This document shows positions 1 to 64,000 of a stretch of 64,000 nt of DNA, piece after piece (positions within the stretch are counted from its first letter, which is position 1; every line of letters starts with the position of its first letter). The translations under genes were made by a program, and so were the position numbers. The DNA is taken from assembly GCA_963971425.1 (NCBI GenBank), contig OZ020517.1, positions 30,228,734-30,292,733 on the forward strand, given 5' to 3'. Source of the DNA: Bryoerythrophyllum caledonicum (lineage: Eukaryota > Streptophyta > Bryopsida > Pottiales > Pottiaceae). The notes under the pieces were generated by a model. The model did not search any database, was not told the origin of the DNA, and worked only from the letters and a program-made list of their open reading frames with translations.

Positions 1-600
1 ATTGAAAGATTATAGTGTTTGAAGTTGAGAAAGTGGTCTATTTTCATCCTTGCATTGAGTGGATTGGCAAACTTTGACTTCACTTGGTGTCATGTTTTTG
101 CACTACTCATGGCCTAAATTCATTACCATCATGTTAAGCATGATATTAGTTCCTTGTACACCAATTTTTAGAGATAGAAAAAGGATGTAGCATATTTTGT
201 AAAAATTGTACAAGGAGAGGAGGTTCAAAAAGTGCCAATTCACGTTTTGTTTTCTTGTGAATCTAATATGTATTAGAATGATAATCCAAATGGTTAATAA
301 GAAGGTAGCCACCATAAGTTGTTTTGGAAAAAATGAGAAGTTGAAAAAATGAAGATCTCTAAGTTTAATGTGGACAAGAAGTTTCTTTGGTCCCTTGCCC
401 AACAAAATGTGACGATGTGTGAAAATGTTTGACTTGGGTTGATATGCTATTTTTCACCACAGACAAGAGTTTTTTTGACAATATGAAAGGAAATTATATC
501 ACTTTCTAGTATTGAAAACCTCACATTGAATACAATGTCCTAGTGAAAGTTTTTGGAGTTGCCCGACTTGCCCGCACTTGGGAAGTTTTAATTTGAGATG
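1..600 (+). mobile_element. MITE family B, copy 3, partial at window edge
   Basis: From ATTGAAAGATTATAGTGTTT through GGAGTTGCCCGACTTGCCCG this follows the interior of the complete 19.3-kb copy. Both ends are missing, one because of the window edge. Confidence 0.6.
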
Positions 601-1560
601 GCACGACTTTTTTTTCATAGCTCCAATGAGAATAAAAATTAGATTCCCATGCACCTCTTGTCTTCTTGCATCTTTGTAAAAAAATTCAAGAATCTTTTAT
701 ATAAGCTGCAACTATGGGAACGTGCCCGAGATTTGCAGAAACCCACCTTAAGACTTTTTTCATTTAGGGATGGAGGACCATGAAGTTTGTCCCAAAGAAA
801 ATCAAATTTTCTATGTGCTCTCACATTAGTAAAATTAAATTCAGTCATTTTGTTATCGACTTGATATCAAAAAGACCAACAATTTCATAACGCACGCATT
901 ATTCATACATTTAACTAGCAATAAGTTAATGTTATTTGTGCACTTATTATTATGATATTAGGTGGACAAAATGTCTAGTCAACATTGATTTGATGCTATC
1001 TTGATACTTTGTTATTATTTGGAGCATGTTATGTTGATGTAATTCTAATATAATTTTCATGTCATTCTCACTACTATCTATGTCATGTCATATTTGTTTT
1101 ATGTTAATGTCATTCTAACTCATGTCGATTTATGTCATTTCGATGAAATTTTATGCCATTGCAACGTGAATGTTACATCATTAGAATACGTGTTTTGTCA
1201 CATGTTATGGTGATGCCATTTTGACGTCAATTCAACTTGAAATTCAACTTTTTCAACCATTTCTTATATATAAACTAATTGTCATTAAAACATGGAATAT
1301 TTTCATGACAAACACATACTTAACTACTATACTGAAACAAAAGATTGAAAATAAGACTTTTCAGTTCAAAAAGAGGTATGAGATAGGATCTGACTTGAAA
1401 ATATAAACTGTCCTCTTAAGGAAAAAAAGAAAAAAAAGATTAGATAATGACATCTTGAGTCCTATGGATACAGTGACCAAGGTGGGATCCACCAAATCGT
1501 AACTACAAGCATGGACTCATATATTCAATAAGAAAGATAACTCAAGATATTGTAATATAA
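600..1560. other. AT-rich DNA without genes
   Basis: A degenerate ATGTCATTCTAA-like periodicity is visible at about 1020-1210. Otherwise nothing recognised. Confidence 0.4.
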
Positions 1561-1690
1561 CTGTACGGTGGGTCCCACGTGGACCCCATATACTATTTAT
1601 ATCCGGTAGATCTTCACACACCAATGATCATATTTGCATTGTTGGAATTTTGATCCACAAAGCATCCATGTGGTGGGACCCACCGTACCA
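1561..1690. repeat. Small inverted repeat around GGTGGGTCCCAC
   Basis: TGTACGGTGGGTCCCAC near 1561 is inverted at about 1671-1690 (GTGGGACCCACCGTACC). Possibly a MITE core; no clear target duplication. Confidence 0.4.
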
Positions 1691-2180
1691 TACTTCACCT
1701 TTGCTCCAAAGTCATCGAATATTCCATTCGGGTATAAGTTATGATGATACGAAGTTATGGGAAAAAGTAGTTAATATGAACTTTGTGTGGGCCCCACATG
1801 TTGTCGTGATGAAATATCTTGATTCTAATTTCATTATCTATTTTTGACCTTCTAATAGTGACTCAAACAAGTACAATGTTCAAATGATGGATTATTGGAT
1901 TTTTTAAAGTGTTTGTTGAAAAATATTATTAAATATAGATTCAATTTGGAAGTATATAAGGATCCAAGCTAACGTCGAGGATTCATTTGGTAGAAGAGTG
2001 TTTTGCTTCATAGGATTTCCGCATAGACTTGAAGGTCGTTTTGTTTTTTTTTTGAAGCGGTGGACGAAACGATGCGGTGGTTGATTGGCATCCCGCGATC
2101 TTTGGGTTTTTTCTATCAAGACATGTGCAAGGTATGTGAGCTTTCAAAGTTGTTGCGTAATTCCTTTGCGTAGAGGAAGA

Positions 2181-2300
2181 GGGGTCGAGGCCTCGACCCC
2201 TCCCTTGTGTTGTATGGCCTTGTGTTGTATGGCAAGAGGGGTCGAGGCCTCGACCCCTCCTCTTTGTTGCATGGCAAGAGAGGTCGAGGGCCTCGACCCC
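2181..2300. repeat. Three spaced GC-rich palindromes
   Basis: A perfect 20-bp palindrome GGGGTCGAGGCCTCGACCCC occurs at 2181-2200 and 2238-2257, with a variant at 2282-2300. The spacers hold TTGTGTTGTATGGC or TTTGTTGCATGGC. A tandem unit of about 45-57 bp. Confidence 0.85.
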
Positions 2301-2322
2301 TCCCTTTGTTGCATTGATTTTT

Positions 2323-3253
2323 CTTAACACCTAGAGTTTCTTGACAAAACCCGCCTTAAAAATGTAGATTCTGTTGTAGGGTGTAAAGGAGAAACTCTGG
2401 GTCTTTTTTTCAAGTTTTGACCGTAGGATCTTGAACACGACTGAGTCATTAACATGCCTGCAAAATTTCACATTTTTTGACCGTACGGATCGGAAGATTA
2501 TAGCGTTTGAAATGTAGGAAGATGTCATTTTCTTTAATGCTTTGAGAGGATCAGCTGACTTTGACATCACTTGTTGTGATTTTTTTGCACTACACAATAT
2601 GTTAATCTATTACAATCATGTTGAACATGCAATCAACTCCTTGTTCACAAAATTTTAGAGGTTGGAGAGAGTTGTAGCATTTTCAAAAAAATTGTGCAAG
2701 GAGTGGAGGTTCAAAAACTATCAATTCACGTTTTATTTTTTTGTGAACCTAATATGTTCTAGAATGAGAATCCGAATGGTCAATGGAAAGGTTTACACCA
2801 CACAATGCCGTGGGGAAAATAAAAAAGTAAAAACATGAAGATCACTAAGTTTTATGTGGAAAAGAAGAAGATTTTTTGGTACTTAGCCCGACAATGTGCG
2901 ACAATGTGTGAAAATGTATGACTTGGATTCATATGCTATTTCTCACTAAAGACAAGAGATTTTTTCTTGACAACATGAAAGGAAATAATATTATTTGTCG
3001 TTGTTGAAAATATCACCTTCAATAGAGTGTCTTAGCAAAAGTTTTTGGAGTTGCCCGACGGGCCCGCTCTCCCCATTTGAACTTCAAAACCGTATAACTT
3101 TTTCATTAAATGTCGGATTGGGGAAAAACTTGGACTCACACAAAGCTTTTAGTAATGTCCATCTACGATAATTTTTTGGAAAAGAATGCTAAAGATTGAC
3201 ACAAGAGGAACTTGCCCGGTCCTTCAAGGTTAATCTTGGTAATTTAGGGGGCA
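2323..3253 (+). mobile_element. MITE family B, copy 4, diverged
   Basis: Starts TTAACACCTAGAGTTTC and carries TTTTGACCGTAGGATCTTGA and GTTGCCCGACGGGCCCGCTC in the family order. The right end has eroded to AATTTAGGGGG without TTAA. Confidence 0.6.
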
Positions 3254-4600
3254 AGGGTAGTCCCTCAACAAATTTGCCAAGTTGTGTGCGAGGTAGGACT
3301 TTGGGAGAAGGCCATTCCTTCTTAATTGCAGAGTGTGTTCTTTGTGCTGGAAGGGCTCCATCAACTTTTGGGTTCTAAGCGTCATTATCGTCTGTAGTGG
3401 ATGCGGAGCATTGGATGATGCTATTTGGGGAGAGCAAGGAGCTTGTGGGTTGTGGCATTATAATGGCTGAATTATAGCCATGTGTGATATTGGAGGGTGA
3501 GACATAGAAAGATAGAGTAGAAAATAGTATTTAGAAGGATTAGAAAATGGTATGTAGAGGAGAATTTATGCATATTATTATATATTTATATATATATATA
3601 TAAGTATATATATATATATAAGGAAATAGAAATCTACGTATCTTATATAAGACAGAATCTAGTGATGTTTAGTTCCTGATTGTGGATTTATTTTAGTTTT
3701 AGGAAGAGTAGATCAAAGTTGTAATATTTTTTAGTATGCACTGATATAATATAAAAATGACATGAAAGTGGTTGCATAAGTTGCAAGATGTATGGAGAAC
3801 AATTGAAAAAAGTGATGTTTTGTCTTACCTTAAAATTAAACAATGGCTTTTATGTATGTGGTTACCAATGTCCAATATCTCCGCACTCCCAAAAAAATTC
3901 ATGGTTACATTGATTTGGATGAGTGAACTATATGCAGCGAAGGAGTGAAGTAAAATTGACCAAGTGCATATTTAGCGAATTCCATGTTTAAAGTAGAGTC
4001 TAGTAAACCGGCTCTTGTCCCCAACAAGTAATGTAATATTATGTAAGTTATCTAAAACTTTAAAAATAAAAATTCAAAATGTAAATTCCATGTGTCCGTG
4101 CTTCTTTTTTCATGATATTGTTAGATTACATACCATTTAGTTTTCTAATATTTATATTAATAATAGATTTGGTTTCCGTGTGTGCGTGCGTCTGTGTTGT
4201 GAGGCTTATTTACAATTTAGGTAGATCTCATGCTTTTACTTTGAGGCTTTATTTTATGCTTTTTACTTTACCAGTTTCATGGTATTCTTTTCCGTTGGTT
4301 TGATACTCTTATAAGCGTTATTCTTTTACATTGGTTTGATTCTTTCATTAAAAATATCCATTAAAAATAAAAGCATGGTCTAGTATAAGGGAAGAAATTT
4401 TCTTTAAACTTCTACTTTGAACTTTTATTTTATCTACTTTGTGAAAATGTAATTGATTATTTTGATAATTTACCAACTAGTTTCTATGGTATTGAAAACA
4501 TTTAAGTCTTTTATATTTATAGCATGCATGTTATCTATGTTTTTGGAAGAGTATATACTTTCACCTGAATGTTTTTACTTTACATAATATATACCTACGC
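3254..4600. other. AT-rich intergenic DNA with a TA microsatellite
   Basis: An alternating TA tract lies at about 3580-3622. No coding signal or element ends were recognised. Confidence 0.4.
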
Positions 4601-4609
4601 TACCTGAGA

Positions 4610-4790
4610 AATCACGGGTGTATGTTATAGGGTATTCACGGCCCAAGTATATTATAGGGTTACATCACGGCCCGGGTATATAATGGAGTATTGAAGTGCC
4701 CGGGTACATTATGGGGTATGACGGCATGGGTATATTATGGGGTATCACGAGAGTGTCTCGTGGTATCAGAGGGGTATCACAAAGGCTTAT
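4610..4790. repeat. Degenerate minisatellite around TATTATGGGGTATCACGG
   Basis: About six imperfect units of 25-35 bp containing GGGTAT(A)TTAT and CACGGCCC/CGGGTA. Part of a GTATCAC-rich theme found near several genes here. Confidence 0.55.
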
Positions 4791-5507
4791 CTGACAAGAA
4801 TCCTTTTTGTCAACTTTTTGCACAAACGTGGATGTTGCTCCTCTCTTACTATTTTTTTTTACCTTGGTTCTCATTCAGATACCGCCAAGAGCTCCAAGGA
4901 GACTTAGCTTCTTATTTTCTTGCAATGTGTGTGTTTTTCTTCTGTGGCAATATCAAACCTTCCATTTCAAAACCCTAGACTCTTTCAAAAACTCATCACT
5001 GCTTACTCCCCATTGTGCTCTGCTCATCTTATATATGTGGATATGGCATTGGATTGGTATGTTTCTGAAACCCCTGAATCAAAGCTTGGCAACGTTGCAT
5101 GACATTGTAACACTGTGGACAACTCTTCCAGTCAAGCTATTAGGAGTAGTGAGGCATTGTTTGGGCATGTTGTGACAGAAGATGCAAAAATTCGACATCA
5201 ATCTCCTACCATCACATGTGAATTGGCTAATCACACAACCTGAAGGTTTGTCTTTGCAATTTTTCAAATTTCATTTTCATTCAGAGAAAGAGAATGCAAG
5301 GATTATGGTTGGTACAACAGTTGTATAATATGTAGGATTTTGTAATTCACATTGTAATATCAAATATTTGTAGCTAGTTTGTGCTTTATCTTACAGTGGA
5401 ATTTACATAAGGACTACAAGATGGGAGAAGCTTTAGTGCCTTTCAAGTTCATTTCAATGCACCGTCCACAACATGAAGCGTTGATGAAAATTTGCATTTT
5501 GCAAATC

Positions 5508-5603
5508 GCAAAGTGGGTAAGTCCTATTTCGTATTGGTAAAATGAGTAAAATGAGTAAAATGAGTGGATAAAATGAGTAAAAAGTAGGACTTACCCACTT
5601 TAC
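5508..5603. repeat. Hairpin with AAAATGAGT tandem loop
   Basis: GCAAAGTGGGTAAGTCCTA (5508-5526) pairs with TAGGACTTACCCACTTTAC (5585-5603), 18 of 19 bases. The loop holds five or so AAAATGAGT units. A third direct copy of the arm is at 5641-5659. Confidence 0.65.
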
Positions 5604-5909
5604 AAGTTCGTTGCCCGATCAAGTTCTCATTTTACAAATTGCAAAGTGGGTAAGTCCTATACTGTATTTCTCCAATGGTGGATTCCTTGTCATCTTCCTT
5701 GTCTTGAAAATAAACACTATTAAAGTCTTTGTAGAATGCTAGGGAGTTGTTTAGAAAAATTGTATCGATTACAGCTAGTTCTCTCTATATGTACTAGAAT
5801 ACGTGAAAAAGTAACTTGCTCTAAAGAGCGGAACAGTTCCTTGCCCGATAAGTTCTCAGTCGCTATCAGAGTCTAACCAAAGAAATATACACCATAGTCA
5901 TTCTTAGAA

Positions 5910-5998
5910 TTCAAGTTCATATTGCAAATTCAAATTCATATTGCAAATTCAAATTCATATTGCAAATTCAAATTCATATTGCGAATTCAAATTCATAC
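5910..5998. repeat. 19-bp tandem repeat AATTCAAATTCATATTGCA
   Basis: Between four and five nearly perfect copies with A/G changes. No gene around it. Confidence 0.8.
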
Positions 5999-6189
5999 TA
6001 AGGTTGCAATGACTCTCCCGACCAAATAGAGAGCCATTGCAAACTTGAAGTAGCTGCCAAAAATAGTACTAACCCAATAGATAAAAAAAACTCATTTTCA
6101 CTCTTGGCCGTGGCTTGGATTCTTTCTTCTTTGAAGATTCCCCTCCTTCTTTGGATCTTCTACTCCTATCTTTGTTTCCTTGTTCAATG

Positions 6190-6533
6190 TACACCTTTGT
6201 TTCTTACTTCTCCTCTGCCCAGTGGCTCCACCGGCGCTTTAATATCATAAGGGTTAGGATCCAACGCGACCACCGACTGCCCACGTTGAGGCTCCACACG
6301 CAGAGGCTCTACATTCGTAGGAGGCTCCACTAACCCATACAAGGACGCTTCACATTTGCATTCGGCTCTACCATTTGTACACGCGGAGGCTCTACATCCT
6401 CAAGCCGCTCCAACAGCTCCAAATACTGAGCCTCTACATTTGCAAGAGTTTCAAGCTCACTTTCAGGCTCTTCTTCCACTTGTTTATTCGGCTCAAAGAG
6501 GTGGATTCCTACATTACGGCACCCAAATAACAT
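6190..6533 (-). pseudogene. Interrupted coding relic with repeated Val-Glu-Pro motifs
   Basis: The minus strand encodes Glu-rich peptide (EEEPESELETLANVEAQ) followed by VEPPR, VEPNA, VEPPT, VEPLR and VEPQR motifs, interrupted. GC content is above the flanks. The family is not recognised. Confidence 0.3.
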
Positions 6534-6589
6534 TCAAATCCAAACTCATGTGAACAAAAATTGGGTATATGGATTGCAAGATAGTACAA

Positions 6590-6930
6590 ATCGATACAAA
6601 ATCATCCAAATTAGTACAAATCAGTACAAAACAGTACAAATAAACAACAAATCAAGTACAACTAATCCAACTAATACAAAGGTTAGAGCTCTCAATACCA
6701 TAAGTCCAAATTATATAAGAAACATACAAATCCATCTGAATATAAGTACAAACACAATAAATCAATGTACAACTATAGTTGTAATTCCTAGAGATACTCG
6801 GTTATGAAATTAACACGTACAAACTAGCACACAAATATACGAATGGTTAGAGCTCTCAGTACCATAAGTACAAACCAAACAACAAAACATACAATTCCAT
6901 TTGAATACAAGTACAAATAGAATAAACCAA
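6590..6930. repeat. Low-complexity GTACAAATCA-like tract
   Basis: A-rich degenerate direct repeats of about 10 bp (AGTACAAATCAGTACAAAAC and variants) adjoin the left end of the foldback element. Reading frames in it are compositional. Confidence 0.5.
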
Positions 6931-6931
6931 T

Positions 6932-8267
6932 GTACAGTACCCTCACACAAGTATACGTACTTTTTTGATTTTGTACGTTTCCACACTGCACTGCTGCCAA
7001 CTTTGGCACCCTCTTGAGGGCTGAAAAATTGTCAATTTACCATGAAATTTTTGGCACAAGATAACCTTTATGTTGACAACATGTGTACCGGATTTCAAGG
7101 CCAGAAGATAAATACAAAAAAAGATATTCAAAATCTACCAAGATGTATAGTTGTGAGCCATTCACAGCTAACCAACTTTGACACCTTCCCAAGGATTGAA
7201 AGAATTTTTTTTGCCCATGGAATTTTTAGCATGAGACCACCTCTATGTTTATAATAAGTGTGCCAAATTCTAAGGCCACATAATGAATAGAAAAAATGAT
7301 ATTCAAAATTGCTTCTCGTAGCTACATATTTTGGTAGATTTTGAAGATTGTTCTTTGTTTTCATCTTCTGGCCTTGAATTTTGGCACACATGTTATCAAC
7401 ATGAAGGTGATCTTGTGCCAAAAATTTCATGGTCTATTAACAATTTTTCCCACCTAGGGAGGGTGCCAAAGTTGACAATAGTGAAATGGTTTCGCTGATT
7501 GTTTCTCACAACTACACATGTTGGTAGATTTAGATTTGTTTCTTTTCTTTTGTCGGTCTTTTGGACTTGAAATTAAGCACATGTATAACCAACATAGATG
7601 TGGTCTTATTTCCAGAATATCATGGGAAAAAATAAAAAATTGAATCCTTAGGAGGGTGTCAAAGTTGGCGACAGTGAAATGTTTCTCACAACTATACATG
7701 TTGGTAGATTTCAAAAATCTTTTGATATGTAGATATTTTGGCCTTCAAATTTGGCACGCATGTGATCAACATAGAGATAGCCTCATGTCAAAAATTTCAT
7801 GGGAAAATACCAAAAAATCCAATTCTTGGGAGTGTGTCAAAGTCGGCTAGGAGTGAAATGTTTCTCACAACTACACATGTTGCTAGCTTTTGATGTAGTT
7901 TTAATTGTGTGGATCTTTTGGACTTGAAATTTTTCACACACATAATCAACATAGAGGTCGTCTCATGCTAAAAATTACATGGGCAAAAAAAATTCTTTCA
8001 ATCCTTGGAAGGGTGTCAAAGTTGGCAGCTGTGAAACTTTTCTTACAGCTACCCCATGTTGGTAAATCTTGGATATCTTTTTTTGTATAAATCTTTTGGC
8101 CTTGAAATTTGGCACACATGTTTTCAACATAGAAGTGATCTTGTGCCAAAAATTTCATGGTAAATTGACAAATTTATAGCCCTTAGGACGGTGCCAAAGT
8201 TGGCAGCAGTGTAGTGTGGAAACGTACAAAAGCAAAAGGTACGTATACTTGTGTGAGGGTACTGTAC
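6932..8267. mobile_element. Foldback-type element with long, repeat-built inverted termini
   Basis: Outer ends are inverted copies: GTACAGTACCCTCACACAAG at 6932 against CTTGTGTGAGGGTACTGTAC ending at 8267, continuing inward for over 130 bp (GTACGTTTCCACACTGCACT and its reverse). The right arm is a tandem array of about 179-bp units (CATGTTGGTAGATTT at about 7518, 7698, 7877, 8056), each with TTTTGGCCTTGAAATTTGGC. Inverted copies of the unit lie at about 7040-7250. No transposase. The structure matches foldback elements rather than simple MITEs. Confidence 0.7.
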
Positions 8268-8788
8268 ACCTAAAATTGTATATACGGTTCCCGACCGAAG
8301 TGTAAGGGCTAAATGATAAATTTCAAGCGAAGATTCTCAATCCAACAACAAGAAATGAATTTATCCAAATTTCAACATGTCAAGAAAAATGTACAATTTT
8401 ACAGGTGATCCGGAGACTTCCTAAAGAATAAGAGCTCCGCTATCAACTCAGCTACTATTGCAATGTGCAACAAGTTCACATTCGTCGCTAAAAGATCATA
8501 TTCACCGGACAGCCTGAACTCGGAGCTTGTCTGTGGACTGATACATCACGATTTCTTCTCGCCTCTTCTCTTGTTGGCTTGATAATCTTCTGTGCACATG
8601 CTTTCCAAACAACAATTCATGGCAGGTACTCCAATGATCTCCTTCAAGACATGTCTGTCTGAGCGATTTGCAAGCAATTCTTCTCCGTTGTAGAGCGTTT
8701 TATCAGAAGATGTTCATAGTTTTCAGCCAACAAAATCCTCCAACCAGAAAGTGAATGGTTTCGTCTTCCCCGGTGAATGCAAAACTTG
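8268..8788. other. 3' flank of the TRIM37-like gene
   Basis: Probably contains the 3' untranslated region of the gene. I see no clear poly(A) signal, repeat or other gene. Confidence 0.3.
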
Positions 8789-11700
8789 TTACTTGAGGTT
8801 GCCCCAATCTTCGATCTCGGGAGTGCAAAAGCTGGTGCTAGACCCGGAAATGGAGGTCCTGTAATACGGATACTTCGACTCCTCTTCCTCCACAACCAAA
8901 GCATTGTTTGTTTCCACAACCGGCGCCTCTGAAAATGGGTCTCTCAAGCTGCTGTCATCACCAGTTGTGGTACAGTCTTCAATCTTTGCTGCGGCGGCGA
9001 TGGTGTCTGCGAATTGCGTCGCCGCTGACGACGACTCCGGCGCGAGGAGCGTCAGCTTGTGCACCTTCCTCCCACGCAGCTTCTTCTGCGCTCGCCCAGC
9101 TTTCGGAGCCTGCAGCTTTCGGAGCTCCACCGACGGCGGCGGCGCCTCGTCGTCGTCATTCTCGGGGATCTCGTTGTGGTGAACCCATTGGTCTTGCGGG
9201 AGCGAGAGGCGATGATGGTCTTGATCCTCCTCGGCTTGTGGCCACATGCAGTTGTTTCCCGCAGCGCCGCCGTCGTCCTGCGTCTTCAGCTGCAGTTGCT
9301 TCATCGTGGGTATGTGTTTCCGCATCGGCGAGGAGCTGATCATGGCGCAACTGTTGGCGTTGGCGACCGTTTGCGCGAACACGACCTGCTCGTGACCCAC
9401 GGCGCGGCTGCTTCGCCTCCGCCGGCGCTGGAAGAAGGCCGCTGCGAATGCGCGTCGTATCACCGCCACCTGCCATATCACCAATCAACATGCTCACACA
9501 AATGACACCATGGTTTCTCGCATGAGTAAAGAAGCATTTCTCCACCCGGCAAGACTGACTTGAGAAAGCTCCCCGTAGAGCATCCAAGGCAACCAAACCA
9601 CCGTCAGGAGTATTTGCCATGACGGCACAACGTTTCTGCAGAAACAAAATCAATGAAAGGACTGAAAATTGACCTGAGTAACAGACTCATCGTGCTCGGC
9701 TTGCAAAGCGGCTAGTGATCGTCGCAGATCCCGACATTGTTGTTGATACCTGCACTCACCATTGCATTAGAATATGAAAGTGGACGCTTTACTCAAGTTT
9801 TCAGAGTCGAAATGCTAGGTGAGAAGAATATATTACGTGAGAGGCCGGACGTAAAACCGCAAAGTTATTGCATCTTCCTCTGGTTGAAGATAGCCTTCTT
9901 TCTCAAGAAGATCGATCCTGAAAAACTGGTAGTAGCCCCAACATGCACCCTCCTGTAATACACACCCCATCGTACAAGGTCACTTTAGAACGTTAAATAA
10001 TCAAATAAAAACACGGTGATACAAAACATACAACTTTTTTTAATTTCTTTCAATACAAACCCGATCAAACAGTGCCAAGAACCGATATTGATCTTCTTAT
10101 CCTTTTGATACAACCGCCACACATTTAACAACTGAAAGGGAATAAAAACATGCAGATTTTCGCCCACTATGTGGAACTGGTTGAGACTTGCCTCAAAGTC
10201 GGAGGAGAATTTTCGAACAATGCGCTGGTTTGGACGAGTCCGGTGCAGAAGATCAATGCCATACTCAAAAGTTGCAGGTTCATTTCCGCCTTCCACCATC
10301 TGTCAAGGTTTGTCGAAGATCAGATATACTTTTTTTCCGAGATTACAAGTGGTATGGGAAGTGAGGTACAGTGAGAAAAATGAGATTTTAAACAGATACT
10401 AGACCTTCCTAGTGGTATGAAATGGTAAGAGATATGAGGTGTACCTCTAGAAAAACTGAAAGATGGGTGCCCTGAGAAGCGCCACTGCCATTTGGATATA
10501 CCTGGTCCAAAACCATTTGTCAGATACTTGGGAGTGAAAACATATCCACAACTTTGTAAAATATTAATATTAACGAGGTTTGGAGACATGATTGATTAAT
10601 ACCTTCAGCCTCCATGTAACCCCCGCGGCACAAATAGGCTGCACAAACACAAAATACCATGCAAAAGTTAGCAAAATTAGAACACAATAGAGTACAAAGC
10701 TGCCTTCAAATTCACATGGAACAACAAATCTGAATTATTTGTAGGCCCTCCTCATCAAGAAAAACATTTAGGCAGCCAAACTCAGGATATTTTGAATCCA
10801 GAAAATCCAGTAGGGTTCTTCTTAGAGTTTTTCTTCAGATTGGGTGCCTTGAAAAAAGGACAACTCTAAAAAAGTTGGAGCGTATCGTCTAAAACTCAAG
10901 CCCACTTTTTGGAGGAAGTGTGTTATACCTCACTATACACAACCTCCTTGTTTGACAGGACTTCACTGAGGTTTGGGGTGACAACAGTGGGCCTGAGATT
11001 TTCCTTGTAATTCTTCAGAATGAGCTCCCCATGCTCATAAGATGGCACAACCTGCAAATTAACCCTCATAATCAGGTCTCCACTATCACATTATGAAGCC
11101 ACACAAGTTGTGAAGATTAAATGTACCTCTGATGTGAATTCTGGAGAGATTGGTGTGCACGAAATGTCTGAAAACGTGCGCGTCCGAATGTCCTGAATAG
11201 AGTAAGCGCCCCCACAGAAAGGTTATAATCTTTCAAATAAAATAGTTCATTATGTAAATGAATGTAGGTAAATACTTATCAATATTACTTAACCCTTAAA
11301 CGTCAGAGGGTGGCCATAGTATTCTAAATGTATGGTGTTGTATTTGAACATGATAAGGTTCAAATATTGAAATGACCTCCAAATGAAAGATGTTACTTGA
11401 AGAATCTTCAACGAATGCTGAACTTTAATACATTTTTTGTATTCTACAATAAAATATGTGCCTGTATATATGTTGAAGAAATGGAAGAGATGTTTACCTG
11501 CAACATTCGGCTCATGTTGGGCTCTTGTGCTATAAGATCACTTTTGGGAATGCTGCTCAGCTGTTGGTCTAACTCATGTAATATTGTGTCCAAGAGCTCC
11601 ATCTGTGCCACAATTGTGAATATGAGTTACTCTTAAAAGGAGACATTAATAAAAAAAACACAAGTATTTTCTCTCATTTTTCTAATTTAGATAATTTGGA

Positions 11701-14395
11701 ATTTACTTACTTCTTGAGTCATGGAGCCCTTTTGTGCAAGTAATGCAAGTAATTTGCACTTGAGCTGCTCTTCAAGACGAGACTGCATCACCGTATAAAC
11801 ACAAGTCTAATCAATTTTCTATCTACATCAAAAGAAACAAGATACAAATCACTGCAAGATGGAGATCAATATTTCACCTGCATTCTCTTAAATGCCATTT
11901 GAAGCTCTGCTGCAGCCTCATCCTTTGACTACCATAATCAACAAAGTGTTTGTGAAAATGTCACAAGCCCTCAAAAATAATCACATAAATGAAATTTCAC
12001 GTGTAAGATTCATTTAAATGGCAATGGAGGAATGAAGCCAATATTTTCTCCCATTAATGTCTTCAAAGTTAATTCATGTATACAATTACATTTTAGAAAG
12101 GTTGGTAGTTTGTATACCTTCAGCACGGTCTCAATGTTTTTATCGACTGATGCCACCAGTGTAGAAAGTTCCTACAAAGCAATCAAAAAGACAAGATTAC
12201 ATTAGATTATGAATAAAAAGACACATGTTACAAATGAATGTCCTTATAACTTATACACATCTTTGTGTTAATTATCCATAACATAACATCCATCTACTAC
12301 AAACTAATCTAAGCCTTTTGTAAGTCACCCAAATTTCAATAAGATACTAATCTTTTTATAATAGTATTATTTTCTCTCTTTCTAAACATATAAAGAGTTT
12401 GATGGTGTCTCAACTAAAACCTCTCTATTAAGTGTGAAAGAGTTTCCGGGTGGTCTCTAAACTCAAACTTTAGCCACCTTCGAGAATGAAGAGGGAAGAG
12501 GTCATGAATCTTAGCCACCTTCTTCCTCTTTGGGGAGATTGTAGATGAATTTAGAGCTACTTAAGGCTGATTTTGCCCTCAATCTACAAATAACTTGATT
12601 AAAAAGGTGAAGTTGTATACCTTTCTACGCTTGCGTAATCCAGCAGCTTCCATGCGAATCTTTTTCTTGTGGCGGCCATAGGCCACGCTTAGCTTCTCAA
12701 ATGTGTGGTTTCGATGGTCCTATGCACTCAATTGAAAAAAACAATTAAATAACAACAATAATAATAATAATAATAATAATAGTTATTATTTCATTTTTAC
12801 AAAAATGAAATGGTTGACATTAGTGTATCATTTGAAACCAAAAAAGATCAAGGAATAAACATGTACCTCAATCAAGACAGCACAATCTGAGCACACAGCA
12901 ACAGCACATGTTGTGCAAAAGTAGAGAAGTGGGCTGTCATGGGCAGGACAGTATTGCTATTTTCCCCAAACAAAACCAACAATCAATCATCAGCTACAAC
13001 CATTCCAATAAAGTGTAATTATATTCAATTGGAAGAACAAAATGGTAATATTTAGAATTGTCCAGCCATCCATATATATAAACTATAACTATAACTATAT
13101 ATATATCATGAACATGTAGTATACTGACCCCATTTTAAACCTCAAACACAAAGTATAAAACTGCAAAAGTAGAATGAACCAATCTCTATTGATGTGTGTT
13201 TCTGAGGAGGAAAATGAGTCACACCTTTTCCATGGGACTATCACCCTGGAATTTCCCTTGAATCTTCTCAACTTCCTGCATTTCACAAGAGAAAATAACA
13301 GAAAATGAAGTTGCAATTAAAACATTTATCTCTTGCCTACACTTGCAGATCATAATGTGAAAATACTTCAAGGATGAATTCTTACCAAAGAGATCTCGGA
13401 AATGAACCTGCAACTCACAAGCTGCGAAACAAGCAAAGGTGCGCGGCAATGCGGACACTCCGACTTCTGATCCGTGAGCCATCGCTGCACACACACACAC
13501 CAAAAGGAAAAAAAAAACAACAACAACAACATCATCACTCGCAGAACAACAATTTACTGAGAGCGCCCTAAAAAACCACACCCGATCCATGACTGAAGTG
13601 GCAAGCATTCCTCATCATCGTACTCGAAAGCCAACCATCGTGATAGTTACCTTGATACAAGGTTGGCACACCAACTTGGAGCAACACGGACAAAGCTGCG
13701 CATCAACAACCTGAAAAAAAAACAAAAACAAAAAAACAATAGGAGAGGAAATCAGCTCAAAGAGTAAAAGAAGGTGTTGTACCATGATTTATATTCATGG
13801 TATAGTATACAACATCTTCTTCTTCTTCCGTCGCAAACAGACACCACCGAGCTCTTCCTTCGCAAGGAGGACACACCATCGAGTTCTTTCAAAATAGTAT
13901 GAAAAGAGGGGTCTTGTTGAAAGAAGACTACCTTGCCGAGGCAGATGAAGCAGCGGAAGATTTCCGCCAAAGTGGCAGAGGAGGAGTGGTCGGAAGGAGG
14001 CGCAACGAAATCCATGACGCTAGACTCGTTCACCACCTCCTCCTCATCCTCCTCCGACGCTTGCAACGACACAGTCTCACTCGTCACAACATCTGCACCG
14101 AACTCCTCCACGCTCTGCTCATTCTGGGGGATAATCAGTGGCGTGGACCCGGCAACCAGGACGATCCTCTGCAGAAAAGAAACAACCACCCAAATCATTC
14201 AGTAGAGAGAGATCGCCTTGCTAGGGTGGAGTACTCCATCAGGAGTATTAGCTCACTGACCTGCGCTACAGCAGCTTCACTTCTGCTGCTGCTCCGAGGT
14301 GGGCGAGCCTGGCGGAGGCGGGGGCCGAACAGGAAGGAGCCGCAATCGGTGCAGTCGTACTCCAAGGTGCACGCGGAGGACGTTCGACTCGCCAT
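8789..14395 (-). CDS. TRIM37-like: TRIM37-like RING/B-box/MATH E3 ubiquitin ligase, 20 exons
   Basis: Resembles animal TRIM37, a RING-type ubiquitin ligase. Exons read on the minus strand: 14261-14395, 13932-14168, 13651-13710, 13386-13484, 13225-13275, 12867-12956, 12621-12719, 12118-12171, 11878-11928, 11711-11782, 11498-11602, 11127-11192, 10929-11051, 10603-10638, 10445-10501, 10192-10299, 9837-9952, 9674-9749, about 9546-9635, about 9484-8789. Phase is unbroken through exon 18 (545 aa); the last two boundaries are uncertain, total about 800 aa. Domain order matches the family: RING at residues 118-158 ([29 protein letters not shown]), B-box 196-232 ([24 protein letters not shown]), coiled coil about 235-350, MATH about 374-520 ([30 protein letters not shown]), a short second coiled coil, then an acidic disordered tail ending GNLK. 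Odd points: a 117-residue N-terminal extension and one GC-AG intron (after exon 16). Homology to TRIM37 is strong; the substrate is unknown. Confidence 0.9.
11289..11483 (+). mobile_element. MITE family D, copy 3, inside a TRIM37-like intron
   Basis: Left end TTAACCCTTAAACGTCA with interior GAAATGACCTCCAAATGAAA as in the 55.2-kb copy. The right end has decayed to TGTTGAAGAAATGG and stops about 15 bp from the donor of exon 11. Confidence 0.6.
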
Positions 14396-14791
14396 CTCTC
14401 AAAACTCAAAACATCCCCGCTACTCAGCTCTGGCTATGGCGCGAATGAAGAGGATACCCCGACACCAGTGTGCATCCGAAGATGAGCTCACGCTTGCTCC
14501 ATAGCTCAAACCAGCTCTCTTCGCTATGATTCTACACCAGTTGCTCGAGGAAACCCAGGTTGGAGACACGACGAAAACAGAAGTTGGAGTCTCACAGACA
14601 AACAATCGCTCTCCTCCAACAATCTACCACGGCTCCTTCCACTTCATCTGTGTCTGAGAGGTGGCTAACAGCTTGATAATCCTGCCCACATTCTGATTGT
14701 TATTAATACCAGCTGGCGTTCGCATTCACCCATCATCATGTCGTGTGCTGCTCCAGATCATTGTCTGCTGCTATAAACAACACACGCCTCT

Positions 14792-15106
14792 GTGTTCACC
14801 TGCACAATCCGCTTCACTTTTTTGGTTACTTCTGCAACTGTTGTTGTTGACCTGGTTTCTGTTACCTCACGTCAGCAATGTTTGTTCGAATCTCAAAGGG
14901 TTGGTCGTTTGTGGCTGCCTGGGTCCACCTTTTTTCCTTCCAACGGGCTTGTGCATTCGGAGGGATTCCGGGGAGCATCCTAGAATCCTTTCCTCAACAA
15001 CAACCGTCGTGTGCCGCGATTCAATGCCGCTCATCTTGTGGATCACGTCAACTCTCCTGCGATCATCTCGAGGGAGACCGAGGAAGAACTGGAGCTTGGT
15101 TACTAA
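14792..15106 (+). pseudogene. Possible 3' end of an unrecognised plus-strand gene
   Basis: One frame reads QQCLFESQRVGRLWLPGS, STFFPSNGLVHSEGFRGAS, a TAG (14981-14983), then NPFLNNNRRVPRFNAAHLVD and ETEEELELGY before TAA at 15104. The second part has coding-like GC-rich third positions. A splice acceptor lies before each part (CACGTCAG at about 14876; CATCCTAG ending at 14983), so the stop may fall inside an intron rather than break the gene. I recognise no family. The tandem array downstream starts exactly in its last codons (ELGY, stop), as at other genes here. It would share a divergent promoter region with the TRIM37-like gene. Confidence 0.35.
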
Positions 15107-15537
15107 TGAAAGTTACTGTAGCAGATCATGTACTTCTGGAGATTGTCTCGTGTAATCTGCTCCCTCTTCTCCTTCAGATTATGAGAGATGGATGATGCAT
15201 TTCCGCTGTTTAAGAGCTTGGTTACAAATGAAGTTACTGTAGCATATCATGTACTTCTGGGGATTGTCTCTTGTAATCTGCTCCCTCTTCTCTTTCAGAT
15301 TATGAGAGATGGGTGATACATTTCCGCTGTTTAAGAGCATGGTTACGAATGAAGTTCTTGTGGCAGATCATGTAATTTTAGGATTGTCTCTTGTAATCTG
15401 CTCCCTCTTCTCCTTCATAATCTGTGATAGATTTCCGCTGAATTAGAGCTTGGTTATGGATGAAGTTACTGTTGCAGATGTCATTTTGGGATTACCTGTT
15501 GTAATCTTCTCCCTCTTCTCCTTCATAATCTGTGAGA
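15092..15537 (+). repeat. Four-copy tandem array of a gene 3' end, about 112-122 bp units
   Basis: Units begin GAGCTTGGTTAC at 15092, 15214, 15334 (GAGCATGG) and about 15445, each followed by TGAAGTTACTGTAGCAGAT and CTGCTCCCTCTTCTCCTTC. Later units are more diverged and shorter. Scattered related pieces reappear at about 16505-16560 and 16780-16880, beyond the inserted MITEs, so the array was probably longer and then split. Confidence 0.8.
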
Positions 15538-15734
15538 TTAACCCCTAAAGGCATGTTAGAGGCGATTATACTCCATTGGTTATAGACTAGCAAGGTGAAC
15601 ATTTTCAGCATGTAACTTACATGAAACGATGTGGGGAAAAAGTTGTGGCTTTTGACCGTACATATTGAAAGATATTTGTGGTCAAAGTGTAAAAATGTAT
15701 CCCCCTAATGAACACTTGGTCCTTTTGGGGTTAA
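15538..15734 (+). mobile_element. TTAA-flanked MITE, family C (197 bp)
   Basis: Ends TTAACCCCTAAAGG and CCTTTTGGGGTTAA. The interior has TTTTGACCGTACATATTGAA, the core also found in families A and B, so it looks like a shortened relative. Confidence 0.65.
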
Positions 15735-16490
15735 CCCCTAAATTTCCAAGAGTCCCCTTGGGGGACTCTAGAAGGTTCGGGCAGGTACGTCCTGCGTCAA
15801 CTTATAACATTATATTTTGAATTTTTATAGTAGATGGACATTACTAAAAGCTTTGTGTGAGTTCAATTTTTTCCTAAATCCAACATTTTATGAAAAAAAT
15901 TATATGGTTTTGAAGTTTAAATGGGGAGAGCGGGCACGTCGGGCAACTCCGAAAACTTTTGCTATGACACTCTATTGAATGTGAGATTTTCAGTTCTAGC
16001 TAGTAATATCATTTCCTTTCATGTTGTCAAAAAAATCTCTTGACTGTAGTGAAAAAAGCATATAAATCCAAGTCAAACATTTTCACACATTATCGCATAT
16101 TGTCGGGCAAGGTACCAAAAAAAAACTTCTTCTTTTTCACATAAAACTTTGAGATCATCATATTTTTTACTTTTTATTTTTTCCGCACCATTATGTGGTG
16201 TAAACCTACTTATTGACCATTTGGATTCTCATTCTAAAACATACTAAGTTCGCAAAAAAAATATAACGCAAATTGACAATTTTTGAACCTCCACTCCTTG
16301 CACAATTTTTTGGAATATGCTACACCCTTTCTCTACCTCTAGAAACTCGAGTAGAAGGAACTAATATCATGCTTAACATGATGGAAATGGTTTTAGACCT
16401 TGTGTAGTGCAAAAATTTGACACCAAGTCAAGTCAAAGTCTCTTGATCTACTAAACACAGGGAAGAAAATGGACCCTTTTCTCTACTTCA
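15731..16490 (-). mobile_element. TTAA-flanked MITE, family B, copy 2, right end lost
   Basis: Left end TTAACCCCTAAATTTCC, then the family B interior in reverse (GCGGGCACGTCGGGCAACTC). About the last 180 bp seen in the complete copy are missing. Its left TTAA is also the right TTAA of the 15538-15734 element. Confidence 0.7.
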
Positions 16491-17378
16491 TAATCACAAA
16501 TGAAATCACTTAGGGTTTCTCTTGTAATCTAGTCGTGCACTCTCCTTCATAATATATCGATAAGAGGAATCACTACTCCATTGAATGGAAACTACCATTA
16601 CAAACAATTTGAGAATGTAACCATATGATCTTCTTCTAAAAATTACATAAGAATGATGGGGCAACACTTTTGTGAATTTTGACCTGTATAAATTGCAGTC
16701 AATGTGATGTAATTGTACAACGTAGGGGGTAATGATAGATTTCAGCTTGGTATTTATTCTCTCCAGATGAATTATCATAGAATCCTGCCCCTCTCCTGCG
16801 GACTGATCCATTCATAATGTGAGAGATTACCGTAGGCCTGGCTCATGATGAAGTTACTGGAGCGACCGTAATCTCTGTCGTCAGCTTGAGCACATGCGCT
16901 GTTTATCATGTGATTTCGTCCATTTCCTTCGAAAACCACAAGCTTCCACAAAAGATGATGTGAGTATTATTTGGCATCACATGGGTTATCATTTCATTTT
17001 GTCATCGAGGGGGGTGATCCTCGCATGTGTTTTGTCATTTTGTCATCGAAAGATGAAGGAGCGGATGTAAGGTCATGGTTGACTTTTTACCCAATTGGTT
17101 TTTAATTTTTTGGTTGTTGTTGCAAGAATCTGCTTTTAAAATTGCGTGGGATTGGGTGGGAATTAGCTGATTAGGTTGCGAGAGAGGGGGAAGTAGGCTC
17201 AGAGAGAAGGCTTTTGAGGTGAGGAAGAAAGCATTGCAGTTATAGTGGCCACTGAAGAACTTACTACATGAACGGAACTCTTTTTTGTTCACTATTGGAA
17301 TTAGCTTAACATTTATAAAGTTTGAAGTTTTCACATGAATTCCCATTGGATATGAGTTAGATATGAACTACATAGATT
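16491..17378. other. Intergenic DNA with scraps of the 15.1-kb array
   Basis: Fragments such as CTCTTGTAATCT and GATGAAGTTACTGGAGC recall the 15.1-kb tandem units. No gene recognised. Confidence 0.35.
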
Positions 17379-17735
17379 AAGGTAAGCTCCCCATAACCAA
17401 CAAAAAAAACCTTTAGCCAATGCCTATAAAATTGGGGTATATCCAACCCTCTTCCATCCCTTTACCACCAACTCAGCTCCAAATGGAGGTTTGCTATTAG
17501 TCAAGACCCTTACTTTTGGTCGTTGGTTATGGGGGGTATCTAGTGTTGGCCACCCACTAAACATAGCTGGAGAGTTTGAAAATTCATAAATAATTCAGTT
17601 TTCATCGAAAAATATGAAATCACTTGGGTTGGAATTGTAATTCTGTTGGCTACCACTGAAAAATAATAGTATAATTATCTCCTCTCTCCATATATACACA
17701 TTGCTTAACTTGTCGGTTTTAGGGGGGCTTACCTT
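17379..17735. mobile_element. MITE with AAGGTAAGC termini, family H, copy 1 (357 bp)
   Basis: Ends AAGGTAAGCTCCCC and GGGGGGCTTACCTT, flanked by a possible 3-bp duplication ATT. No coding capacity; the 3-bp target fits PIF/Harbinger-type or CACTA-type elements, but I cannot decide which. Confidence 0.65.
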
Positions 17736-19304
17736 ATTCTATTTTGTACAAGAGACACACTTACTATTTGTTGAAGGAAATAAAAAAAAATTACATAGTT
17801 GGAGGCTATCACGCCCTAGATAGTTGGAGGCTATCACGCCCATCATGGTTGCAGAAATTATATTATGCTCGTATTTTACTGTAATCTATTTACAGCTTTT
17901 TTCCACAAACAAAATTTGGTGGCTAAGTTTTATAAATAAATATTGGGAACCAAAAAAAGTTTATAGTCAGTCACTGAGAAGATACTAAGGTCTCTAGATG
18001 AGGTAGTACCTAGACATCAACATACTACAACGAAGGTATGATTCTATATATCACCATGAGTATTTGAAAATATCTTAGACATTAGAAAATAAATGAAGAA
18101 AAATAAATCATTTTTAAGAGTATTGCCGTTCTGACAATCATTCCTAGACTACACATATCATCATATTTAATATTAGGCATTTTTAGTGAAATTACTCTAT
18201 ATTTGCTTTCATACGAATTGTGATTGTATGTGATAGAACATGCAATTAAGCAATTATGCCCTTAGTGGATTTTTGCACAAAGCAATCCAAAAAGATATAA
18301 AATGAGTAAGACTTTAGTGTTTCTTTGGGATGAATTTGCGTATCTAGTGCTTTCAAGATCAAGCCCCTTCATGTGCCTCCAAGTGCCATATGCTCCTCAA
18401 TCTAGTGGAAATGAAGAATCAAATTATTTCAACATAAGTGGAACGTGGGTCAATTTGCCATACACAACAGCATTAAAAATGCATATGAATCATGAAGGCA
18501 CTTGCACATTTGACCATTTTTTCCCCTTGCCTTGGAGGTGTATTGTGGATGCACCCATTGTAGCTTGAACCATGGAATTCAAGTCCTTCAATGTCGGTTT
18601 CCTCTAAATATGCCTCCTCAAATATCAAGGCATAGTCATTCCTATATGTGTGTACCATCAACTTAGTAGGATATCATGGTATGATGTGCTTACTATAGAC
18701 CTAGCTTGAGATAAAGTAGAGGGTTGAACAATTATAAATTTCAAGCACAACCTTGAACATCACCAAGGCTTATGGGAGCTCATTAGAGGTTGTTGAAACC
18801 TTGAGGGAATATGGGGGGGAAGAAATAGTACCCAAATGGGTAACCAAGGAAATTAGGTCAAAATCTCCTAGTTCTACTTGTGGCTTTGTTTGGAAAGCCC
18901 ATAGAGCCCCAATGCTTTGGTGTTTTGATGCTTCAATGCTTGGAATGCCTACCAACTCTAAGCCCTATTTGAGGTGTTTGGATTTCTTAAGATATATTTT
19001 TTACCCTTTCCCATATTTTCAATATTTCTCCAAAAATACCTAATCACAATAAACATAGAATAAAAAAGTCTTAGTTGTCGGGACTTTGAGGTTTACGGAG
19101 GGGGGCATGTTGTATTCTTCTCCTAGAAAAAACCCATGTCCACCCTCCCAAAAATAAAAAGGATAAATCCATAAATAATGGTTCTAATTTTCTATACTTT
19201 TTTATTAAAAAAATTAACTCTTGAAAACTCCAAAACCTCTTGCATTTGTATACAATAGCCACCACCATAGACAAGTGCAATTTTAGGTTGTAAAGTAAAA
19301 TTTC
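17736..19304. other. AT-rich DNA without a recognisable gene
   Basis: Contains a doubled GATAGTTGGAGGCTATCACGCC near 17820-17840, related to a stretch near 22385. A frame at 18302-18568 (88 codons) has no recognisable domain and ordinary AT-rich composition, so I do not call it a gene. Confidence 0.3.
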
Positions 19305-20260
19305 TTAACCCCTAAATTTCTTTTGACAATTTCACACCAAAAACACACCAAAATTGCCCGTTTTAGTGCAATGAGTAAGGACAAAACAAGAAACTTTTAC
19401 TACTAGTTTTAACCGTAGGATCTTAGTAAGGACTTATTCAGGAACTTAGATTAAAAATTTCAAAAATTTTGATGGCACAAATTGTAATATTATAGTGTTG
19501 AAGTAGTGAAAAGGGTCCATTTTCTTCCCTACGTTTAGTAGATGAGCAAACTTTGATTTCACTTGGTGTCAAAGTTTTGCACTACACAAGGTCTAAATTC
19601 ATTACCATCATGTTATGCATGATATTAGCTCCTTGTACCTCAATTTTTAGAGGAAGAAAATGGATGTAGCATATTAAAAAAAATTGTGCAAAGAGTGGAG
19701 GTTCAAAAATTGTCAATTTGCCTTATAATTATTTTTGAACTTAGTATGTTTTAGAATGAGAATCCGAATAGTGAATAAGAAGGTTTACACCACATAATGC
19801 TACAAAAAAGTAAAAAGTAAAAAATATGATGATCTTGAAGTTTAATGTGAAAAAGAAGAAGTTTTTTTTGGTACCTTGCCCAACAATGTGCGATAATGTG
19901 TGAAAATGTTTGACTTGGATTTATATGCCTTTTTTCACTAAAGACAAGAGATTTTTTTTGACGACACGAAAGGAAATCATATTATTAGCTAGAACTGAAA
20001 ATTTGACATTCAATAGAGTGTCATAGCAAAAGTTTTTGGAGTTGCCCGACGTGGCTGCTCTCCCCATTTCAACTTCAAAACCCTATAACTTTTTCATTAA
20101 ATGTTGGATTTAGGAAAAAAAAATTGAACTCACACAAAGCTTTTAGTAATGTCCATCTACTGTAAAAATTTCAAAAAATAATGTTATAAATTGACGCAGA
20201 AGGTACATGCTCAAACCTTCTAGAGTCCCCCAAGGGAACTCTTGGAAATTTAGGGGTTAA
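19305..20260 (+). mobile_element. TTAA-flanked MITE, family B, copy 1 (about 955 bp, complete)
   Basis: Ends TTAACCCCTAAATTTC and GAAATTTAGGGGTTAA. The interior contains GTTGCCCGACGTGGC and AACCGTAGGATCTTAG. No long reading frame. Shares the ACCGTAGGATCTT core with family A, so the two families are related. Confidence 0.75.
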
Positions 20261-20319
20261 TTTAGGGGAAATTGCGTGTTCTACTTTCTTCATCATCATG
20301 AATTAGTATCTCTTACAAT

Positions 20320-21840
20320 CTATTTTAGTTCCAAAAACTCTAACCTCACCAAAATTTGATCCGGCATATAGCTACTATACCGATGGCTCCTTCAAACCAC
20401 ATGAACAAGTTAGCCCGGGAAACTTGCGCACAGAAAAAGTTGGCTATGGCATATACAATTCTATTAAAGAATTTAAATTAGCCCAAAGACTCCACGGACT
20501 GCAAAACATCCTTAGAGTAGAATTTATGGCCATACACAAAACACTACAAATCATCACAATAAAATACAGCAATGAACCCGCGCACATATTCACTGGCTGT
20601 ATCAATGCACTTTATCTACTAAACATCCAAATAACACACCCTACCCTCCACAATAGCCACCCTGATCAAACTATATTAATGTCAATGGTCCAAATGTTAC
20701 AAAACCGAACACAAATGACAACCCTTCACAAAGTTGGAGCCCATGCCAATATCGATGGAAACGAACAAGCATATAAACTAGCAAAAGAAGGCCACAAAAA
20801 ATCGCATAAAAATGCCAAAGATCCATACAAACATGCCCATGCTATCCCATACTACTTCCAAAAAGAAGATTGGCTTTCTAAAGAAGATACCTCCGATAAA
20901 GGCCCGGTTAGATTCTTGAACAAACATCTCAAGAAACAAGACCTCTATAACAACCTTGACACAATCGCATAAAACTTCCCTAATATAGAAAAATGGACTG
21001 GCAACAACAAAATAGATAATAAACTCTCTATAAATTTTTGGAAGAATCCGACCATCTCTGACTCACAAATAACATGCCTCATCAAATTCCGTACCGGTCA
21101 ATATATGGGAAACGCCCGAAAACAACTCTTCTTTGGAATAAAAAGATTCCCATCTATAACATGTCCCATTTGCACTTCCACGGATTCCGACACTTGGCTA
21201 CATGTTTTACTTAAATGTCTTAACCACCACATACACTCGCTAATTGTCAAAAGACATAACAAAGTTGTATGGGAAATCCATAAATTAATCACCTCCCATA
21301 ACAAATCGAGATGTTTTATCCTCATGAATGTCGGCACCTTTTAATAACAACCCACAAGGGAATACGGTTCCACCATGGCTACTCCCATGTACATGTGAAA
21401 CTCACCGATGCCACTGCAATGCTCGACTCAAACCGGACATACTCTACGTTAGAGGCCTACCATACAATGACCCCCCACCCAACCACATAAACCAAGACTA
21501 CACCATTCAATTCATCGAATTTACATACTGTAATGACAGATTCTTCCCATAAACAATCAAAAACAAAATCAATAAATACCAACCCCTTATTGATGACATC
21601 ACTGCCCTCGGATGGAAAGTGGACCCCCTTATTGTAATCACAGCCGACGCTCGTGCCACCATCTTTATCCCATCTATGAAAATCCTAGAAGATACCTTCA
21701 AAATTCCTATTGATACAATTACAAACACTTTCAAAAATATTAACATCATTGCCATACAACATGCTATGTCCATCCTTTTACATAAACACAAGATTGAAAA
21801 CAACCAAGCCCTTCCCGATACACAAGACCCCCCTTTACTT
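20320..21840 (+). mobile_element. 3' half of a LINE: RNase H, zinc-finger and restriction-like endonuclease parts
   Basis: The RNase H part (from about 20320) has YYTDGS (20373-20390), RVEFMAIHK and HKVGAHANIDGNEQAYKLAK. The third and fourth acidic residues usually seen are Gly and Tyr, so it is probably inactive. The frame stops at 20970 and then continues as an RT-thumb-like tail, KFRTGQYMGNARK, and a finger CPICTSTDSDTWLHVLLKC. A frameshift follows, then CTCETHRCHCNARLKPDILY, QFIEFTYCND, KINKYQPLIDDITALGWKVD and PLIVITADARATIF. This last block fits the restriction-like endonuclease (PD...E, then K..KY..L...L...GW.V) of early-branching non-LTR elements. The reverse transcriptase is missing. 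Its 5' edge abuts the TTAA end of a MITE at 20260. The 3' end is not defined. Confidence 0.7.
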
Positions 21841-22515
21841 TATTTTTTAAACCTTGACATTGCGAAACACACCCTCTTCTCCATCTTTCCCTCCTCTTCT
21901 CTCCTTCCCCCCTTTTTCTCTCCCCCCTCCCTCCCTCCTTGTTACTCTTTTGATTGGTTGGTTTTGTGTTTTTTGGCTACTTGTTACATAGTGTCTACCC
22001 TTGAGAGGAGGAAGTAGTTCCAGCTTACTAATTCCTTGTCCGGTGGGCATGGTCTTAGTAGTGGAACAAACAGACACTTTATTCACGCCGGCCTCCTTCG
22101 GAAACCGGCGTTCTTCTTCTTCTAGTTCCAAAAAGAGTTGCAACTTTTCATCGTGATGTATTTCATGCCAATACAATAGTATGGGTAGTATGGTCCAAAA
22201 TGACCTTAATCTACCGCATGATAGTAGAGAGGTATCCAAGCCAAACGGAGTAGTTCACAATTTGATTCCTAACCTAGAAATCCTTCCTTTACCTAATGGA
22301 AAATCCTAGTTGCCAATTTTGCAACTCATGTTTGTAGGGGAAAAAAACCAATTTTAGTAGTTGTTTATGAAATCCTCACGCCATAGTTGGAGGCAATCAT
22401 GCCCATCAATTGTGTTGGTCATGATTGTCAAAAAATAAAATTGAACATAAAAATGTAGTAAAAATGTAGTAAATAGAAGGCAACATAGCAAAGAGAGAGA
22501 GGTATATATAGTGAG

Positions 22516-23293
22516 GGGGGTTTCACACATGGACCATGGTTCCAAGGTACCAAGTGCAACTAGCAATTTGATTGGTGCACAACCTCAAAAATAGCCTTGG
22601 TCAAGCCTAGGGGTTTCACACTTGGACCAAGGTACAAAGGTACCAAGGGGTCTAAAATACCTATATGGCAACACTTTTTAGAGGTTTTGGCGCCAAGATT
22701 TCGGTCCCTCGAGGGAAGTTTGGGTTTCTATTTTTGTTCAGACCAAAATCTTGCCAAGGTGCCAAACATTTTTTTCATTAATTTTTTTATTTTGACAAGA
22801 TTCCAACCATTAGATTAAAACAATAACTTCTTTACCCTATAATATTTTACCCAAGTTCTTTACCTAGAGTTTTTCCCAACTTTTCTTACAAACAAATTTA
22901 CTGTAATTTTTTTTCAAATTTCACTAGAATTTTTTACCTAGATTTTTGATTAGCCTATGCTTGTGCTTGAATTTTTTTGTGTAATAAGCATTGTGGCCTT
23001 TTTCTTGAATTTTTTTACTGAAAATGGGTTCCCTTATAGGCTCCATGGCTAGAGAAATGTGAGAAAGGAAAATTTCATAAAAGTAAAACTCTTAAGAAGT
23101 AGAAACTGACTTAAAATTTACTAAATGCTATGGGTCACGGCCTTTCAACTAGGTACCTCAGGCTTTCACACATGACAACCCCAAATTCCACAAATTGTAT
23201 ATTTTAATATTTTTTTCCAACTCAATAACGCAGCACCTCCACATAGTTTGGTCCTTTAGTACCTTGGTACCATGGTTCATGTGTGAAACCCCT
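22516..23293. mobile_element. Inverted-repeat element with GGGGTTTCACACATGG ends
   Basis: Left end GGGGTTTCACACATGGACCA (about 22516) and right end TGGTTCATGTGTGAAACCCC (to 23292) are inverted. A second direct copy of the left end lies at 22609-22650 (GGGGTTTCACACTTGGACCA). About 780 bp, AT-rich, no gene. Confidence 0.5.
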
Positions 23294-23846
23294 TGATTCT
23301 CCTCAATTTGATGGTCTTTTGGAGTCAACATCAAGGCATGTTTTTGTGTAATGTATTTTCCGCTGCATGACACTATATCAAGTGGCAAGGTGAGTCATGT
23401 TATGGCGGCACTGTACAAATTGTAGCTACCTCCACCTTTTAAATTTGGAATGTGCCCAGATTGCTCTGCCACCACCATCGTAATTTTATTGCCGACTTTA
23501 GTAGCTGACCATGAACAAAAGAATAAACGAAGAACGTTCTCTTTTCATACCTCCAAAAATTCATCTCTCAAAGTTGGGATGCCTTTACAATCACTCTATT
23601 GGTTATTATTGCAAACTTATCTTTTTAATGGGGTAAGATATTTTTGGAAAATTGTGGAACTATTTGGAAAGTCATCCGAAGTTTTGATTTTAATACTAGA
23701 ACTTGTTTTCTCTTGTAGAAGGAAGAGTTTGGTGGGATCTTAAATTGAATCCTTAGAAAGTATGAAAGAGATTGGTGGTATGTAAATTCAAGTCGGAAGA
23801 ATACCCTAAGAAGTGCCATTGTCATTTGGATATACATGGTGGTATC

Positions 23847-23979
23847 TTAACCTTTTAAAGACAAGGTCCAAAGCGACCATGGGCGGAATGTACCCGTTGC
23901 CTTGACAACACGTAACATAATCTACAACCCTAATAGATTCCACCCATGGTCGCTCCAGGCCTCGCCCTTAAAGGGTTAA
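23847..23979. mobile_element. TTAA-flanked hairpin MITE, family F (133 bp)
   Basis: Inverted arms of about 40 bp begin TTAACC(C)TTTAA and include GCGACCATGGG on both sides. TTAA stands at both ends. A short near-palindromic relative of the other TTAA elements. Confidence 0.65.
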
Positions 23980-24299
23980 TTAGAGAGGTCATGTTATACT
24001 ATGAATCTCACTTATCCTCTTCATTTTTGAAAGCTATGTGATAATTCTCATAATTCAAGAATAGGAAAAAACTTATGGTATCTTTGTTTCACTTTCTAAA
24101 TAACTTCAAGAAGTTATTTCATAGTTTGTTGGTCAAAGCCTTTGCTCCCAAATGCAAACGATATTGCCTATGGATGTAAGTTAACCTCAAGAAAATGCTC
24201 ATCACAATGGCATATGGTACCGTCGTCACAATGTAAATCACAATGTAAAAGTAAAGGTCCACAGGTCAGACACCGCAAAAAGTAAAAAGTTGTTTTTCA

Positions 24300-25121
24300 T
24301 TAACCCCTAAAGGACCAAGGCAATATTTCCTCAAAAACACTCCAAAACTGTCATTTTCAAGTCTAGCACATTCAACACAAAATGATACAAAATCATTTTT
24401 TTGAAAATTTAACCGTAGAATCTTGTACTAGACTTGTATGAGAGTGTGTGGTAAACTTTTTGGTAAGTTTGACCGCACGGATTGAAAGATATTAGCCTTT
24501 GAAGTGCGACATAATCTCTTTTTCAGGTCATACTATACACCTTCAACAAACTTCGACCACCTTCTATGGCAACTATTTGCACTACGGGCCGTGAATTTAT
24601 TGTGTTAACTTGAAAAAGATCATGTTAGGCACATGTACACCAAATTTTAGAAGTATAAGAGGTGTAGAAGATGTCCTAAAAAATCCTGCAATGCAACTAT
24701 GTGCCGAGAATCAACAATACTCTTTATATTTTGCATATATCATATCCTTTTCAAATATTCGAAATTCACAAATCCGTACGGTAGATGCAAAGATCTCAAC
24801 CTCCTTTCCAAGAGGACATTTTTCTTCTTTTTAATGGACAAAAACTCGAATTTCTATTGAATTTAGAAGATATTAAAGTTTGGTGACAGAATTTGTGATA
24901 TGTCACACTAAACTGCTGCACTATTTGTATATGTAAGTGAAGATAATTTGTAACTTTTGAACCGTAAGTCGGAATTCTACGAAATTTGTGTCTACCCAAA
25001 GCTAATCAAAAGTTGTCCAGTTGATAAAAAATCTCAGAAAATAATGCCTAGAATTGAGAACGTGGTACCTTACCCAAACTCAAAATGTCCCCCAAGGGGA
25101 CATTGGTCCTTTAGGGGTTAA
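24300..25121 (+). mobile_element. TTAA-flanked MITE, family A, copy 1 (about 820 bp)
   Basis: Ends TTAACCCCTAAAGGACCAA and TTGGTCCTTTAGGGGTTAA are exact inverted repeats, with TTAA as the outermost four bases on both sides. No transposase. The TTAA ends and CCC start suit a piggyBac-type non-autonomous element. The interior carries a motif like TTTGACCGCACGGATTGAAA. Confidence 0.8.
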
Positions 25122-26053
25122 TCCCATTTCTTTGTATTTGGGCTTCGTTCCAAGTGGCCTTACTAATATTTTATTGTGTGGCAAAAAAAATGATAGACGC
25201 CAATTTTTGAGTAAATCTTCCACTTCTTTCATTCAATTCAATCATTTTCATCCTTATACATTCATTTTATAAAATGAAACTTGACATTAAAAAATTGTTC
25301 TCTAGACAAAGTAGGGCCAAAAATATTAAAAAAGTCATCTTAGTAACTTCATCCTACAACATCCTAGGCACTAACTTTATTCATATAATACTTTAATGTC
25401 GCCATCTGTAATTATAATTCAAAGGATATTTTTAGAATTATTAGATTAAGATGGATCACAAACATTCCAAATTTAGTTGAAATTTGATAATCCATTACAA
25501 CATTTTCTCATTAGAGACATGCTATAATAGAGTCTTTGGGTCTCAAGCTAGTGATAATAATGGGGTTATACTATATTTTGCATATTCAATTGGTCCTCTT
25601 TAAATGTCACCTCTATATATTTGTATGATTTAATAAATGTTATGAAATTTTTTTGCTCCCTAAATATTTATACTACTAAGTCCAAAATACTATATAAATA
25701 TTTATATTATAGTTATACTTAGTTATACTAAGTTATACTACTAAGTGTTATATGTCAAGTGTTATAACAATTTTCGTTCTCACCTTTGTTAATTTCACGT
25801 CTATAAGTGTTAAAATTGATAAACCGGGGAAATTACAGGGTAGTGGATAGGACCAAGGGCAATAAAACATAATGCAGGGTAGTAAGACTGGCCAGGTAAA
25901 ACACATTTTAGGGATTAGGGTGATAGTTTTGGATGGAAATTGTCATGATGGATGAAAATATTGGATGAGGAATTTTTGAAAGAATTGGTTGAAAACTCAA
26001 TAGGTGCTATTCTTGATATGTATTGTGCTATTTTTGCTCCAAACCAATAACAT
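25122..26053. other. AT-rich spacer between two family A MITEs
   Basis: No coding signal. AAGTTATACTA-like short repeats lie at about 25700-25760. Confidence 0.3.
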
Positions 26054-26859
26054 TTAATCCTAGAAGGACCACAACATTTTAGCACCCAAACTCACTAAAA
26101 ACTGCCACTTTCAATGCATCTAACACAAAATGCAAATGAATACACTTTTTACATATCTAAATGTAGGATCTTATACTAGGATTGTACAAGTGTATGTTGT
26201 AAAAAATGTCTTCAGTTTGACCGTAAGATATCAGCCTTTGAAGTGAGACATAACTCTTCTTGAGGTCATACTAAACACCTTCAACAAACTCCAACCACCT
26301 TCTATGGCAACTTTTTGCACTAAAGAGTGTAATTTTCTAAAGTTAACTTTAAAATGACCATGTTAGGCAAATGTGCACCAAATTTAAGAAGTGGAAAAGG
26401 GGTAGAAGATGTCCTTAAAAATCCTGCAATGCAATTATGGCCTAAGAATTAATAATCCACTTCAAGGTTTTGCATATATCATATCCTTCTCATGTTTTTG
26501 AAATTCAAAAATCCATACAGTAGATGCAAAAATTTCCATTTTCTTTCCAAGAAGATTTTTATTTAATTCTAAAATAGACAAAAACTCAAGTTTCTATTTG
26601 AATTTAGAGTTGATTAAAGTTTTTCTACACTATTTGTTGTATGTCACACTAAACTGTAGCACCATTTGTATATGTTAGAGGACAAAATTGTAACTTTTGA
26701 ACCGTAGGTCAAATTCCTACAAAAATTATGTCAACGGGAAGCTAATAAGAAGTTACAATTTAGGAAAAGAATCTCAAAAAATCATGCCGAAATTTGAGAA
26801 GGTGGTACCCTACCCATCTCAAAATGTCCCCGAGGGGACACTCGACCTTTAGGGGTTAA
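26054..26859 (+). mobile_element. TTAA-flanked MITE, family A, copy 3
   Basis: Same interior order as the 24.3-kb copy but clearly more diverged. The left end is eroded (TTAATCCTAGAAGGACCA); the right end is GACCTTTAGGGGTTAA. Confidence 0.7.
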
Positions 26860-27429
26860 AAAGGGCCTACTGTACCTTTATTGATCATTTTAAAATTAAA
26901 GTCCAGTCAAGTCAACTTGGAAATTAACATGTCTGAAAACTGAATCTGGTGATTTGGAATTTTCTTCCTGATTTCAAGAGTTTGGGTGGAAAGCATGTTG
27001 CCTGACAAGAGAGCTTCCAAATGTTACACATTGATTGTGCTCCAGAGCACGAGCTTTTTGGAGGGAAGCAAAAGCCATATAATATGAAGGTTGTGCACAT
27101 GAGTGCGGATGGGCAGTGTAAGGCCCCGGTTTGGCCTATTCAGCCCCAATGTCCTAAGACCAATGGACTATGTACCTTACGCGTTAATCCGGTTTGTACA
27201 TAATTAATTCAAAATGGAGACTATCCAAAAATTCTAGTAAATATAAGGGATTTGTCTAAGATCATTGCCAAGGTCATACCCATGTAATATCTAGGCGATA
27301 CCCGTTTTGTCTGAACCACTTTGAATTTGAAATAATAATGAATTCGACATGGAGTGTCCAAATCCGACCGATGCATACGGTATCAAACCGTTGGTTTATC
27401 CCATCTTTAAAACCATATTAGTATCTTAT

Positions 27430-27570
27430 CCATGAGCCATTGTTCACACAAAGTTTTCAATACGTTCCGAATGTGTTCCCTAGAAGTGCCTAAACTGTTC
27501 CCAACGTGTTCCCTTGACGTTCCCAACATGTTCCCTCGCCGTTCCCATTGCATTCCCTGTGGAGTTCCCC
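27430..27570. repeat. GTTCCCAACATGTTCCCT degenerate tandem repeat
   Basis: Imperfect units of about 10-18 bp containing GTTCCC, seven or eight in all. The overlapping reading frames are a result of the repeat. Confidence 0.55.
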
Positions 27571-27718
27571 ATAATTTCAGAATTAGAGAAGGTGATTTCT
27601 ACACGGGCCGCGTCAGATATGAATCTTATTTGCAAAGTGAGGCAAAGATAAACATGGGTTTTCATTTTTCATTATGAAAAGTCAGTCATAAATCGCTTCA
27701 AACATCTACAATTGACGA

Positions 27719-28023
27719 TTAACCTTTTAAAACCAATGAGCTTTTTTGGCTTGTGAGGATCTACAAGTGTTCTAGATTGTGCAAAATGACATCTATGCAA
27801 TGTATACATTTTAGCACGGAAGTCGACAAACTCATTTCACAAAAATCTTTGTAGCTCGTCGATGCTTGCACCGATTGCGGTGGCGATGCTCTCAATAGAT
27901 GCCCATCTTCTTCCACCTCTAAGTCATGGTCTATTTTTTCCTTTGAGGTGGCCTGTAGCACTTCATGTAAAGGTTCTTGTGCCAAAACAAGCCATATATG
28001 GTCGACCAACCTTAAAGGGTTAA
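27719..28023 (-). mobile_element. TTAA-flanked MITE, family E, copy 1 (305 bp)
   Basis: Ends TTAACCTTTTAAAACC and AACCTTAAAGGGTTAA. On the minus strand it carries GAGGTGGAAGAAGATGGGCA, shared with the 57.1-kb copy. Confidence 0.7.
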
Positions 28024-28189
28024 GATGAAAAAGGTAGCTAAAATTTGAGACTTCTTCTTCATTCTCTAAGACGATTGATATTAATTTCAACTTGACTTTG
28101 AACACCACAAAACCCTTTCATGCTCACCATATGTTTGGGTCAATTTTGGTACCTAGCTGCCAAAAAAATAAAATTCTCCTTTTTAAAGG

Positions 28190-28400
28190 CATCCAGACAC
28201 AATGAATATCACCTAGGCATTACGTGGGTATCGCCTAGACATTACGTGGATATCACCCAAGCATTACATGAATATAATAGGCATTACACTAGTATCACTT
28301 AGGATATCACCTTGGCATTACCATTGATACCATTGATACCATTGATATCACCATGGATAGTAATGGATCACCTTGGCATTACACTAGTATGACCTAGACA
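28190..28400. repeat. ATATCACCTAGGCATTACGT degenerate minisatellite
   Basis: About nine imperfect units of 20-25 bp (GGCATTAC, TATCACCT), including a run of ACCATTGAT(A). Belongs to the GTATCAC-rich theme. Confidence 0.6.
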
Positions 28401-29450
28401 AGTAGACCAAGGCTTTTTCTTTGGCGATTTGGAGCCTAGTGGTAAAAAAAATTCCCCCAAAAAAGAATATCCCCAAAAACCAAGGAAATTTGTGATTATA
28501 TATTGCCAAAACTGTATTGATGGCCGTTTCCATATCGCCATATTGCTACAAGTGAACAACTCGGACTCCATCCTGTTGCCAAAAAGGATGTACAAATCTA
28601 CGTTTATGGAGATGGATTCTCTAAAAAAAATATTTATGGAGAAAATTTGGTTTTGGATGGTTTCAGGAGAAACTTGTATAGCCACATGTGTGGTCTCCAA
28701 AAACTTTGTGTGGCCAATGTGGCTAAAACCGTGAAACGAAAAAAAAAGAAGCCCTGAAGTAGACTCTTGAATTTTCAAATTTTTGGACATTCTCCATAGT
28801 GAATAATTAATGTACAAAACTGACTGATTAACAATGATTCTGCTTAAGATTCTGCTTAAGGGTAACAATGATTCTGCTTAAGAGGACACCATGCTCTTCC
28901 ATTATTCTAGTAGCTTTTAATTGGTGAAGAGATAGTAGTGTTATTGATTTTAAAATGGGACATCTTCCTAAAAACTTTTGTTGACTCTAATAATAACTCT
29001 AATACCTCATTCTTTTGTACACTGTTATACTGAAGAACCTTAAACATTTACTTATATGTTTTTGGCAGAAATGAATTCTGTACATGGTGCACTTTCCCAC
29101 CCTCCACTTGAGTGCAAAAGGCTGCTATTTGCACCTGTGTTTGTAAAATAGTGTTGTAATTTGAGGCTACAGATTAAGATTTTAGATATTTAATGAAATT
29201 TGAATAGACGTAAATTTTATGTTGTTATCAGTCCTCCATATTTTGAAATATCAATAAGTTTATTCCTAAGTGAAAATATAGAAATACAATGGTATTTAAT
29301 TTTTTTCAATAAAGTTCAAAATTCTTAATGCACAAAAATTACTTCATCTTTGTAGATACGCTGTGAAGTCAAAATGTAGGGTACCCAAATACGTAATGGG
29401 TATATAACGGGTACATTTGTTTTTCGCATTTACATATGTTTACTTAACAA
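28400..29450. other. AT-rich DNA without genes
   Basis: Local direct repeats TGATTCTGCTTAAG at about 28836-28880. Nothing else recognised. Confidence 0.3.
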
Positions 29451-29559
29451 AGGATTGTCCTTGCCTCCTTCGGGACGACGGGGATCCACTTTGAAAATTA
29501 AAGAAAATTAAGGACACACAATTGAAGAAAAATTGATGAACAAAGTGGAGAATATTGGA

Positions 29560-30175
29560 ATTAAAAGAGACATGCTCCTTGAAACTGATATTTATTCCTT
29601 CCTCTATATGAATAAACTTACGATTTTCTCTACAATGATCCTCCTATGATTTGCCGGCTGAGCTATTAATAATGCACATGGTTCACTCAAACGGAGGAAG
29701 CTGAGTAAGCTGCTCTTTAACAGAGTTTATAAACACTTGTATCTTTTTGGATTGTCACTAGGATCTCTCCATGCTTCTCAAGTCCCTCAAACTTGCCATT
29801 AGCTGCATATCTCAAGCACTGCTCGGTCGCTTGCTTGGTTGATCTCAAAGGCCACTTTGAGGTTCCTCAGTGCTCTTTCACTGTGGTTGTTTTCCCTCAA
29901 CAAAATCCTCAACACTTGTAAGCTTGGGTTGATAATCTGATTTGAAGTAACAAACCTTGTCTTATTGGTGCAGACAACAATCCCGCCAAACTTGTAGTCT
30001 CCAATGTGATGGATCCATAGATAATCTCTCTGTGATGGTCTTGTGTCCTCATTGTCTTCATCTTCTTCATTGGCTAAATTTTTGGTTTGGAACATAGCAC
30101 ACATTGTCTTGTTCTCCACCATTCTATGACACAACCAATCTAAGCCTAGAGTCTATTCTTCTTGTGCTCATGCAC
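29560..30175 (-). repeat. Interspersed repeat family R, copy 1, with a 111-codon frame
   Basis: Shares its order of blocks (GAGCTATTAATAATGCACA, ATGGATCCATAGATAA, GGTTTGGAACATAGCA) with 34985-35390. The frame 29799-30134 on the minus strand contains YLWIHHIGDYKFGGIVV and an acidic run NEEDEDNEDTR. No known domain. It could be a relic of a mobile element or of a duplicated gene. Confidence 0.5.
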
Positions 30176-30763
30176 AACAATTGTAATAGCTACAAACATT
30201 CTGGGTCATGAAGGTGCACAGTTTTGGGTTGAGACTTTCAAGTAAGGCCACAAATGACAAGCGAGCTTGAGGTGGAGTGAGGAACACATTTAGGTCACCC
30301 ATGTGTTGGTCATGCATGGCATGCCTTCTCACTCTTACTCATTCTCATGTCCAATCATTGGGTGAGGGAGGGCATAGAATTCCGACCCTATTCATAATGA
30401 GTACCACATATTCTACAACACAAATTCAAGGCATGGGTGGTTTTGTAGCTTTATAATTATGTGTCCATTTTGGTAACTTTAAGATTAATTCTGAAAAATT
30501 GCTTGTTGAGCTGTTCCCAATTCTTCATCTTAATGCATTATCCCTTTTGACATACAATGTGATTTAAAATCCAATCTGGCTTGACCCTTTCAGAACGAGC
30601 AAGATTAAAAGTGGTCGATTTTGGTCACACGGTTATAGGGCTCGTCACACACTTAAAAGAACGATTCAGATTTTCTCTACCTTAATTACGCCCCAACAAG
30701 ATCGCCATTGTACCCATCTCAAGTTCCAATAAAGAAAATTGTCTATAATCTGAAATGAAATCC

Positions 30764-31139
30764 CAAACAGCGTAAAATCTCAGTAAAAATCGCATTAATA
30801 TGGTTACCGCCGAACACAGCTCTTATGTAAGGACCTCTGAACAATATGTCAGAATCACGGCGTGTGTTGCAAAACTCCCAAGTGACGAGGGAGCAGAGGA
30901 TGAATCCAATCTAAACTCAAAGACCATCCCACTTGATATAACATGTGAATCCTAAACAGCATAAACCTTGCGTTGACATTAATAATGGTTCTCGCCGAAT
31001 ACAGCTCTAATGCGAGATCACTGCAAAATAAGAAGCAGCGAGTCTGAAAGCTACGTTGCAAAACTCCTAAGTTAGGAGAGAGAGAGATAGAGAGAGAGAG
31101 AAGGACGACGAACCTGGGGAGGAATCCAACCTGTGCTCA
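30764..31139 (-). repeat. Tandem duplication of the NAGK 3' end
   Basis: Two units downstream of, and reaching, the NAGK stop. Paired anchors: CATTAATAATGGTTCTCGCC (30977) with 30793, TTGCAAAACTCC (31056) with 30867, GGATTCCTCCCC-side GAATCCAAC (31122) with 30902. Offsets 184-220; the difference comes from a GA-rich run at 31080-31101. The proximal unit starts at about the stop codon. Confidence 0.65.
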
Positions 31140-33752
31140 GCCGCTGATCATGGTCCCCGCGCCCTCATCTGTAAGAATCTCAAGGAGCAGCGAGTGCGGC
31201 GCGCGCCCGTCGATGATGTGCGCGGCGTGTACGCCCTGCGCCAGCGCGCGCACACAGCACTCCACCTTGGGTATCATGCCCCCGGACACCACCCCGTCCT
31301 CGATCAGCTTGCGCACCCCCTTAATGTCCACCTCCCGCACCAGTGTGTCCTTATCCCTGTGGTCCATCATCAGGCCCTGCACATCCGTCATCAGGATAAG
31401 CTTCTCCGCGCCCAGGGACGCCGCGATCTCGCCCGCGACCGTGTCGGCGTTGATGTTGTAGGCCTGGCCGTTGGTGTCGGCGGCCACGGAGGCGATCACG
31501 GGGAGGTGGCCGTTGTTAAGAATGCCCCGCACCACCGACGTGTCGATCGCAGTGATGTCGCCCACGTAGCCCAGGCCGTTGCCCGCGGCGCGCGCCGTGA
31601 TGAGCTTGCCATCCTTGCCGCACATTCCCACCGCGCAGCCGCCCGTGCGGTTGATCAGGGAGACGAGGGATTTGTTTACCTGGAGAGGAAGACACAAAAA
31701 TGAAGGTGTGAGTACTATGAAGTAGATGAATGACAGGAGCAGTATCAAGTTGACCGCAAATGCACTGGAAAAATGAGCATGTACATGAAATAGCAGCAGC
31801 AGTATCAAGCAAGCAAGGTTAACTACAAAATACAGTGAGGAAAACGGACATGTAAGTGCTCTGGAGTGCATGCATGACAGCGGCAGTATCAAGCAAGCAT
31901 GGTTGACCGCAAATACACTGAAAGAAATGAACATGTGAGCATTCTAAAGTGGATGAATAACAGTAACAGCATCAAGCAAGCAGCATCTGAATTTGAGAAG
32001 ATCAGCCTACATTGCATATACACATAAAGCAAGCTCTTCAAGACACGACAACTCCCGTGTGAAGTTTGGCACACCAAAATCAAAAGACTATCATGTAGAT
32101 CTAAAGACCTTTGTGGCGAACAGAATGCGATGTATTACAACACAGGGAACCTGTCCACTTCACTAGCTAGTAATGGGTTTAAGAATCATGATAATGAGTT
32201 TCTATACCAATCATCACAATCTATCTCTCACATAGTCAGCAGCTAGATTTTGATTCAAGCAAAAATTCAAAACACTCTCTCAAAAGTCGAATCACTGCAC
32301 TCACTCTCAACGGCAAAAAAAAGCACACATTGCCCCCATTCCAGCTCAATTAAGCTCCGAACATAAACCCAAAGTTAAAACTCCAAACCCAGGGTTTGAC
32401 GACCATCGCTCACCTTCCCAACAAGCACCGTCTCCACCACTTTTAGTTTCTACGCTAGTTCTATAATGTCATGGGCATTGTCTAGTCAATTCAATCCAAG
32501 CAAAAAATTCAATAGATCTGCGAAAAGTCCAATCGCTCTCAATGGCAAACACAAATACGCGTATTGCTACAGTATCAATAGGCTACCTCTACACTGATTC
32601 TAGAATACTATGGACATTACCGAGTTGTGAATTTGCTACAGCTTTTAGAGGCCGCTATCAATGGCAAACAAAACGCTCATATAAATTTGCTAGTCTTAAG
32701 AGACCACTTCTACCCTGATTCTAGAATGTTATGAACATTGCCCAGTAAATCAATCCCATCACTCCCATTAGGAGGCATATAGCGCTCATTCTAGCTCTAA
32801 AACAAAAAGAGCTCCCCAAACCTAAAACCCTAAACCCAAGGTTTAACAACCCTCACTCACCTTCCCAAGGAGCACCATCTCCACAACTTCCATCTACATT
32901 TGCAACCACCTCTGCACTAGTTCTAGAATGTTATGGACATTCCCCAGTCGATTCAATTCAAAACAATTATGCACAAGTCCTATCAGTCTCAATAGCAAAC
33001 ATAAGACGCAGATTGCTACAGTGTTAAGAGGCCACTGATTCTAGAATGTTTTAGTCATTCTCCAGTCAATTCAATTCAAAAATGTATGCACAAGTCCTAT
33101 CAGTCGCAATAGCAAACATTCTCGGTAGCAAACACAAGACGCGAATTGCTACGGTATTAAGAGGCCACTGACGATTCTAGAGTGTTACGAACATTCCCCA
33201 GTCAATGAAATTCGAGCAAGAATTCAAAAAAACTGCAGCAAAAACTCCCATCACTCACACGAAACCCCAAACCCTACGCACCTTCCCAACGAGCACCATC
33301 TCCACGACTTCCATGGTGGCGGCATCCGTAACGCGCAAGCCGTTCTTGAATTGCGGCTCGATCCCAAGCTTGCTGAGCCACTGGTTAATCTCGGGCCCCC
33401 CGCCGTGCACCAACACGCACTTCATCCCGACACAAGACAACAGCACCAAATCCTTGATCACGCCATCCTTCAACGACTCGTCCTTCATGGCCGCCCCGCC
33501 GTACTTCACCACCACCGTCTTCCCCTGGAACCGCTGGATGAAGGGCAGCGCCTCCGCCAGAATGTCCACGCGCTCCTTGCCCGTGTACTGCGAGGCGGGG
33601 CGCACGGCGGGAGTCGCTACGGATTGCGCGCGGAAGCTCCCGCGTCGTACGAGACGCACATTTCTCGACCGAATCCCGGCCGGAGAGGGGACGCGGATCC
33701 CGGTGAGCTCCTGCGCTCCCACGCGCGTGCTTGCGCACTTCAACGACGCCAT
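31137..33752 (-). CDS. NAGK: N-acetylglutamate kinase, plastid-targeted (arginine biosynthesis), 2 exons
   Basis: Phosphorylates N-acetyl-L-glutamate in the second step of the plastid acetylated arginine route; plant NAGK is the known partner of PII. Exon 1 is 33282-33752 and exon 2 is 31137-31679, giving 337 aa, close to the usual plant length of about 347. Residues 1 to about 60 look like a transit peptide ([10 protein letters not shown], rich in S/R/A). The amino-acid kinase fold follows: [11 protein letters not shown] (phosphate loop), [34 protein letters not shown] ending exon 1, then [43 protein letters not shown] and [17 protein letters not shown] at the C terminus. The start is the first ATG before the transit-like region. 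The 1.6-kb intron is built largely of tandem repeats, including extra copies of the end of exon 1. No key residue appears lost. Confidence 0.96.
31690..31980 (-). repeat. Tandem repeats in the NAGK intron, 60-84 bp units
   Basis: The anchor AGTATCAAGCAAGCA recurs at about 31741, 31801, 31884 and 31968. It lies next to the acceptor of exon 2. Confidence 0.75.
32406..33281 (-). repeat. NAGK intron: two extra copies of the exon 1 end with donor
   Basis: The exon 1 end and donor (minus strand GATGGTGCTCGTTGGGAAG|GTGCG) recur at about 32861 (GGTGCTCCTTGGGAAG|GTGAG) and 32414 (GGTGCTTGTTGGGAAG|GTGAG), spacings 421 and 447. The copies can still encode VEMVLLGK. Between them are shorter repeats with TTCTAGAATGTTATGGACAT and AATTCAATTCAAAA. 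Confidence 0.85.
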
Positions 33753-33838
33753 CGCTCCCTCCTGAATCGCAACTGGAGCAATGGAGGAAGAAGCTTGCAC
33801 ACACACAGCCTTCACAGGTTCACGAAGTGAACGCCTCC

Positions 33839-33940
33839 GCAGTATCAACAGGGTATTATAGCAGTATCAACAGGGTAATATAGCAGTATCAACAGGATAC
33901 TAAGGTAATATTAAGCGGGTATTCCAGTAGTATAGACTGG
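33839..33940. repeat. GCAGTATCAACAGGGTAATA minisatellite upstream of NAGK
   Basis: About four imperfect units of 20-22 bp just before the NAGK start; may lie in the 5' leader. Confidence 0.65.
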
Positions 33941-34186
33941 ATAACCGAGAGTTTTCATAGATATCAACCAAGAGGTGGACATGGAATCGAGGGTGAGTGA
34001 GAGAGCGACGAGGAATGTGAAGTTCGAGGAATAGTGCCTGAAGGCGTTTTCGTAGATTTGGGTTTCGGTGGGCGTTTCTGTAGATTTAAGATTCTGGAAT
34101 CTAGAGATCGGGTTGTTTTTGAAAGCAGCTCAGATAAGTAAAAGTGCCGGTGTTTGGGGTCTGATAACCTGGCTATAGCTCAGTAC

Positions 34187-34392
34187 TTCAATCTTTAAAC
34201 GACAGTTGGGAAGTGTATATTCATGCACGTATTTACTCCTTGAAAATACAAAAAATGTATTAAAGTTTAGCAAGACTTACACCTTTGGATTAGAGATTCT
34301 TCAACTAACCTCTTTCATCATGTTCACATACAACACTGTACATGTTGAATACTTCTAGCCACGAGTGGCACCTTTTGATGTTTAAGGGTTAA
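34187..34392 (-). mobile_element. TTAA-flanked MITE, family D, copy 2
   Basis: Reverse of the 55.2-kb copy. Right end TTTGATGTTTAAGGGTTAA; the left end is eroded to CAATCTTTAAACG. Sits between NAGK and the EAPP-like gene. Confidence 0.6.
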
Positions 34393-34984
34393 TGATGATA
34401 TTTTGTGTAAACCATATTGATTGATTTACAAATGCTACAAGTTTTTTTTACTTCTGATGAATATTTTTTAGCAACTATGTTTGTAATGATCTCCCTCTTT
34501 GGATAATATAGGTAGAAGAATATCTTCATCAAGGGTTAAAGATTATAGCATTTCAAATCAATTAGTGCAATTACATTAAATATTATTATTAGTATATAGG
34601 ATATAATTTAGCACAATATTGCTTGCTTGATAGTGTGTCAACTTAAATATTATGTCGTATGATAGTGATTAGGACCACATAAAGAAGGTGATTTGGTTTG
34701 AAAGAGGTTTCAACAAATTCTTGATCGATTCCGAGGAGATTTGAGGTAACATGAAGGAGCATATTATTAGATTGTTCACATTTTTTTCCCTCAAATTTGG
34801 ATGAGACTTGTAGAAATATTTTGTTATCATCAGGACAGTTGAGTGTTCTTAAAAGTCTTTATTGAAGAAGACACAAATGTAACCTCGAGGCAAGATTAAA
34901 ATACAAATAAATAACATACGGATAGATCTCATGCTTACATTTCGATTCGATTTCAATCATATATTTTGAACATGGTAATAAAAC

Positions 34985-35390
34985 ATTTACAGTAGTAATG
35001 ATGGATCTATCCATCCCATTGACTCTCGACAATAATCATGTTGTGATTTGTAGGTTGAGCTATTATTAATGCAAATGGTTCACTTAAACTAAGCAACCTA
35101 CTCTCTGTTAGAGTTTATGTACGCCAGTATCTCTTTGGACAACCGATTGTATCTCTCTATAACCAACTTGTTTCTCAAATCTACCTTTCACTGCACTCAC
35201 GTAGATTTCAGATTATGAATCCATAGATAAACACACTGTGACGGTTTTGTGTTCGTCTTGTTCGTTGGCTCGGTTTTTGGTCTAGAACATAGCAGACCCT
35301 GTTCTATGACACGGACCGGTCTTCGCCTAGATTTTGTTCTTGCGGTGGTCTCACACACAGTACTTGTAAGATCATAAATTAGGGGTGACA
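34985..35390 (-). repeat. Interspersed repeat family R, copy 2
   Basis: Matches copy 1 with internal deletion: GAGCTATTATTAATGCAAA, ATGAATCCATAGATAAACA, TTTTTGGTCTAGAACATAGC. Lies directly upstream of the EAPP-like gene. Confidence 0.5.
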
Positions 35391-35499
35391 TACAGAATGG
35401 TCACTCTCACTTTCACATATCTTTCCCTCACTTTGTAAACAAATTCAGTCCTGAACAAGCGCACACTTCAAGTGCTAGAAATTCACTGTCAACAGCGCG

Positions 35500-36403
35500 A
35501 TGGAAGAGCCTCAGATGGAGAGCACCGTCGTCGTTGCCGCAGCGAAAGCAATGGCCACTGATGGTACGCACCTCCGTCCACCTTCCTGTCCTTTCTCTGG
35601 AGCTTTAAACCTCTCGAGTTGTTGTATTGAATTGTTTGCTTTGGGATTAGGGTTAGGGTTGTTGGCATTCGTGTCTTTCACCGACCAGTGCAGCTTTTTC
35701 CGGGCTTTCTTCGGAGCTTCGAGTGGTTTAACTTGGTGCAATATGGGTAGGGTTTAGGGTTTAAGGCTCCAGTGTTCGGATTTGAAGGGAAATTTTCCAG
35801 CCTTTACAGAACTTCGCACGAGTTGAGGGTTTATTGTCGTGTGAGTTTTTTTTGCAGAAGTGACAACCATAGCTGCGGCTGTGCCACCGCCACTCGCGCC
35901 TTTTTACGACCCTGTTGATGACGACAAGAATGAGGAGTGGGCGCTGAAGCAGCGCCAAGGCCGCAAGTCGGACGCGGTTCTGACATGCCCTGCGTGCTTG
36001 ACCACGCTCTGCATCGACTGCCAGAGGTTCGTACTCCTTGAATCTCATCTCTGGAAGAAACTTGCACTTGATTGATCCTGGTTCCTTCTTTCACGCTAGG
36101 CACGAGCTGTACGTGAACCAGTACCGGGCGATGTTCGTCCGCAACTGCACCGTTGTGGAGACGGAGAGGCTGCGGTACTCGGACAGCAAGAAGAGGAAGC
36201 GGAACGCCAGGCGCCGGAGCCGAGTGCAGGAGGAGGATGTGCCAGTGGGAGGCCCTGGGATGGTGAGGATGGATCCCAAGGACGTCAGAGTTGGTGAAGA
36301 AGTGTTCAAGCCTGTCAAGTGCGCGGAGTGTGGGGTAGAAGTTGCAGTCTTGGATGGTGATGAAGTGTACCATTTCTTCGACGCAATTCCCACATTTTCA
36401 TAG
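35500..36403 (+). CDS. EAPP-like: EAPP-like (E2F-associated phosphoprotein family) zinc-ribbon protein, 3 exons
   Basis: Exons 35500-35563, 35858-36026 and 36100-36403 join in phase to give 178 aa. The C-terminal core matches the eukaryotic EAPP family, whose human member binds E2F and modulates its transcriptional output: FYDPVDDDKNEEWALK, then SDAVLTCPACLTTLCIDCQR (a CxxC...CxxC pair), HELYVNQYRAMFVRNC, a basic stretch KKRKRNARRRSR, then CAECGVEVAVLDGDEVYHFF near the end. The four CxxC-type pairs suggest zinc binding. The protein is shorter than human EAPP because the N-terminal half is only about 25 residues. The start ATG lies in MEEPQMEST and is the only one in exon 1. The family assignment is from recalled conservation; a role with plant E2F is inferred. 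Its last-exon end is repeated in tandem downstream. Confidence 0.85.
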
Positions 36404-37290
36404 GTAGTTGCTGCCTAAACCCTGAATTTAAACCCGAGTGGGAGATGTTGAGGATGGATTCCAAGGACGTCAGAGTCGGTGAGGAGTTGTTGAAGCCTGT
36501 GAAGTGCGCGAAGTGTGGGGCAGAAGCTGCAGTGTTGGATGGTGATGAAGTGCCACATTTCTTTGACGCAGTTCCGACATTTTCAAAGGTAGTTGCTGCT
36601 TCAGCTATGGCGATTGCAGACCAGGTTTGGAGTGCCTTAATCCTGAACCCTAAACCAGTTCAATCAGTGGGAGGCCCTGGGAGGGTGCGGATTGATCCCA
36701 AGGACGTCGGAGGTGGTGAAGAAGTCTCTAAGCCTGTCAAGTGCGCGAAGTTGCAGTCTCGGATGATGACGAAGTGTACCATTTCTTTTGACGCAATTCC
36801 CACATTTGCATAGATAGTTGTTGCCTAAAACCCAGAATGGGGATGGCGAGGATGGATCCCAAGGACGCCAGAGTCGGTGAGGAGGTGTTGAAGCCTGTCA
36901 AGTGCTCGGAGTGTGGGGCAGGAGCTACAGTATTGGAGGGTGATGAAGTGGTCCATTCCTTTGACGCAATTCTCACATTTTCATAGTTAGTTGCTGCTAC
37001 AGCTATGGCGATTGCAGACCAGGTTTACAGTGCCTTTGATCCTAAACCCTAAACCAGTGGGAGGCCCTGGGATGATGAGGATTGATCCCATGGACGTCAG
37101 AGTCGGCGAGGAGGTGTTCAAGCTTGTCAAGTACGCGGAGTGTGGGGCTGAAGTTGCGGTCTTGGGTGGTGATGAAGTGAACCACTTTCTTCACGCAGTT
37201 CCCACATTTTTGTAGAGTTGAGAGTCCAGTGTCTCTGATGGTGCGTATAGTGGCTACTGCAGCTATGGTGATTGCAGACCAAGTTTAGAG
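36404..37290 (+). repeat. Tandem decayed copies of the EAPP-like last exon
   Basis: Four further copies of the final 130-150 coding bases follow the stop. The anchor GGATCCCAAGGACGTCAGAG recurs at about 36270 (gene), 36456, 36693, 36854 and 37083, spacings 186, 237, 161 and 229. The alternation short/long suggests that a dimer was duplicated. Long units also carry a spacer containing GCTATGGCGATTGCAGACCA, and a further partial spacer copy lies at about 37255-37290. Copies 2 and 3 read on in one frame (36445-36813) and keep VKCAKCGAEAAVLDGDEV. Other copies are less well preserved. These could be relics or alternative 3' ends. Confidence 0.85.
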
Positions 37291-39127
37291 TTTGCAAACC
37301 CTAAAGCCCCAACCCTAATCACTTCACACTAAACCGGGAACCGCTATATTTTTATGTACTGGAGAGCTATTCCAGGATTGTGGGTGCAAATTTCAAGATG
37401 ATGAAGCTCGACCCTAAATCCTACTTCCAAAATCCTCATCTCTAAACCTGGAGCCTCCAGATGTTTTATGTGCTGGAGTGGAAGACCAACCCTGAACAAA
37501 CCACTTTTCATCTGGCAAGACAAACCCTAGACAAACCCTGAACTTGACAGAGGTCTCCAAGCATGATTACAAACCTGAGCTCCTACAAATGTGAAGTCTA
37601 CCTGTCAAGTAGAATTTTGGAATAGAAACCTCTACTTCCACCCCACTCGTACCTTCAACTTACCTCGCCCTTGCCTAGAGTGGTAGCTATATAGTTTTCG
37701 ATTTATTTATAGATTTTTTAATGAAATTTTGTTGGTGTGAACATCAAAATGTTTAGCATGCAAGTAGGTTTGGATCTCTTGGTGTTTTTAGATTTTAGTG
37801 CTAGTGTAGGATGTATTTATATCTAGTTGGTAGGGTCTAATATGACACTTAATCATTAATCATAAGACATCTTCAAGTATAGGATATGTTTTTGTACAAT
37901 CAATTTACCTAGTTCAAAACTCCTATAATATGATAGTTGGAGATTGTGTTATGACAATCAAGGCTCCCCATTTGGGACTTATTGGTCTTTGGGGTTAAGC
38001 TTTTTCTCAACTTGTCTACTATCAGTACTGTTCCATACTACTAAACCTTTGTCCGGTTGCCATTGTTTTAGTGTTGGAACAAGTAGACACTCTACTCACA
38101 TCGGCCAACCAGCCTCCCTCCTACTACTACAAGTAACATCCTCTATAGCCTCTACAAATGAGATTGTCTTTGAGCCTATACATGCATTAGTTTTAGGTGA
38201 AGTGCCCAAAAATATGCAAGCATAGTGTAAAAGTGCATAGCGCATAATGCATAGAACAAAAGTGTCAAACTTGGAATGTTGACAACAACCCCATTTATAC
38301 TACATTAACTATGATATTTAGTGTTGGCCCCACTAAACTACAAACACAAACGTAAAATGTCACTAGAGGCTTGAATGTGGCTAACACTATATGTTAAATA
38401 TAACACTATTTTTCAAGTTTAATAAATTCTTTGAGCTAAAGAAAAGTGACATGTGTACTGTACATTTAGTGGTATTATTTCAAAAACCTACATTTGAACA
38501 ATTACTTTATATTTGTAATTAATGGCAAGATGAGGTGTAAGGTTTCTCAACTTTGTAGCTCAGCTAAACATTTACTACTAGTTACCTCAATGTATGACAC
38601 AGTTCAAAATTCAACGTGTCATTAGAGTGAGGGAAGTAAAAATAAATGTCAAGCCACACCTAACACCGGGCACTCACCAAAATAATATAGAAAGTGTACA
38701 CTCTTGAAAACGTGCTCAAGTGCATGACCCTATGTTGAACAGGACGCGATCACAACATGGCCAATAAGGTTAATAATTACAATAGAGTTTCCTGAAAGTG
38801 AAAGGGGTCATCTTGCATATCACTCCCTACATAATGGTCTTATTATGTTTGTAACTCGAATCACATGACCAAGGGTGACTTGGCTTGGGAAACATGAGGA
38901 AACTATTGATAACCTCTTTGAGATCTCATGGTGCGACAAGATACTCATTAAACTTGTACTGGGTAGGGTCCAAGAGCATTGATTGCCATCCATTCAATTG
39001 GTGCAGAATTAAAAGGGAGCACAAAAGTCCTCATGCTCTCTTTCTTTCCATTGATTAAAATCTCACATAGACTTTTTCATTTCTTTCTCCAACACAAGGA
39101 CTTTCAAGAAAACTCTAATAAGGTATT
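37291..39127. other. Intergenic DNA downstream of the EAPP array
   Basis: A piece at about 38020-38110 (TGTCCGGTTGCCATTGTTTT, GTTGGAACAAGTAGACAC) is related to 22035-22080. No gene recognised. Confidence 0.3.
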
Positions 39128-39475
39128 CTCCCCCATGCCCGCCACACTATATTCGGTCCCAATTCCACCCCATATCCGCCCCATTTCCACCCATTCACTC
39201 TCTCTCAGTTCCAAATAAAAAAACTTACTGTTGGTGAGAACCCCTAACCTTTGATCACTGCTAATGGGGAGTACCTAGTGGCAAAAATAGGCCAAACATG
39301 GCTGACCACTTTGAAAATTCATAACTAATTCACATCTCATCAAAAAAAAAAATGTAATCACTTGAGATTGTACTTCTATCGTCTATCACTAGAAAAAAAA
39401 ATTTAAAATAATATTTGGATTCCCCTTATATGCACAGTGCTTAAACTGTCGGTCATGGGGGGTACACCAAGTTAT
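39128..39475. mobile_element. MITE family H, copy 3, diverged
   Basis: Interior blocks TCGGTCCCAATTCCACCC and ACTGTCGGTCATGGGGGGT match family H, with eroded ends. Confidence 0.45.
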
Positions 39476-39537
39476 ATCAGAGCTTTAATAATTTCTACGG
39501 ACTCACACCGTACACGCTAGAATATACACATCAACCT

Positions 39538-39710
39538 CACTACAAGAAAACAAGGTATTTAGCAGCGTTTTGAAAAATTTCTAAGCAACGCCTAGGGGTT
39601 GCTTTTTAAAGAAGCAACAACTGTAGCGTGGTTATAAATACAAAGCAAGCCCCTAGGCGTTGCTTAGAAATTTTACATAACATTGCTAAACACCCTGTTT
39701 TCTTGTAGTG
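39538..39710. mobile_element. CACTA-type MITE, 173 bp, with CCT target duplication
   Basis: Ends CACTACAAGAAAACA and TGTTTTCTTGTAGTG, flanked by CCT at 39535-39537 and 39711-39713. The two halves are themselves inverted copies (GCAACGCCTAGGGGTTGC against AAGCCCCTAGGCGTTGC), so the whole element can fold as one long hairpin. The TIR is the well-known plant CACTA terminus. Confidence 0.85.
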
Positions 39711-39873
39711 CCTGGCTGAAAGCAGTACTGGGACATCCAGGACCTGTCACACAGGACATGGACTATGCTTGAACCAGCAGGCTGCCCAAGCGTCTTATGC
39801 ACACATAAGGTGTCTTATCAAATCAACTGTATTATTAATATAAACTGTGAAATATTATCAACCTAAGTGGGCC

Positions 39874-40710
39874 TTACAACATCCAAGGATGCTGAAGAAC
39901 CTGTGAAGCTGTAGGACGCGTTGTGGGATCATAGCTGAGCATGTCCCTGATCAAGTCCTTGGCAGCCTCGGAGACGAGAGGCCACGGGTGGTCTTCAAAT
40001 CTGGGGGGTGCCCGGCTCATGACCTCTTCAAAGATGGCCGTCCCTGTGCCGGAGAATGGTCGCGCGCCTGCCAACATCGTGTACAGGATCACCCCGGCGC
40101 TCCAGACATCGGCAGCCGGTCCACAGCGTCCGTGCCAGGCCTCCGGCGCCATGTACGCGGGCGTCATGGCGGCCCGCGTCGCGACGGCTTGCCCAGGCTG
40201 GAAGAACTGCGCCGACCCGAAGTCCACGCACTTCAGCGTGTCCTCGTTCCACGTGCGGAACATGATATTCTCGGGCTTGAGGTCCAGGTGCAGCACCCCG
40301 ACGCGGTGGCACGTCGCCACCACCCCCATGATCGTCTGCATGAGGCGTTTGGCCCTGTCCTCGCAGAAGTACCTGTGGTGGTTGATGCGCTCGAGGAGGT
40401 CTCCTCCCTCGCAGATCTCCATCACCAGGTAGACGTGGGTGGCGTCCTCGTAGATTCGCTCCAGGTTTACGACGTTGCGATGCTCTCGCAGGGCTTGCAG
40501 TGCCCGCGCCTCCCGCACGATGCTCCTGCACTTCTCTTCGCGGAGCTCAATGCTATCCTCGGGCTTCAGAATGCACTTGCATGCGTGTCTAGACCCTGTC
40601 TCGATTCTCTTGCAGAGCCGTGTCACTGACCCTGAACCACCGGATCCGAGTATCTCACCCGTGATGTAGAAATCATCTTCTATCTTCTCTTTGCTGTAGA
40701 GAGCATCCAT
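39874..40710 (-). CDS. Ser/Thr protein kinase, PPCK/CDPK-related minimal kinase, intronless
   Basis: A single-exon 278-residue protein that is almost only a kinase domain, as in PEP carboxylase kinases (about 280 aa) and the catalytic part of CDPKs. Motifs in order: glycine loop GSGGSGSV (about 20), HACKCIL lysine, E in the C-helix region, HLDLKPENIMF (about 140), DFGSAQFF, MAPEAWHG, DVWSAGVILYTMLAGARPFSG, and the subdomain XI end ASQVLQHPWML. There is no EF-hand or regulatory tail. The catalytic loop has HLD where HRD is usual, so it is a non-RD kinase. An ATG five codons upstream (40725) is in frame, but the chosen one sits in a good context (TTCACCATGG) and leaves room behind the TATA box. 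Family-level call is secure; the substrate is not known. Confidence 0.9.
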   Translation of the reverse strand: MDALYSKEKIEDDFYITGEILGSGGSGSVTRLCKRIETGSRHACKCILKPEDSIELREEKCRSIVREARALQALREHRNVVNLERIYEDATHVYLVMEICEGGDLLERINHHRYFCEDRAKRLMQTIMGVVATCHRVGVLHLDLKPENIMFRTWNEDTLKCVDFGSAQFFQPGQAVATRAAMTPAYMAPEAWHGRCGPAADVWSAGVILYTMLAGARPFSGTGTAIFEEVMSRAPPRFEDHPWPLVSEAAKDLIRDMLSYDPTTRPTASQVLQHPWML

Positions 40711-40756
40711 GGTGAAGCCAAACAATATGACAACTCCTCGATGTGTTTACGATGTG

Positions 40757-40765
40757 TTTATATAT
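40757..40765 (-). promoter_or_regulatory. Probable TATA box of the kinase gene
   Basis: On the minus strand the sequence reads TATATAAAC about 47-55 bp upstream of the chosen ATG. This leaves a very short 5' leader and favours the internal ATG at 40710 over that at 40725. Inference from spacing only. Confidence 0.45.
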
Positions 40766-40769
40766 GAAT

Positions 40770-42258
40770 CAAATGTGATTTTCTTGAGGTATATAAGTGG
40801 AGTCTATAGAAAACAGCACAACATGAACTATTACAAGTAGATAATAAAGCAAACGAAGCATCACAAGTATACTGTGTGAAGTAAGAGATTCAGCACAGAT
40901 ATACTACAATTTTATTGAAAGAAGAATACAATCTGACATATATACTACAGAGGAAAAGCAAAAGCAGTACAGAGTAAAAGCAAAAGCAGTACAAAGTAAA
41001 AGCAAAAGCACCGCGAACGTGATTTCTACGTTTGCTCTAATCTTTCCTGTTGTGAATCACGTGATTTCTCTGAATGTTTGTGACATCTCATCAAGGACTC
41101 ATGACTTTTAGTCGGAACTCTTTAAACCATGTGGACTATGGTATGGGTAGGGGGTGTGGACAAAACTTGGCCCTTATTTTTACGATGGAAGGGGGCCCTA
41201 ATTAGACCAAGGGAGGGTCTCCAATGATAATTTGGGACTGCAAGCTCCAAATTTGGCAAAAGAATTCCAAAAAAGTTTCTAGAACCCCCAAATATAAAAA
41301 GACCAAAAAAATGAGGCCTATCCTGGCTCACCCTTTGTGACATTGAAAAGAGTTATACCTTCAACCTTTTTTGCTTTGACCTTCTATTAAAATGAGATTT
41401 AAAATAGAATTTAGTTCCATTGTTTCATTTGAGATTGGAAAAAAAAAACCTAGGTTTAGGGTGAAATTTTCACTCCAAGATGAGTTTAAGTTTTCTCACC
41501 TTTTTCGGGCAAGGTGCACAAAAAGAGTTTCATTTCCTTGCAAATATTAGTGACCATCATTTTTTCTCATTTCATTTATTTCTTCAAGAAATATGAACTT
41601 TAGTTCAAACCAACTAAATTTTAACTTCACACTTGGACAAAATGATTAAAAATCAAACGTGGTATGGTGATTTTTGAACCAATCTTCCTTGCTTAATTTT
41701 TTTGAAAATGCATCACTTCTCCAATTCCCTTAAAAATTGAATTCGCCGTAAAGTGGTTATGAATTTGGAAGTAATTAGTATTCATGCTTGATGGTTCTCT
41801 AGAACAATATAATTTAGTCCTACCGTCTCATGAGAAATATATATTTTGGCTATATAGAGCTAGATTCATGGGGTTTTTCTTTAAAAAAACCTTATCTGGG
41901 CTCTATCTTGTCATTTTTTTAATCATCAACCGTCTTAAAACATTAACATATTTCATTTGAACTCATCAATTTAGACAAGGTAGGGGACATATTTTCATAA
42001 TAAAGCATAGATTATAGCTTAGTACTTTACTCTTAAAAAATTTGTAACTATTTCAACAATGGGAACTGTAGTTGTTTAAAGATTCAAAGAAAAATTGCAA
42101 AAATCATAATGTTCTATTTCAGTTTTAAAAAATAGAACTCTTCCTCATACAACACTACTATAAATAGATCAAGGAGCTCAAATTGGTGGTTACAAGACAT
42201 CCGATCTAACATAAGCTAAGGCCCTTCTCTTTACGAACAATGTCGTGCTATTACAATA
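40770..42258. other. AT-rich upstream flank of the kinase
   Basis: Short direct repeats AGCAAAAGCAGTACA at about 40956-41010. Nothing else recognised. Confidence 0.3.
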
Positions 42259-42259
42259 G

Positions 42260-42657
42260 GAGCATCTCCACCCGCGCCGTAGCCCGGCCATGATGGGTTG
42301 GAAGATAGCAGGATGAGGCATGCCCCTCGGTTTAGCTGCCGGGCTATCATTCCCAACGCAGCCAGGGGCCCTGCAAGCCACATCACAACATGCAATACCG
42401 TTCCCCCATGTTCCCGCATCCTATCGCATTTTGTTAGTTTGGGTGCCGGTTCGCACTCACATAGCCACTCCCATGCAGACACAAAAGTAGTTGACCACTG
42501 TCAAAATCCAACTTCTCCCGATGATCGCCAGGAGGCCCTTGGCTTTATCCCTACCCGACCTTGATGCCGAGCCCGGCTCGTGGATGGGCCACCCCCCTTC
42601 GATCAGCATGGCATGTAGGACTTTTTCCGAGCCCAACGGCCGGCGGTAGGGATGCTC
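42260..42657. mobile_element. GC-rich MITE with GAGCATC termini
   Basis: Ends GAGCATCTCCACCCGCGCCG and, reversed, GAGCATCCCTACCGCCGGCC. Markedly GC-rich in AT-rich surroundings. GAGCATCTCC-type ends are common in plant MITEs. No coding capacity. Confidence 0.55.
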
Positions 42658-42758
42658 TAAGGAGCCAATTGTAGAGTCTCCTAGCTATGTTCTCACCCCT
42701 TCTACATTGCAAGAAAACTGTCATCCTCTCTAGAAGTTTCTTTTCACTTTCTGCACTG

Positions 42759-43105
42759 AGATAAGCCTCCCCATAACCAACAAAAACCCATAGCCAACGC
42801 CTATACAATTGGGATATATCCAACCCTCTTCCATCCCATTACCACCAATTGAGCTCCAAATTGAGGTTTGCTATTAGTCAAGATCCTTTAAACTTTTGGT
42901 CGTTGGTTGTGGGGGTACCTACTACTGGCCACCCACTAAACATGGCTGCACAGTTTGAAAATTCATAACTAATTCAGCTTTCGTCAAAAAAATATGAAAT
43001 CACTTGGGTTGGAACTGTAATTCTATTGGCTATCACTGAAAAATTAAATTTTAATTATCTCCTCTGCACATTCCTTAACTTGTCGGTTTTAGGGGGGCTT
43101 ACCTT
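42759..43105. mobile_element. MITE family H, copy 2
   Basis: Same orientation and interior as the 17.4-kb copy (CCATAACCAACAAAAA, ACTTGTCGGTTTTAGGGGGG). Left end eroded, right end GGGGGGCTTACCTT intact. Confidence 0.65.
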
Positions 43106-43809
43106 AGTAACTGCTGATTGTTTCTGTTCGTTAGGGCAACGTTGCTGACCCAATTTTCATTGATATTCCATTCCCATGATCCTAGAATGGGTTCCAGTTG
43201 TCGAGCACCAGACGTGCAGCGATATGCACAACCAACAACGAGTGCCAAGTGTTCACCGCAAGGCTGTGCTTTGTGGGCCTCACCCAGCCAAGTTCGCAGG
43301 CCACTCAGCCGCCTTAAACATGTTCGCTTCTTCACAACTCTGACCTAATTCCATTTCCCTCGCCAGAAGAAGCTCACTCTCAGCTTAATTCTCAGGTTCG
43401 TCATTCGGATCCAAGCTCATTGCCACTGCCTTAGAGTAGCTAGGGTCGTGGATGTTGTGGTACGAGGGGACCAGTGAACTGATTCCGCTGCAGTGAGACA
43501 GACAGCCTTGATTGTACATCGGTGATCAACCTTCTCGCTGGGAGTTTTCTCGTGCTTGATGGTCTTCACGTGGTGATATTCATGGCACAATCAGGGCTTT
43601 GATGGTCCATCCATACTATTTAAAACATTTATGTGCTTGATGCTCTTCATGTGAGTGTTTAAATTTGGTCTGTTTCTTCGGGGTCCTAGACGCGGTTACT
43701 AGAACAGTAGTGTGAGACAAACAGCTCTGATCTGAACTCCGGTAGTGAGCACGTAAACTCAGGCAGCCTGCAGTACCAACCGGGTATGCCAGGGTGATGA
43801 CATAACATT

Positions 43810-43930
43810 ACACAGATATCACGAGCATCGCACTAGCATCGCACTAGCATCGCACTAGCATCCCACTAGCATCGCACTAGCATCGCACTAGCATCCCACT
43901 GGCTTCGCACTAGCATCACACAGATATCAC
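43810..43930. repeat. 11-bp tandem repeat GCATCGCACTA
   Basis: About nine units with a few C/G changes, flanked by ACAGATATCAC on both sides. Lies about 100 bp upstream of the small protein gene. Confidence 0.85.
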
Positions 43931-44027
43931 TGATCAGGGTCGAGAAGTGGTGAGTGTATGATGGTGGCGATGACAGAACTGATTGTCTGCTGCGCTGTTG
44001 TGCTTCAGGAGTTTTGACGCGGTTGCG

Positions 44028-44384
44028 ATGGCGGACACGAGCGAGGTCCGGGACGAGAACCCGGGGCTGTTCCCGCGGGAGACGAAGCAGGGGTGGGAGA
44101 ATCACGTGCACCAGCAGAACCTGAAGAAGGGCGTGGAGCGGCTGGACCGCCGGTCCGCGCACCCCAACAAGGGCGACGTCAAGAAGCACGGCCACGGGGG
44201 CAAGTTCACGGTAGACGGCCCTTACACCGACCAGGACTACGCGGACCCCGTGCCCGCGGCCATGGACGAAAACGACCCCAACTTCGTCGACCCTGCCGAC
44301 GAGAGGGCGGACGAGGACGCGGGGGCCTCCGTCGTGGAGGTCGCCAAGGTGGAGCCCACGGGCGTGGGTGCCGCGCGCTCATAG
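44028..44384 (+). CDS. Small hydrophilic acidic/basic protein of unknown function
   Basis: A 118-residue reading frame in a GC-rich block (third positions mostly G or C), unlike the AT-rich flanks, which supports real coding. The protein starts MADTSEVRDENPGLFP, has a central basic part QNLKKGVERLDRRSAHPNKG with a His/Gly stretch KKHGHGGKF, and a very acidic C-terminal third (ENDPNFVDPADERADED). It has no signal peptide or membrane segment. A good splice acceptor (TTGTGCTTCAG) lies at about 44007, just before the ATG, so a 5' leader intron or an upstream in-frame exon is possible. I do not recognise the family with certainty; it looks like a disordered nucleic-acid or ribosome-associated protein. 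A minisatellite lies 100 bp upstream. Confidence 0.7.
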   Translation: MADTSEVRDENPGLFPRETKQGWENHVHQQNLKKGVERLDRRSAHPNKGDVKKHGHGGKFTVDGPYTDQDYADPVPAAMDENDPNFVDPADERADEDAGASVVEVAKVEPTGVGAARS

Positions 44385-44610
44385 GTATCTCTCCCCAGGA
44401 TATTGGCGGGTATCACCAGGGTATCACCTGGAGCGTGCTTGAGGGCTCTACATTTTTGTGACTTCGGATTTTAGTACTTTGGGTTTGGAGGTGAAGATAG
44501 CCTTCCTTTGTTCATACGTGTACAGGACTGGTTAGTAGCGTTGAGTTGAAACTAAGGAAGGTGGTGTTTCCGTTTCACATACAATGCTCAATGAATAAGA
44601 ACGGTTTTGC

Positions 44611-45426
44611 TTAACCCCTGAAGGACCAATGTCCCCTCGGGGGACGTTTTGAGTTTAGGTAAGGTACCACGTTCTCAATTCTAGGCATTATTTTCTAAGA
44701 TTTTTTATTGAATTGCCAACTTCTGATTAGCTTTGTGTAGACACAAATTTCGTAGAATTCCCACTTACAATTCAAAAGTTACAATTTATTTTGACTTACA
44801 TATACAAATAGTGCAGCAGTTTACTGTGACATATCACAAATACTGTCACCAAACTTTAATAACTTCTAAATTCAATAGAAATTCAAGTTTTTGTCCATTT
44901 AAAAGACTGAAAATGTCCTCTTGGAAAGGAAATTGAGATCTTTGCATCTACCGTATGGATTTGTGAATTTCAAATATTTGAGAAGGATATGATATATGCA
45001 AAATATAAAGTGTATTGTTGATTCTTGGCACATAGGTGCATTGCAGGATTTTTTAGGACATCTTCTACACCTCTTCTACTTCTAAAAGTTGGTGCACATG
45101 TGCCTAACATGATCCTTTTCAAGTTAAGACAATAAAATCACGGCCCGTAGTGCAAAAAGTTGCAGTAGAAGGTGGTCGAAGTTTGTTGAAGATGTATAGT
45201 ATGACCTCAAAAAGAGATTATGTCGTTTTCCAAAGGCTAATATCTTTCAACCCGTGCGGTCAAACTTACCAAAAATTTTACCACACACTCTCATACAAGT
45301 CTAGTACAAGATCCTACGGTTAAATTTTCAAAAAAATTATTTTGTATCATTTTGTGTTGAATGCGCTGAAAATGGCAGTTTGGGAGTGTTTTTGAGGAAA
45401 AATTGCCTTGGTCCTTTAGGGGTTAA
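44611..45426 (-). mobile_element. TTAA-flanked MITE, family A, copy 2, inverted
   Basis: Nearly the same length and interior as the 24.3-kb copy in the opposite direction. Starts TTAACCCCTGAAGGACCAA and ends TTGGTCCTTTAGGGGTTAA. Lies 227 bp after the small protein gene. Close similarity to the 24.3-kb copy suggests fairly recent mobility. Confidence 0.8.
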
Positions 45427-46139
45427 CTTGTTTACACCTCTTCGTGTAAATTTGCTTTAGATTTATGGATAATAGCTAATGGTGAGATAGGTTATTACAT
45501 GAGTGGGGATTGCGTGCATACCATACGCATTGTTACAGTTTCACTTTCTCGAGAAAAAATTGTAACGTTTTGAACGTTAAAATATGATAAGGGTGATGAC
45601 ATTTTCTGTACCTCTACCTCACTCAAAAAATCGAAGCAAAATCGCCGCACTCTTCCGTGCAAGATGTAGAAAAGCTGCATCATCGAAACCAGACCAGTCC
45701 AGAGTCTTCAAAATATATACTGATGGCAATTCTACTGCCATACCATATGGCACATTAATAATAAACAACGCTTATTTGATACAATGTGTACACGGCCAGA
45801 ACTCCCATCATCCTCATCCTCACCCTCTTCTCAACAAATACAATCCGTATCCTTGCATCCCATCCTCACTCACCCACCAGGGCCACCAATAACCCCAAAT
45901 AAATCCGTCCCCCCTCACATCGAGCGCCAGGTCCAAAACGAAATAGTGGGGGCGAGCAATCTAGAAAAAGGAGAAGAGAAAACATAAATTGCGGATTCCA
46001 TCCAATCAACCCTTCTCCTCGTGCTCAATGACTTCCAGCTGAGAATGACTTCCAGCAGAAATCGAATCTTGGGGAAAACTAACCGATAGAAAGGACCAGG
46101 TTACTACAATGATATGTCTCTCACTTTCTTTCGTTGTTT
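45427..46139. other. TAF4 3' flank with a possible RNase H scrap
   Basis: A plus-strand stretch at about 45690-45790 encodes RVFKIYTDGNSTAIPYG, which recalls the start of LINE RNase H. It is too short to assign. The rest probably includes the TAF4 3' untranslated region. Confidence 0.3.
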
Positions 46140-49100
46140 CTACAGTCGTCTTGAGCTCTCGCCCTTCCGATCCCGCCGTTCATACAACCTGTACAGAAAT
46201 GCGGACTTGGACATCACCGGCTCCCGCTCCAGCAACGCTATCACGTCCTTCATCGTCATGGACCGCGGCTGCTTTCCGCCGTGCCCGGCTCCTATCCTGC
46301 GCACGGCGTTGTTGCCCCCCCTCCCGGTTCCTGACCCAGGTCCTGCGATGAACACAAAAGATATTTTTAAAACACGCGTCCCAGGAAGCCACTCACAGCA
46401 TACTCCATGGTCTTCTAACGATTAGAGTTATTTGTGAAGTCACCCTGAGTTCCCATAAAATGCATCCTCTTTTCTCATTTTGAATTGGATTGAAATCAGC
46501 TCTGAGTAGTTCTCAATTGATAAAAAATCAGCACAAAGAAGAAAAAGGCAGCTGGTATCTCATGCAAACTTAAGAATTCTACTTGAAAGGCCACCGAGCT
46601 CTTCCATTGATGTGATAACTATTTAGAGTGAGGAAAGAGTAGTATAATAAGTCGAAAGAGAGGGTATCTTATTGGAACTCTGGGCGACTTTACAAACAAC
46701 GGTACTGTCTTTCACTGCCATACCTGATGGCCTGCTAGCAGCTGCTGCTGATGCAGGTGTCCCATCGCCGCCAGCGTCAGTGCGTCCGGAGCCTGTTGCT
46801 TTCCCCGCTTCTCCGTTCTCGTGGTTCCCCTCTTGCTCCCGGCTGCCCGACGCTTCATCGGCGCTCCCAGACCTTGCAGACTCAGTCGCTGTATTCACAG
46901 AAAGCCACAAACTTGATCAGCCCAATGCACCAAACAACGTGGTCCCCTCATACTCAAACCATAAGGCCTGAACATCCCATTGAGAGCATTCACTCTCATC
47001 CACCTACCTGGGTCTCCACCCTGCCGTTTTGCAAGCCCCTGAGCTGCCATCATCTGCCATTTTGACAGCATGTCCGTTGCTCCGACTGCGGCTCTCGCCG
47101 CTACGTTCGCGGCCTTGGCCCTCATCTTGTCGTCTTCCTCTTGTTGAGCCTGCAACATACACACAACACCCGCTATCAACCCGCCGTAACAATAAGAGTG
47201 TGCCCATTAACTTCTTCACATGTGTGGTGCTTGCAGTGCCAATCTCATTACTCCAGAATTTAACTCGACCAGCTCTTAAGTCGACCTCTTATAGTGGGTT
47301 ATCTGACCATGATCAAAATTGAGTGATATGGTTTTGGCGTACCTTCTGGGCCTTCAGTCTCAAATCTTCGTTGTCGCCATCGGCAAGCGCTCCCTTGTCC
47401 TTCTTCTGAGGGAAACCATCAACAACCGCATCAACTATCAGCACGTCATTCAGGAGTCGGCAGGAAATAATAAACCACCAATTCCTGGAAATTAGACCAC
47501 CAAACACCAAGTCATATAGAACCAGGACCTAAAGTTGGGAGGTTGAACGTCTGAAAATACCGCCAGGTTTTTTACACAAGTGACGTCAAAAGAGTTAACC
47601 CATGTTCCTGCTTACCTCATTCAGCTTCCGCAACCGTTCATTCTCAGCTGCTAACTTCTTCTCCATAGCCTCCTTCGTTCTCTTCTTCATCAGCAAAATT
47701 TGCCTCCGAGGGTCAAATCCTGTGACTGTATTGTGCAGGTCTTTCTCAATATCACAACGCTGCACATTTTACCAAGCGTTCAGAGTCAATACCTCACCAA
47801 TACTGTTCCCAATCCAACAACCGCATGTTAACTTGCCTACAGTAAAAGGTCGTGAATGGCTAACCTCACATACAAGATCCAGACATACCTGTTTAGAATA
47901 CTTGATCATCTTGTAAAGCATGGACCTCAGTCGCTCCTCGCAGGCCTGCAAATCCACGCTATTAGTTCCTGGCACCACAAATTCTGAATCTGCTTGTCAA
48001 GCAAAAACTCAAAACTCCAAATAAATCAAACAGACAACACTAATGCCGCTTCTTACTAACCGGACATCATTTATATCACTCCGAGAAACGATGATCGTGA
48101 ACACTTACCAAAGACAGACATCTCTCCATGTCATTGCTCAAGCTCAAACCAAATTTTGCAGCTGCCACCATTTGCCAGAACCTATGTTAGCAACACCATA
48201 CTTTGCATGTATCACGTCTGTGCATAAAATAGAACTCCATTGCATACATGTCCACTCAACCGATCATACAAATCTCAAACCCATCACATCCCAGAACCAA
48301 ATTCCAAAACCCTCATGTTACCCGTTCCATGAAGAGCATCCCCTTAAACAAACGTTACCAAAATGCCACAAATCAACGAACAAATGACAGAACTGCAGTC
48401 TAACTTCTTCCTTCCAAAAAAGGCAACTCGCCACGACAAGAATCCCAGTCAAACCCAAGAAAAAGGGACCACGATATCTCACACATACATGCAGAATTAC
48501 CACAAATACCAACATCATCAGCTTCTTCCATCACTATACAGGGAGTCTGTACCAATAGCTTGAACTTTCGCACGTAGAGGACCCTTCTCCAGAAACAACC
48601 GCTCTTCCTCTTCCTGAACAAACTTCCGCATTGCTTCCGTCGTTCGGCTCTCCTCCTTCGGGCCAGCCAGTAGCTGCTCTTCCTCTTCCTGCAATGGGCA
48701 CACCAAATATCAAACACTCCAGTCTAGATCAGAATTAGACGACAATTTCTTGAATATACAGAACAAATGATTCACTAAAATACGACCCTGCACAACACCT
48801 CCAATTGTTTTCGACCACTATGCAGGCCTACAATGACGCTGTCCGGATTGCCACATACCCTTAAGTTCACGCCACTCACAGCCGTTACATCGTTCAGTAC
48901 GTCGATGCTCTGATCCGCGTCAGGTCCTTGCGTCTTCTGCTTCTTACTGCAAACCCACCCAGCATATTAGGATTACTGCCGTCTACTTGAAGAAAAAGAG
49001 GGTAAGAACTACTCATTTCTCATGTTTTTTTAGAAGCTACAAAACACAGCTCAAGAGTCTCGGCGTCAACTCTTCTGAATCAAAACTTAAAAGCATATGT

Positions 49101-52100
49101 TCAAGCTATCGGTTCATCCCCACCCATCAACGTATCCATATCACTACAAGGCCCACAGCCTATCAAATGAAGCATAATTTTTCACACCCATCAATGCGGG
49201 TCAGATTGCACCTCCTATCTTCATCTCAATTCACAACCTATCATGCTGGTAATCTCTCACTGCGAATAAGATTAATAAAAATCAGGGATAAGTTTATTTT
49301 TAAGATAATTTGCCCCCTTGGTGCATACAGGAATAAGAACACAGGGCTCAAGAAAGGAAAGAAAAATATCCCACGTTTGTCCTTTTTTTATTACCTCCAC
49401 TTCCAAAACCCTCGGTGAAAACAGGCCTTTAGGGACCAAATTAGATTCGGACAAAAATCATAAACGTCAGATTGACATACTTAGCCGGTTGTGCAGCTGC
49501 AGGTATGGCTTCGCCTGGCTTCTTCTGACCCACAGCAACACCAACCTTCTTCACTGGAGTCTTTACACCGCCGCCCATTGCTTGAATTCCTGAACCTACA
49601 GGGCCACTGTTTCCACTACCTGATGCGTCCTTCAAACCTGGAGCTGCCGACGAGGCAAGCGCATAGGGAGGTCCCTGCACAAATGTAAGCAGGAGTTGAA
49701 TCTAGTCAAAACTCGACTTCAGAGACCATTGATAACGAGCCCACAGACACCCATGATAGACTAAATCGCCTTGAAACTGTAACCAACCCCCTACACAAGG
49801 CAGACCATAACCAGTAACCAACTCTTGTCCAAGAGCAGGATCGCATCTATTCCAGCGTCACCGACATATGCCAACTCCTCCCAGATTTCTTATTCACGTG
49901 ATCTTAATTGCCCTCCCTCGCGCAAATTGAAGTACCTGTCTTACGCCACCTACGGGCTGAGGGGTAGAGCTCCCACTCGCTACCGCTCCGACTGCGATTG
50001 GATGCGCAGCATTTCCCACCCCCGGCAAACCTGGATACCGCGCCATCGGACTTGCTGCTTGTGGGGTGTTCATCTGGCTCTTGTCTCCACCACCACTGCC
50101 TACATTGGCTTCTTTGGCTGCTGTAGGAGTTGCTTGATTCCCTGATGTCTCAGGAACGTCCAATTGCCCAGAAGCTCTGATGCCCACCTGACCGCCGTGG
50201 CAACAACGTCGTCAATCGCACTATCAGGGATTAAACAAGCATCGCACACATCACAACAATCCGACTTCCTAAACCTTATGAATAAGTATATAGCAACAAA
50301 CCTTTCACTGCGACTTAAAAGTAAAAGCATGTTTCTGATGAAAGTAAAGGTACCAAACCCTAAGTGTCCATGTGGACAAAAGTGTCCTTAAGTGAATTAA
50401 TTAGAAGCTTCTGGGAAGGGGTTTAATCGTAAATGTCCTACAACGTGGGGTAGTTCCGATACATATATTCCGATTTTATATATATAATAAATATATATGG
50501 AGGTTTGAATAACCATCTCTATTTTTAGCGTGGCAACTTGAGGTTCACTCCATTGACCGTCTTACCTGGCTCGTTTGTATCGGTGCCACAAGACCCCTCT
50601 GTCCAGCGTGCTGATCCGCTTGGGGCTCCTGCTTGACTGCAGGTATAGCGTGAACGGCCTGCGACATTTTGCCCTCCAAAAGCTTCGGGTGCGGCTGCGG
50701 TACTGCTACTGGCATCGACAGTGACTGCGCCACCTGAGTGGGTGTTAGAGGTTGAGAGCTTCCAACAGTAGCGCTACCTGCTTGTTGCCTCCTCAATCTC
50801 TCCTCCTCTTGAAGCTTCCGCATCCTCTCCTCTTCTTCAGCTTTCTTCTGTTCCTTCCGAAGCTTTGCCTTAGCATACTTTGTCAACACTGGCACCGGCT
50901 TCGGATCCGACTGCTGGCTGGAGTCGGACATCGCTTGAGAAAACGCCGGTCGAACCTGACCAGCTTGCGGTAACGCGTTGAACTGCACAGGTGTGGACAC
51001 CCTTGGGACCTGCGTACAGCGACGCTTCCGAGATTTAAAAACACAGAACTCATTGTGATTTGGTACTTGCGACAAGTTAACTCCATGGCTCACCAAGTAG
51101 AGCAGATACAACTCGATATCAAACGATGGGCATCAGCGTCACTGGATATAACACCAGCCACTATATTCTGTAAACGGCGAAGCTCGCAATTCGTATACAT
51201 CAATAGGCAGAATCACCACCACACTCTGATCAAAACGCAAAATCAACCCCATACCTGTGCAGAGACACCCATATGCACTTGATTGCCACCAACCGTGGGG
51301 TTTACAGACAGGGTTGAAGGTCGGGCTTGGAAACCACCGAAAGGGCTCGACGCTGGAGCTTGGAGAGGCCTCGCTGCCTGGGCTGGCACCGCTGCTTTTT
51401 CCACCTCGTTCTTCACTTGCTGGAGAGTGGGTGGAGCACTCGACGCTGATTGGCTTGTGGCTTCTCCACCTTGCACATTCTGTTCCGCCGGTTTCAGGTT
51501 ACCCAGCACATTTGGTCGCACCGGAACCGCACCTGGAAGAAGGCCTGGAGGTTTCCCTTGACTAGATTGAGACGACCCTTGGGGCTGAACCTCCACTTTC
51601 GCCTGCTGCGGCCCTGCAGAATTGGAACCTGCTTGACTCTGTCCCTGACCCCCCCACCAACAAGCCACACTCAATCAAGCCACCCGCATTTCACATTCGG
51701 TCCCAAATACAGCTGCAGGGATACTTCACATTCATATAAAACACCATTACAACAATCCCAGCTCTCTCTACTAATGATGGCACAAGTCCAACAAGTTCAA
51801 CACACAGCCCGCACCATATACATAAAAAAGATCTAAAACTAAATGACACTCTATATTCTCATTCTCAACAACAAACAACATCACTACTACTCACAGCGCC
51901 ATACAACACCTGCTGCTGCTGCTGCTGCTGCTGCACTGGCACAGCGGACGGCATATTTGAGGTCGTCCCTGATTGGGGCTCAGGAGCTTGTGCGCTTGGG
52001 CCAGAAGGAATCGCCGCTTGTTGAACTGGTTGTTGGCCTGGTTGTTGGCCTGGTTGTTGCGGTCCTGACACTTGAGAAGAGGTGGCGGACTGCTGTGAAA

Positions 52101-54823
52101 CCGCCGGTTGCTGACCCGCTGCTTGTTGAGCACCTGCTTGTGGCGGTCCCTGCTGCAGAGATCCGGCACCACAAAAACCTCAAATATCAGGTCAACTGCG
52201 AATGCAAATCACGCTTTAACGCCAAAGTGAGAATAGCCATACGCACAACAGAACCGATCTAGTTATCACCCGAGATATGAGATTACAGAACTGCCAGCTC
52301 TTCTCAAGCGACAGGAACGCTACTAGCGATCATGAACCGAACCTTAGTCTAATTGCTGCGCTTAAGACTGATCAACAAACCGAGACACCGTCAGCAAACA
52401 GAAAACCCACCACCCTGGATAACAATAACCCTATGAAAACAGAAGTCTAAATGAAGGCTGCACTTAAACCATGGCACCCACCGGGAAAGCTCAATCTCAC
52501 AGCTATGCGAAAATAAAAACGCAACTGGAACCATGTCTCGAGAGTGCTGGAATTTTACGACAGTCAATAATACCCAATTGACAACAAGGTCCTTCTCGAC
52601 ATCCCCTCTTCCCAAAACATGCATCGTAGCCCCATGAGCTTCCAAGACGGTTAAACTTCAAATTGCACAGATAGACACCAAATGGCGAAGAAAATGACCA
52701 CCCATCAACTTAATAAACCTCGACACAGATGTTCTCCAGATGAACCCGCCTCACCTTCTGATGCATCTGCCGGATGGTCTGCACCAACACTTGATCTCCA
52801 ACAATCACTCTCGCTCCTCGCACGAAATCTTCCCTCGTTATCTCATTTTGCTGCACATCTCCATTCAGAACTCATCAGAAACCATCAGAACTCACCATGA
52901 AACGATGCCTCACTGAGTTAACCAAAATCTACAGGGATCCTTGAACCCCAACTCTTTAACCCTTCTAAACCCTAAACCCTCCTAGAGATCAGACTAAGAG
53001 GTTCAGGGTTTAGGGTTTAGACTTGAGTCGAGCTCCTAGTTTAGAATTTCATTTCAGGGGTCCGCTTCTCGGACCTCTCACATTTCTCAAGCAAACAAAA
53101 AAATACCTCTATCATACCTACAAACTTCCTTGCACATGTGAGAACACAGAGCGCGTCTCATCGCGTTCTCGTAATAATTCACTACCTCCGCTGTTTAGTT
53201 CGAGAAACCATTTCCCAAAGACTATACACCATCTCCACATGCCCTCCCCTTTGTCCAGACAGTACCTCACCTCACTATAAGGTAGCCCAGCATTTGAAAA
53301 CCCTAATGTACACAGCGGTTCAGAACACCCTCCTTTTAAAGAAAATAGCTAAGCTACTCTAACGTGCTGAAATAACCTTCACCTAGGTTTCAGAAAGTCC
53401 CTAAACTAAACCCCTGCCACGCAAAATTCTCCATAGCAAGACCACGATCATTAGTTCTTAAGCTATCGATTGCAATCATCAAATCCTCAATCATTAGTGT
53501 TGAATCTCTACATCTTATCACATCATCATGAGCTCATTTCAGATAGCGGAACCTAATCCTGACACTCACCTTGAACCGCTGGTACAAGGCGCTCAAGCGC
53601 TCTGACTTGTCCGGAGGAAGATGAGGCTGCAGCAACGGCATTAGCGCTCCAAAAGATATCCCTTGACTGATAGCACTCGGCCGCCTCTGCCCCTGCGCGC
53701 CCGCAGCAGCAGCAGCAGCAGCAGCTGCTCCCGCCTGCTGCTGCTGCTGCTGCTGAACCTGCTGAACCTGCTGCGCCTGCTGCTGCTGAACCTGCTGAAT
53801 CTGCTGCGCCTGCTGCTGCTGCTGCTGCTGCGCACCTGCTCGTTGTTGCGCTTGCGCCTGCGCCTGCCGTTGCGCCAACTGCTGGCGGTACAGGTGCTGC
53901 TGGCGGTAAACCTGCTGCTGCTGCGATGTCATCTTGCTCCATTGCTCCGCCGTGATCTGCATCGGCGCTGACATGGCCTTTGGCGTCCCTGCTGCTGTAA
54001 TATAACCAGAACATGAAATTCACTCCTCCACTAATTTCGCAGCTCAATGTCAAGCGTAATAATCCTATCCTACTACCTGTGGCAGGCGGGACGGAAGACG
54101 CCGTCGGCGCTTGAAGCGAAGCCGGAGACGGAATCGGCTTCAAACTCCCGTTCCCCGCGCGCGCGAGACCGTACGCCGCGGCCGCAGCCACCGTCGCGCC
54201 ATCGCCTAACACTCCCTTCAACCTCTCCGTGTATGCATCCACCGCGGCTCCCGATACCGGTGGCCCGCTCTCATCCTCCTAATGCGAAAACCACCAATCC
54301 ACGATCGCCAAATCAAAACAACAACAAACTCAACTCTCTCTCCAACTCTCTCCCTCTCTTCCTCACCAAATCAGGATTTTTTTTTAAAAAACAACATAAC
54401 CTCAAACTCGAGCGACGTCGATTTCACTCCCCCCTGCGCCATCCCAATCCCTACGAATGCGAACCTCCTCTCCAAACCAAATCAAAAACCCTACAAAGCT
54501 CTCGCCCTCCAGCTAAAACAACAAAACTCTTCCTCCCGGCACCATCCTCAAAAAGCAACAAAACCTGAAACTCAAGCTAATCCTAAAAAACCGTCGATCT
54601 CACTGCTCCCTTCATCCCCCTGCGCCATTCCAAAAAAACCTAAAAAAGCAAAACTCTTCCTCCACCGAAAGGAAACCTCGATTCTCATCGCACACAACAG
54701 AAAACTCTCGCTCCAGCTGTAAAACCTCGATTTCAGTGCTCAATCCATCCCCGTGCGCCATTCCAGTCGTGACCGGCAGCGTACCTCGTCGTCTTCGAGG
54801 AGCTTGATGAGGCCGGGATCCAT
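46140..54823 (-). CDS. TAF4: TFIID subunit TAF4 with RST domain, 18 exons, 1116 aa
   Basis: Core TFIID subunit that pairs with TAF12 in RNA polymerase II initiation. Exons on the minus strand: 54785-54823, 54077-54278, 53570-53994, 52755-52850, 51895-52152, 51255-51644, 50566-51009, 49936-50187, 49481-49674, 48859-48946, 48553-48688, 48109-48161, 47889-47945, 47616-47759, 47343-47405, 47008-47149, 46724-46888, 46140-46342; all phases agree. The start [13 protein letters not shown] matches plant TAF4. A Q-rich region with an Ala run (about 90-175) precedes the RST domain (about 195-254: [39 protein letters not shown]). Long disordered Q/P-rich exons 5-9 follow. The conserved C-terminal TAF4 region starts near 767: [57 protein letters not shown], and the end [19 protein letters not shown]. 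It is longer than the Arabidopsis proteins because of the disordered middle. Confidence 0.96.
52965..53020. repeat. Inverted telomere-type repeats in a TAF4 intron
   Basis: CTAAACCCTAAACCCT (52965-52980) faces AGGGTTTAGGGTTTAG (53005-53020), a perfect 16-bp inverted pair of plant telomere-type units in intron 3. Confidence 0.8.
54418..54770 (-). repeat. Tandem units in TAF4 intron 1
   Basis: Three imperfect copies containing CCCCCTGCGCCATTCCA at about 54430, 54618 and 54750, each followed by an AAAACTCTTCCTCC- or AAAACTCTCGCTCC-like stretch. Confidence 0.55.
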
Positions 54824-55213
54824 GGGAGCGATGGTGGTGTTGCGGAGATGGTGCGAAGAGTTCGATGGTGTGAGCTCCAAACCCTAAACCCCGAAGTCGA
54901 GCCAGGCTTTATATGGCTTCTCTTTACATGGCGGGCCGCGGGTTTGGGGGCTGGTTCTATCTCCGTGGGCGGGGCAGTTGGTTGTCTTTTCGTGGGAAGC
55001 TTTTCTTTCCATTTTCAGGATAAAGTATACTTTTTGTGGTTATCATGAGTGGTGTGTGGATTGGGATTGAGTGAGAAATGTTTAATTATGACTTCCTGTG
55101 ATTATCTTCAACCTTGATGTGATGTGATGGAGATTTTGAAAGGAAGTTCACATTAAAGATTTAACAGAGGAGAAGGATTGTGATTCCTTTTTATTTGGTA
55201 TCCGGGTAATGAT

Positions 55214-55408
55214 TTAACCTTTAAACGTCAAAAGGTGGCCACAATATTCTACATGTATGGTATCTTATCTGAAATGACCTCCAAATGAAACATGTCAGTT
55301 GGAGAATCTTCAATCCAAAGGTATAAGTTTTGCTAAACTTTAGTACATTCTTTTGGAATCTATGTAGGAAAATATGCGTATGGTTCCCGGCTGACGTTGA
55401 AGGGTTAA
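55214..55408 (+). mobile_element. TTAA-flanked MITE, family D, copy 1 (195 bp)
   Basis: Ends TTAACCTTTAAACGTCA and TGACGTTGAAGGGTTAA. Lies about 390 bp upstream of TAF4. Confidence 0.7.
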
Positions 55409-55492
55409 GAGTGTATTGGTTTAGTAATTGTTGTTGTCTTTTGTCTATTGTGGTTTTCTTCATATTGGATGTAACTCAAATCTAGGAATTGT

Positions 55493-55773
55493 TTAACCTT
55501 GTAAGGACAAGTGACCATTTTTGGGTCTTTTTGGCGCGCTTACTTCTGCAAGCTATCTTGGAGGCAAAATTTAGAGGTGGAGTAAGATGAGCATCTTTCG
55601 GGACCAACGCCGTCAAATCAATGCACGCATTGACGAGCTACAGTGATTTCCGTGGAGTGAGGTTGCATGAAATGTACCTCGTGTGCAAATGATGTTCTGC
55701 ATGGTCTATGACACTTATTGATTCTCTCAAGCCTTGAGAGCTTCCTTGGCCTTAACGGATTATGATTAAGGAA
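55493..55773 (+). mobile_element. MITE family E, copy 3, diverged
   Basis: Starts TTAACCTTGTAAGGACAAG and carries GAGGTGGAGTAAGATGAGCA. The right end is decayed (CCTTAACGGATTA). Confidence 0.5.
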
Positions 55774-57148
55774 GATGATGTTAATTTTATATGAGATTGA
55801 CGTAAAAGTAGGTTGGTTCCTTTTGAGGTACCAACGTGAATTCAATGTTATTTACAAGAACTTTGCATCATTTACTACAGGACAAACAGTGTACCAAAGA
55901 CCAAAAGGACATAATTACTTTCCTCTTGGATTACTTAGATTTAAAGATATTAAGATTTAAGGTGAAGTTTACATAAAAGTAGAAGGATTATAGTTCCTTT
56001 AAGATAATTATTGCAAAAATTAATGTTTATTTATAAGTAGAGTATTTTGTACTATATACTATAAAAGAAAGACCATGACAAAGATCAAGAGGACGAGACT
56101 ATTTTCCTATTTTCATTGGAATGGAGATACTTTAAGACACATCACATACAACATACGTATTTTGTTGATAAGAAAGACAATTTTTGTAAATGTGGTTATC
56201 TAGTTAGACTAATAAATTTATTTCACATAACTTACAAACATTCTTGTGTGAACACACCCAAATTTTTGTAGTTATATTTACTAAGCGTGTGACAAAATTA
56301 GGTCCAATTTTGATGTCACTCACTATTCTATTTCAAATACAACATGGCAAGGAGTAAGCATTTTGGACATCAACTTGAATAAACCATGAATTGTTATGTC
56401 ATGTGTAGAGTAGAACAATAAATGAGCTTGTTTTAGCACCATAGAAGGTTTGCCATAAGAAAAAAATCAAATCAAAGATCTAAATCTTTTAGATTTCATT
56501 ACATGGCCAAAACAACATTTTAATTGGCGTGCTACAAAAAACATTGCATTAGCGTAACAATTTATCATATGTCAAGTCCACTTTTTTCTAGGGTGCAATG
56601 GTGGTGTACTTCGTAAGATATTCTTCTCATTCGCAAATTTCTTATTTAAATCTAGTACAACAATGACATCTTTGAGTTGCATATATTTATATGATAGCAG
56701 CTAAGAATAACAATATTTTCTGGTGGATCACTCTGAAGTGATTCACAAGTGGTGAGGGTGATTTAAGATTTTAGTTGGATCATAGCCATTAATAATTCCA
56801 TGAATAATTCCATGTACTATTTGAATCAAATGTTGTATTCTTAACACATGAATGTATTTTTTCACATACAAATAAAACATGAGTTCAAGTAGATCATGTG
56901 TTTGACATAGCAGACATATTATGGAAGATAATCTTTCTTACCCAATGTAGTTGTACCGGAATGGCACCCATAATTGCTTGTCGTTGAGTATGAGGACAGA
57001 AGTGATTTGAGATCATTTGTGTCATGTCACTTGTGTGATTTGAGAGTTCAATCGCCCCAACAAGACAGGCAATACAGTAACTGTCCGAATTAAGACAACG
57101 AATCAGCAGTGTACTTTTTCAATATCCAAATGAGGAAAACTCTATCAC
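55774..57148. other. AT-rich intergenic DNA
   Basis: No coding signal, element ends or tandem structure recognised. Confidence 0.3.
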
Positions 57149-57442
57149 TTAACTCTTTAAGGCTGAACAATCATATATGGGTCGTTTTGACACAAGAACC
57201 TTTAAAGCAAGCGTTACAGGCCACCTCAAAGGAAAAAAATACACCATGACTTAGAGGTGGAGGAAGATGGGCATCTATTGAGACCATCGCCACAACAATC
57301 GGTGCAACCATCAACAAGTTACATTGATTCCGTGATGTGGAATCGTAGACCTTCGTGTTGAAGTGTAGATGCCATTCTACGTGATCTAGAACAAGTGTAG
57401 ATTCTCTCCGGGTTGAACACCTCATTGGCCTTTAAGGGTTAA
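57149..57442 (+). mobile_element. TTAA-flanked MITE, family E, copy 2 (294 bp)
   Basis: Ends TTAACTCTTTAAGG and GCCTTTAAGGGTTAA, with GAGGTGGAGGAAGATGGGCA inside. Close match to the reverse of the 27.7-kb copy. Confidence 0.7.
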
Positions 57443-57644
57443 ACCGAGACCAACATCTTTGGCTTGGACATTTAGACAAACCAAGTTTGCAACCCCCCAA
57501 CGAGACATGGGAAGAATGACCAATGGCACCATTGAGAGCCCAGGCTACCAAACAAAGAGACTACCATGACACAATAGGATAGAGATGTAGAGGGACCGTC
57601 AGCTCACAAGCATCAAGCAAGTGCATTGGAGTGTCACATAAGGT

Positions 57645-57965
57645 ACAACCCCCATGACCGCCACCTTCCTATCACTACCACTCCATATTTGGTCCCAATT
57701 CCACCCAAGATCCGTCCTATTTCCACCCATTTGTTCCTTGTCAGCTCCAAATTAAGGTTTGATATTGATCAAGACTCCTAACTTTTGGTTGGTGCTAATT
57801 GAAGGTACATATGGCACAAATAGGCTAAACATGACTAACCATATTTATATGTGATTCACATCTCATCATATAAATATGAAATCACTTCGATTGAGATTGT
57901 AATCCTATTGACTATCACTGAAAATATTTGGATTCTCTTTATGCACATTGCATTAACTGCCAGTA
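57645..57965. mobile_element. MITE family H, copy 4, diverged
   Basis: Shares TTTGGTCCCAATTCCACCCA and the following order with the 39.1-kb copy. Both ends are eroded. Confidence 0.4.
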
Positions 57966-58079
57966 AGCAGGCACACATGCTAGCCGTATGGTTGGATTTC
58001 GACCCCCATCTGGTCACTAATGTTGAGGAACTACAACTCAGTTGTGGAGAGACGACAACGACAATCCGAAGAGAGACAT

Positions 58080-58235
58080 GCATTCATAGAGCATCTCGAT
58101 CGGTTCAAAGCAGATGAACCATATGCATTAATAATAGCTCAGCAAGCAAAGAAAATCACAATAAGATCATCACAGAGAAAATTCTAAGTCCATTCCTGTA
58201 GAGGAAGGGATCAATATCAATCTCAAGGAGTCCTA
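58080..58235 (+). repeat. Interspersed repeat family R, copy 3, inverted fragment
   Basis: TGCATTAATAATAGCTCAGC and GAGGAAGGGATCAATATCA are the reverse of blocks in copy 1. Confidence 0.45.
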
Positions 58236-58483
58236 TCACTGTCAATCCTAATATCCTCCAATTTGTACATCGATTTTCCTTTAACTGTGTGTCCATTGAC
58301 CTTTATGTGAGTGTAAGGACATGACCTGACTGATCAGGCAGCCAATCAGTAGGTCAACTAGCATGTTCAAATTTACATCTTTGCGTTTATAGCCCACAAC
58401 ATTCCAACCACTGTCTCAAAACACACTCAAAAAAAAAAAAAAAAAAAGGGGGAAAAAATAAGCCAAAACAGAAGAGACTTTCC

Positions 58484-58995
58484 TGTAAGCAGTGTTACAC
58501 ATTGGCCTTTATTTGAGGAGAAGAACAAGTTTCCATGACAGAACCATACGCTCTACAATGACACATTCTCTAACCTCCACTGTAAGTGCTGAAAGAATAC
58601 GGCGAAGGTGTCTCAAAACATACACAGAGAAAAAAACAAAACAAAAAAGAAGGAGGAAAAAAGAGCAGAAGAAGAAGAGACTCTCCCCAAATTCCTGAAA
58701 GCAGTGTTACACATTGACCTCTATATGAGGAGAAGAACAAATTTCCATGACAGAACCATACGCTTTACAATGACACATTCTCTAACCTCCACGGCAAGTG
58801 CTTAAAGAATACGGCGGAGGTGTCTCAAAACATACACAGAGAAAAAAACAAAACAAAAAAGAAGAAGGAAAAAAGAGCAGAAGAAGAAGAGACTCTCCCC
58901 AAATTCCTGAAAGCAGTGTTACACACTGACCTTTGTTTGAGGAGAAGAACAAATTTCCATGACAGAACCATTAACTTCCACGGTAAGTGCTGTAA
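58484..58995 (-). repeat. Tandem duplication of the allantoin synthase 3' end
   Basis: Three units. Anchor AAGAATACGGCG (minus strand within the codons for PYSYS) at 58593, 58804 and 58994 (the gene itself), spacings 211 and 190. AAGCAGTGTTACAC starts units at about 58486, 58699 and 58911. Each unit thus holds the last coding bases (through the YRGS end), the stop region and the 3' flank. Confidence 0.9.
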
Positions 58996-60738
58996 GAATA
59001 CGGCGCCAGCAAGAGCGGAATGTGGAAGTGCTCACCCGCCTGCGCCTCCTTGACGTCGAAGACGACCATAGCATACGGGTAGAACACGCGCCCCTCGCCG
59101 CCGTGCACTCTCGCCAAGTAGGCCGCCGTGTGGAATGTGATGCGGTACTTCCCGGGCTGCAGATGGTTGGAGGGTGTCATCAGGGGCCCAGATCTGCCAT
59201 CGCTGTTGGTCACGGAGTTCCCCACAGGCGCCCACAAACCATCAGCCGTCCACAAGTGGAGGGAGACGTCGATGCCTGCGCCTGGTTTGCCGAGGGCCAC
59301 GTCCAGGACGTGTGTTGTGATGGGAGGGCGGAGGTTGGAAGCGCTAGCTTGCTTGGCTTCAGCTGGTGGAGCGTCCACTTGCTTGGCTTCCACAGCAGGA
59401 GAGCCTGGAGAGAAACATACCAAACTGTGTCAACATGGCTTCGTGTGCAAGCTAGTTTAACCTTGAATTTCTGATTTGTGATTTGCTCTTGGAATTCTGA
59501 TTTGTGAAAGAGGAGTGTCAATACAGGAATAATTTGGGGAAGGGTTTGTGAGCAGAGATGCGTACTCGTTGCGTCGTTCGATATGAGTTTGGCAAGGCGA
59601 AGCTCGGTGATTTTTTGCTGCTCGGAAGCTGCGTTCTGGAGCTCCTCGATGGGCCGCTTACTGAATCGTTCCTGCCGATCAGATTCTCACATTAACGAAA
59701 AGGAAGCATTTCAAGACTGTAGACGTAGAAGAATGTAGTGGAAAGGTCTAGGGTTTCGGCGCCAACCTTTAGTGCAGCCAGAATCTCGCTGCTGCTCTTC
59801 CCTGCTGCGCAAATCAGGAACACGAATCCGAACTTGTCTTCGTACTTGCGGTTCCAGTCGGCCAACTCCTGTTGTCGCACAGATTAGGTCACATGACATG
59901 GAAGACTAACACCGTGCAGGACATCCATTTTTGTCATCGTCACAACATCAATTTGCAGCCGATTTTTGTCATCTCAATGCCAGACTCATCAATTCAGGAT
60001 CCGGACTGAAATAGAAATACTTACCTGCAAGGTTTGCTCGTTAGCACCGCTAAGCGCTGCCTCTTGCTCCCCCGAAGAGAATCTGAACAAAGAGGTCCAC
60101 CACAGAAGCGATTGAGGTCTTAGAAAACGGTTCTTCCTTCACACATATTCCAAAACAGCATGCTTATGTGTTTCATGCCAAAAGAATCCCAGGCCTTGGA
60201 TCATTGAACTTGACCATATCAGTTTGGATCACTACAAACATTATGAGACGCACTAATACAAAAGCTCACACGAACTTCGGAATTAGTACAAGGTGTGAGG
60301 AACGCTAATCATGAGAACATAAAGTCGACAATCACGAACATTATGAAAGCAATCGCACTAAATCTGAGCCTAAAATCAAATACGATACTCTGTGTAGTCT
60401 TCTACTTCGCCAATTCAAGGAAAAAGAATACAAGACATCAAATTCAACTTACTTCTCGGAAGCGAACTTGGTCCGCAGTGCTTCGACATCTCCAATGCGA
60501 GGGTGCGCAGCAAATGCTTCCAACCATCCTGAAACGTCCACCTGATACCATTCATCGTTAATTGCTAGCAAAAACTAACTCTTAAGCCAAAAACCTAGCA
60601 GTTGAGACACACCTTGTTCCACCAGATCTCCCGGGACGTTTCCACAGCGAGCTCCAGGGTCGCAAACGGCCCCCGCAGCGCCATCTCCCGGGCGAACCGG
60701 GTGCTCCCGCAGCACCCCAGAAACGCAGCTTCTGTCAT
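58971..60738 (-). CDS. TTL: Allantoin synthase: OHCU decarboxylase fused to transthyretin-like HIU hydrolase, 6 exons
   Basis: Bifunctional enzyme of purine breakdown: the C-terminal part hydrolyses 5-hydroxyisourate and the N-terminal part decarboxylates OHCU to S-allantoin. Exons 60613-60738, 60453-60541, 60025-60082, 59767-59868, 59566-59671 and 58971-59404 join in phase to 304 aa (Arabidopsis about 324). N-terminal marks: GCCGSTRFAREMA, REIWWNK, and HPRIGD with the catalytic His (about residue 56), GEQEAALSGANEQTLQ, ELADWNRKYEDKFGFVFLIC. A linker rich in A/E/K/Q (about 160-185) leads to the transthyretin domain: THVLDVALGKPGAGIDVSL, FHTAAYLARV, FYPYAMVVF, and the hallmark end YSTYRGS. I see no PTS2 nonapeptide in the linker and no PTS1, so peroxisomal import is not evident. 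The end of the last exon is duplicated in tandem just downstream. Confidence 0.95.
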
Positions 60739-61436
60739 CGTGGAAGCGACCAACCCACAATCAAAGCAGAAGCACTCTTCCTACTCAATCCCAACACGCA
60801 ACCACCATCTCCTGCTTCACTTGTGTGATAAAAGCCTGATTCTATTCTAGAGGGATCGATGCAGATTGAAGATGGAGAAGAATAATAATCTGCCAAGCAG
60901 GCATGTCTCCGGAATCGTGGACCCCACGCTTGCAAACAAGACCCGATACAATAATATCCCTGTCCATACGGCTCCATTCAGTAGCTGGACACGCTTGCTC
61001 CTTTGTGGTGGTGGCGAATCTAGGGCATAATTGAACTATTCCCATGATTTGAGATTATCTTCAGCTAACATTGAGTACAAAGACAAGGGGTGATTAGACA
61101 GAGTCTACAATGTTTTTTGGTATGGCCCTTGTCTTGTTTCTGCAGCGAACAGGATGCACAGTCTTTAAAAATCATGTGACGACGGAATGGGTACAGTTCT
61201 GTTTGTTGGTACGCGACGAAACCGGAATTAGAGCCAAAGATCAGCATTCCGAGGCATGAAGATGTAGTCGAGTGCAGAAAGGTTTTTGTTAGGAGATTAT
61301 GTGCAGGTCATTATTAATAAGAAAAGAGGGGTCGTCTGGTTATGCAAACTTTTGCCTACCAAGGAACGAAGTCCAAAACCAGAACATCAACAGCAAGTAA
61401 GCCCACACAAACGCTCATTCACCTTAAAGTGAAGAT

Positions 61437-61442
61437 TTTATT
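61437..61442 (-). terminator. AATAAA poly(A) signal of CIA30-like gene
   Basis: The minus strand reads AATAAA 31 bp after the stop codon, a plausible near-upstream element for cleavage and polyadenylation. Confidence 0.5.
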
Positions 61443-61473
61443 GATAATAAGAATCAGTCACCTTATATGCAGA

Positions 61474-63087
61474 TCATTCGCCTCGGATGGCTTTGATCCA
61501 ATCTAGCTCTAAGCGAAACTGGCCAGGGCCCTGCACGGCCCCCGCGGGCCCGCCATCCGCCGCAAGCGACAGGCCCATCCCCGTGACGCGCCCCGCATTG
61601 AGCGCCTGGTTCGTATCGATGATCTTCCCCCTCCACGTCGGGAGGTAATTCCTCAGCGGCACTCTCACCACGCACCACTCCCCTGCAGGAGCGAACACAA
61701 ACGCCTGCCATGTATTGGACGGCGAGGCGCCCAGCCCTCCGATCCAGTTCTCCGTTCGGATGTTGGAGACGTACACTCTGCCGTCGCCCTTGAGGCGGAA
61801 CGCCAGGGCGTCGAACGGCTCCAGGTCCAGGACGTCGTCGACGCGGATGCCGGAGAAGCCGCTGCGCTTCATGCGGATGCTGGCGTCGTCGTGGATGTCC
61901 ACGGAGAGCGTGCCGGCGAAGACGCCCGTTTGGTGGTCCAGATCAAGGGACGCCTGGGAGAGGCCCCCGTGGTCGCGGTCGGAGTACACCTCCCATGGAC
62001 TCAGATCAGAAGATGAAGCAAACCTGGAGGAAAGTTATGTCAGAATGACTAAATCCAAGTCAGAATGCCCAACTCACAAAACAGACAGCTTAAACCCTGA
62101 ACCCTGAACCCTACCAAAAATCCAAGTCAGAATGACCAACTCTTAAACCCTCAACCCTAGACCCTAAACCCAATTCTCATGCTCTGAGGACCAAGGATTG
62201 ACAGGAGAAAACGTCAGAAAGGGTAATGGACTGAACAGAGACGTTGAGACCTAAACCTTGTAACCTTGAACCTGGACTAAATCCAAGTCAGAATGGCCAA
62301 CTTACAGAACAGACAGCTTAAACCCTAAACCCTGATTCCTGAACCCTGTAAAAAATCCAAGTCAGAATGACCAACTCTTAAACCATGAACCTTAAACCCT
62401 AAACCCAATTCTCATGCTCTGAGGACCAAGAATTGACCGGAGCTTGAGGAAAACGTCACGTTCAGCGCATCCCAATCGTAGCCGGGAAATATTGAATGCA
62501 ATTACCAAAAATACAATCGTACTCAAAAAATATATCCTTCGTCCCCATCTATGCAGACCTCCTATGCACCAACTCCAAGTCAGAATGGCGAACTCACAGA
62601 TCAGAGAGCTTAAACCCTGAAACTCAAACCAAATTCTCATGCTCTGAGGACCGAAAATTGTCTAGAGCTAGAAGTAAAGCTCGCACTCAACGCATCCAAT
62701 TGTCGATGCAAATATCAACCATGTCAAATCCAAGTCAGGATGACCAAATCACATCATACATCGTTGAGACCTTAAACCCTATTATCAAGGATTATCTGCC
62801 AACTAAAGATAAACATCGCATTCAACACATCCGATATGTAACCCGGAAAGACGATTCAATTACCAACAAAATGATTCCTGTTGCTGCAATGAATCTCATA
62901 GATTGCCCCCATCTATTAAGAAAAAAAAAAGGGTGCTAAAAAAAACTTCTATTTCCCAAACCCTAAACCCTAGAACTGAGGCAAACCTGAAGAGGAGCTG
63001 CTCAGTGGGCGGTGCGATGTCATTGAAATTCCAGGCCACCGCCCGGCGCGACGCAGCAACAGACGCTTTGATCAGCGACCGCAACAT
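61474..63087 (-). CDS. CIA30: CIA30/NDUFAF1-like mitochondrial complex I intermediate-associated protein, 2 exons
   Basis: Assembly factor family for the membrane arm of respiratory complex I. Exons 62987-63087 and 61474-62023 join (AG|G) to give 216 aa, close to plant homologues (about 227). The N terminus MLRSLIKASVAASRRAVAWN is basic and suits a mitochondrial presequence, followed by PPTEQLLFRF. The CIA30 domain follows: WEVYSDRDHGGLSQASL, GVFAGTLSVD, RSGFSGIR, FDALAFRLKGDGRVYVSN, TENWIGGLG, WQAFVFAP, LPTWRGKIIDTNQALNAGRV, and the end LDWIKAIRGE. A longer start nine codons upstream (MSLGFGASSM) is in frame and cannot be ruled out. The intron is made of tandem, telomere-like units. The domain is whole. 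Confidence 0.93.
62049..62760 (-). repeat. Telomere-like tandem units filling the CIA30 intron
   Basis: Four units starting near 62049, 62279, 62572 and 62725, marked by AATCCAAGTCAGAATG, then AAACCCTGAACCCTGAACCC and CATGCTCTGAGGACCAA. Much of the unit is AAACCCTA-like. Confidence 0.75.
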
Positions 63088-63295
63088 GGATGATGCACCA
63101 AACCCTAAACTCACAAACCATTCAATCTCTTAAACCTCAAGACTGGCACAATTTCAATCCCAACACCGAAGCATAGAAAGTTTCCTGTTAAAAGATGCAT
63201 TGAAACTGCAAAAACAAGCGACGACGGAGAAGCGACGGAGTGACGAAGTTGGACGAACTCCGTCGCTGGCTTCGTTGGGTATGCATGAGGCTTGT

Positions 63296-63442
63296 TATTT
63301 TTCCCTTTAGCGTTGGAAGGGCCAATTCAAGTTTGGAATGTAGCCAGCAGAAAGATTTTGACGCCGGATTCTTCCTTCTGGGTACATTCTAATTTTTTTT
63401 TGGAGATGACGAGAATCGGATCTTCTTGCCTTAAAGGGTTAA
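63296..63442. mobile_element. Possible eroded TTAA MITE
   Basis: Right end GCCTTAAAGGGTTAA is typical of the TTAA elements here. The left end TTTTTCCCTTTAGCGTTG is only a weak match. Confidence 0.3.
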
Positions 63443-64000
63443 GCCCCAAGGTCTCTAGTTTAAACCTCGTGGGTGTCAAAAGTTGCTAAACTTATGGATA
63501 TGCAATTTCTTACCAAAAATTATTTCCCCTTTTTAAAAAAACACCGGATGGCCTTTTCTCAATTTAATTAATTAATTAGCATCTAAGGGTTGAAGCTAAG
63601 GTTTACATGTAACACAACATATATTGAAGGACTACTTAATTTGTAGGAGCAGCAGAATCTCTCTCTCTCTCAAATTGTTGTATACTATTATATGCAAAAA
63701 TATGATACTGCTAAAAAACACACCTACTTGTATAGGGGTTTTTTTTAGCTAAACCTATTTTCCTTCTTCACCTAGAAACGTAGCTAGAATCCATCAACTT
63801 TACCTAGCATGATTGAAGAGAATGTCCCTCTACAATCCTTGTAGAGCTCGTGCAAACTCAGATAGAATGAAACCGTAGAATGTATATGAGTTTATACCAT
63901 GTACTATTATGGTACATATATGCTAACATACACCAAATCCAAAGTTAGGTAATGTGGTGACTTATCACTCTACCACTAAGGCAGTTCAACTACCTCAACT
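63443..64000. other. AT-rich window edge
   Basis: A CT microsatellite lies at about 63658-63670. TTTAAACCTCGTGGGTGTC at about 63463 recalls a tRNA-type B box, but no complete SINE or tRNA is seen. Confidence 0.3.

Follow-up and report, generated by a model that had tools for sequence, protein, structure and literature searches.

The window (the whole 64,000-nucleotide stretch of DNA that was analysed) carries an acetylglutamate kinase (Pfam AA_kinase; best PDB chains 2jj4 and 4usj, of which 4usj is named chloroplastic), a small protein kinase (best PDB chain from a calcium-dependent protein kinase), along with a CIA30 domain and an HIUase. Repeats interspersed with AAACCCT-like runs lie near the CIA30 gene (62047-62787), and telomere-like motifs (AAACCCTA) occur 17 times on the + strand and 4 times on the - strand. 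There is also a CACTA-type MITE of 173 bp (39538-39710; CACTACAAGAAAAC...GTTTTCTTGTAGTG), which has CACTACAAGAAAA ends, arms that are ~81% complementary and CCT flanks on both sides, likely a target duplication; the same end sequence occurs in a radish CACTA paper (PMC7210773). Gene content, telomere-like motifs and the CACTA-type element are all plant-like, as a first-pass annotation made from the sequence had described the genome.

TTAA-bounded elements in the window

By self-comparison of the window, family alignments, an end scan and profile searches, we resolved six groups with 16 elements or fragments in all, as well as two lone ends (Table 1), which matches the earlier estimate of about sixteen elements. 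Group A has five members, groups B, C and D have three each, and E (197 bp) and T (133 bp) are singletons. The reality of these TTAA-bounded elements is confirmed: intact copies start with TTAA-CC and finish with GG-TTAA, just as the TTAACC(C)...GG(G)TTAA termini first noticed would have it, and copies with both ends placed measure 133, 195, 197, 205, 271-305, 806-822, 930 (A3) and 956 bp. The label MITE, applied to all of them, fits the groups of 133-305 bp, whereas those of 806-956 bp are better termed non-autonomous elements. Likewise, the elements placed in the interval 11289-57442 are real, but the set extends past both sides of it, with A-group copies at 1-744 and 2324-3253 and a lone end at 63442; an A-group fragment (41369-41740) was added by profile search.

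Table 1. Positions of the TTAA-bounded elements, lone ends and perfect right-end palindromes (window coordinates)
Feature	Positions	Strand	Evidence
A1, intact 956-bp element, TTAACCCCTAAATTTC...GAAATTTAGGGGTTAA	19305..20260	+	inner end bases match 12/12; family alignment
A2, right end intact at 15731, left end missing; ~90% identical to A1	15731..16498	-	
A3, older A-group copy; left TTAA kept, right TTAA decayed; no right-end palindrome	2324..3253	+	
A4, A-group copy truncated by the window start	1..744	+	nhmmer 485 bits, aligned 2-744
A5, internal fragment of group A	41369..41740	-	nhmmer E 2.7e-16
B1, intact 822-bp element	24300..25121	+	
B2, intact 816-bp element; 92% identical to B1	44611..45426	-	
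B3, older 806-bp copy; ~76% identical to B1; left end TTAATCC	26054..26859	+	
B1 right-end palindrome; arms 9 bp, spacer 3 bases; element bp 14-34	25084..25104		
A2 right-end palindrome; arms 9 bp, spacer 3 bases; element bp 15-35	15749..15769		
C3, 195-bp MITE	55214..55408	+	
C2, C-group copy; decayed end at 34188 (TCAA)	34188..34392	-	
C1, C-group copy; right end decayed	11289..11474	+	
D1, 305-bp MITE	27719..28023	+	
D2, 294-bp MITE; TTAACTC at end 57149	57149..57442	-	
D3, 271-bp copy; decayed end at 55763 (ATAA); palindrome 55724-55740	55493..55763	-	
E, 197-bp MITE closing a tandem array; adjoins A2, one TTAA in common	15538..15734	+	
T, 133-bp MITE; inverted ends ~46 bp, imperfect (78%)	23847..23979	+	
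Lone end TTAACCCCAAAGACC; partner candidates within 2.5 kb weak only (11/16 bases)	37939..37998	-	
Lone end TTAACCCTTTAAGGC; partner candidates within 2.5 kb weak only (11/16 bases)	63383..63442	-	

The end sequence of the elements can be given as TTAACCCYTWAAGG, and the short end that they have in common is CCCYTWAAGG-like. TTAA stands at 24 of the 26 tabulated ends and a TTAACC start at 22 of 26, the latter tally being partly circular because many of the ends were selected by that same motif; no intact TTAA is present at the right ends of A3, C1 and C2 or at the left ends of D3 and A2. Among the 40 open frames scanned, out of 233 in the window (stop to stop, at least 70 aa), none held a transposase domain, which agrees with the earlier remark that no transposase is visible and leaves room for a decayed fragment of one in the remaining 193. 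An exact 17-base end motif had 0 matches in viral contigs. A 19-base right-end motif matched once in prokaryote genomes, in a Denitrovibrio MAG with no second end within 7461 bases, and since in 257 Gb, both strands counted, a 19-mer should match ~2 times by chance, we rejected this match as chance.

End statistics and the TTAA target

TTAACCC occurs 22 times in the window (both strands) vs. 8.8 expected, and 0 of 100 shuffles reached 22; several of these matches, e.g. those at 11059, 47595 and 52956, are not element ends. We also applied a pair test that uses no trained model, requiring TTAA followed by CC at both ends, 100-1200 bp apart, with the inner 12 bp agreeing as inverted repeats (at most 4 mismatches), and obtained 6 pairs vs. 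a mean of 0.19 and a maximum of 3 in 200 first-order Markov sequences. When 256 site-and-prefix combinations were tested in this way on the real window, AATT-TT alone exceeded TTAA-CC (15 pairs), and ATAT-TT and AATT-TG gave 5 pairs each; we took these three to be AT-rich background, which is an assumption. An end model trained on 20 ends found 23 sites of at least 12 bits vs. a mean of 1.7 and a maximum of 6 in 40 Markov sequences, a count that is partly circular in that the model was built from these ends. Outside the TTAA, the flanks of groups A-D showed no excess similarity in 16 of 18 comparisons (exceptions below 0.05: B2/B3 right, P_shuf 0.03; C1/C2 left, P_shuf 0.02). Similarity therefore stops at the TTAA in these 16, and ends reaching past it, which the first-pass annotation had named as evidence against its own reading, were not found there.

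E and A2 abut, the end of the one and the start of the other occupying the same four bases (TTAA, 15731-15734). We reasoned that neighbours targeting TTAA would share a single copy of it, whereas two copies would be seen if TTAA belonged to the elements' own ends, so that this junction fits TTAA as the target. On its left side, E is flanked by a tandem array of ~121-bp units (15092-15537) that halts at the E insertion. One array unit was considered as an empty site and rejected; it aligns to the insertion, reads GATTTC vs. the GATTAA expected, and A2 covers the right side. Array-like sequence seems to resume past A2 without a clean junction (alignment score 145 vs. a shuffle maximum of 113). 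When the flanks of 14 intervals were joined and searched for within the window, no match crossed an insertion point, the edges used for A3, C1 and D3 differing by 1 to 19 bp from those finally set. TTAA is present at both ends of intact copies, and a single-TTAA empty site was not found within the window; judged from sequence, duplication of TTAA upon insertion is likely. Beyond A2, array-like and E-like sequence seems to continue over about 16497-16784.

A palindrome inside the right ends of groups A and B

Groups A (956 bp) and B (806-822 bp) are homologous, by alignment and by nhmmer (E 8.8e-22 and 1.6e-20). At five of their six right ends (A1, A2 and B1-B3, not the decayed A3) a palindrome lies just inside the terminal repeat, a feature that played no part in choosing the elements. 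In A2 (AGAGTCCCC/GGGGACTCT) and B1 (AATGTCCCC/GGGGACATT) it consists of perfect 9-bp arms around a 3-base spacer, equalled by 0 of 300 shuffles, and at two positions the A2 and B1 arms disagree, in each case with a compensating change on the opposite arm. The arm scores of A1, B2 and B3 are 6-7 (P_shuf 0.02-0.05), with one pair broken in B2. Seven perfect palindromes with at least 40% G+C, a cut chosen after AT-rich palindromes had been noticed, are present in the window, and three of the seven lie no more than 40 bp from the terminus of one of the 28 listed ends (binomial P 1.8e-4); the third of these belongs to D3, at an end without TTAA, and D1 and D2 do not have it.

No palindrome beat shuffling at the right end of E, at the end 37998, in groups C and T or in D1 and D2. 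Nor was a related palindrome found within 150 bp at any of the six left ends searched (A1, A3, B1-B3 and E), the palindromes that do occur there, in B1, B2 and E, being unrelated and mostly AT-rich. Two identical 24-bp perfect palindromes (GAGGGGTCGAGGCCTCGACCCCTC) lie upstream of A3, at 2179-2202 and 2236-2259.

Assignment to a transposon superfamily and occurrence in plants

PiggyBac is a jumping-gene type best known from animals, with termini of the form CC...GG, like the ends described here, and a DDD transposase family, DDE_Tnp_1_7, which we take to be PF13843. We consider that the elements are probably non-autonomous cut-and-paste DNA transposons of piggyBac type that insert at TTAA. According to the passages cited from PMC7351741, the first 16 bp of the moth (Trichoplusia ni) piggyBac are bound symmetrically, the left end has a palindrome at bp 17-33 to which a dimer of the transposase's C-terminal domain binds, and the natural ends have unlike layouts, yet an internal repeat is present in both. 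Our elements resemble it in their TTAA borders, in having two ends of different layout and, at five of the six right ends of groups A and B, in a palindrome that comes after a short terminal repeat (at bp 17-33 in the moth element and bp 14-35 in ours; PMC7351741). They differ from it in end sequence, in their plant-like host, in having no visible transposase gene and in a palindrome that, outside groups A and B, is clear in D3 alone, and that is absent beside the terminal repeats of C, E, T, D1 and D2.

They differ further in having the palindrome at one end, whereas the moth element carries its internal repeat at both (PMC7351741). We had counted one-sidedness as a likeness to piggyBac and withdrew this, the moth element repeating its internal repeat at both ends and the six left ends here being without it to bp 150. 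The palindrome lies beside the terminal repeat as in piggyBac, and therefore its position matches, while one-sidedness is a difference; that an internal repeat at both ends defines the superfamily is a claim for which we have no evidence beyond its being true of the moth element. The original assignment to piggyBac is partly supported overall: CC...GG rather than RR...YY termini, abutting elements with one TTAA and a palindrome near the piggyBac left-end position argue for it, but the second internal repeat of the moth element is missing.

We propose that the elements move, or moved, in trans by means of a piggyBac-type transposase whose gene would lie at another genomic locus; this enzyme would recognise the shared short end at either side of an element. 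For groups A and B, we envisage the palindrome next to the right-hand terminal repeat as the binding site of a dimer formed by its C-terminal domain; this one-sided binding would lead to an asymmetric synapse, and excision and insertion would then use TTAA.

It is unlikely, by comparison, that the elements are moved by another TTAA-inserting superfamily, such as the TTAA-specific Sola3, or by an undescribed one. With no transposase seen, end sequence alone decides, and a palindrome at a single end is unlike the moth piggyBac with both; against this reading stand the CC...GG termini and a palindrome, not used to select elements, that adjoins the terminal repeat nearly where piggyBac has it at its left end. 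Still less credible, and in our view quite improbable, is an origin as non-autonomous Kolobok elements, another TTAA-duplicating superfamily that also occurs in some algae. Kolobok has the TTAA target in common with the elements here, is recorded in chlorophytes and rhodophytes in the passages cited from PMC9587614, and, together with T2-MITEs, comprises many short non-autonomous families in those from PMC6004289. However, its termini are given there as 5'-RR...YY-3' (PMC9587614) and AG-starting (PMC6004289), vs. CC...GG here, with a CC start at 22 of 26 tabulated ends, and RR...YY termini are not what the elements show. The misreading of chance or telomere-like TTAACCC motifs as element ends can be given almost no credence, for although telomere-like motifs are present in the window and some TTAACCC matches (such as 52956) adjoin them, matched ends are far more frequent than chance and the families are multi-copy, have defined borders and reach 822 bp at 92% identity, which refutes this reading for groups A-D; the lone ends 37998 and 63442 are possible chance hits.

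A piggyBac-type origin, then, would place a known kind of transposon in an unusual host, which is our best reading. That piggyBac elements have seldom been reported from plants is a reasonable statement, though not an absolute one, given a PiggyBac row (1230 and 122417, which we read as copies and bases) in a repeat table for the fern Ceratopteris richardii (PMC6890710) and a review whose cited passages list PiggyBac among plant superfamilies (PMC10794571). Ceratopteris is likewise a plant genome with PiggyBac-labelled repeats, and its count is the only plant one so labelled among the matches listed; the part of PMC6890710 cited is a table row alone, which gives neither ends nor target site nor structure. 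The matches listed from the open-licence literature included no paper on TTAA-ended piggyBac MITEs of plants, and a moss paper that matched "piggyBac" contained the word "piggybacking".

More tentatively, the several end groups and a one-end palindrome that co-varies between groups could mean that a plant lineage carries, or recently carried, its own diversified piggyBac-type system, a possibility to which we give somewhat less than even weight. If this is true, a transposase of piggyBac kind would have evolved new palindrome specificities in plants, with a simpler asymmetry than that of the moth element. PiggyBac is widely used in genome engineering, the literature found says little about its occurrence in plants, and a family native to plants, its copies being fairly alike (92% identity), could yield plant-adapted ends and possibly a transposase. 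Such a family would also test whether piggyBac-type ends as a rule have a palindrome beside their terminal repeat and whether one end suffices; the elements are of value for their multi-group end architecture and for the search after an autonomous partner.

Other repeats lie among the elements. A dispersed family of ~280-360 bp is found at 17380-17736, 42759-43106, 39142-39462 and 57678-57959, and two of its copies end in GGTAAGC-like and GCTTACC-like sequence by TTA/TAA-like bases. At 20307-21344, an open reading frame with an RNase H domain (Pfam 3.3e-08) is followed by an open frame with Cys/His residues and no Pfam match, and these frames are probably the tail of a retroelement.
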